DNA of 64,000 nucleotides from Bolinopsis microptera (lineage: Eukaryota > Ctenophora > Tentaculata > Lobata > Bolinopsidae). This document shows, one piece after another, positions 1 through 64,000 of this stretch. Positions within the stretch are counted from its first letter, which is position 1, and each line of letters begins with the position of its first letter. The DNA lies in NCBI RefSeq assembly GCF_026151205.1, contig NC_087075.1:13128303-13192302 (forward strand), read 5' to 3'. The translations under genes were made by a program, and so were the position numbers. Below the pieces are notes generated by a model that worked only from the letters and a program-made list of their open reading frames with translations, made no database searches and was not told where the DNA came from.

Positions 1-680
1 GATCACTTTTTCTCCCTCCTCGCTCTTTCTCCCATTATAGGCACTTACCATAGCTTAGGCAGCGTTGGTACATAAATCATAAAATTTAGGTTAGCCTCGA
101 TATTAACTGTAATGTAATACTAAAAGCTTATTAGGGGAGGGGGCACCCATTGCGGTCGGTTTGGACTGAGAGTTCATACTTTCATACGACAATGTTATGC
201 GTGTTTTCAAATATAATAGGCGGGTTTATACTTTTGTATTTCAACTGCGATAATGAAGTCCCAGCCATAGGCACGGGTTACACTAGTATACTCATATAGT
301 GAGTTTTTTTGAGATTGAGAGCGAGTCCGTTGCTATCAACCCATTTGATCAGGAGCGAGGTTATGTGATTTAGATTGTATTGAACCAGGAACCTTATATA
401 ATAATAAGTTGAAAGCTGAAGACCATTACTGAGCCTGTAAAGCTGTAACATATTAATTCTATTGAAACAAGGCCAAAATTCTTAAACTAACTAGAATGTA
501 AATAATTTCTGAAAAAATTCAAGAAGTTAGTAAAATCACTTTATAATATTGAACAAATCACAAAAGATAGTTGGATAATATCCGGTTGAAAGAGACAAGT
601 ACAAATGAAACTGTAAAACAGGAAGTTGGGAATGTAGGCAAATTTTCGGAGAAATTTTAAAATTTCACCAAGCCTGAATA

Positions 681-890
681 AAACTAAAATATTTCTCGGT
701 TTTTATAACGGATAAAGAAGGCATAATTATGCCTGCAAAGGTAATATTTAAGCTACCTCCAAAAATATAATTTAAAAAGGAAAGTATTCATTCTAAAAAA
801 AAGCTGACTGAAACTAAAATATTTCTCGGTTTTTATGAGAATCAAGAAGGTATAATTATGCGTGCAAAGGAACTTCCAAAATCACACGTG
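681..890. repeat. Imperfect direct duplication, period 130 bp
   Basis: The segment beginning AAACTAAAATATTTCTCGGT at 681 recurs at 811. Both copies are followed by a related AAGAAGG-ATAATTATG-GTGCAAAGG block. The copies have diverged by small substitutions and indels, so the duplication is not recent. No coding potential is seen. Confidence 0.7.
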
Positions 891-983
891 ATTCTTTTTA
901 TTTGTTATACTTGTGAGCAACCGTAAAATAGAATAAAATGATAAAAAATACAATAGACAAAGAAGCACGGTTTTTTTTTTTTA

Positions 984-1405
984 AAGAGAGGCTGGGCCTG
1001 GTTGGCCCACGAGAGGATAGCATATGGACGCTTTGCCTACCTCTGGGGTATGGCAGTCCTGTGGGAGGATGCCAGTGGAATCAAGATGAATCAAGATGTG
1101 TAAAGAAGCACGGTTATTAAATTTGAAACATAAAAAGTTTCAATCTCAAACATGGCCAGTTTCAACAATAAAATCAAAGTAACCCGTCAGTACTCAGTAG
1201 TAGGTTACTTTGATTTTGTGGGTGAGACTGAGTTTCCCAACATCGATTTAACGTTTTGTACACCATTGATCACCAGCTGCACTGGGCAGCTGAGCTATTG
1301 TGTTAAATCCCACGCATTATGTGTTTTTAAAGAAGAGACATGATCGCCGACAAAAATATCAATAAATTTTAGAACCTTTTATTAAGTTTTCTCACTTGCC
1401 TGCGC
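984..1405. repeat. Dispersed repeat, copy 1 (related to 8640-8945)
   Basis: Bases about 1228-1400 match 8769-8945 closely in direct orientation, including the landmark ATGATCGCCGACAAAAATAT. The adjoining block at 984-1080 matches about 8650-8745 in inverted orientation. The two parts are therefore arranged differently in the two copies. I cannot assign the family; an old transposon remnant is likely. Confidence 0.6.
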
Positions 1406-1669
1406 CCTGCGACCATCTCACTGATGCACCCATGCTTCAATTTATTGAAGTCTTTTGGTATTAAATATTAATTAACTTATAAATGGACATTTGAAAAACG
1501 AAAAGGTGGTATAAATGTAGCTGGGACTCTCTCCTGGAAGTTTTCCTGACAATTACTAATTGGAATCACTTTGTATAGCTAGAATCGTATTTCCGGGAAC
1601 AATTTTATTCCGAAAAATTTAAAACATAAAAAGTTTCAATCTTAAACATGGCCAGTTTCAACAATAAAA

Positions 1670-4600
1670 TCAAAGTAACCTGTTAGCCCGTTTTCTTAGT
1701 TCAAACTCCTGTAGAATACAGGGACACGATGTGGTTCTCTTCAACTTTCTGCTCTGAACCAAACATTCCTTCACATCCGTCAGCTCCTTCTTGCTTATCT
1801 TAGTCTTTACTTCTGCGAGCAGTCACGTGATATAGACTAACCAATCAGAGTAATGCATTTCTTATCACGTGACACAATTTAACATGTAAGAGTGTTGTCC
1901 AATAATTCTCATCGCTTTAAAGTCAAACACAAAAGAAAAATTATCCAACAGTTTTACGATGACGTGACATAAAATAATGAACTGATTTTATCAAAATCAC
2001 AGTATCACTGTATTCGAGTAGTTTTTGTTGGTATACGCGTTTTTATCACTTGACACTAAAACCACCGTATTTAAAGTTCTGACTGACCGACTTGGTTGAC
2101 AATAGGAAGAAGCTTGGTGTAGGAGGAACTGAGAGCCAGGGTTCCTCTATCGGATATCGGGGTACTGAGGTAGGGTCTCACTAGCTGCTCGTACTTGTCG
2201 GGGGACACTGTCTTTCTGTTCTCCTGTGCATACAGAATATATCAGACATCGCTATATATTATGTGCATAGATTATTTACTATGATATTTTATGCGAAGAT
2301 TTTAGTGCCTTCTTGGTGCCTTTTTCAGGTCCTATGAATCATGCTGATTCATTACATAATATTATAACCTTCAAAATAGGTATCACGGAACTGAAGATTC
2401 CTGAAATAAACTTTGTCTCGACCTGTTTCCTGTTTAGCATAATAAATTCAATACTAGTACATAATTCTATACAAATCGGTTCTGGATCCAACAGTATCTA
2501 CCTGCTTGATTAGTCTCTTCTGTTGGATAGCCTCCTCCTCCTTTAACTTGGTCTGTACTTCTACCATATGAGAGCGATAGTTCTTTATCTCTCCGTATGA
2601 TGTGTAATAGTCTGATTTGTAGCGTGAGTGAGGCTCTGACTCTGTTAGGATGGGAGCTGATCCTGGCCTCGTCCTGGAATAATGGGGGTTAGAGTTAGAG
2701 TTAGAGTTAGAGTTAGAGTTAGAGTAAGAGTTAGAGTTAGAGTTAGAGTTAGAGTTAGAGTTAGAGTAAGAGTTAGAGTTAGAGTTAGAGTTAGAGTTAG
2801 AGTTAGAATTAGAGTTAGAGTTAGAGTTAGAGTTAGAGTTAGAGTTAGAGTTAGAGTTAGAGTTAGAGTTCAACCCTAGCTTACTACCGTACGGCGTGAA
2901 GTTTTGCGAAAAGAAAACAGTACGGCAAATCGGAGTGTATGGAAAATCGGGGTTTATGATTTTTGAGTCCCAGTCAGATCACATTTTTTGTCTCCACATA
3001 GTGCTGGTTCCAAGCTTACCGCTTAAATATTATATAATTAATGAACTTATGATTAGTTGTTGTTTGGTTTCCCAATACAATAATGTTAATCTATGAGCGT
3101 GCATTTTGTTATATAGATTTCAGTCGGAGTTCAATCTCTTGTGCAATACCACAAAAAACTTCAAGACTATAAAATTAGCGTTATTTCAGCAGATTTCTTT
3201 ATTACCACGATAGGTACTGCATGACACATTATTAAAATTGTGGGCCAATCTTCTTGTCGTGGTGTTCATAATTGTTTTCTAACTTATCATGCAAATCAGT
3301 CGGAGTTCAATCTCTTGTGCAATACCACAAAAAACTTCAAGACTATAAAATTAACGTTATTTCAGCAGATTTCTTTATTACCACGATAGGTACTGCACGA
3401 CACATTATTATAATGGTGGGCCAATCTTCTTGTCGTGGTGTTCATAATTGTTTTCTAACTTATCATGCAAATCAGTACCAGAAACTCCAGGTGCGAAAAC
3501 TTTTAATCAAGTTTGGTCAGTCGACGTAGAAATTCGAGAGTAAATGGGCTAATATAATAGTCTCGAAAGAGAGTATAATCATAATCCTACAAGTTTTCAG
3601 GACAATCATCTGAGTTTTGAAGTAAGGTGCCACAATCAAACATCTGGTTTTACATAATAGGATGATTTCGAAATATTCTGAGCTTATAAGATCCGTTCTC
3701 AGTGACAAAAATGAAAATTACGTTGACAGAGCTCTTCAACCGACTCATTAATTCGTGATGTTGTTGGTTAAGTGTTTGGTGTTCTTAGTGGGAGTTGTGA
3801 CCGTAACGTCAGGACAACAAACAAACAGTTCTAAGGGATTAAGAAGTATGATTAAATCTCAGGGAGACAACTGCCATCGGTAAGTTTTAGTTAGTCACCA
3901 AATAATGATGTTTTTTAGTAAGGTCAAATAGTGGGTAATTCATGATATTGAATTTAAACATAACACTTATATTAATTGTAATATTATTTAATTAATATAT
4001 TCATCCTTGCTCGCCAATCATCGCCGTATTGATAACTTAATGATGCTTTTCAGCGCGATCATGGAAGCTTTTGCAGATAACAGTATGGAACGTGAGGATT
4101 ATCAAGTGAGCGAGATGGCTAAAAAGGCCATGGAATTCTGGGAGCAGAGTAGGAAGAGAAACGAAGAAACACCCAAGAATAAGGATTTACTGATTTATCT
4201 GAACTGCCCTAACCTTAACGAAGCCAGTGTAGCAAAAAGGCTTTTCCCCATTTGGAACGATGTAAGTCCCAGAAAAACTAAATGCTACAATATGATTAAT
4301 AGGCTGTTCGACACCAAGAAATCTTTGGGAGATAATCCTCAGAAGATAGGTTTCGGTTGTGCTGTAGAAACTGGGGAAATGTGGGGAAGTGGGATTTATG
4401 CGATTATTTGTTTCTTTTGTCTTCCATGAACTTGAAACCGTATTATTGATGAAGAGTGACTATGTTCATTAATTGCTCCCAGAAATTTCAAATTTGGTAC
4501 TGACTGTTGGCAATTTGTTTATTTCGAAGAATAATGTTTCAGTATTATTATCATATTATATTAGTTCAAAAATAAATTGCGTACACATTGGAAAAATACG

Positions 4601-7600
4601 TTATCATGCATTATAAACTAATTATGGATTGATCATATATTGCGTTAGGGACAAAGGTTTAGTTACGTGATTAGAGGTGTCCAATAAATAATGATAAGAA
4701 TATATTTACCATTACATCATGTACTGCTAAAATAAGATTAAGTTAACCAACTTAGAGTCACAGCGGGTTATAATTAAGAATTTACTTTTTATAAGTGAAC
4801 ATTTTACATTACAGTGAATTTACATTACAAAAAATTGTACACTAAGTGCTGATTAACTCATTAACTTACAGCCTCCGGTTCCTTATCTTTATTTTATCAG
4901 GTCCTACTAATTCCATTTCATGTTTCTTTCTGGTAACACTTTGAGAGGAGCCGTGTCGTCTCGTTAACACTCTGTTAATATTATATTATGTTAAATAGAA
5001 TTGGAAATTATGATAAAATTAGGTTTCTTATGAAAATTAGAATTATAATAATAAGCGATGTTCATTGAAATAGCAGCTAGTGATCTTAAGCCACGGTCAC
5101 GGTAGTATCAGTGAGTTTTATGGCGAACCCAGAGATGCTGTATCTGTCAATTAGATTACTTTCTGTCAAAAACATTTCCTTGTTCTTGTTGAACATTCTC
5201 CTAACAGCTATATCTAAATCACGTTTAAAAACATTTCCTTGTGTTTAACAAACCTCCTTCTGAGGGCTCTATCGTCCTCGTCCGTCTCGTCAGATAAAGT
5301 GTCTTCTTCAGATGTGGAACTTTCCATCGACTCAACCTGCACATTTTATTATACTGTTATCAAACAAGAATTTCGTCGCGGTTAAACCACGCACGATCAA
5401 TTTTCCCTTCGATGTACTTACTTGTACCATTAATTCTTTCGAGTGAAAAGTGTGACTGGAAAAAAGTGCAACATATTTACATACTATGTTTTTAATAAAT
5501 GAGTGGGATTCGTGCATGGTCAATGGTAAAAATTGACGATTTATTTGACCAATGTTGCGCCGCGCATCAACAATAAAATTAAATGAATCCAGAAAATTGC
5601 GGAAAATAACTTTGCGAAGGAGGAACTTCACTGTAATTTATTAACACATAACTAGCGTCGCGCACAGCATAACAGACGCTTCCTATACACATAATTATAG
5701 GTGAGTGGTCTATATTGCAAAGGAGCAGACTTTTGTCATCAAATTCCTCTGTTAACAACTGTTTATTAATTGAATCAACAACAGTTTCTGATAAGGCTAG
5801 TAAATAATGAAAATCAGCCTTAAAACTATCATCCTCCTTCACTAACCACTTCACTTCCCTCATCTTCACTTAAAACTATCATCCCCCTTCAATAGCCACT
5901 TCCCTCATCTTCACTTAACCCATTAGGGACGACGAGTTTTAAAGTTTGCCGATTTTGATACCGTTTAACACACTAGGTCACTTTACAGCAAAAATGAGAT
6001 ATCCAAAAAAGCTAATCTGTATCTCGTTTACTTTAAAAGATACAGCTATGGTCGCATACGACCCACTCGTCCGGGTCGCAAACGACCCATCACGGTTTTT
6101 CGGCTTTAACTTCTGAAACAAAGACGTTAGGATAAAATAAAAACTGTAGCATAAGTTAAAAACATATGGTCAATACTGTGTAACTCTAACTTTTTAAAAA
6201 TAAAGAATTTGGGTCATTAACGACCCACTCGGCTCACTTGCTTATTACTACATATGTCCATGTAACTTCTTGAATTCAGCCTAAAGCATGACATCATAAG
6301 TTCAAAATCGCCTCTCAGCAAGTGATAATCATCATAAACTGCGAAAAATCGGTTAAATGGGTCATTAGCGACCCACTAAGACCACAAAATTGATTAATTA
6401 AATATAATGTTGTCAAACTTTTACAAATATTAGTATAAATACATGTTATATCTTGGTCATTACTCCTGTACGTTGATTTAAATTTTAAAATCGATCAACT
6501 GGGTCAATAACGACCCACTCGGAAGTTGAACCACGACATAAATTATCAGTATCATGTTGTTCTACCATCAAGAAATACACTCGTAGGTCTTAATTCCACG
6601 CAAACCACGGGTGGCTGACTACTAGCCCTTCTGAGATCTGGAGTCTCACGGTAATCTGCAGATCACGTCACCCGATGACTGACGAATAATGGGCAGAATT
6701 GGATTGATAGGTAGGTGAGTTTATCAGCTGTTAGTACACGACCGTAATGCCGTGAGACAGCAAACAACATGCCTATCTTTTCCCGATTCATATAACGTCC
6801 AAGAAGAACTATACAACTGCTGGATTCAGATTTCAGATGGCTGCATCTACTCTCTTCGCAGCTCCCTTTCTTTACTTCTTAGGGGCCGTTCATATATTAC
6901 GTAATCACTTATTGGACAATTTTTACGCCCCCCCCCCCCCCCCACCGCATAGCTATTATGTCAAAATTACACAAGCGTAATCATTTGGAAACTCCCCTCC
7001 CTCTCGGCCGATTACGTAATACTTGTTTTCGTTTTGAAAGCTGCCTTGTTGCGGGGTTTGTTACCCACAACGAGGTAGTTGTCTGAGAGATTGCAGGTTG
7101 CAGCACCGCCAGCCAAATGGGGGGGGGGGGGGGGGGGGGGGGGCTTTTTCCTTGTACTTCTTCACAGAGCTGTAGATGTAGCCATCTGAATGCAGCAGTT
7201 GTTTAGTTATTCTCGTACTTTCTAGGAATGAAAAAAAAACAGATTGGCATGTTGGATTAGAATATGCAATTTGACCACTCGTCTTTCAGTATTTACCCAA
7301 GGTTACATGATATCTCGTATACTTCGTTCAGGGGATTTTGCTTGAGTGACATGATCTGATCACCGTGGGACCCTGGGTCTCAAGCGGTGGGTTGTAGCAG
7401 GTCGTTTACCAAGATTCGAAATTGACGAAAAAGGTAACAGAATCTAATAAGCAACAACAACAGCATGGCTATACCTAGCAAGTTAGGAACGAGGGCCGAT
7501 TCCTTTTCTTTTGCGGCACGGCCACGGTCCTTTCGGTAGGATTTCCACGCACCATAGTATTAGTCAGGACGCAACTCCAGGCATATGCAGTAGTGTTATT

Positions 7601-10600
7601 CTCGCAGCTCTTTGATGAGTGATGACGGCCCTTCAGTTGGCCCTGGATCTCAGAAGGGCTAGTAGTCAGCCACCCGTGGTTTGCGTGGAATTAAGACCTA
7701 CGAGTGTCTTTGTTGATGGTGGAACAGCATGATACTGATAATAATTAATGAGGTGGTTCAACTTCCGAGTGGGTCGTTATTGACCCAGTTGATCGATTTT
7801 AAAAGTTAAATCAAAGTACAGGAGTAATGACCAAGATAAAACATGTTTTTATACTAATATTTGTAAAAGTTTGACAACATTATATTTAATTAATCAATTT
7901 TGTGGTCCTAGTGGGTCGCTAATGACCCATTTAACCGATTTTTCGCAGTTTATGATGATTATCACTTGCTGAGAGGCGATTTTGAACTTATGATGTCATG
8001 CTTTAGGCTGAATTCAAGAAGTTACATGGACATATGTAGTAATAAGCAAGTGAGCCGAGTGGGTCGTTAATGACCCAAATTCTTTATTTTTAAAAAGTTA
8101 GAGTTACACAGTATTGACCATATGTTTTTAACTTATGCTACAGTTTTTATTTTATCCTAACGTCTTTGTTTCAGAAGTTGAAGCCGAAAAACCGTGATGG
8201 GTCGTTTGCGACCCGGACGAGTGGGTCGTATGCGACCGCACTTAGTAAACAGCGTCTAGCTCTGTTTGTGAACATCTGATTATCACGGGCTTTTCATATG
8301 TCTCAAGGAAATCGTTGCCCGCAACTATTTTGTCCTCAACAAAATAAGCCTACATAAAGTTTTAATGTCCCAATCAAGGCAAGAAGTAAAGTGAAATATT
8401 TTCCAATTATGACGACTAATTAGCCTAATTATTTAGTTGTTAGTAATTAATTGGGTCTCGACTGGAAAGTCAATAATGTAGCCCAATAAATTTTGAGCAT
8501 ATGTGCGAAAGATTCGTTGCGTTTAGTATAATGGTTTGTCCTCTATAGCCTCTAGAAAAGGTGGGTCGTAAACGACCCTATCGTCCCTAATGGGTTAAAA
8601 CTATCATCCCCTTCACTAGCCACTTCCCTCATCTTCTCGAATAGATAACTCCGGTAACTCCCTTCAGGGTAGCCATACCCCAGACTCCAGGCAGGCAGAG
8701 CATCATCATTCTCTTCTTTTGTGAACCATCCAGGTTCAGCCTCTCTTTAATACAAAAGACTGGTTGAGACTGAGTTTCCCAACATCGATTTAACGTTTTG
8801 TACTCCATTGATCACCAGCTGAGCTATTGTGCTCACCTCTTTTGTGTCATCCCACGCATTATGTGTTTTTAAAGGAGAGACATGATCGCCGACAAAAATA
8901 TCAATAAATTTGAGTACCTTGTATCAAGTTTTCTCACTTGACTGAGCTGTGCGACCATCTCGCTGCTGCATTTATTGGATACAGTAAAATGATAAAATTA
9001 GGAGGTCAAAGAAAACAAAGGAATATTGATCGTTCTGGCTGGGGTCAAATAAAAATTGATCATTGCAGCACTTTCAGTTCCTCTCTGCGAGTCTCTCCTT
9101 GATAAGTGATAACCACCTTGCCACGTTTTATTATTTCCAGTTTGGTTACAGAGTCTCTGATTGTGACTACACGAGAATGGTTCCTCTAAAGACAATAACC
9201 ACCCTACTGAAGATAACTATCGCGCTGATAATATTCCCAGGTTCGAATAGCTGTTACACCCTAAGCGCCGTGTTAAATTCTGAACCCTTCCAAAAGTTCA
9301 CCCTACCTCCGGGGAACCAGTGTTGGGAGTACTGTAAAGTCCTGGAAGATTGCCAAACCTTCACCATCTCACTGGACAAACTGTCGGAGTGTTCATTGCA
9401 CACGGAAAGAATGAGTGAACTTGATTACGATAATGACATAAAGTCGTTAGCTGTAATCCTAGATAAAACATGTCTTTTCAGACGGGACTCCTTGGAGACC
9501 ATGAAGAGAAGCCAGGAGACGGGGCTAGTTATCCAGAATCCGGATACAGGACGATGCGTGGAGGTGGACATCACAGGATATGAGGGTCTCAACACCACAA
9601 GACCTACGGGATACCCACTGGTTTGGAGCTTAGCATGTGACCAAACCTGGGAGTTGAGATCCGTGACGACCGACGGGCAGTTCGTTCAATTTGGTTGCAA
9701 GAAAACAACAGTTCAGCTTAAGAACACCAACATGTGCATCACCTTGTTCATCTCTGTGGAGGAGATTGTGCCTAAAGCATTCCTGCTTACTTGCAAAGGT
9801 GGAGAGGAAGCAGATGACCAAATATTACTACTCTGTCCCGGACAAGATCCGTCTTCAGAAAAGGACGGGATATGGTCCCTGATGCAGTATCTTCCCTGGT
9901 ATAACTCCATCGCCCTAGGATCTCTTCTTTCCATCAATCGCACCACAACCCTGGACCGGGTCCGACTCTCTACTGGAAATGAACTGAAAGATCAACAGCT
10001 GCTTGTAAGGATGTAAAAGCTGAAAATGGGACGGCTCTGCTGGACGTGTCAGTCCCGGTATTCCTCCCTGGAGAGAGCATCACGGTGGAATGTGATGAGG
10101 GATTTGGAGTGAGGGGTGACAACGAAACTTATGACAGCAGTTATATCACCTCCTGCTCTGAGCACATGGATCTGGATCAGTGCTCTCCTCTACCTAAGAA
10201 AAGGGAACAGAGATGCTTTAACCTGGAGGATCTGGAGGATCTTGAGGATCTGGAGGATCTTGAGGATCTTGAGGATCTAGAGAGGAATATAACAAGTGGC
10301 AGTGACATGGACCTTAGGACATTCTTGTTGGTTATAATTGTAGGGCTCATACTTTTTCTAGATCATTGATTGTTTAGTTAAGTTTTGGACACGTTCAGTT
10401 ATCAGTATCTACTTTGAGAATGGTAATCTTAGATCGGACAAGCTTTTAACATTACTTAATATTTTCTTGTTATTTTTTCTTACAACTTTTCAAAAAACAC
10501 ACATTATATTTGGAATGCGGTTATACTTAAATATGTAACAGCTGTTAAAAATGATCCTGTGCTTCAAGATTAAATAACTAAATAATTCTAGACCCAAAAT

Positions 10601-13600
10601 TTAATTTCGATTTAGTAGACATGTTTATTACGGTAATTATGGTAATTACAGTAATTACGGTAATTACGGTCATTACCGTAACCTATTTAGTTATTATAAA
10701 TCAAGAGGCTTGCATATAATGAACATATTGACACGGGTGCAGAGTTGAGTCTGTACGGAACCTAGTAGTTTCAGATCCTTGTTTAACTTGTTAATTATGT
10801 TAGCTGCAAGGTAAAGATTTTGTAAAAAACAATCTTTTGTAAAATTGGATATCATGCCTACTACTATAATAATGCTCGAGATATTTCTATTCTTATGCCG
10901 GCCATTTCAAGAACTAGCCTGATCGAGAAGAGCTTGCTGTAAAATAAGCACACCACATATATTATATTATATACATACAATAAACGTTACGTCACGTGAG
11001 GTAGTGTGACGTCACGTGAGGTAGTGTGGCGTCACGTGAGGTAGTGTGACGTCATGTGAGGTAGTTTGACGTCACGTGAGGTAGTGTGACGTCACGTGAG
11101 CGAGTGTGACGTCACGTGAGGTAGTGTGACGTCACGTGAGGTAGTGTGGCGTCACGTGAGTTAGTGTGACGTCACGTGAGGTAGTGTGACGTCATGTGAG
11201 GTAGTTTGACGTCACGTGAGAGTGTTTAACAACTCACCTGATTAAGAAGAGCTTGCTGTTCAGCAGTAGCTATGGCGCTCTCATATTTAGGAAAGAGGTG
11301 TGTCTTGATAAATAGTGGCGGTAAGTCCATCTTTGGTGGGGCAGGCGTCCAATACAACCTAAAATTGATAGGTTATAAATATTTTTTAAATTTAATTTTT
11401 CAAAAGAATATCATAAGATCTGTCTATCATTGATATAGCCTGATGGAATTGTAATTAAATCTACTAACTGTTTATCTCGAATCTCAGGAACTTTAGCACC
11501 CTCAATCTTAATATCCAAGTGAACATCATCTCCTTCTTCTTCGGCTGGTGCATCACGTGGTGTCTCCACAAACCACGACAGAGACGTCTCTGACTGGAGA
11601 AGGGAGCTGTTTTAGTGTCAGGACTGATTAAAACTGGTCAGATATGTAAATATATGTAAATTATAAATAATGCAGTCACGTGTCAAATTAAGTCGAAGTT
11701 ACAGTTACAATATAACGTGTTTCAAATGTTATTAAATCATGAAAACATCTTTTATTTTGATTAAAAGTACACCCGATAAATGATTGAGCCGTGAAGTTCA
11801 ATAATAAAATTGAATGTAATCTTAATTTATTAAATTTAATGTAAAAAACTTAAATAAGATATTAAAAATTAAATAAGATATAACTAACCCTGATATCCTG
11901 CACAGAGACAGGTAAACCCTGAAAGTGAGCAGACCGTGTGATATTATGCAAGACACGTGGTAACTGGGGCTGTACAGCTAGCGTACAGAAGTGGTGAACT
12001 GAGAAGTGTGACGCTGGGTCTTGGGTGCCCGGTTCCCTGTGGGATGGTGTAGGTTATTATACTGGGATGTCACGTGAGGAGGTGTGACGTCACGTGAGCG
12101 AATGTGACGTCACGTGTAGGCGTGATACGTCACGAGAAGTTATGATAGCATACAAGCATATATTATAGTACAAAGTGATACTATAATGCACCATGTAGAT
12201 AGTAAAGTGACATCAGGCTGAGAATCCTTGGCTCCCTCAAGTAACCCTTCTCTATCATCCTCTTCTGAAGAATAGCATAACATCATAATAAAGTAACTAT
12301 TATTTATGAGTAAATCAAATAGAGTCCTTTAAACCCTTTAAATTAATAATATCAAACCGAATTGTCTTTTCAAAATTTGGATACATCATCCTGATCAAAT
12401 GAGTTCTAAATCAGAAAGAAAAAAAAAATCAATTCGAACAAACAAAAGAACAATTTACAAAAGAACACACAAAAGAACAAACAAAAGAACAAACTAACGA
12501 TATCTCCTATCTGAAATATCGAGGTTTTTGCCGGTGATGTTGAGCACGTCCTCGTAGGTTGGCTCACTGTAATACAAGTCATCCTGCAGCTCCTCTCTGT
12601 CCTCTGTAAAACAGTCGCGTGATTAAATGATACAGTCACGTGATTAGATGATACAGTCACGTGATTAGATGATACAGTCACGTGATTATATGATAAATAC
12701 ACGTGATTAGATGATACAGTCACGTGATTAGATGATACAGTCACGTGATTAGATGATACAATCATGTGATTAGATGATAAATACACGTGATTAGATGATA
12801 CAGTCACGTGATTAGATGATAGATTAGATGATAGTAGATGATTAGTCACGTGTTACAGTGTTAAGGATACAGAATTACAATAAAATTACTAACATTTCAA
12901 ATTGAACCGTATTGACGTGAGCACGATTTACACACAAAAAATAACTTTTGTTACAACCAAAAACACCTCCTCAATCATCTATCGTCCGAGATTGTCACCA
13001 ACACTTGTTGCAAAAAACAAACAAAATATATAATATTTATTATTTAAGCAACATGAATGATCCGATAAGAGACAGCAGTATATAATTTTTGGCGGAATCA
13101 GTTCCAGATAAAACATGCAATTAATTAATTGGTTTATAATTACTTAATTGGTTTTATAATGGCTCTGAGTTCGACGGAATGATATTGCATGTGATAAAGA
13201 GACTAATATTTGTGATAATATTATGATACACATTACACAACTGCAGTCTGTACAAAGGATAATATAAGATATAGTTTTTAAGCATACATTGTTTTTAACT
13301 ACATAGATTAGAGGTTGAACATTAACAATGAAGCAAGAAATTCAATGAAACAAGAAATTTAATTTTAGCACATTTTACAGAATAAAAAGATGTAAAACAA
13401 TTCATAAAATATAATGCCCATTTGGTGTATGACTTTTTGGTCCTTGACTGCTAGTTTGGTTTTGGAAGGACAGGTAACTAACGCGAACGGGGCAAGGAAT
13501 GCGCGTGCCTGAAAGCTTTTGCACACACCGAAACGCTAGTTCAGTTAGGTAAAGCAATATCTATTCAACACATCTGTTAAATATCAAAACAAATAATTCT

Positions 13601-16600
13601 ATGACTAGAAACAGAGTAAACTTACAACAACAAATACACAATCTTTGAATTGAATAGTAACATTAATAGATAAATTGACACTTGAGTAACTCCAAAACCC
13701 CACTTGCAGCGCGATGCACTACTAATTAAATGCTAATTAAATGCTAATTAAATGCTAATTAAATGCTAATTAAATGATAATCAAATGCTTCTCATCCCCA
13801 CCTGAGTCAAGTTGGGATACAGGTTCCTCGTCCTGGAACATGACATGTTGTAAGACTGTGTCTCCCAAACTTCTCTCCGACACAAACTCTATTAAGCTCA
13901 GCTCCTGGTCCTGAAGAAGCGGAAAATGTTGTTATATTGTGTTACAGAATTTGTAAATACTGGGATAATGGTTGTTTTGGTACGTAGATAACCTCATCCA
14001 CATTCCACAACAAGATATAAAATATGTATATGGACACGTTCATTTGAGTTTGAGGATATTGGTAAACAAAAATAATAGCGTTTTTGACGATAATAATAAT
14101 AATAATAGGATTATGGCCACATGGCCATCTCGACAAAACTTGAAACCCAACTGCACTCTACGCTATTGCAGTTCGCACAATATTATCAAAAAGAAAAATG
14201 TTCCTATCCGGAACATTTAATGATTAATTATTTTTAGGACGTTAACGATAGTGGCTTAATTTTGACATCTATTAACTTAGCACGCTCAGAAGTTCTGAAC
14301 ATTAGCCACGTAACTCATACTCCCATATGCACCGCTCAGCAAGAAAATCTATTGTTGTTAGGCACTATAATGTTTCAAATGTCACATTTTGAGTGACTTA
14401 GTTAACTGCAGTTGTCTAATTATCATTCCTTGGTCTGAAATATAGTAAATTAGGTCAATCTAACAATTATGATACAACATTGGTTAATGGGCACGGATCG
14501 AACGGTTACAAGGCAATATTTGGGTAACCTTGTCACACTCATGATACCATACCTCTATTCTACTGTGAGGTGTCCTAAAAACCCTTTCAACTCATTATTT
14601 GATGGTTGCTCTACCAATCATAGCCCTAAAATATGTTGTTTTGACTAGTTAGCTAATACAGGCACTTGGTTATTGGGAAATGAGGTTAATTCTGTCACAA
14701 TATATGAAATTTTAAATTTTGGGCGAATTATTTATATCTGATTTTGGTTTGAAAGGTGGAAAAAATTTTATATGATGACAATGTAGTTGATGCAAGTTAA
14801 GATCAGTTGATGTTTACATTGTCACAAAAAATTATACGAAATCGTAAATAGATTAAAAACAATGATTATAGAATGAAATAGTCTCTTATAATAACTCTTA
14901 TAATAACTGATGTGACAAAGTAAACATGTCTTGCCCCTATTTGGAAGATCTATATTCTATACCTTTATTAGAATATTGTCCAGAATATCAGAGCTTAAGT
15001 TTAACAATTTTAGGTTAAATTTGTCAAAGTCACTAAAAATGTGACAAAATTAACTTTTCATGCCCCAACAATTTCAAGATAGTGTGTAAAAATTAGCATA
15101 GGCTGCTTTATTACCTATATAAATCAATCCAAACTACAAAAAATTATATGTTAATGTGATGACGATTACCTAACTCTTATAATAACTGATGTGACAAAGT
15201 AAACATGTCTTGCCCCTATTTTGAAGATCTATAACTCTATTAGAATTCAACATTCTTTCAGAAACGATTGGAAGAATATTGTCCAGAACATAAGAGCTCA
15301 ATTTTTAAAATTTAGATTAATTTGTCAAAGACATTAAAATGTGACAAAATTAACTTTCCCTGCCCCAACAGTATCAAGATAGTGTGTTAAAATTGGCATA
15401 GGATGCTTTATTACATGTATATTAAAGTATTAATCGATCCAAACTACGAAAAATATCTTTTAATCTGATGACGATTACCTAACTCTTATAATAACTGATG
15501 TGACAAAGTAAATATGTCTTGCCCCTATTTTGAAGAACTATACCTCTATTAGAATACTATGTAACTTTATCATCAACAAAATTTCGATAAACTAGTTATT
15601 TTGCCAGCAAGGAGCTAACAGAGTTATAATAATTTTTTGTGACGAAATTACCCTATTTTTGACCATGTAGCGGTAGTTTAATTGTGACACTGTTAACACA
15701 TTACCACCTGATAATGATTTATGTGACTGGTGCATGGTACTATCAGTGTTGTTTGATCCATAGTACGTAATATAAGGGGTTTAAGCTGGTATATCATTAT
15801 TTGTTCAATTTCACACATGTTCAGATATCATCAAGATTATGTGACAAAGTAAACTTGGTTGTGCCTTCTGTGTTTTAATTCCTTACGACTATATGATATA
15901 ATAACAATTCCCAGCACTTCCAGGCTATCAAATAAACCTACACTACTCAGCATTGCTTATCAGGGTGCCCTAAACATTCATCACATATTTTCTTTAATGT
16001 GTGACAGAGTAAACCTGAATGCACCATCTAACGAAAAAAGTCGTCAAATATGTAGGTAATGGTCATATGTACACATCCAATCAACTGGACAGTAAATAAT
16101 TTGGTCAAAAACGGCAGCAAGGGGTCCATATTTACTCCGTCACATGTTTGTAGTGTGACAATGTAACCATTTCCGTGCCGGCCGTATTTAAGCGATATCT
16201 TATCACCTGATTAAGATATCGTTATGTGACAAAGTTAGCCTAGAGGATGAGACGATTATCCTAACCATCAAGGGTTTAAGTAATTTCATAGTGTGACAAA
16301 GTCAACTACACTGTGCCTTCTAATAGGATCACTTATATTTACCAATATCCTCAAACTCAAATGAACGTGTCCATATAGTATATCTTCAGCCTCTCCCCAC
16401 CACCACCACACCCCGGCTCTTTTCCCAAACTAACTTCCTTTCCTTCTGACGCCTCTTCCTCCGCCCCCCCACCTCATCCCCTTTTCTCAGACTAACCCCA
16501 TTTCTTTCTGAACCCTCGTCCTCCGCCCCCCACACCATCCCCTTTTCTCAGACTAAACTCCTTTCCTTCTGACGCCTCGTCCTCCGCCCCCCCCCCACAC

Positions 16601-19600
16601 CATCCCCTTTTCTCAGACTAACCTCCTTTCCTTCTGACGCCTCGTCCTCCACCTCTTCATCTTCTTCTTCTGTTTCCTGCACTGTTTCTTGCACTGTTAC
16701 ACTCGCATCACTCTCAGAAGGTTTGCGAGACATCTCGCTGCTGCGGATCCTGAACGAGGTGTATCTAAAATATTTAAAGTATTTAAAGAATTTTAAATTT
16801 CAAATAATGGAAGCTCAAGAAGATAAAGGAAACCTTTTTAAACTCTATAGTCTATTATAATGCAAGTATGATTTTAAGAATAATGTATAAATCTGGGTAG
16901 CTGTTACAAAATCATAAGCAAGTTTAATCAAGTTATGTTTTTTTGTTTAATAATTTATTTATCTAAGTTATGTTTTCTAAACGAACCTCTGAAGCTGAGG
17001 TGGGGTGTAAGGTACATTTTCAATACCCAGAACTTGCTGTATCTCCACACTGACTGCTCGGTCTGATTCCACATCTTTTGAAGTGGGTGTGTCTCCCTCA
17101 ACCCACCTGAAGCGGAACAATTTTAAAACACCATTATATAATATAATTTAAAATAAGGCCTCATTAAATCATCATTTAAAACTCTCAACTCTACCAGGTC
17201 ATCACTTGTGATGGCTAATTTACCCAGGGTAGCCCGAGAGGTTGTACTGTGAGAATCCACTGTCAGACCTGATTCCCTACGCTCACGGTAACCACCTACT
17301 AACACTCCATATTATGAAATGTAAAGCGTAATTTCACCTATCAAAGAGTTCGAGGTCCTCAGCAGTGACGCTCACATCACTCGTGTCTCCCTCATCGGAC
17401 TCGACCACGTGGTCACCAATGTCACGTGATGGAGTTGGGGCCCCCTGAGGGTCTGTCTTCACTGAAGTTGATCTGGACAGCGAGTCTGGGGGAGGCGGTA
17501 TAGTGATGTTTTTGAATATTTTGTGATTTTTGAATTGTCAGCGTAGCGATGGCGGATGGTTCTATTTATATTATACCTAGTACATAGTATAGTGTTTACT
17601 TGTTTAGTAAGAATTACCACGGCTCTCAGCAGAAAAATGAAACAAAGCAAATAAAAATAAAAATAAATGAAAATAATCGACGTTTGGGCGCTCATTGGCT
17701 TCTTCACTAAGATCACACTATTATATTTATACCTGCAATCTCGAGGTGAGCGATAATAGACTTATCAGCATCACTGAGACTCTCCTCAAAGAAGCTGATA
17801 GCAGGTCTCTTCTTGTTGATCTGCGCGGCTCCTTTAGCCCAGATCTGTCTGGCAGCTGCTGAGCCTATAGTGGACACACTGGCTCTTCTAGCCATCGCCG
17901 CTGAAGTGAAAGAGAAAGTAAACTTCTGAGTGAAAGTTAAACTGGAAGTGATTTTTGAGAAGTTTTGGTTGAAAGATGGCGGCGTGAATGTGTTAGATGT
18001 TAATATTGACGTTGAATGATTGGCAATAACGTTAGCTTTGATAAAATTTGAGTTTAAATTTTAAACACGATACTACCAACTCAATCTAAAACCCAACATT
18101 TTGAAGTAGACACAGTAACACTCTCCTGCAGCTGCATCGAGTCACGTGACTGAGTTGAAGACTCATCCTCAGAGCTCTCATAACTGCCGCACCCCCCAAC
18201 ACTCTCCAGCCTCGGCCTCTCTGCTATAGCTCTCAACTCTACCAGGTCATCACTTGTGATGGCTAATTTACCCAGGGTAGCCCGAGAGGTTGTACTGTGA
18301 GAATCCACTGTCAGACCTGATTCCCTACGCTCACGGTAACCACCCACTAAATGTTCCTTCCGTTTTAGCTTGTACCCTATGAAACTTCTTCTTCGTACTT
18401 CTTTCAGAAAGGTTTTACGAGAAGGAGTTTCTGTTGTCTGGCGTTTACCGGAACTGTCCATGAATACTTTTAGGTGGTGCTTTTGGTGTGGAATCAGATT
18501 GTCTAGGTCTGATTTGATGCGGGTACCTGGTGGAGTGAAAATAGTCTAAAGTGAAAGTGAAAGTGATCGAGTGAAAGTGAAAGTGAAAGTGAAAGTGAAT
18601 TTGAATATTAGAGTTACATTAAAAATGGAATGGTGGTATGTGATTGCATGCACAAATGTATGATATAATATAATTATGATAAGAACCACATAGAGAGGAA
18701 TCGTGGAAGTAAAAATTCTTATTCAGTTCAATGTTCGGAACATTTGACATGATGTTCTGTTGCAGTTTTTCAAAAGCTTGCTCTGACTCTTTTTCTGAAG
18801 AAACGGTAACATAACATTCTGGGACAGAAATCAACTGGGGGAGGGGGAAGGGGGCATATTATCATCAGCCCCTAGCACCGATTAAGAAAGGTAAGTTACC
18901 GGTGATTGTGTGAGAACAATAAAAACATGTGACGGGAAACCGATTTCAAGGATTTCTGCAAATTACCCTTATGATAATGATTATATTATTACACTCTAAG
19001 ATTCTACCCCCTACGATAACGAGATGCATTTTCTAAAGAAAAGCAAGAACAGTATCAGATCCTTTATAATGATTATAAGAATCTACCTTTGTGGACTCGA
19101 GGAGGTGGGGAAGGTTCATTCTCACTGCTATCTTCTTCCTCTTCTACTTCCTCCTCACTCGACTCAGACGAGGAACTCCCTGTTTTTATGTTGCACAGCG
19201 CGTACTTCCGTGCATCATACTTCAGCCTCTGTCATAGGATAAATTAGATCTAATGTTATAATTCTTGAATCAAGAATTTCATTCACATCATAACGTCTAA
19301 ATGGGAGGCTAAATGATAAGATCTGGTTGAAGTGATCTTGATACTTGAATATCTTGGCGGTAAATTTGTGAAAATACTAAAATTTCATACCTTTTGTAAA
19401 AGTTCCAGTTTTGATCCTTTGTCAGCTGGAAGAGTAAGAATGTTTTTCTTCTGTTTTGATGACAGCTCAGGAATTTGGAACGGTACTGATTTGAACTTCT
19501 TGGGCTTACTTATCTTTGCCACCTCTCTCGGCTGGAGAATTTGAACCACTAATTTACAAATTTACAAAATATGACCATTGTTTACGTTATCAAAAACTAT

Positions 19601-20984
19601 AATATACATTATTATATATCATGACATCAAACCATTAAGTTTTCAACTGAAATACTCCTACTTGAATAACGGTTAGGTGATTATTAAGATTACTATTTAA
19701 TTAATTTGTTACTTTGCGTGCTGTAAATGTAGGTTTTGTGGTGTTGTCCAAGTCTTTTACCAGGGCTAACTTGTTTGGTTTCTTCTGTTCGTTATCTCCT
19801 CTAACAACCAGTGTCTGAAATATACAAAGCCTTTAGTTGATGTGTGTAGATGCAGATTACAGTATTTAATTAGCATATATTAGCGACAAGAGAAACGCCA
19901 TTTTTGGACGTGAGGAGAGTGAGGACTCTTCAAACTACATTAAATTAACTCCTTCTGTAACATCCTGAGTATATAACATGACATCTATTGAATAAAATTC
20001 AAATTTTTTATCATTGATCATCATATTTTAATCTAACATTTCTAAATGAATATAAGGTAATGCACATCTTACGGCTGATAAGTAAAAAACCGAGTATTTG
20101 ATATTGAACAACATTTGCACTTGTAGCAGCTGAAAGGTAAGTAAAATCAAGATTCTCAGTAAATACTTTATTGTGGTTGAGAGTAGCTACAGTGCGTGGT
20201 TTACAAGCTGAGGGTGGCGCGCTAACTTCTCTTCTTACTACAGCCGCTACAGGCTCGCCTGTGGAGGGGTTTCCTGGCATTTGGGGAGCAAAGAATGTTC
20301 CTGGGTCTGTGATGAAGGTCTCGTCTGGTTTTCTAGGGATCAGTTGTGAACAATCAGTTCATGTAGTACATTTTACATTTTAGATTTTATACAATTCAGT
20401 AACAAAATCAATTAAGTTTTATGTTTTGGTTATATTATATAATACCTGATGAACGGATTTGTCTGTAACTTTAAACTCACAGTTTTTCCTGTCTGACAGG
20501 AGCAGACAACATCCTAGTCCCCGGGGTTTTGGGACGTGATGTTGGTGGTTCTTTTTCAGGAATATCCGAACATTTTGTAACTTGTAGAATTTGATCTGCC
20601 TCAAAACTGGGGATGAAGGTGTTCGGTTAATGTAGACTATTATCGTCATAAACGGGTTATGTGACGATCATTGAGCTTGCTAAGAAAAAATTAAGACAAA
20701 AACTCTAGAAATAAAAACAATGTGGGGGACCTATCTATTTTGTAAGCTTACTTTAGTAACATATTCTCTTTGGGGATTCCTCTTTCTGACTGCCTTGTGC
20801 TCAATCTACTACCCGGTATCGTGGCCAATGGAAACATTTTCTTAGGAATCTGGGTGACTCTAGGAGAGAGTCCCCATGACCAAGCATCATCTTCAGTATC
20901 GTAACTGGCAAGCAATTTGGCGGGTATATCTAATGTTTGTGTTTCAATAGGCTTTTCTGTGCTTTCAGTTTCAACACTCCCCAT
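1670..20984 (-). CDS. Unrecognised 20-exon gene, about 1,000 residues
   Basis: I reconstructed 20 minus-strand exons: 20752-20984, 20481-20606, 20167-20332, 19713-19814, 19391-19531, 19087-19228, about 18140-18526, 17733-17900, 17338-17485, 16987-17106, 16623-16764, 13802-13910, 12499-12603, 11889-11998, 11469-11593, 11238-11358, 5254-5336, 2502-2673, 2088-2223 and 1670-1812. Apart from the 3' end of exon 7, which I could not fix, every junction has GT and AG and matching phases. The start is the ATG at 20984; the stop is TGA at 1670-1672. The product has no signal peptide or membrane segment. It is rich in Pro/Ser/Lys, has Glu/Ser runs (exons 6 and 11), a W-T-P-A-P-P-K-M stretch (exon 16) and a Lys/Glu-rich, coiled-coil-like C-terminus (exon 18). 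I recognise no family. An intracellular scaffold or ciliary role is only a guess from the adjacent FAM227 gene. Two opposite-strand genes lie in its introns. Confidence 0.75.
2688..2870. repeat. GTTAGA hexamer array (about 30 copies)
   Basis: The array consists of tandem GTTAGA units with occasional variants (GTAAGA, GTTAGAATTAGA). It lies immediately upstream, in the minus sense, of the 3' splice site of the exon at 2502-2673. Read on the minus strand it is (TCTAAC)n, so every unit resembles a metazoan branch-point sequence. Open frames through it are repeat artefacts. Confidence 0.95.
3121..3476. repeat. Tandem duplication, 176-bp unit
   Basis: Two near-identical copies begin CAGTCGGAGTTCAATCTCTT at 3121 and 3297. 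Only a few substitutions separate them (for example TTAGCG/TTAACG and CATGACA/CACGACA), so the duplication looks fairly recent. It lies in the large intron of the minus-strand gene, upstream of the plus-strand gene at 3758. Confidence 0.9.
3758..4429 (+). CDS. Small secreted protein, two exons, unrecognised
   Basis: Exon 1 (3758-3879) encodes a clear signal peptide: a hydrophobic VKCLVFLVGVVTV core followed by TSG, a likely cleavage region. It ends in CG before GTAAGT. Exon 2 (4053-4429) begins after CTTTTCAG, and the joined CG+C codon keeps the frame. The product is about 165 residues and Lys/Glu-rich. It has scattered cysteines (mature region, NCP, KCY, GCAVE, CFFC) and a hydrophobic C-terminal tail that could be a membrane or GPI-attachment signal. 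The tail vaguely recalls the end of CAP/SCP domains, but the diagnostic motifs are missing, so I do not assign that family. AATAAA at 4569 is a plausible poly(A) signal. The gene lies in an intron of the minus-strand gene, on the opposite strand. Confidence 0.6.
5822..5914. repeat. About 48-bp tandem repeats interrupted by the foldback element
   Basis: Two tandem units (AACTATCATCC...TTCACTARCCACTT...CCCTCATCTTC) lie just left of the TTAA target site. A third unit resumes right after the element, at about 8598-8640. The element therefore inserted inside a pre-existing short tandem repeat. Confidence 0.75.
5919..8594. mobile_element. Foldback element with TTAA target sites (piggyBac-type ends)
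   Basis: The ends are inverted: CCCATTAGGGACGA at 5919 and its complement finishing at 8594. Both are flanked by TTAA (5915-5918 and 8595-8598), the signature of piggyBac-superfamily insertion. Long inverted arms (about 6050-6642 and 7646-8240) enclose a loop of about 1 kb with no transposase reading frame, so the element is non-autonomous. Each arm carries a palindromic motif close to GGGTCRTTAAYGACCCA four times at intervals of about 140-150 bp (left: around 6070, 6211, 6359, 6501; right: 7771, 7913, 8061, around 8215). The subterminal 100-300 bp differ between arms. The loop holds a C run near 6930 and a G run near 7120, and a smaller ATTACGTAAT-ended repeat (about 6891-7013). Confidence 0.85.
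8640..8945. repeat. Dispersed repeat, copy 2 (related to 984-1405)
   Basis: This is the second copy of the family described at 984-1405. Here the two component blocks are adjacent in the opposite relative arrangement. The internal CTCACCTCTTTTGTG segment is absent from copy 1. No intact reading frame is present. Confidence 0.6.
9177..10369 (+). pseudogene. PAN/sushi-like surface protein with one frameshift
   Basis: The frame opens at 9177 with a signal peptide (TTLLKITIALIIFPG). A PAN/apple-like Cys-rich stretch follows (CWEYCKVLEDCQTF near residues 50-65). Next is a region (about 115-260) with a lectin-like look (GLVIQNPDTGRCVEV, then paired cysteines) that I do not assign firmly. The frame stops at 10014-10016. 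A second frame then carries a sushi/CCP-like segment (TACKDVKAENGTALL, then ITVECDEGFGVRGD). After that come six to seven Glu-Asp-Leu triplets from a 9-bp repeat (about 10226-10284) and a hydrophobic tail (FLLVIIVGLILFL) fitting a GPI signal or membrane anchor. The two frames join within about 9990-10010, and no plausible intron bridges them. An indel in the gene, the allele or the assembly is the simplest reading. It is nested opposite a 6-kb intron of the minus-strand gene. Confidence 0.7.
10628..10682. repeat. Short array of palindromic GGTAATTAC units
   Basis: About five 9-10-bp units (GGTAATTAC, GGTAATTAT, AGTAATTAC and so on) lie in a row, closing with an inverted unit (GGTCATTACC). Each contains the palindrome GTAATTAC with a TAATTA core, the classic homeodomain-type site. 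It may be a simple repeat without function. Confidence 0.75.
10991..11220. repeat. 20-bp minisatellite with overlapping CRE and E-box
   Basis: About 11.5 units of GTCACGTGAGGTAGTGTGAC. Across each junction the sequence reads TGACGTCACGTG, overlapping the palindromes TGACGTCA (CRE type) and CACGTG (E-box). A 23-bp fragment just left of it (about 10916-10940) duplicates the 3' end of the exon at 11238-11358. A similar three-unit array occurs at 12069-12118. Confidence 0.95.
12069..12118. repeat. Three-unit CRE/E-box repeat
   Basis: Three units containing GTCACGTG joined by GTGACGTCACGTG, related to the longer array at 10991-11220. It lies in the next intron upstream of the same minus-strand gene, so related units have arisen or spread in two introns. 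Confidence 0.8.
12611..12845. repeat. About 21-bp minisatellite carrying CACGTG
   Basis: About ten units resembling GATACAGTCACGTGATTAGAT start eight bases from the 3' splice site of the exon at 12499-12603. Most units keep CACGTG; a few are mutated (CATGTG, GCGTG). Frames through the array give a repetitive SSNHVTV peptide, which is not a gene. Confidence 0.95.
13722..13792. repeat. 11-bp TAATTA repeat (about six units)
   Basis: Units of AAATGCTAATT in tandem, the last one changed to GATAATC. It lies just downstream (minus sense) of the donor of the exon at 13802-13910. Confidence 0.9.
14027..16377. mobile_element. 2.35-kb element with 40-bp inverted ends and repetitive interior
   Basis: The 40 bases from 14027 (TATATGGACACGTTCATTTG, continuing through GAGGATATTGGTAAA) recur inverted at 16338-16377. 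Between them no reading frame longer than about 65 codons is credible. The interior contains a tandem repeat (14892-15600) and many variants of TGTGACAAAGTAAAC. I could not define target-site duplications; flanks on both sides contain AGATATA. A non-autonomous DNA transposon is the best reading. It fills most of the intron between the exons at 16623 and 13910. Confidence 0.65.
14892..15600. repeat. About 280-310-bp tandem repeat
   Basis: The segment TAACTCTTATAATAACTGAT begins at 14892, 15171 and 15480, each time followed by TGTGACAAAGTAAACATGTC or a close variant and then GCCCCTATT. The second unit has a 27-bp length difference and the third is truncated. Confidence 0.9.
16433..16640. repeat. 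About 62-bp tandem repeat copying an exon-intron boundary
   Basis: Three to four units contain TTCCTTCTGACGCCTC, a C run and CCCTTTTCTCAGACTAA. The unit at 16620-16640 is the true 3' end of the exon at 16623-16764. The others repeat the coding end (EASEGKE in the minus sense) together with its GTTAGT donor inside the intron, creating serial decoy donor sites. Confidence 0.85.
17182..17302 (-). repeat. Copy of an internal exon fragment in an intron
   Basis: These 120 bases match 18230-18349, part of exon 7 of the 20-exon gene, with about one mismatch. They encode the same GGYRERRESGLTVDSHS stretch on the same strand. The copy sits in the intron between the exons at 17338 and 17106 and lacks recognisable splice sites of its own. 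It looks like a recent local duplication rather than an extra exon. Confidence 0.85.
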
Positions 20985-21541
20985 TTGAATTTATTGTTTT
21001 CTCACAGTGTCCGGGATAACTGGATCATGATTGATGCATGATACCTACTAGATCCTGAATTAAGTTTTATTAAAGTATTGAGTGTCTAGGATAGCTCAAT
21101 AACTTCATAATTATGAGATGATACAATACAAATTTTTAAACTAATTACAGCACTACAAATCTATTGCATTTATTGAGAATTGTGTAATGTAACGTGATGG
21201 AAATATTCTAAACGGGCATATCCTGTCCAAACCCAGGATGCACTACATGAAGAATTCGTTGTGACTTTGTTTGAAAATCATTTTATTTTCTTCTGGAAAG
21301 CACCACATTAGCCTAGATGTTATCTAAACTGTATAGTAGGAATAAAACTGCAAGCAATATTATAATGCATTATCATCTTAACAATCATGATAAAACAACA
21401 AAGACATGCAGCTGATAATTGCCAAACAATCAGATCTGTAAAAGATGACGCCTAAATGACTTGGAGAAAATCTTTTGTAACATGCTACTTGTGAAACAAA
21501 TTTAGAATAATTTTAATACAACTTCAAACTTAACCATAAGT
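20985..21541. other. Spacer between two minus-strand genes
   Basis: This 557-bp spacer must contain the 3' end of the FAM227-type gene and the promoter of the 20-exon gene. On the minus strand ATTAAA (about 21510-21515) lies about 30 bases after the FAM227 stop and could serve as poly(A) signal. I see no clear TATA box before the ATG at 20984. Confidence 0.5.
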
Positions 21542-23104
21542 CTACATTTCTTTCCGAGCCTCCTCAATCTGGTCTTTGAAAAGTTCAGCATATGGTTCGA
21601 AAATGTTGGCAAAAGTACCAGGCTGATTGTACAAATCACTGTTCTGGTAGTCTATCAATTTCTCGCTCAGAACTCTGACCTCATTCTTTCGTTTGAACAA
21701 CTCCTTTTGAATCACTGAAAGCTCTAAAATTTCATCTCTATACCTCTTGTGGATCCTTCTTGACTCAACATCACTGAGCTTCATAGCCCGCTCATGTTGC
21801 TCCTCCAAGTTTTCATAGACTTTATTAGCCTGTTTGATGATCTGTCGATATGTTGGTTCTTGTGCTCCTATTTTTTCAATTTGGGTCCTTGATACCAGCT
21901 TAGGGGCCAAGAGATCCATCCCCAAATTTCTCGTGTTCAGATAATGAGTGACAAGTGGGCTTCGACCAAATAAATTGAACTGAACTCTTTCAAAGACGGG
22001 TCCAGGTCCTGCAGGATGTGACTCTTTAAGAACTTTGGGCAGCTGAAACATTGGAGAAATAGGCTTCTCATCGACTGTTGACTCTTGTGGCTGTAGTTTA
22101 AGTCCAGACTTTCGGCCTTCATCATCTTTGTGGGAGCTTGAGGGCTCGAGTAGATTGATCGGCCATTTTGTCCAAGTGAGAGGGGGAGGAGTGCTACCAC
22201 AGATCCACTCTGATGTCAAATTGCACAGAAATGTCTTAAACTCACCATCAAAATGTTTTAATGAATTTGTGTACACATTACAAAATGTGCTATACAAACT
22301 CTGAGCTAAAGCAGATGGATAATTTTTTAGGATAAAGTCTTTGTGCTTTTCAGGAATGTTTAAAAATAATGACACATAGCTATCTGCTATGCGGTTGTAA
22401 AGACGATCTTGTTCCCTTTGATTAGGATGAAATCTCTCGAGCAAAACCCACCAAAATGTATCTTGTAATAAAGCAACTGATCCTTGTGAGAGAAAGTACT
22501 TCTTCCAAATTTTGAACCAACTAGCATCAAAATCAAAACCTTGTGTTACTTTATTGAGAATGTGTGGTGCTTCAATTTGACGAGGAAGTGAAGTCAACTC
22601 CCATTCATCAAAACCGGGAAAGAGAGCATACTGAATTATACCAGCTCTTCCTCCACCTTGTGTCACTTCTTGATCTTGCAACGGTTTTCTTATCTTAACA
22701 TTACTGACAATCTCTTGATTTATTTTTCCTTTACCAATCTCGAATTCAGCAGGTACACAAGTTATACCATATGGTGATACCTTCCGATCCCTTTTTTCGA
22801 GTAGCATTTCACTATATTTGGAAAGCCGGTCCTCCAAGCTGTTTATTTGCTCCTCTACAATATCATATGGTTCTGTATCAATCTCTATTCCTTCCACAAA
22901 TGTTGCTAAGATTTCCTCTTGTGAGCAGAATAAATCTGGAAATCTAGACTTTACATTATCAAATTCCATCTCGGATGGTGGAAGAGGCCAATCTCCAAAT
23001 CCTTGTGAGTTTATCCATTCTTCCGCTGATAATGGAGGAAGGTCGATCTTCCAAGTCGGTTTTGGAAGAATGATCAGGGAATTTTCAATAGTTTCCTGGG
23101 ACAT
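21542..23104 (-). CDS. FAM227-family protein (FWWh domain)
   Basis: This is an intact single-exon frame of 520 codons starting at the ATG at 23104. The FAM227 family (Pfam FWWh) is named for a conserved Phe-Trp-Trp motif. Here it is FWWVLLERFHPNQ at residues 217-229, inside a globular region of about 165-300 with the expected continuation (RIADSYVSLF, PSALAQSLYSTF). The N-terminus has a W-x-I-D-L-P-P-L motif and acidic helices. Residues about 420-510 are Glu/Lys/Arg-rich and probably coiled-coil. Family members are poorly characterised; vertebrate FAM227A and FAM227B are of similar size or larger and are associated with testis and cilia. I cannot separate A from B here. The lack of introns among intron-rich neighbours is notable: it could be a retrocopy or genuine intron loss. 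A 5' noncoding exon further upstream is possible. Confidence 0.9.
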   Translation of the reverse strand: MSQETIENSLIILPKPTWKIDLPPLSAEEWINSQGFGDWPLPPSEMEFDNVKSRFPDLFCSQEEILATFVEGIEIDTEPYDIVEEQINSLEDRLSKYSEMLLEKRDRKVSPYGITCVPAEFEIGKGKINQEIVSNVKIRKPLQDQEVTQGGGRAGIIQYALFPGFDEWELTSLPRQIEAPHILNKVTQGFDFDASWFKIWKKYFLSQGSVALLQDTFWWVLLERFHPNQREQDRLYNRIADSYVSLFLNIPEKHKDFILKNYPSALAQSLYSTFCNVYTNSLKHFDGEFKTFLCNLTSEWICGSTPPPLTWTKWPINLLEPSSSHKDDEGRKSGLKLQPQESTVDEKPISPMFQLPKVLKESHPAGPGPVFERVQFNLFGRSPLVTHYLNTRNLGMDLLAPKLVSRTQIEKIGAQEPTYRQIIKQANKVYENLEEQHERAMKLSDVESRRIHKRYRDEILELSVIQKELFKRKNEVRVLSEKLIDYQNSDLYNQPGTFANIFEPYAELFKDQIEEARKEM

Positions 23105-23250
23105 TTTGGACTAGATTCCTTTACCAATGCAAGAGTAGCAGCTTAGGTTTCATGATGCTAACATCTGAAAAAAGCACATGTTAATAAAATAAAGTTCACT
23201 CCTATTTCCTTTGAGGGTATGATTTCTCGTAAAATTTCAAGTGTCTTGTA

Positions 23251-23320
23251 TTAGAGTGGTTAAAGGTGCGTCTATCAGGTGGGTTGACTCTGGTTCGAGA
23301 CCAGTCGATGGTCATTTTTT
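23251..23320 (+). tRNA. tRNA-like pol III unit (pseudogene or SINE head)
   Basis: An A-box-like TTAGAGTGGTTAAAGG (23251-23266) is followed 26 bases later by a perfect B box, GGTTCGAGACC (23292-23302). A T7 run, a pol III terminator, follows at about 23314. The T arm nearly pairs. I cannot form a proper acceptor stem or a clean anticodon arm, so a functional tRNA is unlikely. A tRNA-derived SINE head or tRNA pseudogene of the Leu/Ser type fits better. Confidence 0.4.
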
Positions 23321-23569
23321 TGACAATTATAAATTACTTAAATTATGGTACAATAATCAGCAGAGCACCTTAATAATACATTTTATTCCATAAATTATAC
23401 TGTTCGGTCTTCAGCTAGAGAAGACTGTCCGTAAAAGGCTTTGTCCGGAGAAGGCCTCGTTCAAACAGGGACATGTCGCCTGTTATCTGGTTCCTGCAAA
23501 CCAGATAACAGGTGAAATCAAATAATTACACATATTGATCGAAAGTTTACCTTTAATAATCAGGTAAAA

Positions 23570-23829
23570 AGAAACCACAAAAAAAAATCCTGGGTAAAAA
23601 AATAAAAAAACCAGCGATTTATTTAGGTTTTACCAATTCTATTCACCACGATCCATCGCACATTCCATTCTCTCTATATTTTAACTGATAAGGACTATCA
23701 CAGATGATCCTTCCTGCTTGTTTATATCGTTCTTCTCACATGGAATGTGCTATGAATAGAATTGGTAAAACATAAATAAATCGGTGGTTTTTTAATTTTT
23801 TTACCCAGGATTTTTTTTTGTTGTTTCTA
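23570..23829. mobile_element. 260-bp foldback miniature element
   Basis: Two inverted arms of about 100 bp (from GAAACCACAAAAAAAAATCC and ending with its near complement at 23829) enclose a loop of about 50 bp. The match extends through ATCCTGGGTAAAAAAAT, ATTTATTT, TTTTACCAATTCTATTCA and GCACATTCCAT with few differences. No coding sequence is present. Target duplications are not obvious. Confidence 0.8.
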
Positions 23830-26186
23830 TTAACCAATGTAAACAGTTCTGGGTGAGAAATTAAAGCTAGCACACTCAGAAGCTAACTTTGTCAGACAAG
23901 CTCAGACTCACACAAAACTTAGCACGAAGTTGTGTCTAATTAGGATTGACATTCTCTAAAAATTTGAAGCAGAAATATTAATCAGAACGTAAGTTATGGC
24001 GCTTTTCCATTCTGAAATAAAATAATTAGCAAGATCTCAGCGACCTGTTACAAATTTAAGAGATAAGGATGGGTAGTCTTTTATGGGCCACCCTGTAGAT
24101 TATAACTATTGTGATTTATTATTTCGGTCGATGTCATGTTAACGAATGTTAACGTTGAGTACTTCAACAGGTCTTGCATCAAATAATGCTTCCCGAGATC
24201 ATAGCACTACTGGGCCGTCACGTGGGGAGCTGTGAAAGATTAACATCTTCAATAAAGCTGCACTCCTTCAATCAGACTACTGACTTGTATTATTATAGTG
24301 TCAATATTGTGAGTATTTTCCTGCATTTGGTTGCACTGAGGACAAAGGACCGAACCCAGGCCGTAACATTTCTATATTAAGATTCCATAGAAGTGATACA
24401 ATGTAAAATGTAACTCCTCAATCCTTATAACTCAGTCTATTAGATAAAGCATATTACCATATTATACAGTACTAGAAAACCTCTGCCCTGTGGTCACAGG
24501 GAGGAAGCTAATAGTAATAGCATTCTTTGGTAATCAGTTTTTATCACATCAAAGGATTTTATCACATCAAAATTAAACTGTTAAATTTAAAGTTGTCATT
24601 GCACATTGTGCCACTCCACACTCGTTATCAAACTTGTTTTGGGTACAGCTAGATTCTAGAAGAGATCGGTTTAGCCTTGATTTGATTACGCGACTTTTAC
24701 ACTTACAGAAGCTCCAAAAGCCGCGCGTCATTAAATATGTCACCTAGGCGAAATTTGACAACACCTGGGCGTGAAATTGAGTGGCTCCCCCTAAATAGCT
24801 GGGGCATTGAACCAGCTTATTCAATCAGCATCCCATCCCTTGCATACAACTAATTACAAAAGCGCTAATTATACCTGTTTCAAAAGCATCCTGTCTGGAA
24901 GTTCCCTGACTGCCGTGTGAATCTTTGGATCTATTTTTGGATCTATTTTTATATTGATATGATTTTTATATACCTATATATTCCTGGCATAATTTCCATG
25001 TCCGCCTGAACAAACCTGGCACCATCAAATCTTACCTCTAGAAACCCCAGAACTCATCAAGCCTAGTCTGAATTCAAAACTAGTTGACCAGCTACGTACA
25101 GTTTCCTGGACAACTGGAACCTTTTGGGCCATGCACAAGCCAATAGCATGTATGGTCCTGCAGTGGGGTCTCCTTGTCCTTGGATCTGTGTTTTGATCCG
25201 TCTTTTCTTAAAAATTTCCATTTGTGTCACTTAGAATCACCTTTTAAATGTTAATCGACACCACTGGTCCTAGTTAAATTTAGCCATAGCACGACTACTC
25301 GAACGTAACAGTTAAATAGGTGTGACATACTATTATATTCTTATAATTATATCATATGAATTGATTGCACTGCTAATAAATAAAATACTTTGTTTTACTA
25401 AAATACTTTGTTTTACTAAAAGGTATGACAAATTTGGTATTATAAAAAAGCTCACACCCTCTAGTATAGAAAACAATGGTACACAAATTTTGAAAATTCG
25501 AGCAAGTTTATTTTTATCGTGCACCTCCGGCCCAGTTCTAGTTAAAGATTGGGTTAGGGTTAGAGTTAGGGTTAGAATCAGATTAGAGGGTTATTTATTA
25601 TTAGGGCTTCGAAAAGTCATTCCAAGCCACCTAGAGGACGTGTTTAAAAAATCACATGACACTAGTTGATAGTAGTATAAAGGCTTTTACAGGCAAAAGG
25701 ACGCATGTTTTCTGCTATGAGTTTGGAGACTTAACCATTAATTGGACACATAGCACAATAGTACAATAAAATGTGTAGTAAGGCCGATCAAGAATATGTT
25801 TGAAAATATAAATATTAGGACCTTATTAGTAACGTGCTATACCAATGCTGAATGCGCGTTTTAAACTTTGACATGACATGGACAGTCTATATAACTTTTA
25901 GGCCAATACAATAATTGTATTCATATTTTGTCAGCAATAAGATTACATTGTTTTTTATTTGGTATGAAAATATGAGCTATATAAAAACAAACGGAATCTT
26001 GCTGAGTTATGCAATGACTGTTCGGATATTCAGTAGGCTGTCATTCTATTAATGCACCACACCGCTACCTCCACTTCTAATAGTTATACAATAAATTCTT
26101 CAATCCTAATTTTGTATCGTGATGGAGACCGGTGTCCATACAAAACTTTTACTAGGTTGACGTTTGGTACGTGTGAGTAGTGCGCC

Positions 26187-27740
26187 CCCAGCAAACCCTA
26201 CCAGCTGGGGTATATCTCCAAAAGTAAAATAAATAGAACCTTCCGGTTTTCAACAAAATTTCCGTCTCGTGAATTTACAGTTGGCTCCCCAGGAGCCAAA
26301 TTTGGGACAACGTAGATTCTAAATTAAACCGAAAAGTTTGATTTTGGGCTAAATAAAAGATCACAGCTTTTTAACTTTGCAAGGAAATGTCGTTGTCATG
26401 ACTACTATAAGGCTTAATGCAGCGTGCGAAAGGTAAACTTGACATGACGCGCGACGACAAACGTGCTGTTGAAAATCTATCACCTCTAGCAAGCCCAACA
26501 GGCGGTAAGGTTTTCTGTGTTCTGGGTAGGCAAGAGAGCTGCATGAGAGTTCATAGTTCAGCTGCAAAAGAAAGCAGAAGGAAGGGGGAGAAATGGAAGG
26601 GGGAGTTGCAGGGAGGTAGGGGGATGTTTTGCGATATAAGTAAAACAAAATTTTTAAGTAAAACAAAATTTAAATTTTATTGCCATTACAATGAATAATG
26701 ATATCATAATAAATATAAGTAGACATCCGATAATAAACTTGTTACATCCAGTACAACCCAAGATGTCAGCCGACGCGACTTACAAAATAAAGAAAGCTAG
26801 CATGTTATGTTCATTGTTCATAGTTTTTCTAACGAGCATGCTTAGCACTTAGGCTGTACGGAAATAGCTTTAATTCTTCGTCATATTAAAAACTTTACAT
26901 CATTTTTGAGATACAAAAATAAATTTTAAAATAAATAACTCTTTTGCTGTTTAGGCGCGGCACCGCGCTTGACCCACATGCTGTACAGTGTGTAGCAACA
27001 CAGCGCTGAAAGCAGAAGCTGAATGAGCTATAACATATAAGCGGTGCGTGCGCCGCGTCTAAACCTAAAACCATAAACTTTAAATATTGTCAAGATATTA
27101 AACGAGTTTTGCAAAATAATATAGCATGCTATAAGACTTATAATTTCGGCGGAATATGTATGAAGTTTTAAAAGTCGATTTTGAGGGCGAAGATCGCGGT
27201 TTTACTTACCCATTTATAACCCCCTTTTTTGTTGGTGAAATTCTTTACTTTCTTTTGATATTTTAAAATTGAGATTTGATTTGATTGGTGGAGAGTTATG
27301 GTTCGTCAAAGTGAACGTTTTAAAATGAAAGTGCAAATTCTTTTGAACGCGCGTAGGTTATAGGCCCAGCAAACCCTACCAGCTGGGGTATATCTCCAAA
27401 AGTAAAATAAATAGAACCTTCCGGTTTTCAACAAAATTTCCGTCTCGTGAATTTACAGTTGGCTCCCCAGGAGCCAAATTTGGGACAACGTAGATTCTGA
27501 ATTAAACCGAAAAGTTTGATTTTGGGCTACATAAAAGATCACAGCTTTTTAACTTTGCAAAGAAATGTCGTTGTCATGACTACGAGAAGAATTATTTGAT
27601 GCGCGGCGCGACCCAGTAGTGCATCGCGCTACAAGGCTCAATGCAGCGTGCAAAAGGTAAACTTGACGTGACGCGCGACGACAAACGTGCTGTTGAAAAT
27701 CTATCACCTCTAGTAAGCCCAGCAGGCAGTAAAGTTTTTT
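26187..27740. repeat. Pair of near-identical direct repeats (26187-26512, 27365-27740)
   Basis: Both copies start CCCAGCAAACCCTACCAGCT and stay nearly identical for over 320 bp. Copy 2 has about 48 extra bases (GATGCGCGGCGCGACCCAGT and flanks) after TGTCATGACTAC. That insert resembles a GCGCGGCGCGGCACAGTA block near 62990-63035. The 850 bp between the copies are unrelated. The shared sequence has no convincing coding frame and is probably an unclassified transposon. Confidence 0.85.
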
Positions 27741-28769
27741 GGGCCATCGACAGTGAGCCGTGCGTGCCGACTGTACAATGTTTTTTTAGCGCTAATTTCG
27801 GCCAGCACAAAATTCTTGAAACAAAAGAGTATTAAACAACCTTCCCTGGATCCAATTTTAACAAAAATTGGTAAGCTTACCCATAGACTTACAAGGAAAG
27901 TGTCCGAAATTTTGCCCCATCACTATATATATCTTGTCATACGTTGTATGACCTGCCGCGCACGAGTGCGCAGCTCCCCTGTATCGTAGAAACTCTACAG
28001 GGGTGAAACGACCGTGGGGGTCACAACGTGATACAAACCATATCAACTCCGCGCCGATATCTACCAAATTTTTTGGACAGTTGTAAAAGCCCTATCGGAA
28101 GGTCTTCACAAATTTTCAGAATGATCTCATTTAAGGAACTAGACTGAAGATATGACAGAATACTACGACAAAAATCAACGAATTTCGTTAAATTACGCGA
28201 CTTTTACACTTAGTGCACCTACTTTGGTACTTGGTACTGTGAAAATTCTCACAGTCTCTAGAAAACAATAGTACAAAAACTTTGAAAATCCGAGCAAGTT
28301 CATTTTTATCGTGCACTCCCCACAGGGGCCGGCCGGGAGCTGAAACCAGGTTTTCGATCAAACATTGCCATTTGTAGTCAAACGTCACCAACAGTTGCTC
28401 TCGTCCAATGAAATCGCTGCATTATGAAAGCCAAGCTTTGCATACGAATATATGTAATTCAATTATGCATAATTGCAGGCAAAATGGAGCGATTCCATTG
28501 GACGAAAGCAACTATTGGCGACGTTTGACTACAAATGGCAGCGTTTGATCGAAAACCTGGTTTCAGCCCCCCCTGTGGCCCCTACACAAATTATTCCAAA
28601 TTTAAGCATAAAAGAGCACATTTTGACCACCTTTTTGGATTTTTTTCAAAAGAGTCAAGGACAAGGGTTAGGGCTAATATTAAATACTAGTGGACTCTAT
28701 GCAGCTCTCCCAGCGCACCTAATTTTACTGATCTGGAGGTCACATTTAATTGAGCCATTATATTTCCCT

Positions 28770-29036
28770 CAGTATCTAGTAGTTACTCTTCCACTCAGTA
28801 TTAACTTTTTGTCTTCGTCAGTGTTACTCTATATTTCCCTCAGTAGTTACTTTTCCATTCAGTATTAACTCTCTGTCTTCATCAGTGTTACTCTATATTT
28901 CCCTCAGTAGTTACTCTTCCACTAAGTATTAACTCTCTGTCTTCGTTAGTGTTACTCTATATTTCCCTCAGTAGTTACTCTTCCACTCAGTATTAACTCT
29001 TTGTCTTCGTCAGTGTTACTCTATATTTCCCTCAAC
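28770..29036. repeat. About 64-bp tandem repeat, four units
   Basis: Units contain AGTAGTTACTCTTCCACTCA, then TATTAACTCTCTGTCTTCGT, then CAGTGTTACTCTATATTTCC. They show small substitutions between copies. Confidence 0.9.
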
Positions 29037-29412
29037 GAGGTTTTTTTTGTATATGGTAGCTTGCGACCAATATGTTGTTGTTGTATGTTGTAGCTTGCGA
29101 CCGGCCGTGCGTGCGTGCCATGCCTGCGTGCGAGCATACCTGCCCTCGCCCCCCTGCAGTTATCGCCCACGTTTCTGCCTGCGCAAAGTTATTTTGCGCG
29201 ATAATCTGAATTAAACAATTGTTGGCGCGCGGTGTTGAACTGTTCAAGTACATTGTTAATTTAATTTTAATTAGTTCACCATGCACGCATCCCGCTAGGG
29301 GCTTATTGATAGCATATTATTATTATTTTAAGTTAGTTCATAGTATTACTATATTGCACAGATCCGTGTCAGGTTGCATAAACAATAAAAATATGGTTAC
29401 ATAGAAATATAC

Positions 29413-29780
29413 GAGCGTGCTAAATCACTCTACAGTCGATCTTCGAGATTGTTCTAAAAGGGCCCCCGACAGTTGAGACCAACTTCAATCCATGTATTTT
29501 CGGACGCTGATTCCGAATCACCCCCCATGACATAGGGTTAAAATGCTCCCCTAGCGAGATATTGGCGAAAAACTGTCTCGATCACGTGATATGACCATAT
29601 AAGGAAGTTGGTCTAATTTCTCGATAGGGTTAGGGTTTCAGCATATACTTTTGTTAGAGATTGGGTTAGGGTTAGGGTTGGGATCAGATTAGAGGGCTTT
29701 GATTTCGAATAGTCATCCAGGGCCACCAAGAGAACATGTTTAAAAAGTCACGTGACAGTCGAGTGTAGAGTGATTAATCA
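29413..29780. mobile_element. TTAGGG-bearing miniature element, fullest small copy
   Basis: The ends are inverted: AATCACTCTACAGTCG on the left, CGAGTGTAGAGTGATT on the right. The interior contains CCCCCGACAGTTGAGACCAA, ATCACGTGATATGACC, two GGTTAGGGTT tracts and GTCACGTGACAG. Related copies lie at about 52150-52426 (inverted) and 62793-63668, with partial copies near 25540-25670, 31440-31475 and 58870-58920. It has no coding capacity. The telomere-like tract is part of the element and does not mark a chromosome end. Confidence 0.8.
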
Positions 29781-30180
29781 TCATCCAGAAATATACACGA
29801 TTTTCAAATTCAATATGGAATTAAATATTAACTGGGCGGCGATCGGCCTGTCACTCCGCCATATCTGCATGCTTATATTAAACAGTAAAGACTGGGGTCC
29901 CCAGGTGGTATGGAATATGATAAAATACGCCATCACGGATCGGGAAATTGAGCAGCCATCCACAAAAAAAAGCGGCCGCATTTCTTGTTACCCGGGGAAA
30001 TCCTGAAATAATAACTTAATTTAATGGCATCATGGATACAAGGATACAAGGATACAAAAGTGATAATTATTTTATTGAATTCACAATAGTTATAATTCTG
30101 AAATAATTTAAGGTTACACAATTCTAGTTATTTACAGATGTGTAGGGATAAAATAGAAATGTTTAATATAATACCTACTA

Positions 30181-31190
30181 TTTTTGAGGTCCTATAGCAT
30201 TATGCATTGGCCAGTATTTGAGTGGAAATCTGGGCTCAAGTAGTAGGCTGTAAAATTTTCGTTCACAGAGAGAATTGAATGGATTGCTCTTGCTGTGGCA
30301 GTAAATTTTGTAGGGTCTAGTGTTTTATCGGATAGCAAACCGGCTAGGTCAGTAATATTTTTGGGATGGAAGTTAAATTTGTCTCTAACTGAGGAGTAGA
30401 GTAAACAGTCAGTTAGAACATGAATTTCGTCCTCAATAGGCTTAAGCCCCTTGCTGAAAAAGCAAAAAGTGCACCATCGATGTTCTCTTGGTACTAGGGG
30501 GGTTTCGTAACGGCCCCTCTCAATGTAAAGATTGTGGCAGCTAATACGAAACCTTGTTAAGCTTTTCCGAGCATCGGGGATCTTAACCACTCCTAAGTAT
30601 GTTTCTGGTTCAAAATCATGTTTAATTTGATTGTAGAATTCTAATTTAGGTGAGGATGCCTTGGCAGATTTCCAGGTATCCACAAATTCTTCCCTCATGT
30701 TGTGACTGATTTGGGTAGAGAGCTTGGATTTTGAAGAGGATGAGTGGGGGAAGTTATATTTGGTGAGAAGATTAGAGATGTTGGTGTACCAAGGAAGGCC
30801 CAGCATAATCTGCTCGTGAAATGCAGCGGAGAGAAGTTCATTTTCAGTGCTTTCAAGGCGAGTATAGAAATCTATTGCAAGTTTGCAGGCTTCAAAGAAG
30901 AGGGGGTGGCGCCCACTTTCGCCCCAGCAGCCTATATTTGATGCTTTTGAATGGACAGACAAGGACCACTTGATAAACTTAAGGTGGAATCTTTCATAGT
31001 GGTCTTGTGAGATGTACCTGAGAGTATGCTGGGGGTTGGCTTTGCTATCTGTTTTGGAGAGGTATCTCATGGTTTTTGAGTGAGGACATAAGATTTGGCA
31101 GCCATAGAGCAGTATCGGTTTTATTAGAGAGTCAAATAGAATGTTTAGAGAACGGTGAGAGAGGGCATCTTTGACGATATTGCCTTTGAG
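30181..31190 (-). pseudogene. 5'-truncated non-LTR retrotransposon (LINE)
   Basis: The minus-strand frame covers only the C-terminal part of a LINE polyprotein. It starts at the reverse transcriptase thumb (LFDSLIKPILLYGCQI near 31110-31160). It continues through the post-RT region (KFIKWSLSVHSKASNIGCWG, then RFRISCHNLYIERGRY) and a C-terminal Cys/His-like segment (CTFCF...EDEIHVLTDCLLY). The last approximately 290 codons (30192-31070) are uninterrupted, so this copy is not old. Truncation near 31190 fits incomplete reverse transcription. A CR1/L2-like clade is likely but not proven. Confidence 0.85.
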
Positions 31191-32295
31191 GTCGCATCAT
31201 GTGCGACTGTCTTTCAGCTATCTTTATGCAAATGTTGCTGATATGCCGACGAAATTAATTTGCTCAAAAGTTTTAAAAAACACGCTTTTTTGGGCCTATT
31301 TTTGGCCCAAAAATCGGTCTTATCATTTCAAAATCACTTTTAATCGATTTACAATTTAACGGTCAAAAATACGTCTGGAAAGGTGTATCTGGAGTCCCTA
31401 GCGTATCAAGCAGAAAATGCCCGTAAGATAAGAGCTTCTACTATTGAGTGTAAAGTGATTAATCATCATCCATCATTTGACAAAAATGACACACATGCTT
31501 TGTATTACATGACAACCTAGCTCATGTCTGTCAAAAGTGACACATCCATTTTTCCATCCATTCGCTCGCCTATGGTTACCTGGCTCGCCAATCCTTGTGT
31601 ACGGCGCTCTTTTCAAAAGCTTCCTGAACACATACAAACGTGAGAGGAGCGAGCAATAGACTAGCAAGGTAGGTAAGCTTATGGCCGGGCTATGGATTTT
31701 GAAAAGATTTTATGAAATGGCCCTGAAAATTTAACAGTAACTTAGCTTTGATTGAAATGCTTTTTTGGGAGCTGATTTTTATATAAAACACTTTAATTAA
31801 TAATAACAAACGAATACGAGTTAAATTGGTAAATTAATATGATTCGGTTATGATGATGAACAAACTGTGTTTTTTAGTTTTAGCAATTTTAATCAATTAT
31901 GTTTTCACAATCTTTTCAGTACAATGTGTTATTATAAGTTTATCAGCCATGCCTCATTAATATAGTTCATACAACATTTTTTAAAACGTTATATCAACAT
32001 CAAATATCATTAATTCACGAAAAAAAGGCTTTAACTTAAAAGTGTGTTTTCCTATCTAGATTAGATGAAAAAAGTTCATCACTTCAAATAATTTACCGCA
32101 ATAAGAAGCATAAATTGATTATAACCAATTATAAGTGTTTGTTAACAATGAGCTTACTCATTAAATAATTTAAAAATAAGGTTACATGGGTACAGTGTTA
32201 CCCATGAGTTTCTAACTTAACAATTAAAATAATTCCACCCAAAATTTTAACAATATTTTCAAAGAATGAACTTATACTAATCATTGTTTCCTGAT
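31191..32295. other. AT-rich intergenic sequence
   Basis: This stretch lies between the LINE fragment and the 3' end of receptor gene A. A block at about 31380-31430 (TATCTGGAGTCCCTAGCGTA) recurs near 39606-39660, and about 31440-31475 is a fragment of the TTAGGG-bearing repeat. The gene A 3' UTR must lie at the right end. Nothing else is recognisable. Confidence 0.5.
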
Positions 32296-35200
32296 TTATG
32301 ATTTCTGGGATTCATCGTTAGCGATCTCAACAAGCTTGGTTTCTGTTTTAGCACTGATTTCACTAATAGTATTAACAGTCTGACTTAAATGGCCTCGTGT
32401 GCCAGATGTGGCAGAAGCGATTTCTGTTATGGTTAGATTCGACTTCCCTCCAAATTTATTGTCTTTTTTATTGTTTGGTCTCATCTGTGGAACGAATTTC
32501 ACTAATATGGACTCTCGGATAAAAGTGTAAACTCTTGAGAAAATCCACCAAAAGAAATCTTGAATGGAATTATCATAAAGCAATGGATTGATCACAGAAT
32601 TGATCGGTAGCACTATCATTGCAAAGGGCACGTACCAATCAGTGGAGTCTATCTTACCTCCATTATGTAGGGCACTTATAATAATAAATGGCACCCATGA
32701 AGAAAAATCTGTCCCTATCAAAATCGATATCCTGCTTTGCAGTGCTCGATTCTGGCGGACAATCTCTGGATTTTCATCTTGTCCACTGCTTTTAGCAGAT
32801 CTCCAAGTTTTAATGCTGATCGCCGTGTAGGACAGTGTTATCAATACAAAGCAGAAAAAGTTGATACCTAGCATGAGCCAAACCATAATATTTCCTCTGA
32901 CGTCGATGACACTAATTGCATCATCAGCTCCCCTTGATCTTCTAGGGTCGTCACTTCGGACAAAATATTTAAACAGACACACGCCATCATTCCCATAGAA
33001 ATGGACAGCACTCCTTCTTATACTGCCATAATCTATACTGAACATGTTATCAACCTTACTACCAATTTCTGACCACGACAAGTCTGGGGAAAAGCTTTCA
33101 TTTTTGTAGTAGGCTCCAAGGATCTCAAGATGCTTGACTTTGTTAGGAAAACCGATGAATATTTTATACTCAGGATCATAGAACATGCCTTGGACAAAAT
33201 AATCCTCAAATGCAGGAACCAGTGGTGTAAGAGCTACTGCAAGAGCAGAAGTAACCACTGCTAGAACTATCAAACCTATTTTTAACATCAATCGTTTGTT
33301 CACTTGTTTGGGAGCAGAAAGGGAACTATTCACAATGCCTGACACTCTGATAAGACTCAAGGACGTCATAGCAAATAGAGACAGCTGTGATCCTATGGTG
33401 CTTATCACTCCTAAAAAAGCGCAAGTGTATCCTGATAACCATTCGGGTTGTATCCTGCAGTAATCTTTACCATGAATAAAACTGTCGAACACGGACAGTA
33501 CTATTAGATATGCCCCAATGAGGAAATCCCCAAATGCTATGAGAGAAACGAGTATTCGGGTGGAAACCATATTTCCAGTCCCGCCGTCTTTAATGGAACT
33601 TACTGTCTTAATGGTCGTTATTATGTTCAGTACAGCAGCTGAAATTCCTAGTATCCAGCATGTCAATTTCAAGTACCAGCTTTCAAGGATTTCTTTTCCG
33701 CAGGACTCATTGCACTCGTCCGATAGATCGAAGCAATCAAATATTCCGTCACACTTCTGCGATGGAGATATGAGATGTTCTTTAACGTTTATTTTGTCCT
33801 GGGTGTTCTTGCAAACCATGTGGTTAGAACAGGTCTGTTCGTCTGACATGTCCCCGCAATCATCAACAAGATCACATACTTGGTTGTAGGTGACACATCT
33901 CTTGTTTTTACATTGAAAGTGAGTATTTTCATATTTACCCTCCTCGGTCATGGTTACAAAAGTGAGGTAAGAATTTTTAGCGAGGGTATACACCCGATCA
34001 GAAAATGAGTGCGGACATGAATCATAACCAAGAGGTCTTGCCTCCAGAGGACACATCGAGTTTAAACACAAGTCCATGCAACTCAGGAAAACATAATACT
34101 CACCAAACAGACGACTGCAATCCACTTTGGCAACGGGGACATTTATCATTATCTCTACACCAAAAACATCCTCTGACGGCCCCCCAAATTTCTTTATTTG
34201 ACATCCTGTATTTTTAGGTCGTTCCACAATTGTACATAAATCTCGTACGGGACAGTTTCCCAACACTGCCGTCTTTGTGATTCTCGGGAAATCTCGGGAC
34301 AAAGCACAAACCCGCTCTTCAACTTCACAGGAAGAAACACCGTCACAAAGATGATCAAACTCAACTAAGTTGTTTCCGTTTACATCTCCAGGACACAGAA
34401 ATACGTCTGGACAATTTCTTTTGCCGTAAACTATTCTAAAGGTTTCATCTAGCCCGCACTCTTGTATAAGGCCAAACTTCTGTTCATCTTCACCATTAAT
34501 GCAATCGACCTGGTTGTCCAATATCCAAGAGAAAGGTATCTCCATAAATTTAGTAGGACTAAAACTGCGATGACATTCAAAATGCTCACCTGTTGTTATT
34601 GTACATATGTCAGCAATTTCATCGCTGCTGTCACCACAGTCAATTACCCCATCACAAAGTTTGTGTTTATGGATGATACAATTTGTATATTCACCTGGTA
34701 AAGACAAACACTCCCCATCCAGACTATCGTCACACAAGGACACTATTTGACCCTGCATGAACGAACTATCACAGACAACGAACTTGGACACACTCGACCA
34801 AACCCGTTTACATTACAGTAACCACCGATTCTGCTCACATCAGAGCAGTTTGTCTGATCATGGAAATTTGAACAGTATGGGAATATCTCCATACTCTGAT
34901 CTAAATCAAACACTCCGCACCTTGTATAGGGGTGCAAGGGAACGATCCGGTCCCCTGCACCGTACTTGCGGCAAGTTTGTTGGGTCTTCTCAGTAATATC
35001 ACAATTAGATTCGTCCTCTCCATTTTCACATTCTTCAAAACCACTGCAGATCCAGTCTGAACCTTTATACTGCCCAGAGCAGTAAAGACCATAGGTGTAC
35101 CCGTTACAAATGCTTTCATCAACACAATTTTCGGAGTCGCATTTATCATCGCAAACTGATAATTCACTAAAACGGGCAGACACAGAAGACGCTTTTAATG

Positions 35201-35551
35201 TTACAGTGGGTTGCGAAGTCAAACCACTGTTCTCACAATTTGGGTCACAGATTTCAAAGTGTGCCACTCCTTGTTCGGAATCGTAGCGGAAATAGCCCCC
35301 ACAGAGAAAAGCGTGGGTTCCAGTTGTTGTTTGGGGGTTAAACCCGCACGCCTGATAAGCATACGGGTCATCTTCACAGAGGGTGGAGACACTCGAAATT
35401 GTGTAGCTACCAGTGATCATGTTGAATTTGCTACCTTGCTCGTAATTAATGTCAGAGTTTGCACACATGTGGTAGTACCGATGTCCTTTTTCGTTGTAGC
35501 AAACTCGTTTCAAAAATCCGCCTATCTTAGTAACGTTTGTTGCTTGGAATT
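32296..35551 (-). CDS. Gene A last exon: Cys-rich region, LDLa repeats and 7TM receptor
   Basis: This exon starts at 35551 (after GATGAG; the joined G+AA codon keeps phase). It aligns along its length with exon 3 of gene B. First comes a Cys-rich region (CEDDPYAYQACGF), then LDLa-type repeats with typical endings (CDGVIDCGDSSDE, CDLVDDCGDMSDEQTC, CDGIFDCFDLSDEC). Then seven hydrophobic segments end in PINSVINPLLYDN, the NPxxY-type motif of class A receptors. A long second extracellular loop carries YGNDGVCLFKYF, also in gene B. The frame breaks at GAGTGTGTCC (about 34787-34796): the upstream frame runs into a stop at 34743 while the downstream frame opens at 34791. The cytoplasmic tail is Ser/Thr-rich and about 90 residues long. 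Confidence 0.85.
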
Positions 35552-35657
35552 CTCATCTGCAAAAATAATGAAAATGAATAGAAATCATCAAATTTCCTTA
35601 TTTTTTCATTACCAAAGCAACATTATACGTGAAAAATCTTACATTTGATTATCATAC

Positions 35658-35815
35658 CTGTCTTATTAAAACAGCGGAGCCATACGTTATTTTTATATCC
35701 ACAGTCACTGTTGTGACCCATAATCTTCGATGTACACTTTGAAATATCATCATCATACTTGGTACATCTTACTTCGTTCATTACAATGTATATGTCCAAT
35801 TGTTCCAGCTTAGAT
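35658..35815 (-). CDS. Gene A: SRCR4, second half
   Basis: This exon encodes the C-terminal half of an SRCR domain: EVRCTKYDDDISKC, SDCGYKN and VWLRCFNKTG. It joins phase 2 to the exon ending at 41530 and phase 1 to the last exon. The intron on its 5' side is 5.7 kb and filled with mobile elements. Confidence 0.8.
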
Positions 35816-36114
35816 CTTAACAATAGTGAATTATCATTGAAGTAGGTTAATTTAGTAATCATAATCACATGAGTAAACCACGGTGTTATTGCAGAGAACC
35901 ATGACAAGGCTTATTATACTAAGCTGAGTATGCGTTCAAATCTCCTAACTTCGTATAGTGAAACGTCGAAAGGTTTGCCTTAGCCTTTTGTGACGAGTGC
36001 TTGCCCGACGGGGATCAAAAAATATGATCACCATGAACATTACTTAAGAGTTGACACGTGAACTTATCACACGACTGTAATGATTCCAGAAAATTGTACT
36101 AGTGCATTTAGCTA

Positions 36115-36839
36115 CCTTATCGGACCTTATTTGGACGGACATTAATTGAACACTGGAGGCCCTAGCGTTCACCTTAATGTCCGTTCAAATAAAGTCCGTT
36201 CAATTAATGTCTGTCCAAGTTAAAGTCCGTTCAATTTTTTTATATAAAATTTTAACAATCTGAATTGTAAATATTACATTATTGCATGATCACTATCTTG
36301 AAGTTGATCTTCAGCTTCTTCTACCTCCACATTTTCTTTTAAAACTGGTTGTCTGTCCAACTCGTAGTTGTACCGGGCAAAGAAATGATCCAAACTGCTC
36401 TACTATAGAGAGATACGTGAATGCCTAAAGTACAGCTTAAACTTTATCTCTAGCCCCCCACTCGGTATAGGCGACCTTCGGTGGCTTATGTCAGCTACGA
36501 TACCTTCTACCATACCACCCATCTCGATAAAGTAGAAGACAAACCGGGATATCTCCCTGCACGAAAACCCATTTGATGAAGATGATGTGTGATATTACTA
36601 TTAGATAATGATCATGTAAACATATTTTAACATTTTTACTGATTAAAGACTGCTTTTCTTGCTTACTGTATGAAAACGGATTTAAAATTCATTTGCTAAA
36701 ATTAAAAAAACGTCAAAAAAAAGATGAAAAAAATTCGGATTTTTGATGGTTTTGATTGCCTTCTATAAGCGTTCATATTAATGTCCGTTCATAATTATGT
36801 CCGTTCAAGTATTGTCCGTCCAAATAAGGTCCGATAAGG
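36115..36839. mobile_element. TIR element with CCTTATCGGACC ends
   Basis: Identical 27-bp inverted ends begin CCTTATCGGACCTTATTTGG at 36115 and close at 36839, flanked by TA on both sides. Subterminal repeats of GTCCGTTCAA occur near both ends (36170-36240 and 36780-36830). No transposase frame is present. Related end fragments occur near 38762 and 52890-52915, so this is a local family. Confidence 0.85.
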
Positions 36840-37915
36840 TATGAAGCTCATCTTCGATGATAGGATCCGGGAAAGGAAGCTCCAGAAAATATCGAGTAAC
36901 TCCTCAGTCCTCTTTTTTTATAGAACAGTGTTTACACTACACACACTGTTTGAATGTTTATAGTGATTTATGCCGGTCCGAGACGAAACGGAAATTCTTT
37001 AGCTTTTCGTGTTAAAACTAACACGACGGTTATCACCTCTCTATATGATGCTTAAAACATTTGGACTTCATTGCATTTTTGGTTTTGCGGTCACTTGAAT
37101 TTTTGTATTTTGCCCAGCTAGGATGGTCGTAGAGACTAGATTCCGATACACCAAAATGTACCTAATAGTCATATTGATATTCATATACAACTTGACGCAG
37201 TTCATAATTTCTGTGCTTTTTGGCATTTCCGCCAAACTATTATCATACACCAAAATGTACCTAACGGCCGCATTTATATACAATTTATGAAGCAACATAT
37301 ACCTTAAAATGTTTATTTCGGAAATATAGCTGAAAAACGGATTTTTGCCGAGCGAACAATGAAATACTCACAAACAGGCTATTGGACTGGTAGCTAGAAA
37401 GGTTCTAAAGACTCATGAGCAACATAACATTTGTCCGAAGATGCAATATAACTGACTTAGTGTCCAGAAACATCTAAAACGTTGGAGAATGAATTACTTA
37501 ATTGGGCATTTCTCTTAATAGGCCAGGCATATTTGCGTCTTACAAAAGGGAAATATTTCAAAATAACGAGATGGCCTTTTAGAACGGTTGGTCTCCGACT
37601 ATAAACACCAAACACAACTAACTTAGTCAGAGAATTTCAAGCAACAACACGAGTGTAACTGGGATGTTTTCCTGTCTGCTAACAGCAAATAGTTCGCAAT
37701 TGCCGACTCATGCACATTATATACTCAAAAACGCTCAGTTTATTATCATAAACTATTTAGCTAATCTTTCCAGCTTTTTTCTAACTACACCATCAGAGAG
37801 GTGCTACTTTCCCATTGCCGCTCAAGAAAATGACAAAGCTCCTGGTACCTGGTATAAAATCAGGTAGATTATTGATCAGAGAGGCATCTGAGAAGGCAAG
37901 TATCCTAAAGTTACC

Positions 37916-38505
37916 CATGAGATAATAAGATAATGAGATAATGAGATAATGAGATAATGAGATATTGAGATAATGAGATAATGAGATAATGAGATAATGA
38001 GATAATGAGATATTGAGATAATGAGATAATGAGATAATGAGATAATGAGATAATGAGATAATGAGATAATGAGATAATGAGATAATGAGATAATGAGATA
38101 ATGAGATAATGAGATAATGAGATAATGAGATAATGCGATAATGCGATATTGAGATAATGAGATAATGAGATAATGAGATATTGAGATAATGAGATAATGC
38201 GATAATGCGATAATGCGATAATGCGATAATGAGATAATGAGATAATGAGATATTGAGATAATGAGATAATAAGATAATGAGATAATGAGATAATGAGATA
38301 AGGAGATATTGAGATAATGAGATAATGAGATAATGAGATAATGAGATAATGAGATAATGAGATATTGAGATAATGAGATAATGCGATAATGCGATAATGC
38401 GATAATGAGATAATGAGATATAGAGATAATGAGATAATGAGATAATGAGATAATAAGGTAATGAGATAATGAGGTAATGAGGTAATGAGGTAATGAGGTA
38501 ATGAG
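37916..38505. repeat. 8-bp satellite (GATAATGA), about 590 bp
   Basis: About 73 tandem units of GATAATGA with variants GATATTGA, GATAATGC and GGTAATGA. Variants cluster, so units have been copied in blocks. Long minus-strand frames repeating HYLIISLS come from this array and are not genes. It lies in the long intron of gene A. Confidence 0.97.
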
Positions 38506-39950
38506 ATGGAGTATACCATATCTTGACTTGACTAAAAGACTAAGAATAAGAATATTACAAATGTTCAGGAAAGGTAGATTTTCCAAACTGTCCCAGACTT
38601 CTGTTGTGCAATTTTGGGTATTACGCTAGCATGACACAATAATTAACACAATTTGACTCGATATTTTTTGCAACTTTTCTGTCGGTGGTCGATTCTCCTT
38701 TATTAATATATTATGTATAACTACTAGAAAGCCCGTGGTCACAGGGAGGAAGCTAATACTCTACCTTATCGGACCTTAATCGTTGGTAGTTAGTTTTTAT
38801 AGCATCAACAAATATCCGGCACAACCGAATATACAACCAATTAAAATATAGATCGCACTGAACACAACGTAATTACCACAAAACCGATCAAAATCTCGCT
38901 AGAAAATCTTTGCATGTGCACGTGCGCTTTTGAATACTGTTACCATGGTTACTTTTCAACTACGTATTCTTTATTTATTTGCACGCAGGCGGTCGTACAT
39001 ACAAACAAAAATAATTCTTTGAATTTTAAGTTAGAGACTATATATAGTTGAATTCTCTCCCCATATTTTCTGACTTGATAAAAAGACTAGGAGATCTAAC
39101 TATAAGAGACTCAGCTTTAACCAACCACAGGGAACGGTATCTGTCCGACCTTTATCTTACTTGCTGAGCTTTTCTGGTGAGGACCACTGATATAAAATTT
39201 ACGTAATCTCGATTATAACTTTCAATTTATTCGCTACCGCTACCAACGTCACTGGTCACGGCGTAACTTAACTTAACTTTTGAAAACATATTCTCTACTA
39301 TGCTCACAAATTTCGATTCGATATTATTTGGTTAACGTTTTCGGCAGCTCCACAATTTTATGGCTACGTTGAAGTGGTTCGAGGAATTACTCTCCAAAAC
39401 GAATGGCTCGGACTTTGACCACAAAAAGTGTAAACTTTATCTCCATCGTACACGATAACTTCAAAGCTGTCAGGTGTGTTTTTTTCATACTTAACTAAAA
39501 TTCAACTTTGAAAGTCAATAGATTATTAGTGACAACAAAATTGTAGTTTAAGACATCCATTCTGCGCAGTGTTTCCAATATTAGAATTTATGATATGTAT
39601 TGATTTAGCAAGGTGAATCTGGAGTCCCCAGAGTATCGAGCAAAACATGCCTGTAAGACCTTTTACTAACATACGTCAAATGGTAGCGTTTTTTGGGATA
39701 TCCTATATGTTTCCGAAAATAATCGTTTCATAATTTGTTTTAAACAAAGATAAATTACGCATCTAGAAATTACTACTTTGTGGTGCACTGCACAGTTCAA
39801 CACATAAGGATAAGTGACGTCCTTACTGGACGACAGTAGCTCTCAAAAAATGTATTAACAAGGTTTCTACTTTTCTAAAAGGATATTGTTATTCATACAA
39901 TTTTTCGATTGAACAATGTTTCTTAATTCCATACTATAGTCTATAAGTAT

Positions 39951-41481
39951 CAAGAGTTTAAATTCCCAAATAGTCAGACTGAGCAGGTTGAGCTGTAGTA
40001 AAACACAGTACTGAGGTGTTAAAACATTTTCATTACTATCTTCAGTAACATCCTGAATCAGAAACTCGGTTAATATCAGTTCCTACAAAATGTAACATTG
40101 GAAATGAAATGACACAACTAAAAACGATATGAATATTTTTTAAAAACATAACTCTTGTGCCCCAATGCAATAAAAAACATTTAAGATAAATCCAATAATG
40201 GAATCCCAAACGGGTCCAAGGCATTGAGCCCCAATGGACGTATAGTTCTTAGTTTCTGAATATAACGGTGTTCATCCACTTCTAGAGTTCTTGGGCTACT
40301 ATTACTGAGAATTGACACTTTATAAGCCTGGTTGAAATTGTCACGTTGTTTCATGTTATGAACTTCTAGAAGGTGTTTACCCAAGCTGAATCCGTCGTCG
40401 TTTTCTTCAGGGACAAACGTATTGTCCGAAATGAGTTTGTAGTAATGGGCGCGATGTTCGTTTACTCGTGCCCTGAGGGGCTGCACCGTTCTTCCTACAT
40501 AACACATGTTACAAAGTTGGCAGCTGAAGAGGTATACAACATTGTAGCTGACACATGTACCAGACACTGCTTTGGCTCGCTGTCCATTGACTGTTATTGA
40601 TGGATGTGGAGATATGATGTTACAGGTACCGCAGTGTCTGCCCCCACATGGTCTTGTGTGAGGTTGGGTTAAGTCATCCGCAAACTGTTTTGCTTTGACT
40701 AACTTCCTTCTAAATGATGTTCCAGTACGTCTGACGAATTTGAAGATAGGGCGTGATGTACCGGCTCTAGATGATATTGGGGAGCCTGGGGTGTTTCCAC
40801 TTGTATGGGAACCAGATAATCCTGAGAAGCTCCTGGTTCTACTGAGTTCTGGTTCCAATCTTTGCACCGATTCTACTAACTCTTGATCACTGCCAAATGT
40901 TGAAATAACGCGGACTGCTGGTTCTGGAGACTTTGGTACCAGGACATTGCTGTTTGAGTTGTCCAGTGGTTTGAGACATCTTTCAAAGCCTTTGACCTTT
41001 TCACTGATGTTATCTACCATAGTTTTAGGGTAGTTGGATTGGAAGAAAAAGGTTTTTAATTCATCAATTTGTTTTCGGAGTCTTTCGTTATCATTGATGA
41101 TTCGCCGGAGTCTCAGGCATGCACTATAGACTATGCTGCTGAATGTATGGTTCGGGTGGTGGGAACCGAAGTACAGGTAGGAGCGGGCATCAGTCTCTTT
41201 AACATGGAGGTCTGTCTGAAGATCACCTGCGGTGTCGAAACAAAATTTGATGTCTAAGAACGACACATAAACATTGTTGTCTTCTATGATGTTCTCATCA
41301 ATGTGGAGGCCAAGTTCTGCTAGCCTTGAGTTGACAGTCGCGATGAATTTTGAAAACTGTCTTTTCGTACCATGGAATACTCCACAGCCGTCGTCTATGT
41401 ATCTCTTGACCGATTTTACAGGTTCCATTAGTTCCGTGTCTGTATAGACTTGCTCACGCATGACATGGTATACTGCTATGT
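39951..41481 (-). mobile_element. 5'-truncated Penelope-like element with 14-bp target duplication
   Basis: The minus-strand frame (40181-41461 and a little upstream) begins within reverse transcriptase just before the catalytic motif (KRYIDDGCGVFHGT). It continues through the RT C-terminus into a GIY-YIG nuclease (VVYLFSCQLCNMCYVGRTVQ, then RARVNEHRAHYY and LGKHLLEVHN). RT followed by GIY-YIG defines Penelope-like elements. The N-terminal RT motifs are missing, so it is truncated but otherwise open. The 14-mer TAGTCTATAAGTAT at 39937-39950 recurs at 41482-41495, which marks the insertion borders. Its strand is the same as gene A. Confidence 0.9.
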
Positions 41482-41529
41482 TAGTCTATAAGTATACGGT
41501 TGCATGAATAAAAAAAGTTAATAACTTAC

Positions 41530-43893
41530 TCAGAAATATATTTTATGTTCTTTGGATCACTCCCCCAATCTGCGAAGACATATCCACCAATTGTAACTGA
41601 TTGAAAGTCCGGAGCTTCGGGTGTTGTTACAAGGCACGAGAGGTAGCTGGGGTTCTGATATAGGAAGATGGGGTCCATACTTTGGGTCTTTTTATAGTAT
41701 TCAGATGGGCAATACTTTGTTCACTTTAGATGTTGGTTGTGGACAATAAAGACACCAAAATATCAGAACTTTGTCAGAGAGCGAGAAGGCGATGCAAAGG
41801 TGTTCAACACCGACCAACTCTGTTAATAATGATACAAAACACTGTTTATATAACCGCACTCAATTACAACGCTAAACTTCCAGAATGCATTTCTATTCGT
41901 CTGCTAACTGTGACAAAACATTTGGCAAACCTCGGATTGGCCTGGACAAATCGAACGACTAATTTGTTCCATGAAAGCTGCTCGGATATTTAACTTTCGG
42001 GATAGTTCCACTGTCTTCAGGTCTACTACCATATGCAGCACTTTAATCGCATTTGAAATGCCTGTCGTTGGCACAGTTATCACGGTTACATATTATGGAA
42101 CTTGCACTAACGGTAGTCTGATCGATACATGTAGCCGGGCCATTACCAAACGGCTACAATCTACCCTGTCTTCCTCCTGAGATCATATGAACTACTTATA
42201 TTACCTATGAACTGTGCTTACTGGGTAGCCGTATCCACTACCGGCTACACCTCACCCTGTCTCTCCCTCGAGACATCACCGGGCCCTACTTTCCAAACGG
42301 ATTCCTTAAATCAATTTTTATAAACAATATCCACACAAACACAATTGTTCAATCTCACACACATAAAACACACGCTTGATATTGTTCCATATTCTGCAGT
42401 CCATAATTATATATGCATTTCACGTGACGTCAAACATTATAACTCCGAAGCGTCCAAACGTTGAACGTTGCTGAACTCGGAAAACCTTCCAACGTTTCCA
42501 GTGGTCGATTTGACTCTCTCGTAGAGTCTGAAGAGTTCTGTCCAGCTTCAACTCGAACAATCTCACTCCGACGATTTAACTTTTAGGATTCTTCTTCATC
42601 TGTGACTCGATCTTACCGAGATTCTCACTCTCAGTCTGCGTTCTTCCTCGAACGGCATCACTTTATCTTCTCTTCTCTCTCCGGGATCGAGGTTCCCATA
42701 CGCCGTCGTGAGATGTCCTCCCATATCGTCGAAATGCCTCGTGCACATAAATACTGAACTGATAGGGTTGGCCCGTGTCCTACCAGTTGTACATCGAGAC
42801 AGGTATCCACTTCAGCAACCACTCCGTCATCTACTTGATCATCTTCTCGGTGCTGGATCGATCATCAAGCCTTTTCCAGTTTTACAACGAAACAAGACTC
42901 GTCTTGTTACCCTACTAGTCTTCGGGTCTTCATGGTGTCTTTCCCGACTCTCCGACAATTTTCTGATTCCTTTCCTCTCCGACAGCACAGCATACCAGTC
43001 GTCACCAGGTAGCTCTCAGAACTCCAGTCAGTATACTTCCAGGTTCCTCGTCAACTGCTTGCGGGACGTCAACCAGAGCGGTAGGGCTTCAATTAGGGCT
43101 CTTCCTCCGCTATAGGTTCCCTGTTTGTTCGCGCCATTGTAACTGATTGAAAGTCCGGAGCTTCGGGTGTTGTTACAAGGCACGAGAGGTAGCTGGGGTT
43201 CTGATATAGGAAGATGGGGTCCATACTTTGGGTCTTTTTATAGTATTCAGATGGGCAATACTTTGTTCACTTTAGATGTTGGTTGTGGACAATAAAGACA
43301 CCAAAATATCAGAACTTTGTCAGAGAGCGAGAAGGCGATGCAAAGGTGTTCAACACCGACCAACTCTGTTAATAATGATACAAAACACTGTTTAAATAAC
43401 CGCACTCAATTACAACGCTAAACTCCCAGAATGCATTTCTATTCGTCTGCTAACTGTGACAAAACATTTGGCAAACCTCGGATTGGCCTGGACAAATCGA
43501 ACGACTAATTTGTTCCATGAAAGCTGCTCGGATATTTAACTTTCGGGATAGTTCCACTGTCTTCAGGTCTACTACCATATGCAGCACTTTAATCGCATTT
43601 GAAATGCCTGTCGTTGGCACAGTTATCACGGTTACATATTATGGAACTTGCACTAACGGTAGTCTGATCGATACATGTAGCCGGGCCATTACCAAACGGC
43701 TACACAATATACTGACAAAACAGGTGTGCTGTGTACCAATTAAACTTATCCGCACAAACTGTTCCATTCTTTTTTATCCCAGTTTGTCTGTTAACAACGT
43801 TGACGTTCAAAAGACCTAATTCCATCCCGGTTTCTGTCTTTATGTCATTTGCTAGGTTTAGGAGAGAAGCTTTCCATAATTCCCAAATAGGTT
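41530..43893 (-). pseudogene. Gene A: SRCR4 first-half exon, split by an LTR element
   Basis: Bases 43893-43705 encode the start of an SRCR domain (PIWELWKASLLN, then GTVCADKFNWYTAHLFCQYI). Bases 41587-41530 encode the rest (GYVFADWGSDPKNIKYIS) and end at a good GTAAGT donor. The 2.1-kb LTR element sits between them. If the element and one 4-bp target copy are discounted, the exon is 247 bp, the same size class and phases (1 and 2) as the other three SRCR first-half exons (235-244 bp). Confidence 0.9.
41592..43704 (-). mobile_element. Non-autonomous LTR retroelement inserted in a coding exon
   Basis: Two 567-bp direct repeats (41592-42158 and 43138-43704) differ at about two sites and have TG/CA-type termini. 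CAAT flanks both sides (41588-41591, 43705-43708) as a 4-bp target duplication. Read on the minus strand, a primer-binding-site-like TGGCGCGAACAAACAGGG follows the 5' LTR (about 43118-43136). A purine tract AGGAGGAAGACAGGG precedes the 3' LTR (about 42164-42179). The 979-bp interior has no minus-strand frame over 60 codons, so this is a TRIM-like or internally deleted derivative needing proteins from elsewhere. The near-identical LTRs imply a recent insertion. Plus-strand open frames here are incidental. Confidence 0.92.
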
Positions 43894-44051
43894 CTGAAAA
43901 AGGTGCACAAATCTTTTGTTCTTATGTTAACTTATTGACTAGAATTATGTACATGGTTAATGAATTCATACTAACTCAAATGATCAATACAAATACAATA
44001 TAAGATCAATGTGGAATATAAAACCGTACCGTCTTCAAATTAATAGCTTAC

Positions 44052-44507
44052 CGACATAATACGTAAATGAAATTGTATCAGGTACTGCATGAATCTTTAA
44101 TTCACCAATGTCATACTCATAAGTCCCATCATACAAGGCACACTCTCCCGGTTTAGTTTCGTCGAGTACCTTTTCTCCATTACAATAGACGTTTGTGTTT
44201 TCCCCGCGTTTCTCGATTAACCATGATTTATCGTCATTTTGAGGCAAACTCCTCGGGAAGGGAGCAAAGTCTCTCCGGCACCGGCCGTATAGTTCATACA
44301 TTATAGTGGAGGAGAACATGATTTCAAAACCACCTACATTCAGTTGTCTTCCTTTGATGAATGCGGAATCCATAACTTCTTCTTTGACTGTAGAATAATA
44401 CGAAACACTAATCGTGTCGTCGCTTCCCCGTAGGCTGTTTGTTTTTAGTTGCACGTAGGAAACATCTGGATCAGCAAAAATCGGATACCAATTGGGCGGA
44501 ACCGCGC
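44052..44507 (-). CDS. Gene A: repeated extracellular domain X, copy 2
   Basis: A phase 1-1 exon for about 151 residues. It shares with the exon at 51632-52063 a framework of SYVQLKTNS, GGFEIMFSS, WLIEKRGENTNVYCNGEKVL and a conserved Cys. I do not recognise it as a standard named family; a distant relation to farnesoic-acid-methyltransferase-like invertebrate domains is possible but unproven. Confidence 0.8.
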
Positions 44508-45149
44508 CTGCTGATTAACAAAGTGTGTCATGATCAGTTATTATCACTTTATTATTATTATGACATGATTAGAAAATTGTATTCGAACTTTGATAACGAA
44601 TACCTTATTGTACGTTGTTCGACCGGACAAATTGCGCGAACAGTGAATGGAAATAATTTTGAGCGTACATTAGAATGAACACTCAAGGGGCCATCTACTT
44701 AGGACAACAAATCATAAAATAGCCTTGATAAAATTAATTCTTGATGGTAATAATCATATTTTGGTTTCAAAATTGGTTTCAAAACCATACTGGCAAATAC
44801 AAGCATTACAAGTACAATAACTGCATCAAAAATATTCCGTCACCATAATTTTATATTTTGACGTAATTATGCTACCTGTATGGTGATTGGTGACAATATC
44901 GTTAAGTCATATTAGGAAATGTCACAGTTGGTCATAAGAGTCTTTGTATAATAGCTGTTACAATCAAACAAATTTGTGTAATTTTAATTAAATAACCGCC
45001 AGAAATAGTACTTGATTTTGAGAATGGATTCCATTTGGATCGTATTCAATCTACTTTTAAAGTTTTAATTAAAGCGCAAATCCTCATGACCCTCTTTTAC
45101 TTGGCTTTTATCTATTTCTAATTAAAAAATGAATTTTGGTAGTTGGTAC

Positions 45150-45365
45150 CTGTTATCATGTTAATATAACAAGGTTTTCTCGGGCACTCAATAAATTCTC
45201 CTTTACAGCAGAGGCTGTATATTTCTAAATCTCCACCGTTACATTGATCTACCAGCCCGTCCCGTGATAACCTTTCATCATATTCTTTTTCAATGATCTT
45301 TGCACAGCATCTGTTGTATCCAAAAAAGGCATAGGGATGGGTTTGAGGGCATTCGTTGAAAGTTT
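45150..45365 (-). CDS. Gene A: Cys-rich CPxxHPYAF module
   Basis: A phase 1-1 exon for about 72 residues with pattern NECPQTHPYAFFGYNRCC, SLCCKGEFIECP and PCYINMITG. Similar Cys-rich modules occur in secreted proteins of cnidarians and lancelets as far as I recall; I know no named function. Confidence 0.75.
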
Positions 45366-46258
45366 CTGAAACAACCATTGGAATGATGAATTATGCAAAA
45401 GTTTTGCGATGGGTGAGAGGCTAACGAAAAAAAGGTTCATCACGTCAATCGCAAAAAAGAAAACTCTCGTGATGTTTCAATTAGTGAAGGCTGTTACGGG
45501 GATTATCTGCTCATAAAATCACATCTTTTTAGACGTATTTTTGACCGTATTGACTCGATTAAATGTGGCTTCAAGTGATTTAGAGTTTATTCACTTATTG
45601 TCATGGTTAAATTTGTCAAAAACTGCTAACTTAGGCCTAATTTTGATATTTTTTAACATTTTGAACATGGAAATTTTGACGGTATTCTTAAGCTTCTTGT
45701 GAAACTGGTTTCTTAAACACTTTAACGTATTGAAATAATGATATCATTAATATTATGTATCAAGTGAATTGTATAAAACCGAAAAATTGTGTGTTTTTGC
45801 GTTAAGCTTTTTCATTTTCAATGTGTATCAAATCAGCCTAGAAATATTCGTATCTTGTTCGTTTCAATTTTTCCTTTTCGAGATGTACCCACTTAATATA
45901 TTTTATTGAAGTTTTATCTTTTTCACTCCGCAGGTGTTTTCGCAAATTTTTTTTGCGCGGATCGACACGCAAAAGCATTTAGTGTTATTACTTTCCGCCC
46001 TGAAATTGCTAGGCTGTCAAAATTTAAAATACGGATTAGTATAGCACGTGACTAACAAGGCCCCATTCGTATTTAGAAGTGGATTCACGATCCTTTTACA
46101 TATTATACTAGTATATTATACTATTGTTTCCAATGATTTGTTAGGTCGCCAAATCTGTTGCAGAAAAGTATAGCCTTTTGGTCCGTGACAGCCTCTACTA
46201 AAAAGGGTCGCCGATTGCATTCGGTTAATATTGTAAATGAAACACTCTCAGTTCTCAC

Positions 46259-46376
46259 TTGTATCATCAGTGCAGAAGGATACATCTTGCAACTGAACTT
46301 CTGGATATCGATCGTCAATTGCACCCAGTCTATTGAAAACATTCAAGGCTTCTGTGCCATCAATCGTAACAACGAT
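46259..46376 (-). CDS. Gene A: PLAT downstream exon
   Basis: Starts after ATATCAG in phase 0 (IVVTIDGTEALNVFNRLG) and ends at CAAGTGAGA in phase 1. It follows the PLAT exon and probably completes that module (IDDRYPEVQLQDVSFC). Without the donor at 46258 the frame would meet a stop within three codons, which supports this boundary. Confidence 0.65.
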
Positions 46377-46471
46377 CTGATATTAAATATAACATATTAT
46401 CACTATATAATTGAAATGAGAATAGTCCTCCTCCCCTCCTCCCCTCTTCCCCGCCTCCCCTCCTCCCCTCC

Positions 46472-46833
46472 TCTTCTGTATTTATAAAACCACTTTATGA
46501 GGTAGTATGAGTTTTTGTTACCTTCTCAGGAACCCAGCTATCTGTACCACCGGTCTGTCTGATATTTATACATTGGAACTCTCCAATATTGGAGCTATCG
46601 GTGAATGTCCAGACGTCCCCTCCTCCCCTCCTCCCCTCCTCCCCTCCTCCCCTCCTCCCCTCCTCCCCTCCTCCCCTCCTCCCCTCCTCTTCTGTATTTA
46701 TATAACCACTTTATGAGGTAGTATGAGTTTTTGTTACCTTCTCAGGAACCCAGCTATCTGTACCACCGGTCTGTCTGATATTTATACATTGGAACTCTCC
46801 AATATTGGAGCTATCGGTGAATGTCCAGACGTC
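46472..46833. repeat. 216-bp tandem duplication including an exon end
   Basis: The segment CTCTTCTGTATTTATAAAAC to CGGTGAATGTCCAGACGTC occurs at 46472-46617 and again at 46687-46833. The period is 216 bp, and a CCCCTCCT microsatellite lies between. The right copy includes the last 96 coding bases and donor of the PLAT exon. The left copy is an intronic duplicate of that exon end without its own 3' splice site. Confidence 0.92.
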
Positions 46834-46982
46834 AGTTTGACCTCTCTGCCTCTTGTTACGGTTCTGATCAGCTATATATTCAGCGGTTCTTCCTTTGCTT
46901 CCGATAAAGGAGTAAAGGAATACGTCATTGCTACTAGCCCCATGATTATCGTCGGATGTTGTTATCGAAACGACATATTCAA
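46738..46982 (-). CDS. Gene A: PLAT/LH2 domain exon
   Basis: Starts in phase 1 after ATTTCAG and reads VEYVVSITTSDDNHGASSND, VFLYSFIGSKGRTAEY, VWTFTDSSNIGEFQCINIRQ, matching the PLAT beta-sandwich pattern (Y-x-V-x-I-x-T-S-D...GA...D-V...L-x-G...G...I-x-I-R). It ends phase 0 at GAGAAG before GTAACA. PLAT domains occur in lipoxygenases and polycystin-type membrane proteins and bind lipids or proteins. Confidence 0.88.
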
Positions 46983-47129
46983 CTGAAATATAAATTTCTT
47001 AGCATTATATTACACCATAAACTTTGCATAAAAGAGCACACCAAACTGATATTGAAGCATAATCATATCATAACTATCCAAATATTTTTAGAGTTGGTAG
47101 AGAACATGATCAGACCGCTTGTTGATGAT

Positions 47130-47880
47130 ATTGCACTGTGTAAGATACGGATTATACAGATGACATGGCTGTACTGGATAACAGCAAGGAAGGTCTTCAA
47201 GAAAAATTGAAACAACTGACCTTTTGTAGTTTTGTGTATGTATGCTGCCCAGGGAGGTCTCAGAATTAATGGTAAAAAGACTGAGGCTATGGTCATTGCT
47301 AAAGCAACCTCTCAACGGCCATACACGAAAGAAGCCACAGTGAACATCACTGTTGAAGACACGCTAGTGCAGCAAGTTAGTGACTTTACGTACTTAGGTA
47401 AAATTATTTCCTGCGACGGCACGACCGTGAGCTGTCTGCTAGGATTCAGAAAGCTTCTGGAGCCTTCAACCAACTCACTGCTCAGTAATATATGGAAAAA
47501 CTGCAACATCAAGTCTTACACAATATTGTTATATTATGGTAGTTTATATTTTCCATCAGCGTTTCTTGAGGAGAATATTTAGGATAAGAGTTAAAAACAC
47601 AGAAGTGCCCGAGAGGATACATCCAGTAGAGACCTAAATAGGAGCAAACCACCTGTGCTCATGGTTTTGCCATGTCACCAGAATGCCAGACACCAGGCTC
47701 CTTAAGTACCTGCTTAACTGGACCCCTGCGCATGGGAGAAGATTTAGGGGTCGTTCGAGAAAGAACTGGATGAAAAATTTGTTAGAAGATGCTGCAGCGA
47801 TTTCAGGAAACACTAATATAGATCTAGAAGAGCGAGCGAGATATCTAGTGACCACAAACACTGGAGGGAGATGATACAGC
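47130..47880 (+). pseudogene. Decayed LINE reverse transcriptase fragment
   Basis: Near 47150 a degraded catalytic motif (YTDDMAVLDNSKEGLQ) is followed by GLRINGKKTEAM and VSDFTYLGKIISCDG, the usual RT sequence after the YxDD box. A third frame (47683-47874) carries the C-terminal RLLKYLLNWTPAHGRRFRGR, RKNWMKNLL. Frames are broken by indels and a large internal deletion. It lies in a gene A intron on the opposite strand. Confidence 0.8.
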
Positions 47881-48281
47881 ACAAACGGGAGTTAATTGGT
47901 GCAGGCCACTCGAATGATTGAATTTGAGGAGACAGCTAATTAGGTACAAGTAAGTAAGGAGACACCAGTTTGACTTGCTTAGGACACAAATTTATTTAGG
48001 TAATCATGGATACGTTCCATTTGTAAATACAGACGATTTGTATAGTTTAAGATTTTAGCCTCTCATGATAATTGATAGAGCAGGTGGAAGAAGTTGTTTT
48101 AGTTTTAGTTTATGTACCCGTATTTTCGATTTTTCAGATTTTTAACATCGCAACTTAACAAAAAAGCCTACTAGTCTTTTGCATTTTTCAATATTTTCAA
48201 TTAAAATTTACAGAATCGTTGTTAAAGTAGCCAAATTTTGAATTTTGTTTATTATTATCATATGATTAGTCACTCACGTAC

Positions 48282-48425
48282 CCCCTTGAATGTGGTCAAT
48301 ACAGACGGAGCACCGTCCACTTGCATCACAGCACGCGTAACCATTTTCAGGATTGCACTGAGCTGGAGTACCGTCAGAGAGAGGGTTAGTCGGTCCACAC
48401 CTATCATCATCCCTCCACTGATTGG
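48282..48425 (-). CDS. Gene A: hevein-like (chitin-binding type 1) module
   Basis: A phase 1-1 exon reading QWRDDDRCGPTNPL, PAQCNPENGYACCDASGRC, SVCIDHIQ. The RCGP...C-x-P...CC...G-x-C spacing fits the hevein-like chitin-binding domain. The acceptor is taken as GCATAAG because the nearer AATCAG would put a stop in frame. Confidence 0.75.
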
Positions 48426-48626
48426 CTTATGCAATTTGAGTCTTGTTATTTTAACATTTATCACAATAACGTGATATTTTACTTAAGATTTAAAGTTTAT
48501 TTTTGAAGACAATTTTGTCAAAATACCATTAAATATTAACCATTGACAAAGAAGTAATTTATAAAACTGAGTTCTTACCACGATCAGTATAACAATCAAA
48601 CGAAAACAACTACGCTAAAAACTCAC

Positions 48627-48890
48627 GTCTGTTTCGGATGCAGACAATGTTCACGGAGACCATGTTCGTATAACGATCAGTTCCACTCTGCATGTTCCAT
48701 CCCCCCGATTTTTTGTAGCATCCTTGTAACTCGGCAGTGTACTGAGCAGGATTGGGACCAATAAATGTCACAGCTAGGCAGTTTTGGAGCTGTAAACATT
48801 GGTTGACACATTTTTCCTCTGTGCGTACGTCTTCCTTTCCCATGTCCCCTCCCAGGAAATTTGTAGCTGGAAGTCTGCACGATTCGTATG
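48627..48890 (-). CDS. Gene A: PAN/apple-like module
   Basis: A phase 1-1 exon for 88 residues: AYESCRLPATNF, EKCVNQCLQLQNCLAVTF, GCYKKSGGWN, MVSVNIVCIR. The C...C-x3-C...C pattern with a GCY-x-K segment fits PAN/apple domains, which bind proteins or carbohydrates. Confidence 0.82.
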
Positions 48891-49359
48891 CTGGGAAAAT
48901 ATTTTTCACGTCACAAGATGAAGTGACCGAACTTGTGCGTGGCAGATCCCACGGAGTGGGACAAGGGGAATTGTGTTTGTTATTTTGATGATGAATTGTG
49001 GTTACAATATCTTTTTATGTCCATGCTAATTAGTCTAAAAAAGTGATCAGTTCTAATCTCGACCGTTTTAGTTAAACAAAAATTTCAGTTAAACAAAAAT
49101 TTCAATTTTATGCCATTTATTGCATATTAAACAAGTTTACAATAAATCAATTTGATATTTAACGGAGTCCTAATTCAATGTGCAGTATGGTTGTCACTCT
49201 TTAAATAGATTAGATATAGGTTGACGGGGCAAAGGAGTGTTCGTGCTGTTCGTGCTGTTCGTGCTGTTCGCTATCTTCAATTATAAAAGCCCCCCTTATA
49301 AAGTATAAAGACTATCATGTATCATAAATATTCGAAATGATTGCCAACAAGTGAATTAC

Positions 49360-49922
49360 CTTTTTTATTGCTACAGCTTAGCCACACACTCTGACTGAAA
49401 TCACAACTTGGTTGAGAATATAAAATCATTGCTTGACAGTCGAAATCGTTTTCTGATCTATCTTCGTCACATCTTAGTTGTCCCAGTGTTAAACTTTGAT
49501 CGTTGGTGTTACTTTTACTTTTTGTCCACGTGGCTCTAGACAAAACAGTGAGTTGGATTAATAAAACCATCAATGTTGCAGAATGGCTCAAATTTTCAAT
49601 ATTCGAAAATTCAGTCTTTCATTGTTGTGCAGCAATCTAATCTACTAAGTTTAAATCTAAAAAAGTGATCTCAAAACATTAACTTACTCGGTAATAAACT
49701 CCGAGTTCTTCGGACCGCTGCCCCAATCGCCCTGTTCATATCCAATGAATTGGCAAAATGAATTTGCTTGCAACCAGTTAAAATTAGCTGCACAAACACC
49801 TCTGTTAATTTCACCTCCACTTTGTTTATTGAAGTAGGTAGCAAGAAGCAAACCTTCGTTTGTACTAGCAACGATTTTTTCATCTACCTCATGAACTAGT
49901 TCTGCTCGGTTTAACTCCCACT
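49360..49922 (-). CDS. Gene A: SRCR3 (two exons)
   Basis: Exon 49688-49922 reads EWELNRAELVHEV, GLLLATYFN, GVCAANFNWLQANSFCQFIG. After a phase-2 intron, exon 49360-49535 reads LRCDEDRSENDFDC, PSCDFSQSVWLSCSN. Together they form an SRCR domain split at the same place as the other three. Confidence 0.88.
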
Positions 49923-50159
49923 CTAAATACACATATTCGATGAAATGAAATATATCATAATATGATAGATTAGATGCAAATTAATATAATGTCAAGAAAA
50001 CAACAATTTCAAGAAAACAACAATTTTATTTAGTATCAGTTAAAGCAGACAAAAACATATTTTATAAATATAACTAGCGCGAACTTTAGACCATATATCT
50101 TAGGGGACTTGGAGTAGCAAGAGAGTGACCAGAAAGTATGTATATTTTTACCAAAAATA

Positions 50160-50640
50160 CGTCGAAAAGAATCCAGGGTGATACAGGATAGGAGAATTCC
50201 CCATTCAACTTTGAAAATCCTGGACCCGAAAAAATCGTAAAAAAACGAGGTACAAGATTTTCAAAATCGAATTAAAAATTCCCAAAGGCCCACTTCAAAA
50301 TCCCGGCTCGAAAGATCTCCCCTAAATAGTCCCCAGAACACATCCCGAAAGTCTCAGGGCGACCGCCCAAAAAATGTAGAAGAAGACAGACTTCCAGACC
50401 CGACCCCCAGAACCCGCGACCAAAAATCGCCCGCGCAACACAACCACACACAAGCGACAACCCCGGCTAGGAACAATACCCCTCCATGGGATCAAAAGCA
50501 GCTGGCAGACACCACTCCCCCCACCAGAAACAACCACAAAGTCGACTTCGAGAGAATCCCGATGAAGACCCCCCCCCCCCCCCCCGGCCCCCTCAAGAAT
50601 TACAACTACAAGTGGTGAAAAACGCCCAAAATCGATCTGA
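50160..50640. other. C-rich, G-poor island in a gene A intron
   Basis: Unlike its AT-rich surroundings, the plus strand here is rich in C and A and poor in T and G over about 400 bases, including a run of 17 C near 50569-50585. A Gly-rich frame on the minus strand follows from the composition and lacks any homology I recognise. It may be a heavily mutated repeat. Confidence 0.6.
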
Positions 50641-50936
50641 GAGATTTTCAGTTTATAGTACAATAATGATAGCAATAGTTTAAATTATGTGCCGCTACAA
50701 TTAGATTAAATTACTGTAACTTAAAATTGTTTGGAGTCCAAGTATTTTTTAAGTCAGCAGCCTGTGATTGTATTAATAATAGTGCTTTCGTTCTCAATTT
50801 TATCAAGTTAATGGAAGTTTCTAGGCAATTGCTTGAAGTTAAAATTAAAAAAAAATGTAAATAAGCATTAAACCAGTCGTAGAATTTCAAACATGAAACA
50901 ATCAAGCGTAATTATACCCTAACATAAATATTTCAC

Positions 50937-51496
50937 CTGTGCATATGAGCATAAAATCTTTGAAACCAACATGATTCAGATGCAGGATTGGATACACATT
51001 TATATGACAATCATGTATACTCTTATCATCATCCTCGCATATAACATCAACCTTTACTGTTAGCTTTATTCCTCCTTTTGCGGTAAGTGTGAAGTCCAAT
51101 TCGACATTGTTGTTGCTACGATAAATAAAGTGTAGGAATAAAATTAGAATGTGAACATGAATGTGGAATCTTCTTAATTTTAACTTGAAATAGCCAAAAA
51201 TGGCAGTCATCGTTAAAAGCTTAAGGTAAATTTGTTCTCCAATGACACTTACAGCAAATCTTCATCTTCATAATCAAAACTGTTTTCCCAATTCCCATTT
51301 GCATATCCAAAATATTGACAGAAATATTTGGACGACCTCCTGTCATACACATTTGCACATACAATGCCTTCTTGGCTGATCCCCGTTTGCTTGTTTTTGG
51401 CTGTTACGACCAAGATACTCTTTGAATTAAATTCTGTTCCGAATTTTGATAGGCCAGCAAAGGCAAATTCTGCTTTCTCTATTTCCCAAATAGGCT
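50937..51496 (-). CDS. Gene A: SRCR2 (two exons)
   Basis: Exon 51253-51496 reads PIWEIEKAEFAFAG, GIVCANVYDRRSSKYFCQYF, GNWENSFDYEDEDL. Exon 50937-51115 reads ICEDDDKSIHDCHIN, VGFKDFMLICTG. Phases are 1, 2 and 1, as in the other copies. Confidence 0.88.
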
Positions 51497-51631
51497 CTGA
51501 AATGATTATCGTTTATGTTATGGATTTTAGATGGTGTTTAATTAATACAGGTTTACCTAAGAGCTTAGTGACATTCGATTTTTGAATAATTTATTCCTCG
51601 TGTTTTTAGCAGCCTCATAATGATATCTAAC

Positions 51632-52063
51632 CTATGTAAATAAAGTCTGAGGCTACATCCCACTTAGGTGATATCTTTATTTGGGTCACTTTTCGTATCA
51701 TAACTATTTCAAATTCAGGAGATTCGCACGTTTCAACAGAAGCTGTTACACTGAGAACCTGTCTTCCGTTACAATACACATTTGTCCTAGGACCGCGTTT
51801 CTCGATAACCCACTCTTTGTCTTGTTCAGTTGGTAAGATTGTGTCGAAGAGATGGTAGGATTTGTCCTGGCAGGATCCCAACATGTATGATATAATATTG
51901 GCGGAGAAGAAGATGCTGAAACCTCCTATCTGAGTTTCTCCTTCATAAAACCATATCACCAACGAGTCTCCACTTCCCACAATACTGTCCGTTTTTATGT
52001 GTAGATAGGAAGCATCCAGTTCTGCAAGTATTCGCTCACCACGTACCACCGGACTCCACATAT
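51632..52063 (-). CDS. Gene A: repeated extracellular domain X, copy 1
   Basis: A phase 1-1 exon for about 143 residues: SYLHIKTDS, GGFSIFFSANI, WVIEKRGPRTNVYCNGRQVL, then a Cys and SDFIYI. It is paralogous to the exon at 44052-44507. It sits between SRCR1 and SRCR2, so an X-SRCR unit has probably been duplicated within the gene. Confidence 0.82.
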
Positions 52064-52149
52064 CTATCGATTTGGTATTAATGATTTGAAAAAATTACAG
52101 AACTTTCACTTGCTTCATTAAGAATAAGGGTGTAGGTTTTTTTGACCAG

Positions 52150-52426
52150 TGCAGTTCAATTTAGGTTCGACAAAGATGTTAGCAACCCTAACCCTAAACC
52201 AACCCCTAACTAAAGCATATGCTGGAACCCTAACCCTAACGAGAAATTAGACCAACTTCCTTATAAGGTCATATCACGTGATCGAGACAGTTCAGGGGAG
52301 CATTTTAACTCTATGTCATGTAAGGGTGATGTTTAAAAATACATCAATTGAAGTTGGTTTTAACTTTTGGGGGCCCTTTTACAAAAATCTTATAGATAGA
52401 GTATAAAGTGATTTAGCACGCTCGGG
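52150..52426. mobile_element. TTAGGG-bearing miniature element, inverted copy
   Basis: Inverted relative to 29413-29780: it contains AACCCTAACCCTAACGAG, GGTCATATCACGTGATCG, GGGGGCCCTTTTACAA and ends GTGATTTAGCACGCTCGGG. It is more diverged and lacks the last part of the element. Confidence 0.75.
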
Positions 52427-52987
52427 TATAAGGATGATGATTACGCTCGGGTAATACTAATTTAACCGATCGATAATGGCTTATCAAATATTTCAAACTG
52501 GGGCAAGGGGGCAAATAATTAAAAATCCTTTTGTTATTATTATTTTTGGATACTGGAAGCAAAATAAAATGCTGAAATCAAAAATCCCGTAGTATAATGT
52601 AAACGAAATTTATTTCCGCGACATTTTTGCGGATTTTTGGTTGAAAAATAAATGAATGCTCCAAAAAATCGATGGTTTTACTGTATACACAGTAAAGAGG
52701 CGAGTATTATGAAATGACGAGTAATGGAGTTAGAGCAGTCAACACATAGTTTATAATGGGGGTTAATCATGGAATAAGGACCTAAATCTGCTATCACAAG
52801 TATTAAAATTTTGACAAATGTTCAACAAATGATTGTTTCACTCTTATCGGAAAAAATTATGTCTGTCCACGTTATATTAATAATACCCTACTAAATAAAG
52901 TCCGATAAAGTATTTCTTTTTACTGTTTATATCATAACCTGAATTTCTCTCGTGGGCTAACTTGGCTAAAAACATTTAAAAAATAAC

Positions 52988-53593
52988 CTGAATTTGCATC
53001 ACATTGGAGAGTGACACCATGATCATCGGAATCACATTCCACTCCACTCATCCTGGCCTCTATTTCATCTTTCTTTGTACTTGTAAAACTGACATCGTTT
53101 ATGACGAATAGCGGCTTTCTGTTTACCGACCTCCATGCACTAAATCAAATGGAAAATTGTAGTATCAGGTGCGGTTGCATATACATGACACGTGAAGGTC
53201 TTTTTTAATTTCTATGGTGGTATAGACATTAACGTTTTAGGTTTCGAGATATTGTATCTTTTTTCGATTAAAACTTAAATAATTTTATTAACTTAATAAA
53301 AAAAGAGATTCATCGAAATAAACGTTTTTGCAATGACAGTTAAGTAATATAGACTTACGCAAAAGCATTTAAATCGGGCTTAAGACTCTCCCAATTTCCT
53401 CCTTTATTTCCAAAATAACGACAAAATATATTAGCTTTTCCAAAGTTAAAATTGTTAGGACACACTCGACCAGTTATACTCCTTCCATTTTTTCCAAGCC
53501 AGGTAACCAAGAGTAGGCCTCTACTTGAAGATTCTATAACTGATTTAGTTATCGAAGTTGTGTTAACCAGTTTTGCTTTATGAAACTCCCATT
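52988..53593 (-). CDS. Gene A: SRCR1 (two exons)
   Basis: Exon 53359-53593 starts after GCTACAG in phase 1 (EWEFHKAKLVN, GLLLVTWLG, RVCPNNFNFGKANIFCRYFG). Exon 52988-53139 (VINDVSFTSTKK, VECDSDDHGVTLQCDAN) completes the SRCR fold. It follows directly after the signal peptide exon. Confidence 0.86.
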
Positions 53594-54173
53594 CTGTAGC
53601 ATTCCCTGAGTTGCTTGTATATATGTGTGTGTATTGTATCCATAATTTGGCGATCATGAATAATATGAAGTGTATGTACGATTATTGGAAAAACTGAATA
53701 GGTTGTTCCATAGACCATATGCCCATTCGATTAAAGCAATTTAACCCTAACAAATTTTAACCTTTTTTTTCGATTGAAAATTGATAAACGAAGATCTAGA
53801 TATTGATACATATTATAACCAACATTGCTTATATTCTGCCTTGTAAACAAAGAGCAAATCTTCTTAATGCCTTCTTCCTGTCCTAAAACTAAAACTTCAT
53901 CCTATTAAAGTAAAGGCCAGTTGTTACCACAAGCTATTATACCGTCCCTCTCAAAAACATGCCTCAGCCTCCATCAAAAACAATTTTAGTTTTCAGTCCT
54001 TCTAGTTTCCAAAAATCTACCGAGCTAGTGTTCTGGTGTGCACAAAAGCCCCTAAGCCCGTGCATTCCTTGCCCCGCTAGCTGCCAGTCCTTGACAAACT
54101 TCCAATAGCAAAGATCAACTAGTCATTTACAAATTGAGCACTGATTAGATGCGATCATTGAAAAAACGTGTAC

Positions 54174-54237
54174 CTTTGTTATAGTTTCCCACAAGAAGAA
54201 AGAAAAGGATTTTTGTCAGTAAATAAGTCCAAATCAT
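54174..54237 (-). CDS. Gene A: signal peptide exon
   Basis: ATG at 54237-54235 opens a 21-residue signal peptide (TYLLTKILFFLLVGNYN). The exon ends AACAAAG before GTACAC in phase 1, exactly as required by the SRCR1 exon. This fixes the probable translation start of gene A. Confidence 0.75.
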
Positions 54238-55586
54238 GACCACTCCTTTTATTTATTTTGGCCAAACCCAGGGAATGGAGTTTTCCTTTGTATATCTTAT
54301 TCCTGAAAAACAATGATTATAATTATAGTTGCGGTCAAAGATTACAGCTTTAAGTTTCAACAAACATCTCTAATCTCTATGGTGAAACTATAAATGAGTT
54401 AGCTTGCACTTTATCCTCAAATTTTAGTTTGGATGATATGATTAGTGTTATATAATCAGCTTGAAAATTGTACACGTTTTTCTTACTAAGAATCGAAATG
54501 GCTTTGATAAAACTACAACCAAACTACAACCAAAATGTCAATGTGAGAGTGACCGCTGCATCAGTATGACACAAGGTTCCATTAGAGCTAGAAATATTAG
54601 TTATAAAGTAGTACGTTATAACTAACTTACCAATATTCCTTTGTGCTATAGCTAAAAATATCGATATATGCACAAAGGTCAACGTATGTTATCTATTTAT
54701 TTGTCTATATTTAGAGTGACAAAATGAAGAGGTATTCGAATATAATACAATATGCAATATAATGGTAAAGTCATCCTTCAAATAATATATTTTTGAGAGT
54801 GAGATCTATTACTGTAAGCATATTTTTCAAAGTTTGCAGAACTTTTCCTTTGACCCTTAAAAAGTTAAATTGGCACAACAAAATCTTGCTGTATTTATCA
54901 TTTCACATTGCTAGATTTCAATTCTGGAAGCAAATTTCCTGACATTTTTCGAGAGAATACAATATGCATCACTTTTTCGAACAACACTTATTTCACAAAA
55001 GCTGCTTGCAAGCCCTAATATGCATTTAAAATCGTATTATTTTAATCGTTCTTGAAACTGTGTTTGAAAATGATCTCTATTGCCAAATTGGTAGGCCTTT
55101 TACACGTTTTGCTGTTTTTGAAATTCAGACTGTGGCCAAAGCTCGTGCTAAATTTGAAAAACCCTAAGATTTTGGCCCCCTCATGAAGAAAATCCTTCCT
55201 ACACCCCTGAATGCCACACAAAATCGCACACAGGTATCAATTCTTTCTTTACTCAAACTGATATGTCAAAATCTATCAATATCATGAATATTGAATTGTT
55301 TATTTATGGTGGTATGAGTATATACTTTATATCAGTATATCGTCCCATTTTCCCAGGGTTGATGGGCTGAGGGCTCTGGAGACCAGCCGTTATACGCGTG
55401 CAGTCTGGCTGCTCCCTTAGATGCTTCACCCTTGATATCTTTCGTTTCAGTGATATGGTTTAATGTGCTGAATTAGGGATCGTGCTGGGCAGGGCACCAA
55501 ACATAATTATAAGTGTCAGTGCCTCAACTCGTCGGAACTTCTTCGCGTTGGAATCATTAAATTGTAATATTGACCTTATCCATATA

Positions 55587-55662
55587 CAGGGTGGGCCAAA
55601 AGTCAGTACCTATACGGAGGTGTAAGACCCAACGTATGGGTACTGACTTTTGGCCCACCCTG
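55587..55662. mobile_element. 76-bp mariner-type hairpin MITE
   Basis: The inverted ends CAGGGTGGGCCAAAAGTCAG and complement pair for 30 bp with one mismatch. They are flanked by TA duplications (55585-55586, 55663-55664). CAGGGTGGxCCAAAAGT termini are typical of Tc1/mariner elements. Almost the whole element is one hairpin. An isolated related end lies near 24085-24105. Confidence 0.92.
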
Positions 55663-55774
55663 TAGTTAGAATAAATCTGACGACAATGGTGTTCATCTAT
55701 TTGTATGTTTACAATGCATAAGAGCATAACGAGATAAGGGATGCAGTAGCTTTATTGGTTATTATTATTATATA

Positions 55775-55890
55775 TTGATGATAATTATATGTTGATCGTT
55801 GAAGTTGAGTTTGCGATCCAGAGTCACACCAAAAAATTTTACGGACTTTGAGAGACCAATTATAGTACCGTTGCCAATTTTTATAGTAGG
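55775..55890 (-). pseudogene. Small LINE reverse transcriptase fragment
   Basis: The minus strand reads TIKIGNGTIIGLSKSVKFFG followed by VTLDRKLNFNDQHI, the RT segment typical of jockey-like LINEs after the catalytic box. It is cut off by the inverted-repeat element on one side. Confidence 0.65.
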
Positions 55891-56793
55891 GCCTGTCGTG
55901 ATATCATGGATCGCTTAGGTTCCACCAGGATCTGGAAGTCCTCATAACTTCTGATCATTATTCCTATACATATGCAGTTACAAAGTGTGATAACTGTTTC
56001 AACAGGGGTCGAATTCACAAAAATAACGTAAACCATTGATTTAAAGCAACCGCCGCTCCTGTCTCTTGATTGCTGATGATGATCAGGAACACATGACGTA
56101 TCATCACGACGATTATTGGTCACTCGAAATCGACCGGTTAAGAATGCAATGTAGGTGTGATGGTTGTTTCTGCGTATTTGTTAGGTACCTGTTATTAATT
56201 AATCAACAGGATCACAATGTTGATTGTATCGATAAAACATGGATTTTAAGGCATAAGGAAGCATTGTTGAGTTCTGAAACCAAGTTTAATCGATTTCTCG
56301 TGTAATTTTAGGGCAGGAATGGTCATCAAAATAAGTTTATAACAATGTCGATATTTTGGTAAATTTCTAGCTTTCTGCCAGAAAATAAATTTTCGGTTTC
56401 TAAAGGGGTTAATTAGGTATAAACTACAGTACAGCTGTACTTACACCCTCATTCACGCATGCAAGCTCACCTGGTCCAATGAGCGGGAAACGGAGAGGAA
56501 GGTCTGGTGACGTCATAGTCACGTGACCTCAGGCTCATAATCACGTGACCTCAGACCCAATCAATTGGGTTCTGGCCTGGTCAGCCCCCTGTCACCCGAT
56601 CTTGAGGTGACGTACGAACTACGACACCTCGTTAACCCAATCAATGTCTGGAAGGCTGCAAATTTTCACATGCCAAATTCACAATATTCTTAAAGAGTTG
56701 TGCGAGATGACGATACATAGAGGCCGCAGAATTATGAGGACTACCAGATCCTGGTGGAACCTGAGCGATCCATGATATCACGACAGGCCCTAC
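55886..56793. mobile_element. 908-bp element with about 67-bp inverted ends
   Basis: GTAGGGCCTGTCGTGATATC at 55886 and its complement at 56793 start inverted arms of about 67 bp with three to four mismatches. The interior has no credible frame and includes two CACGTGACCTCAG copies. I find no certain target duplication. A non-autonomous TIR transposon is likely, with its left end abutting the LINE fragment. Confidence 0.8.
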
Positions 56794-57376
56794 AATCAAT
56801 TTACTCCTTCATAAAATAAAGCATCAAAATTTTGAATTTGGACACTGCATGGTCATGGAACACCCTGATAATCTGATCAAAGATGAAAAATAAATTCTTC
56901 ATCACACAAATTAAGTCAGAAGTGCGTTTAAGCCATGATGCCACAGAATTTATTTTCGATCAGGTGGAAGCTTACCATAATATTAATTCCTTTATTTCGT
57001 ACCTTGACACCATAAATGTCCTGCTCGTGATATTAAGTGGTCCACGCCAAGAGCTTAGTACCTTTGGAGCAGATTTACTGTTCTTTGTTTGATATTAGTA
57101 AGGTGTTATTGTCAAGGTCTGCAAAACCTATTGTTGGTTTGCAAAACCTTTGAGTAGATTACACAATTCTTTGTTTGGTCAGCGCCATGGTGTGCATCGC
57201 TTTTTGATTTAACGGAAATTACTGAAAGAAATATTTTCATATGACCATATTGAGTCTCTATTGTGTTCCTTTACGATCTATCGATCGGCTGAATTAATTT
57301 TTCTCTCAGAAAGAGCTAGATTTTCAAACAAAGCGAAATTACGTATTCTTTGTTTCCCCAGCAGGAAGGTGGTGAC

Positions 57377-57383
57377 TATAAAA
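57377..57383 (+). promoter_or_regulatory. TATA box of gene B
   Basis: TATAAAA is followed about 30-36 bases later by CGATCAGTTAG (about 57412-57422), an initiator-like sequence. This places a start near 57414 and gives a 5' UTR of about 180 bases. A 28-codon upstream frame begins at ATG 57501 in that UTR and could damp translation. Confidence 0.55.
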
Positions 57384-57596
57384 GTCAACCCCAATCCCCT
57401 GAGTTAGCAGTCGATCAGTTAGAAACGGAGTGCTCGAAGTCATTTATTTCTGCAACATTTTTGCTCCATCAAGACTTATTTTCTCTTTCTGATATTCAAC
57501 ATGAACAAATCGTTTGAAAACGAAGCTTTTGTTAAAAAGTATGACAAATATTTAATTAAAGACACCAATTATAAATATAACTGTTGACTGCTCAGG

Positions 57597-60500
57597 ATGT
57601 TAACCATTGAGTGTTTATTGACTGTTATCCTGTCCCAACCTATGTATGTCTATGCACTTACTGAGAGTATTTCGAGTAAGTTTTGGTCAGCTGTTTGGAT
57701 GGATGGCTGTTTTGTCCAGGATTTCGACTACCGAGGAGCTGATATCAAGAAAATAACAAACGTCGACTCTGCCGAATCCTGTCATGCTATGGTTTGTACA
57801 ATCTTTAAACTTTTTTCGATTTGAATAAGTCTCAATTTTAAAAGTAAATCTGAAAAGAGTCATAAAAGACTTTTATGACTCTTTTCAGATTTATTTGTAT
57901 AAGCTTTTATGATAAAAGCTTATACAGAAAATATCCATAATCTTCCCTCACTATTAGTATTCTCACTTTTGTCTCAAAATGATGGTTTTAAAAACACAAT
58001 CACATACTTTCAGTGCGGAAAACAACAATTTTAAAAGTAAATCTGAAAAGAGTCATAAAAGACTTTTATGACTCTTTTCAGATTTATTTGTATAAGCTTT
58101 TATGATAAAAGCTTATACAGAAAATATCCATAATCTTCCCTCACTATTAGTATTCTCACTTTTGTCTCAAAATGATGGTTTTAAAAACACAATCACATAC
58201 TTTCAGTGCGGAAAACAAGCAAGATGTGTGTCGATGACGTACTGTGGCACCGACTGCTGGTTGAAGAACCTCATGTACGGTCAGAACCCCGCCCCAAAAG
58301 TCGGATGTGTCAGCGCTAACCTCGCCTGTCAAGGTAGACCTAATACATTTTTTTGACACGTGACAAAAATGAAAAACCGACCAATCGGCTTTGATTATTG
58401 TTGCTGACTGCTGCTAACTGCTGCTAACTGCTGCTAACTGCTGCTGACTGCTGCTGACTGCTGCTAACTGCTGCTGACTGCTGCTGACTGCTGCTAACTG
58501 CTGCTGACTGCTGCTAACTGCTGCTGACTGCTGCTGACTGCTGCTGACTGCTGCTGACTGCTGCTAACTGCTGCTGACTGCTGCTAACTGCTGTTAACAG
58601 TAACTGATGCTTACTGCTGCTAACTGCTGCAAATGGCGAGCTCGCGACAGCAGCAGTCAGCAGCAGTTAACAGCAGTTAGCAGCAGTTAGCAACAGTTAG
58701 CAGCAGTTTAATTTTATCGTGCACCTCCTACTAAGAGTTATAGACTTTCAAAGTTTAAAACACGCATTGGTATAGCACGTGACTAATAACGCTCCTACTC
58801 AATCGCTCGCCCAAATTTTAAGAAAATTCTTGTGAGAATGCCCTTTGGTTGTGAAATTGATCTAACTTGGTGTATTTTTGGACGCTGATTCCGAATCACC
58901 CCCATGACGTAAAGTAAAAATCCTTCCCTCACATTCTACAGGTAAGAATAAAAAACTCTCCTATTGAACGCAAAACGGAGGCCAGGTTTTTAGGAGTTAT
59001 CGTCGACGACAAGCTAAAATGGGCCATCCACATCCGAGCCGTCAAAACAAAAATGTAACGGTTTATAGGTGTTATGTTCAAAAATCTAAAAATCTAGATA
59101 GTTTTGTTAAGTTTTGAGCCTTGTTTCTTTGAATAAGCAAAATCGCACATTAAAGCAATATCAAACAAACAACTTTGGTTCCCAAGTAAAATTCTAAAGA
59201 ACTTAATGTCTAAAACATTTGCCTTTACAATTTAAACGCGATCCGACCTTTACGTGGAATTGCCCAACACTAGCATTAAACATTTCAGTGTGTCCATCAC
59301 TTCCAAATTCCAACGAAGACGACTCTTGGCAGATAGCCGAAGTGGACGGGTTTCTACGAAACGTGAAATGTGTAAATCTAAAACTTGTCTACAAATGCAC
59401 GCATTCTGACAATGTTTATGATTTGGCTTCATACATGATAAACGAACTCTTTTCTGTCACTGAGTACAACGGCACATGCTCAAACGACCCATACTTTTAC
59501 CAAGCCTGCAAATTGGATGCGGTCGCTGGACTTATAAAGGGGGACGGGAAGACGGTTTGCGGGGTCTTTATTTGCTCTGAGATTGTACCCTCAGGTCACA
59601 AGGAGACTCACTTCTCCATAGACAACATATATCAATCCGGGTACGTTTGTGAGGACATCCAGGAGTGTTTCAACACTAACATTGCTGAAGAAATTGGGTG
59701 TGAAAAAGAAGGGAGTGAAATGGTGTATCTCCCAAGCGGGAAACAGACCAATGCGTTTGACTTGTGCAATGATAGATGTGACTTGCTAAACTGTGAGGAT
59801 GAGGCTAAGTGTAACGGATTTCAATACGGAACCTACTGTCCTGAAGTACAGTACATATACTTAAGACCAATAGATACCTGCAAATCCATCACGAATTGTC
59901 CAAGTACGTATGATAGCAACTGTGTAGTCTCGAATGATACGCAATCTTCTTGCATAGCGTCTTCAGCATTTGGTAATAACCTCCACAAGGTCCTACTTCC
60001 AGATCACTTCAGATGTGCAACTATGATGCACTTTGACTCTTACTGTTACAACTTCTTAGACCAGACAAACTGCTCAGATCCTTTAAAAGTCGGACTTTTC
60101 TGTGAGATCGAAGGGCATAATTCGAGCATATCAACACAGAAAATATGCATAGGGGACCCTTTGTGCGATGACCATATTGATACGCATTGCGTCCAAACCT
60201 CTACAGTGTGTTTCGTGCATAAACACAGCCTGTGTGACTTTAAGGAAGATTGCACAGACAAAAGCGATGAAACGAACTTTCGATGCAGCAATTCTAGTCT
60301 CACTGTGGAAACGTGCACACGTAGACTTCTACAAACAGCGGGAAATCTTCCGATCCGGTTAGCTTGGTTAAAAGACGGTGAAATAGATTGCACAGATGGA
60401 AAGGATGAAAAAAACGATTGGCCAAGTTGTGGACAAGGACAAACATTTCGATACGTTAGAGACACTACATCCTGTGGAAATGTATACCTCTGTTCATCCG

Positions 60501-62713
60501 GACGTGCGGACTTCATCGAATTCACACAGCTGTGTGATGGTATAGAGACATGTGGCAATGAACTACAAGTCTGCAAACTTGCTCGTTTATCAATTGAAAT
60601 ACCCTCTTTAATTTCACTGACCTCTCCAGACGGACTGAATAGACATCTTTCATACTGTGTTCGAGGACTTAGCAACATGGAATACCTCAAAGACAAATGT
60701 GTAAGCGATTATTTTCTTGCTAATAAAACTCTTGACGTCTTTGGCCAGACTGCCATTCATATCCACATTCCATCAGAAGCCCGAGAGTGTGACAACCTAT
60801 TTGGGGAGAATTACGTTCTGACAAGTTGTAGTAAAAAATGTATTAACTCTTCATGTCCCATACAGAGCTTCGGGAGTCCGGAACAGTGTTCCGAACAATT
60901 AAATTCCAAGGTCTTTACCACCGCAAACAACAAACACTTAACGTTCCTAAGAAAACGTCGAGCTGCTTATGTAATGGATTACTTTGCTTGTAAGAACAAT
61001 TACAGATGTTTGGAATTTAAACAAGTGTGCGACCTTGTGGACGACTGTGGTGACAATTCTGACGAAATCATGTGCAAAAACCATTTCCAGTGCACCGACA
61101 CAGGCTTTTATATTCCAATGACAGGCAAATGCGATGGCACTATCAACTGTTCTAATCTCTCAGATGAGTGTAATGAAGATTGCTCAGTTAAAATCCTTAA
61201 GAACTGGATGCTGGCTGTGTTGTCGTGGACTATGGGGGTGATAGCCGTTTCTGCAAATTTTTGGGTCATCGTAAAGAGCATTGTATTTTTCAAAACTTGT
61301 AACAAATCAATGGTATTTGTGAACAAATGTCTAATCGTAATGATATCATTTGCGGACTTTCTAGTAGGCGTATATCTACTCTTCATCGCTACGTTTGACA
61401 CTATAATCCACAAAAACAACTACTGCTCCCAGCAGAACATTTGGCTAACTAGTACATTTTGCCAGGTACTAGGGGTGATAAGTTCCATGGGATCACAAAT
61501 TTCCTTATTTGCCATGACGGGGCTGAGCATGACTCGAGTTAAAGGAGTTTACTCTGGCATGAAGCCCCAAGGTGATGTTACCTCCAAACTAAAACTTAAA
61601 ATGGTCTTGACAGGGGTCCTTCTTTTCTCAGTAGCTACTTTCATATCGGTATTTCCACTGATTAATAGATTTGAGGACTACTTCATAAATGGGTTGACGT
61701 ACGACGCTGAGATGAGAATATTCATAGGACGAGTCAACAAGGAGACTCACTTTGCGGGCTTACAAGGCTTTTACGGGAGAATGAAACACCAGACACTGTC
61801 TTGGCATATGATAAATAAAATGGTAGATGGTATGTTTTCACATGACTATGACTACACAAACATCACTAAAACCAGAAGGAAAGTCACTTTTTATGGAAAC
61901 GATGGAGTGTGTCTCTTTAAATACTTCGTCAAAAACACGGACCCTCAGAGACATTTTGTCTGGACAATCTTAGGAATAGACCTGCTGTGCTTCTTGATGA
62001 TAGCAGTCTGCTACATCTGTATAGGAGTCATAACAACACGTTCATCCCATGCTGTTAACGTCTACAAAAATGATGCAGCATCCAAAAGGAGGAGGAGAAC
62101 TAATAAAAAAATCGCAATTGTTATCTGTACGGATTTTATATGCTGGGTACCTTTCATTGTGATTTGTGTCCTACATTCGTGTGAAGTGCTGGATGCAACA
62201 TTTTTATACTCAATGTTCTCCATTGGTATTTTACCTATAAACTCAATGATTAACCCTCTCCTTTATGATGATACCATCGCCAAATACCATACACCCCAAA
62301 CATTTAAATCATTTTTTGTTTCTGGAACATCAATAGTGGTGAACCTCTGGAGGCGTGGGAAAGACCATCTTGCGCACTTCGGAAGAGATGTAATTGAACC
62401 GACAAACATTGGCCCCGCAAATGATCCTGCACCAACTGATTCAGTAATAGCGGCAGAGCATGCAGCGGAAGAAATAGTTGAAATGAGAAACATTGGCCCC
62501 GCAAATGATCCTGTGCCAACTGATTTAGTAAAAACGGCAGAGCATGCAGCGGAAGAAATAGTTGGAATGAAAAACATTGGCCCCACAAATGATCCTGCAC
62601 CAACTGATTCAGTAATAGCGGCAGAGCATGCAGCGGAAGAAATAGTTGGAATGAGAAACATTGGCCCCGCAAATGATCCTGTACCAACTGCAGAGATAAC
62701 GGATTCTACATAA
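57597..62713 (+). CDS. Gene B: PAN/LDLa 7TM receptor, three exons
   Basis: Exons 57597-57791, 58207-58333 and 59289-62713 join in phases 0 and 1 to give about 1,248 residues. The start ATG at 57597 opens a signal peptide (IECLLTVILSQPMYVYA). Exons 1-2 form a PAN-like module (CHAM joined to CGKQARC, then CGTDCWLKN). Exon 3 has a Cys-rich region, LDLa-type repeats (CDFKEDCTDKSDE, CDLVDDCGDNSDEIMC, CDGTINCSNLSDEC) and seven membrane segments from about residue 745 to 1100, with PINSMINPLLYDD in the last. This is a class A receptor of the LDLa-bearing type (GRL101/relaxin-receptor-like), without leucine-rich repeats. The second extracellular loop is long (YGNDGVCLFKYF). The cytoplasmic tail ends in nearly four repeats of 28 residues (NIGPANDPAPTDSV...). 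It is intact and divergently oriented from its relative, gene A. The ligand is unknown. Confidence 0.88.
57833..58218. repeat. 193-bp exact tandem duplication spanning a 3' splice site
   Basis: The unit 57833-58025 is repeated at 58026-58218 without visible change. It includes the intron end, ACTTTCAG, and the first 12 exon bases of gene B exon 2. Using the first acceptor would bring a TAA after five codons, so the second (58206/58207) must be used. Each unit also holds two perfect hairpins: 23-bp arms (57846-57892) and 15-bp arms (57896-57926). Confidence 0.95.
58401..58708. repeat. Inverted decamer arrays forming a long hairpin
   Basis: About 23 units of CTGCTGACTG or CTGCTAACTG (58401-58630) face about six inverted units (CAGCAGTTAG, 58647-58708). 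The palindrome GCGAGCTCGC lies between at about 58636-58645. The arrays can pair for about 60 bp. It lies in intron 2 of gene B. Confidence 0.95.
58943..59059 (+). pseudogene. LINE reverse transcriptase fragment
   Basis: The frame RIKNSPIERKTEARFLGVIV, DDKLKWAIHIRAVKTKM is the post-catalytic segment of a non-LTR reverse transcriptase. It ends at a stop at 59057-59059 and is bounded by unrelated sequence. It lies in gene B intron 2, just before exon 3. Confidence 0.75.
62403..62700 (+). repeat. 84-bp coding repeat in the gene B tail
   Basis: Nearly four in-frame units of 84 bp encode NIGPANDPAPTDSV followed by an AEHAAEEIV segment. Units differ at a few sites in an alternating way (D-P-A/D-P-V; EMR/GMK/GMR). 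The repeat adds about 100 acidic, Ala/Pro-rich cytoplasmic residues. Open frames on the opposite strand are shadows. Confidence 0.92.
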
Positions 62714-62792
62714 AAGGCAATAGCTATTTCAATATTTGTAAATAGCTTTTTGTAAATAGATCTTTGTAAATTAATTCAGGGACACATTTCCG

Positions 62793-63668
62793 AGCGTGCT
62801 AAAACACTCTACAGTCGATCTTCGAGATTGTTCTAAAAGGGCCCCCGACGGTTGTAACCAACTTCAATTGATGTATTTTCGGACGCTGATTCCCCACGAC
62901 ATATAATAGGGTTAATTGACGATGTCAATTCATGGCAGCTCGGCGCGGCACAGTAGCGCATCTCGCCGATCTAGCCATGTCGCTGTGAGAAGCATTATTG
63001 AGTGCGCGGCGCGGCACAGTAACGCATCGCGCTACAAATAATAGGGTTAAAATGCTCCCCTGACGAGATATTGGCGACAAACTGTCTCGTCGTCTCGATC
63101 ACGTGATATGACCGTATAACTATAAGGAAGTTAGTCTAATTTGTCGTTAGGGTTACGGTTTTAGCATATGTTTTTGATAAGGATTGGGTTAGGGTTGTAG
63201 TTGGGATCAGATTAGAGGAATAGAGGGTTAGGGTTTCGAAAAGTTGTTAGAGGAATAGAGGGTTAGGGTTTCGAAAAGTCGTTCAGAATCAGAACCAGCT
63301 ACAGTGGCGTGACTTAGGGCCCCGCAGACCCCGCTGTGCGGGGGGCGCCGTATAAGGGGGGCGCAATTTTCCTGAATTTTAGGCCCTTTCACTGAAAAAA
63401 CGCTTTGTTTGTGTATTTCCCTGCCCAATTTAGCGTTCGGTCGACGCGAAAAATATTTGGGGTACCCTTTTTGCTTAAGGGGCGCAAAAACCTGTAGGGG
63501 GGCGAGAAAAAAAGTACCCGACCTTTTTATTTTTTTTTTTAGGGACACACAAAATTTAAAAGGGCGCTTTTCGTCACTGAGCGGGGGGCAAAGTTACGCC
63601 ACTGACCAGCTAGAGAACGGGTTAAAAAAGTCACGTGTCAGTCAAGTGTAGAGTGATTAATCATCATC
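62793..63668. mobile_element. TTAGGG-bearing miniature element, enlarged copy
   Basis: The ends match the copy at 29413-29780 (CGAGCGTGCTAAAACACTCT at left, GTGTAGAGTGATTAATCATC at right). Two insertions enlarge it: a GC-rich block at about 62925-63035 containing GCGCGGCGCGGCACAGTA twice, and the hAT-type element at 63302-63604. A 40-bp direct repeat (GAGGAATAGAGGGTTAGGGT) occurs at about 63214 and 63250. Confidence 0.8.
63302..63604. mobile_element. 303-bp hAT-type MITE with 8-bp target duplication
   Basis: The termini CAGTGGCGTGACTT and AAGTTACGCCACTG are inverted, as in hAT elements. ACCAGCTA occurs exactly on both sides (63294-63301 and 63605-63612), a perfect 8-bp target duplication. 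The interior is GC-rich with G runs and has no transposase. It is inserted in the larger repeat, so it is the younger of the two. Confidence 0.95.
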
Positions 63669-64000
63669 CATACATTTCTGAAAGGGCTTTTAATTAAGTT
63701 AGTTTCAATAAAAACTCGATTGGAGATTTGGCTTACTTAAGTTAACCGAATTTTAAAAGTTTTTCCAGACCCATATTCTATATATATATTAATTACTTCA
63801 TCTTTTTACACGGTATCTCATTATTAGAATTGTGTTTGGGGTCGTGAACGACCCCATAATCATATGTCTAGCAGAGAAATGTAAATTGATTAAATATTTA
63901 AAATACTTTCTGTAATAGAGTATCTGGTCAAAACCTGGCACAACTTAGCGAGTTTAGAAGGTTTGAGATGTTATTTGTACTCCCTAGGGTCTCTACTTCA

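Follow-up and report, generated by a model that had tools for sequence, protein, structure and literature searches.

Scavenger-receptor, hevein-like and other modules joined to an LDLa-bearing, LGR-type 7TM domain in a ctenophore receptor family, and an interrupted copy of one such gene

What is encoded at a ctenophore locus where exons for scavenger-receptor and other recognition modules precede a seven-transmembrane (7TM) domain: one receptor, or a row of neighbors? The window examined here is a 64,000-nt stretch of the Bolinopsis microptera genome (NC_087075.1), and all positions are counted within it. The original prediction had read 17 minus-strand exons as a single gene; our independent model (gene 1) likewise has 17 minus-strand exons, from 54237 to 32296, with every named module inside. 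These are a signal peptide and four SRCR, two FAR-like, PAN, hevein-like, PLAT, Cys-rich, LDLa, and class A 7TM modules. FAR-like is our own label for an unnamed domain of about 145 amino acids; its two exons and one Cys-rich exon had gone unnamed in the earlier module list, which was otherwise recovered. The features are as follows.

54174-54237, minus strand: exon 1, signal peptide (MIWTYLLTKILFFLLVGNYNK..); homologous exon at P2:2269-2335
53359-53605, minus strand: exon 2, SRCR1 first half; matched in paralogs
52988-53139, minus strand: exon 3, SRCR1 second half; matched in paralogs
51632-52063, minus strand: exon 4, FAR-like domain 1; P2 counterpart without a Pfam match
51253-51496, minus strand: exon 5, SRCR2 first half; matched in paralogs
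50937-51115, minus strand: exon 6, SRCR2 second half; matched in paralogs
49688-49922, minus strand: exon 7, SRCR3 first half; matched in paralogs
49360-49535, minus strand: exon 8, SRCR3 second half; matched in paralogs
48627-48890, minus strand: exon 9, PAN domain; 264 nt, identical length in P1 and P2
48282-48425, minus strand: exon 10, hevein-like module, degenerate (6 Cys)
46738-46982, minus strand: exon 11, PLAT first part; PLAT scores 34.0 bits here
46522-46619, minus strand: partial second copy of exon 11, adjoining GGGGA-type repeats; left out of the model
46259-46376, minus strand: exon 12, PLAT second part
45150-45365, minus strand: exon 13, Cys-rich module
44052-44510, minus strand: exon 14, FAR-like domain 2
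43705-43893, minus strand: exon 15 first part (SRCR4 first half), cut by the LTR element
41592-43704, no strand assigned: LTR element; ATTG duplicated
41530-41591, minus strand: exon 15 remainder, starting with the second ATTG
35658-35815, minus strand: exon 16, SRCR4 second half
32296-35551, minus strand: exon 17, Cys-rich ECR region, LDLa modules, 7TM, and C-tail; frame change near 34.8 kb

The predicted agreement of splice sites and phases held for exons 1 to 14 and the start of exon 15, which form an open frame of 1121 amino acids with no stops and AG/GT borders, but not beyond, where exon 15 is split and the acceptor and frame of exon 17 are disturbed. For the PAN exon, we preferred an acceptor at 48891-48892 to an earlier one at about 49010, as it alone gives the same 264-nt exon in all three copies. 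We favor, with a probability of about 0.62 for the explanation taken as a whole, that exons 1 to 17 represent one gene, which belongs to a large family of ctenophore class A receptors, and that the members of this family are modular recognition receptors in which binding at the ectodomain moves LDLa modules onto the 7TM domain.

Two paralogs speak for a single gene. P2, on the same chromosome, has the identical 17 exons in the same order in one frame of 2286 amino acids without a stop, followed by TAA, and so bears out the predicted joining of these modules with a 7TM domain in one receptor. P1 keeps the exon order, and its 16 exons read through for 2238 amino acids with no stops; its signal-peptide exon was not identified. 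In neither paralog do the 7TM and SRCR exons belong to different loci; order, strand, and frame are shared. The same is true of a further locus (L009), in which SRCR, LDLa, and TM1 to TM4 lie in one uninterrupted exon; its 998-amino-acid frame scores 41.9 bits for SRCR and 39.9 bits for LDLa and also matches TM1 to TM4 of the query (query positions 3 to 593). By arithmetic, hevein-like modules fall in the 7TM's own frame in seven of eight marked ORFs (L025 to L029, L031, and L034), with L032 unconnected. For the ectodomain exons, dN/dS ranges from 0.52 to 0.60 among the three pairs of copies; some exons exceed 1, in comparisons made without a significance test (PAN and SRCR2b between P1 and P2; SRCR1b in the pairs with the window copy).

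Gene 1 had been taken as undamaged, a view that overlooked an LTR insertion and two indels. The LTR element (43704 to 41592, 2113 bp) splits the first SRCR4 exon, with ATTG on both sides; its two LTRs (43138 to 43704 and 41592 to 42158) are 567 bp each with 2 mismatches, and 979 bp lie between them. Exon 15 is contiguous in both P1 and P2. Near 34.8 kb the frame of exon 17 shifts, whereas P1 and P2 stay in frame across this place. A 41-nt gt..ag stretch there, which seems to keep the frame, was considered as an intron, but the two paralogs are uninterrupted at this point, and it is not an intron of the family. At its start, exon 17 lacks a stretch bearing two Cys that P1 and P2 have; as a consequence, splicing at the family acceptor runs into a stop, and the frame is kept only if an AG five bases farther downstream is used. 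The window copy is thus interrupted and probably does not make a full-length receptor, unless splicing skips the exons concerned or a second haplotype is undamaged. It seems likely, on these three lesions, that it is a pseudogene or broken allele from which nothing functional is made, leaving only the paralogs to work. The partial duplication of exon 11 fits this, as does the degenerate hevein-like module, although P1 and P2 share that degeneration. On the other hand, dN/dS between the window copy and P1 or P2 is still below 1 over both the ectodomain (0.57 and 0.52) and the core (0.35 and 0.48), and the damage appears recent, given just 2 differences across the 567 sites of the LTRs. Moreover, the two SRCR4 exons are jointly phase 1-1 and could be skipped, and one assembly represents one haplotype, in which an indel of one base might stem from misassembly.

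Nor is this a single unusual gene: the B. microptera genome holds at least 168 7TM loci of this kind, a lower bound from two non-overlapping lists (55 scored of 643 candidates in one, 113 of 557 in the other) that includes partial and stop-bearing copies. Of three iGluR sequences compared as markers of the taxon, one (L017) had its best matches among vertebrate kainate receptors, and the other two matched the iGluR ML032222a first, followed by 4zdm. An intact member lies in the window itself.

57597-62713, plus strand: gene 2, intact family member; exons 57597-57791, 58207-58333, and 59289-62713

Gene 2 encodes 1248 amino acids, comprising a signal peptide, PAN, ECR, LDLa, and 7TM. Its 7TM has LTR-free relatives, ten at 90 to 100% identity with gene 2 included, indicating that the family is current. 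Upstream modules differ from locus to locus, and the family follows one plan: variable recognition modules, then a conserved final exon carrying the Cys-rich region, the LDLa modules, and the LGR-type 7TM. Of 344 SRCR candidates, 150 matches were scored, and 21 of these sit upstream of 12 of the 168 7TM loci, no more than 15 kb away and on the strand of the 7TM; none was on the opposite strand and two were downstream. On the 13 large contigs, 20 were observed, compared with a mean of 0.68 and a maximum of 13 in 1000 shifts. For the FAR-like domain, tested against the first list (55 loci once a row holding a second piece of one locus was omitted), 29 of 82 matches lie within 22 kb upstream of 23 of the 55 loci, with none on the opposite strand; the shift null had a mean of 0.19 and a maximum of 4, compared with 28 observed. 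On these opposite-strand and shift controls, a chance grouping of the modules with the 7TM was rejected. The remaining 129 of 150 SRCR and 53 of 82 FAR-like matches are away from the 7TM loci compared, so these modules occur elsewhere too. An Ig-like reading of ORFs upstream of one locus (L028) was discarded, with scores under the cut-off (14.5 versus 30) or no match.

The domain search called for by the original prediction, run with Pfam, placed LDLa (57.2 bits) and 7tm_1 (35.9 bits) in the window exons above cut-off, as well as PLAT at its window site (cut-off, 23 bits). SRCR and PAN fell short there: one SRCR half-exon reached 22.4 bits (cut-off, 26.1), and PAN in gene 1 reached 23.6 for PAN_4 (cut-off, 27) and 21.0 for PAN_1 (cut-off, 21.4). 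PAN in gene 2 is above cut-off for both (32.1 and 22.3, respectively). In the P2 chain, searched without its PAN exon, SRCR does pass (36.5 bits), together with LDLa (61.3), 7tm_1 (43.1), and PLAT (34.5); P2 SRCR4 alone scores 35.3 bits, and SRCR1, SRCR2, and SRCR3 alone are under cut-off (15.6, 14.3, and 17.8). The P2 counterpart of the hevein-like module had no Pfam match. AlphaFold models of the FAR-like domain and of the last exon of gene 2, built from two-row alignments, were unusable (mean pLDDT, 37.0 and 28.9).

By sequence comparison, the 7TM is of the relaxin/glycoprotein-hormone-receptor (LGR) type of class A. Among solved receptors, the window 7TM best matches RXFP1 (6.1e-10), LHCGR (1.3e-9), TSHR (1.1e-8), and FSHR (3.6e-7); the first other receptor follows at 3.3e-4, slightly ahead of LGR4 (8.9e-4). 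The P2 chain has one N-terminal hydrophobic segment and then seven TM-like segments near its C-terminal end, plus a borderline segment (1.49) within FAR1. Like the type C LGRs (RXFP1/RXFP2 and GRL101, the last of which carries several LDLa modules [PMC4079206]), the family places an LGR-type class A 7TM behind LDLa modules. Type C LGRs, however, bear LRRs, and no LRR family was found in the P2 chain, its PAN exon left out, at E values up to 1; SRCR, FAR-like, PAN, hevein-like, and PLAT or TSP1 modules stand in their place. The family also differs in its large intronless ECR-LDLa-7TM exon and, judged by eye, in TM3, where the class A arginine is present but lacks an acidic residue before it (the two window genes have LIR and MTR). 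A Mnemiopsis LGR (CKHR) is another ctenophore LGR-type 7TM, but it has 20 LRRs, and the consulted portion of its description mentions no LDLa or SRCR modules (PMC4079206).

A recognition role is plausible. The hevein-like module resembles a domain for which chitin binding is reported (PMC4610682). A profile built from 15 modules of the family, among them that of the window copy, aligns over all 53 of its positions with the N-terminal chitin-binding domain of amphioxus peptidoglycan recognition protein 3 (2.7e-17; hevein itself, 0.023). In that protein the fusion partner of the module is an amidase domain (PMC4610682); in the present family it is a receptor, and only part of the modules keep the binding residues. 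Among 19 listed modules, Ser51 is kept in 5, an aromatic residue at 53 in 6, Trp55 in 5, and His/Tyr/Phe62 in 17; all 19 have 8 Cys, with a spacing that the search pattern itself demands. The window module, with 6 Cys, lacks the eight-Cys hevein scaffold, and the chitin-binding Ser and aromatic residues are missing from it and from its P1 and P2 counterparts. Between family modules the hevein loop is variable (equal-length pairs only, 17 of 66).

We imagine that the distal modules would bind a surface ligand, be it a glycan, a microbe, prey, or another cell, and that binding would move the membrane-proximal region, with its LDLa modules, against the 7TM's long second extracellular loop, in the manner proposed for RXFP1, after which a G protein would be activated. 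In that receptor, exoloops 1 and 2 are reported to be where the LDLa module acts (PMC4837482). In Mnemiopsis leidyi, 55 SRCR genes are reported, with novel domain combinations including TSP1 and LDL, and 8 of 12 responding SRCR genes rose on reexposure to Vibrio; in the portion of that report consulted, a class A 7TM partner is not stated, and 7TM is named in a figure legend, for a CTLD panel (PMC11797021).

We regard it as unlikely that the receptors instead serve cell adhesion or self-recognition, much as adhesion GPCRs do, rather than the sensing of microbes or prey. SRCR, TSP1, PLAT, and PAN modules are indeed found in adhesion and matrix proteins also. Sponge adhesion GPCRs, too, have SRCR repeats before the 7TM in an early-branching animal, but they are of the adhesion (7tm_2) class and not class A, and LDLa, PAN, hevein-like, and PLAT modules go unmentioned in the consulted part of their description (PMC4302439). 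The P2 chain, its PAN exon left out, matched 7tm_1 but neither 7tm_2 nor GPS families in Pfam, and the size of the family, the mosaic exchange between copies, and the variable hevein loop are more in keeping with non-self or varied ligands than with a fixed partner.

Quite unlikely, in our view, is a hormone or chemosensory function in which the modules serve as stalks and the ligand, a peptide or small molecule, acts on the LDLa/7TM part, as in relaxin receptors. The kinship of the 7TM with RXFP1 and the glycoprotein-hormone receptors is consistent with it, as is the family size, large expansions being usual for chemoreceptors; however, no LRR, which is the part of those receptors that binds the hormone, was detected in the P2 chain, and the ectodomain is constrained and diversifies by module. 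Two or more adjacent genes, with secreted SRCR/PLAT proteins upstream of a separate LDLa-7TM gene, seem very improbable: six further pairs of PLAT and Cys-rich exons (three pairs on C3, two on C1, and one on C15), none with a listed 7TM locus nearby, imply that this cassette can exist without a 7TM, but we dropped the idea given the stop-free P2 frame, the SRCR or hevein-like modules sharing the 7TM exon in L009 and seven other loci, a P2 last exon with no signal peptide of its own, and FAR-like and SRCR exons that, near the loci compared, are on the 7TM's strand and never opposite.

No description of the receptor family was found in the literature searched. Elsewhere, LGR-type receptors read hormones through LRRs; in B. 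microptera, an early-branching animal, a 7TM of the LGR kind is joined to scavenger-receptor, hevein-like, PAN, PLAT, and TSP1 modules across these many loci. If ligand binding falls to the distal modules, pattern recognition would be linked directly to G-protein signaling. Ctenophore sensing of microbes, prey, or self would then become testable receptor by receptor, and the LDLa-7TM signaling unit would be portable between quite different ligand-binding ectodomains.

In these receptors, an ectodomain built from recognition-type modules precedes LDLa modules and an LGR-type 7TM domain. The window, C4:13128303-13192302 of the 264.65-Mb genome searched, holds two members of the family:

54237-32296, minus strand: gene 1, the receptor gene, with 17 exons by a scripted test of splice borders
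57597-62713, plus strand: gene 2, intact, three exons, 1248 aa, with signal peptide, PAN, ECR, LDLa and 7TM

Gene 1 was modeled by reading the minus strand together with the border test. Its order is signal peptide, SRCR1, FAR-like 1, SRCR2, SRCR3, PAN, hevein-like, PLAT, a Cys-rich module, FAR-like 2, SRCR4, the Cys-rich ECR with the LDLa modules, and the 7TM; every SRCR is spread across two exons. Here FAR-like is our label for an unnamed domain of about 145 aa, and ECR is the Cys-rich region ahead of the LDLa modules in the last exon. Exons 1 to 14 and the first part of exon 15 form a stop-free frame of 1121 aa. The end of the PLAT exon is partly duplicated at 46427-46720, beside GGGGA-type repeats and with a donor-like GT included. 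At 37793-38625, a long tandem repeat built of SLSHYLII-type units can be read without a stop in three frames of the minus strand.

Among the matches listed from a genome search with the last exon, P1 (C4:9388500-9413799, 92% identity) and P2 (C4:9422500-9447745, 88% identity) are close copies that lie on the chromosome of the window. Both contain all of the window exons in identical order, with the short signal-peptide exon located in P2 only. The 17 exons of P2 give a stop-free chain of 2286 aa ending in TAA, and the 16 of P1 give 2238 stop-free aa as far as an N run; in each frame, one acceptor for the PAN exon and one for the last exon were taken from the sequence. For ectodomain exons, dN/dS was 0.60 (P1-P2), 0.57 (window-P1) and 0.52 (window-P2), and for ECR plus 7TM it was 0.44, 0.35 and 0.48, respectively; values above 1 in the three-way comparison occurred in single short exons.

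Because the window copy is damaged by an LTR element in an SRCR4 exon, a change of frame and a lost stretch, the original prediction, that splice sites and phases all agree along the 17 exons, stands for the family, in which P2 and P1 are stop-free, and fails for the window copy itself. The element (43704-41592) is short: its LTRs, each of 567 bp, differ by 2 mismatches and enclose 979 bp, and the 4-bp target duplication ATTG stands on each side of it. The exon that it interrupts, the first of SRCR4, is unbroken in both P1 and P2, and the insertion is recent. In the last exon, a stretch carrying two Cys is absent near the start, the acceptor used by the family runs into a stop while an AG five bases downstream preserves the frame, and a frame shift lies near 34.8 kb, where intact family copies stay in frame. 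The intron after exon 15 holds a 434-aa open frame (40181-41485, minus strand) that looks Penelope-like, with an apparent GIY-YIG end; a 334-aa frame at 30192-31196 on the same strand resembles the terminal part of a reverse transcriptase from a retrotransposon.

Among the three copies, the nearest partner of the window copy by synonymous distance changes from exon to exon. P2 is the nearer for the first halves of SRCR2 (0.061 versus 0.367 for P1) and SRCR1 (0.102 versus 0.229), whereas P1 is the nearer for FAR-like 2 (0.064 versus 0.389 for P2) and the first half of SRCR4 (0.064 versus 0.176). Exchange among the copies would be the simplest reading of this switching. Pairs of PLAT and Cys-rich exons also occur at six further sites (contigs C1, C3 and C15) with no listed 7TM locus close by; these fit cassette movement, and might be its source or its destination.

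The family is large. Searches with gene 1 and with gene 2 gave non-overlapping match lists, which together make at least 168 distinct loci; at least 9 other loci match the 7TM of gene 2 at 90-97% identity. The genome is probably that of a lobate ctenophore; two ionotropic glutamate receptor pieces from it have ML032222a iGluR (Mnemiopsis) as their best match, followed by 4zdm (Pleurobrachia), whereas a third receptor does not. Gene 2 itself scores for PAN_4 (32.1 bits), PAN_1 (22.3), LDLa (24.2) and 7tm_1 (49.9) in Pfam. Part of its intron 1 is duplicated almost unchanged at 57830-58205, acceptor-like site included. Upstream modules vary among the 22 paralogs inspected by eye (P1, P2 and the 7TM loci L009-L016 and L023-L034), with TSP1 upstream of L012 and L013 (54.1 and 48.6 bits) and an Ephrin-receptor-like domain upstream of L016 (25.0 bits, cut-off 23.1).

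In several paralogs, modules share the exon of the 7TM. At L009 (contig C9), a single open frame of 998 aa holds an SRCR (41.9 bits) together with three LDLa stretches; this exon aligns with query residues 3-593, TM1-TM4 included, and the frame then enters N. Hevein-like modules (n = 11) are found in 8 of 19 ECR-bearing open frames recognized by motif; judged by frame length, all of these but L032 (7 of 8) run on through the 7TM. FAR-like exons are strongly tied to 7TM loci: 29 of 82 listed matches lie at most 22 kb upstream of a 7TM, at 23 of 55 listed loci, with none on the opposite strand and a null mean of 0.19. For SRCR, 21 of 150 listed matches are upstream of 12 of 168 listed 7TM loci (opposite strand, 0; null mean, 0.68); therefore, among the matches listed, the majority of SRCRs are elsewhere. 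Strand and position suggest that upstream exons of the paralogs, beyond those within the 7TM exon, are spliced to it.

A profile of 15 hevein-like modules matched the chitin-binding domain of peptidoglycan recognition protein 3 (2.7e-17, 53/53 positions covered) and, weakly, hevein (0.023); Pfam Chitin_bind_1 scored 19.9 bits at L024 and 16.5 at L031, both below the cut-off of 27.8. The matched protein is amphioxus BbtPGRP3, described as binding chitin via two Trp of this domain (PMC4610682). The second Trp (Trp55) is kept in only 5 of 19 modules here, examples being found at L024 and L025. The fourth binding position is His, Tyr or Phe in 17 of 19. In the modules of L029-L032, L024-L028 and L034, the Trp-pair loop ranges in length from 4 to 9 and varies in sequence too. 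Pairwise comparison of 12 modules from L029-L032 gave pS 0.258 and pN 0.138 for the scaffold (66 pairs), and pS 0.424 and pN 0.514 for the loop, in a small sample of 17 equal-length pairs. In that small sample, the changing part is clearly the predicted binding loop, with the scaffold conserved. The chitin-binding residues and two Cys are gone from the modules of gene 1, P1 and P2.

The best solved-receptor matches of the window 7TM were RXFP1 (6.1e-10) and the LH (1.3e-9), TSH (1.1e-8) and FSH (3.6e-7) receptors; a GPR119-type match came next (3.3e-4), slightly better than LGR4 (8.9e-4). P2 ranked similarly. Its hydrophobic segments are one N-terminal, one borderline within FAR1 and seven close to the C terminus, and the loop from TM4 to TM5 spans about 108 residues. 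The motif FYGNDGVCLFKYFV of this loop is identical in genes 1 and 2, and by eye the TM3 arginine follows a non-acidic residue, I or T, in both. In RXFP1, ligand bound elsewhere in the ectodomain is described as placing the LDLa module onto the 7TM exoloops (PMC4837482). By analogy, we propose that SRCR, PAN, hevein-like or other modules would bind ligand and that, as a last step, an LDLa module would be positioned on the exoloops; the long conserved second loop fits such a step. In Mnemiopsis, re-exposure to Vibrio is reported to have raised 8 of 12 responding SRCR genes, which does not imply their membership in the present family (PMC11797021).

A search of openly available paper text found no description of this receptor family. 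The nearest are the Mnemiopsis SRCR survey (PMC11797021), the SRCR-repeat adhesion GPCRs described from sponges (PMC4302439) and a ctenophore LGR reported to bear 20 LRRs (PMC4079206). LRR, 7tm_2 and GPS families were looked for in the P2 chain and none was found; P2 thus differs from that LGR in having no LRR match and, although it has SRCRs, from the sponge receptors in having no 7tm_2 or GPS match. The family is one of LGR-type receptors, in which the ectodomain class is new and the family size unusual.
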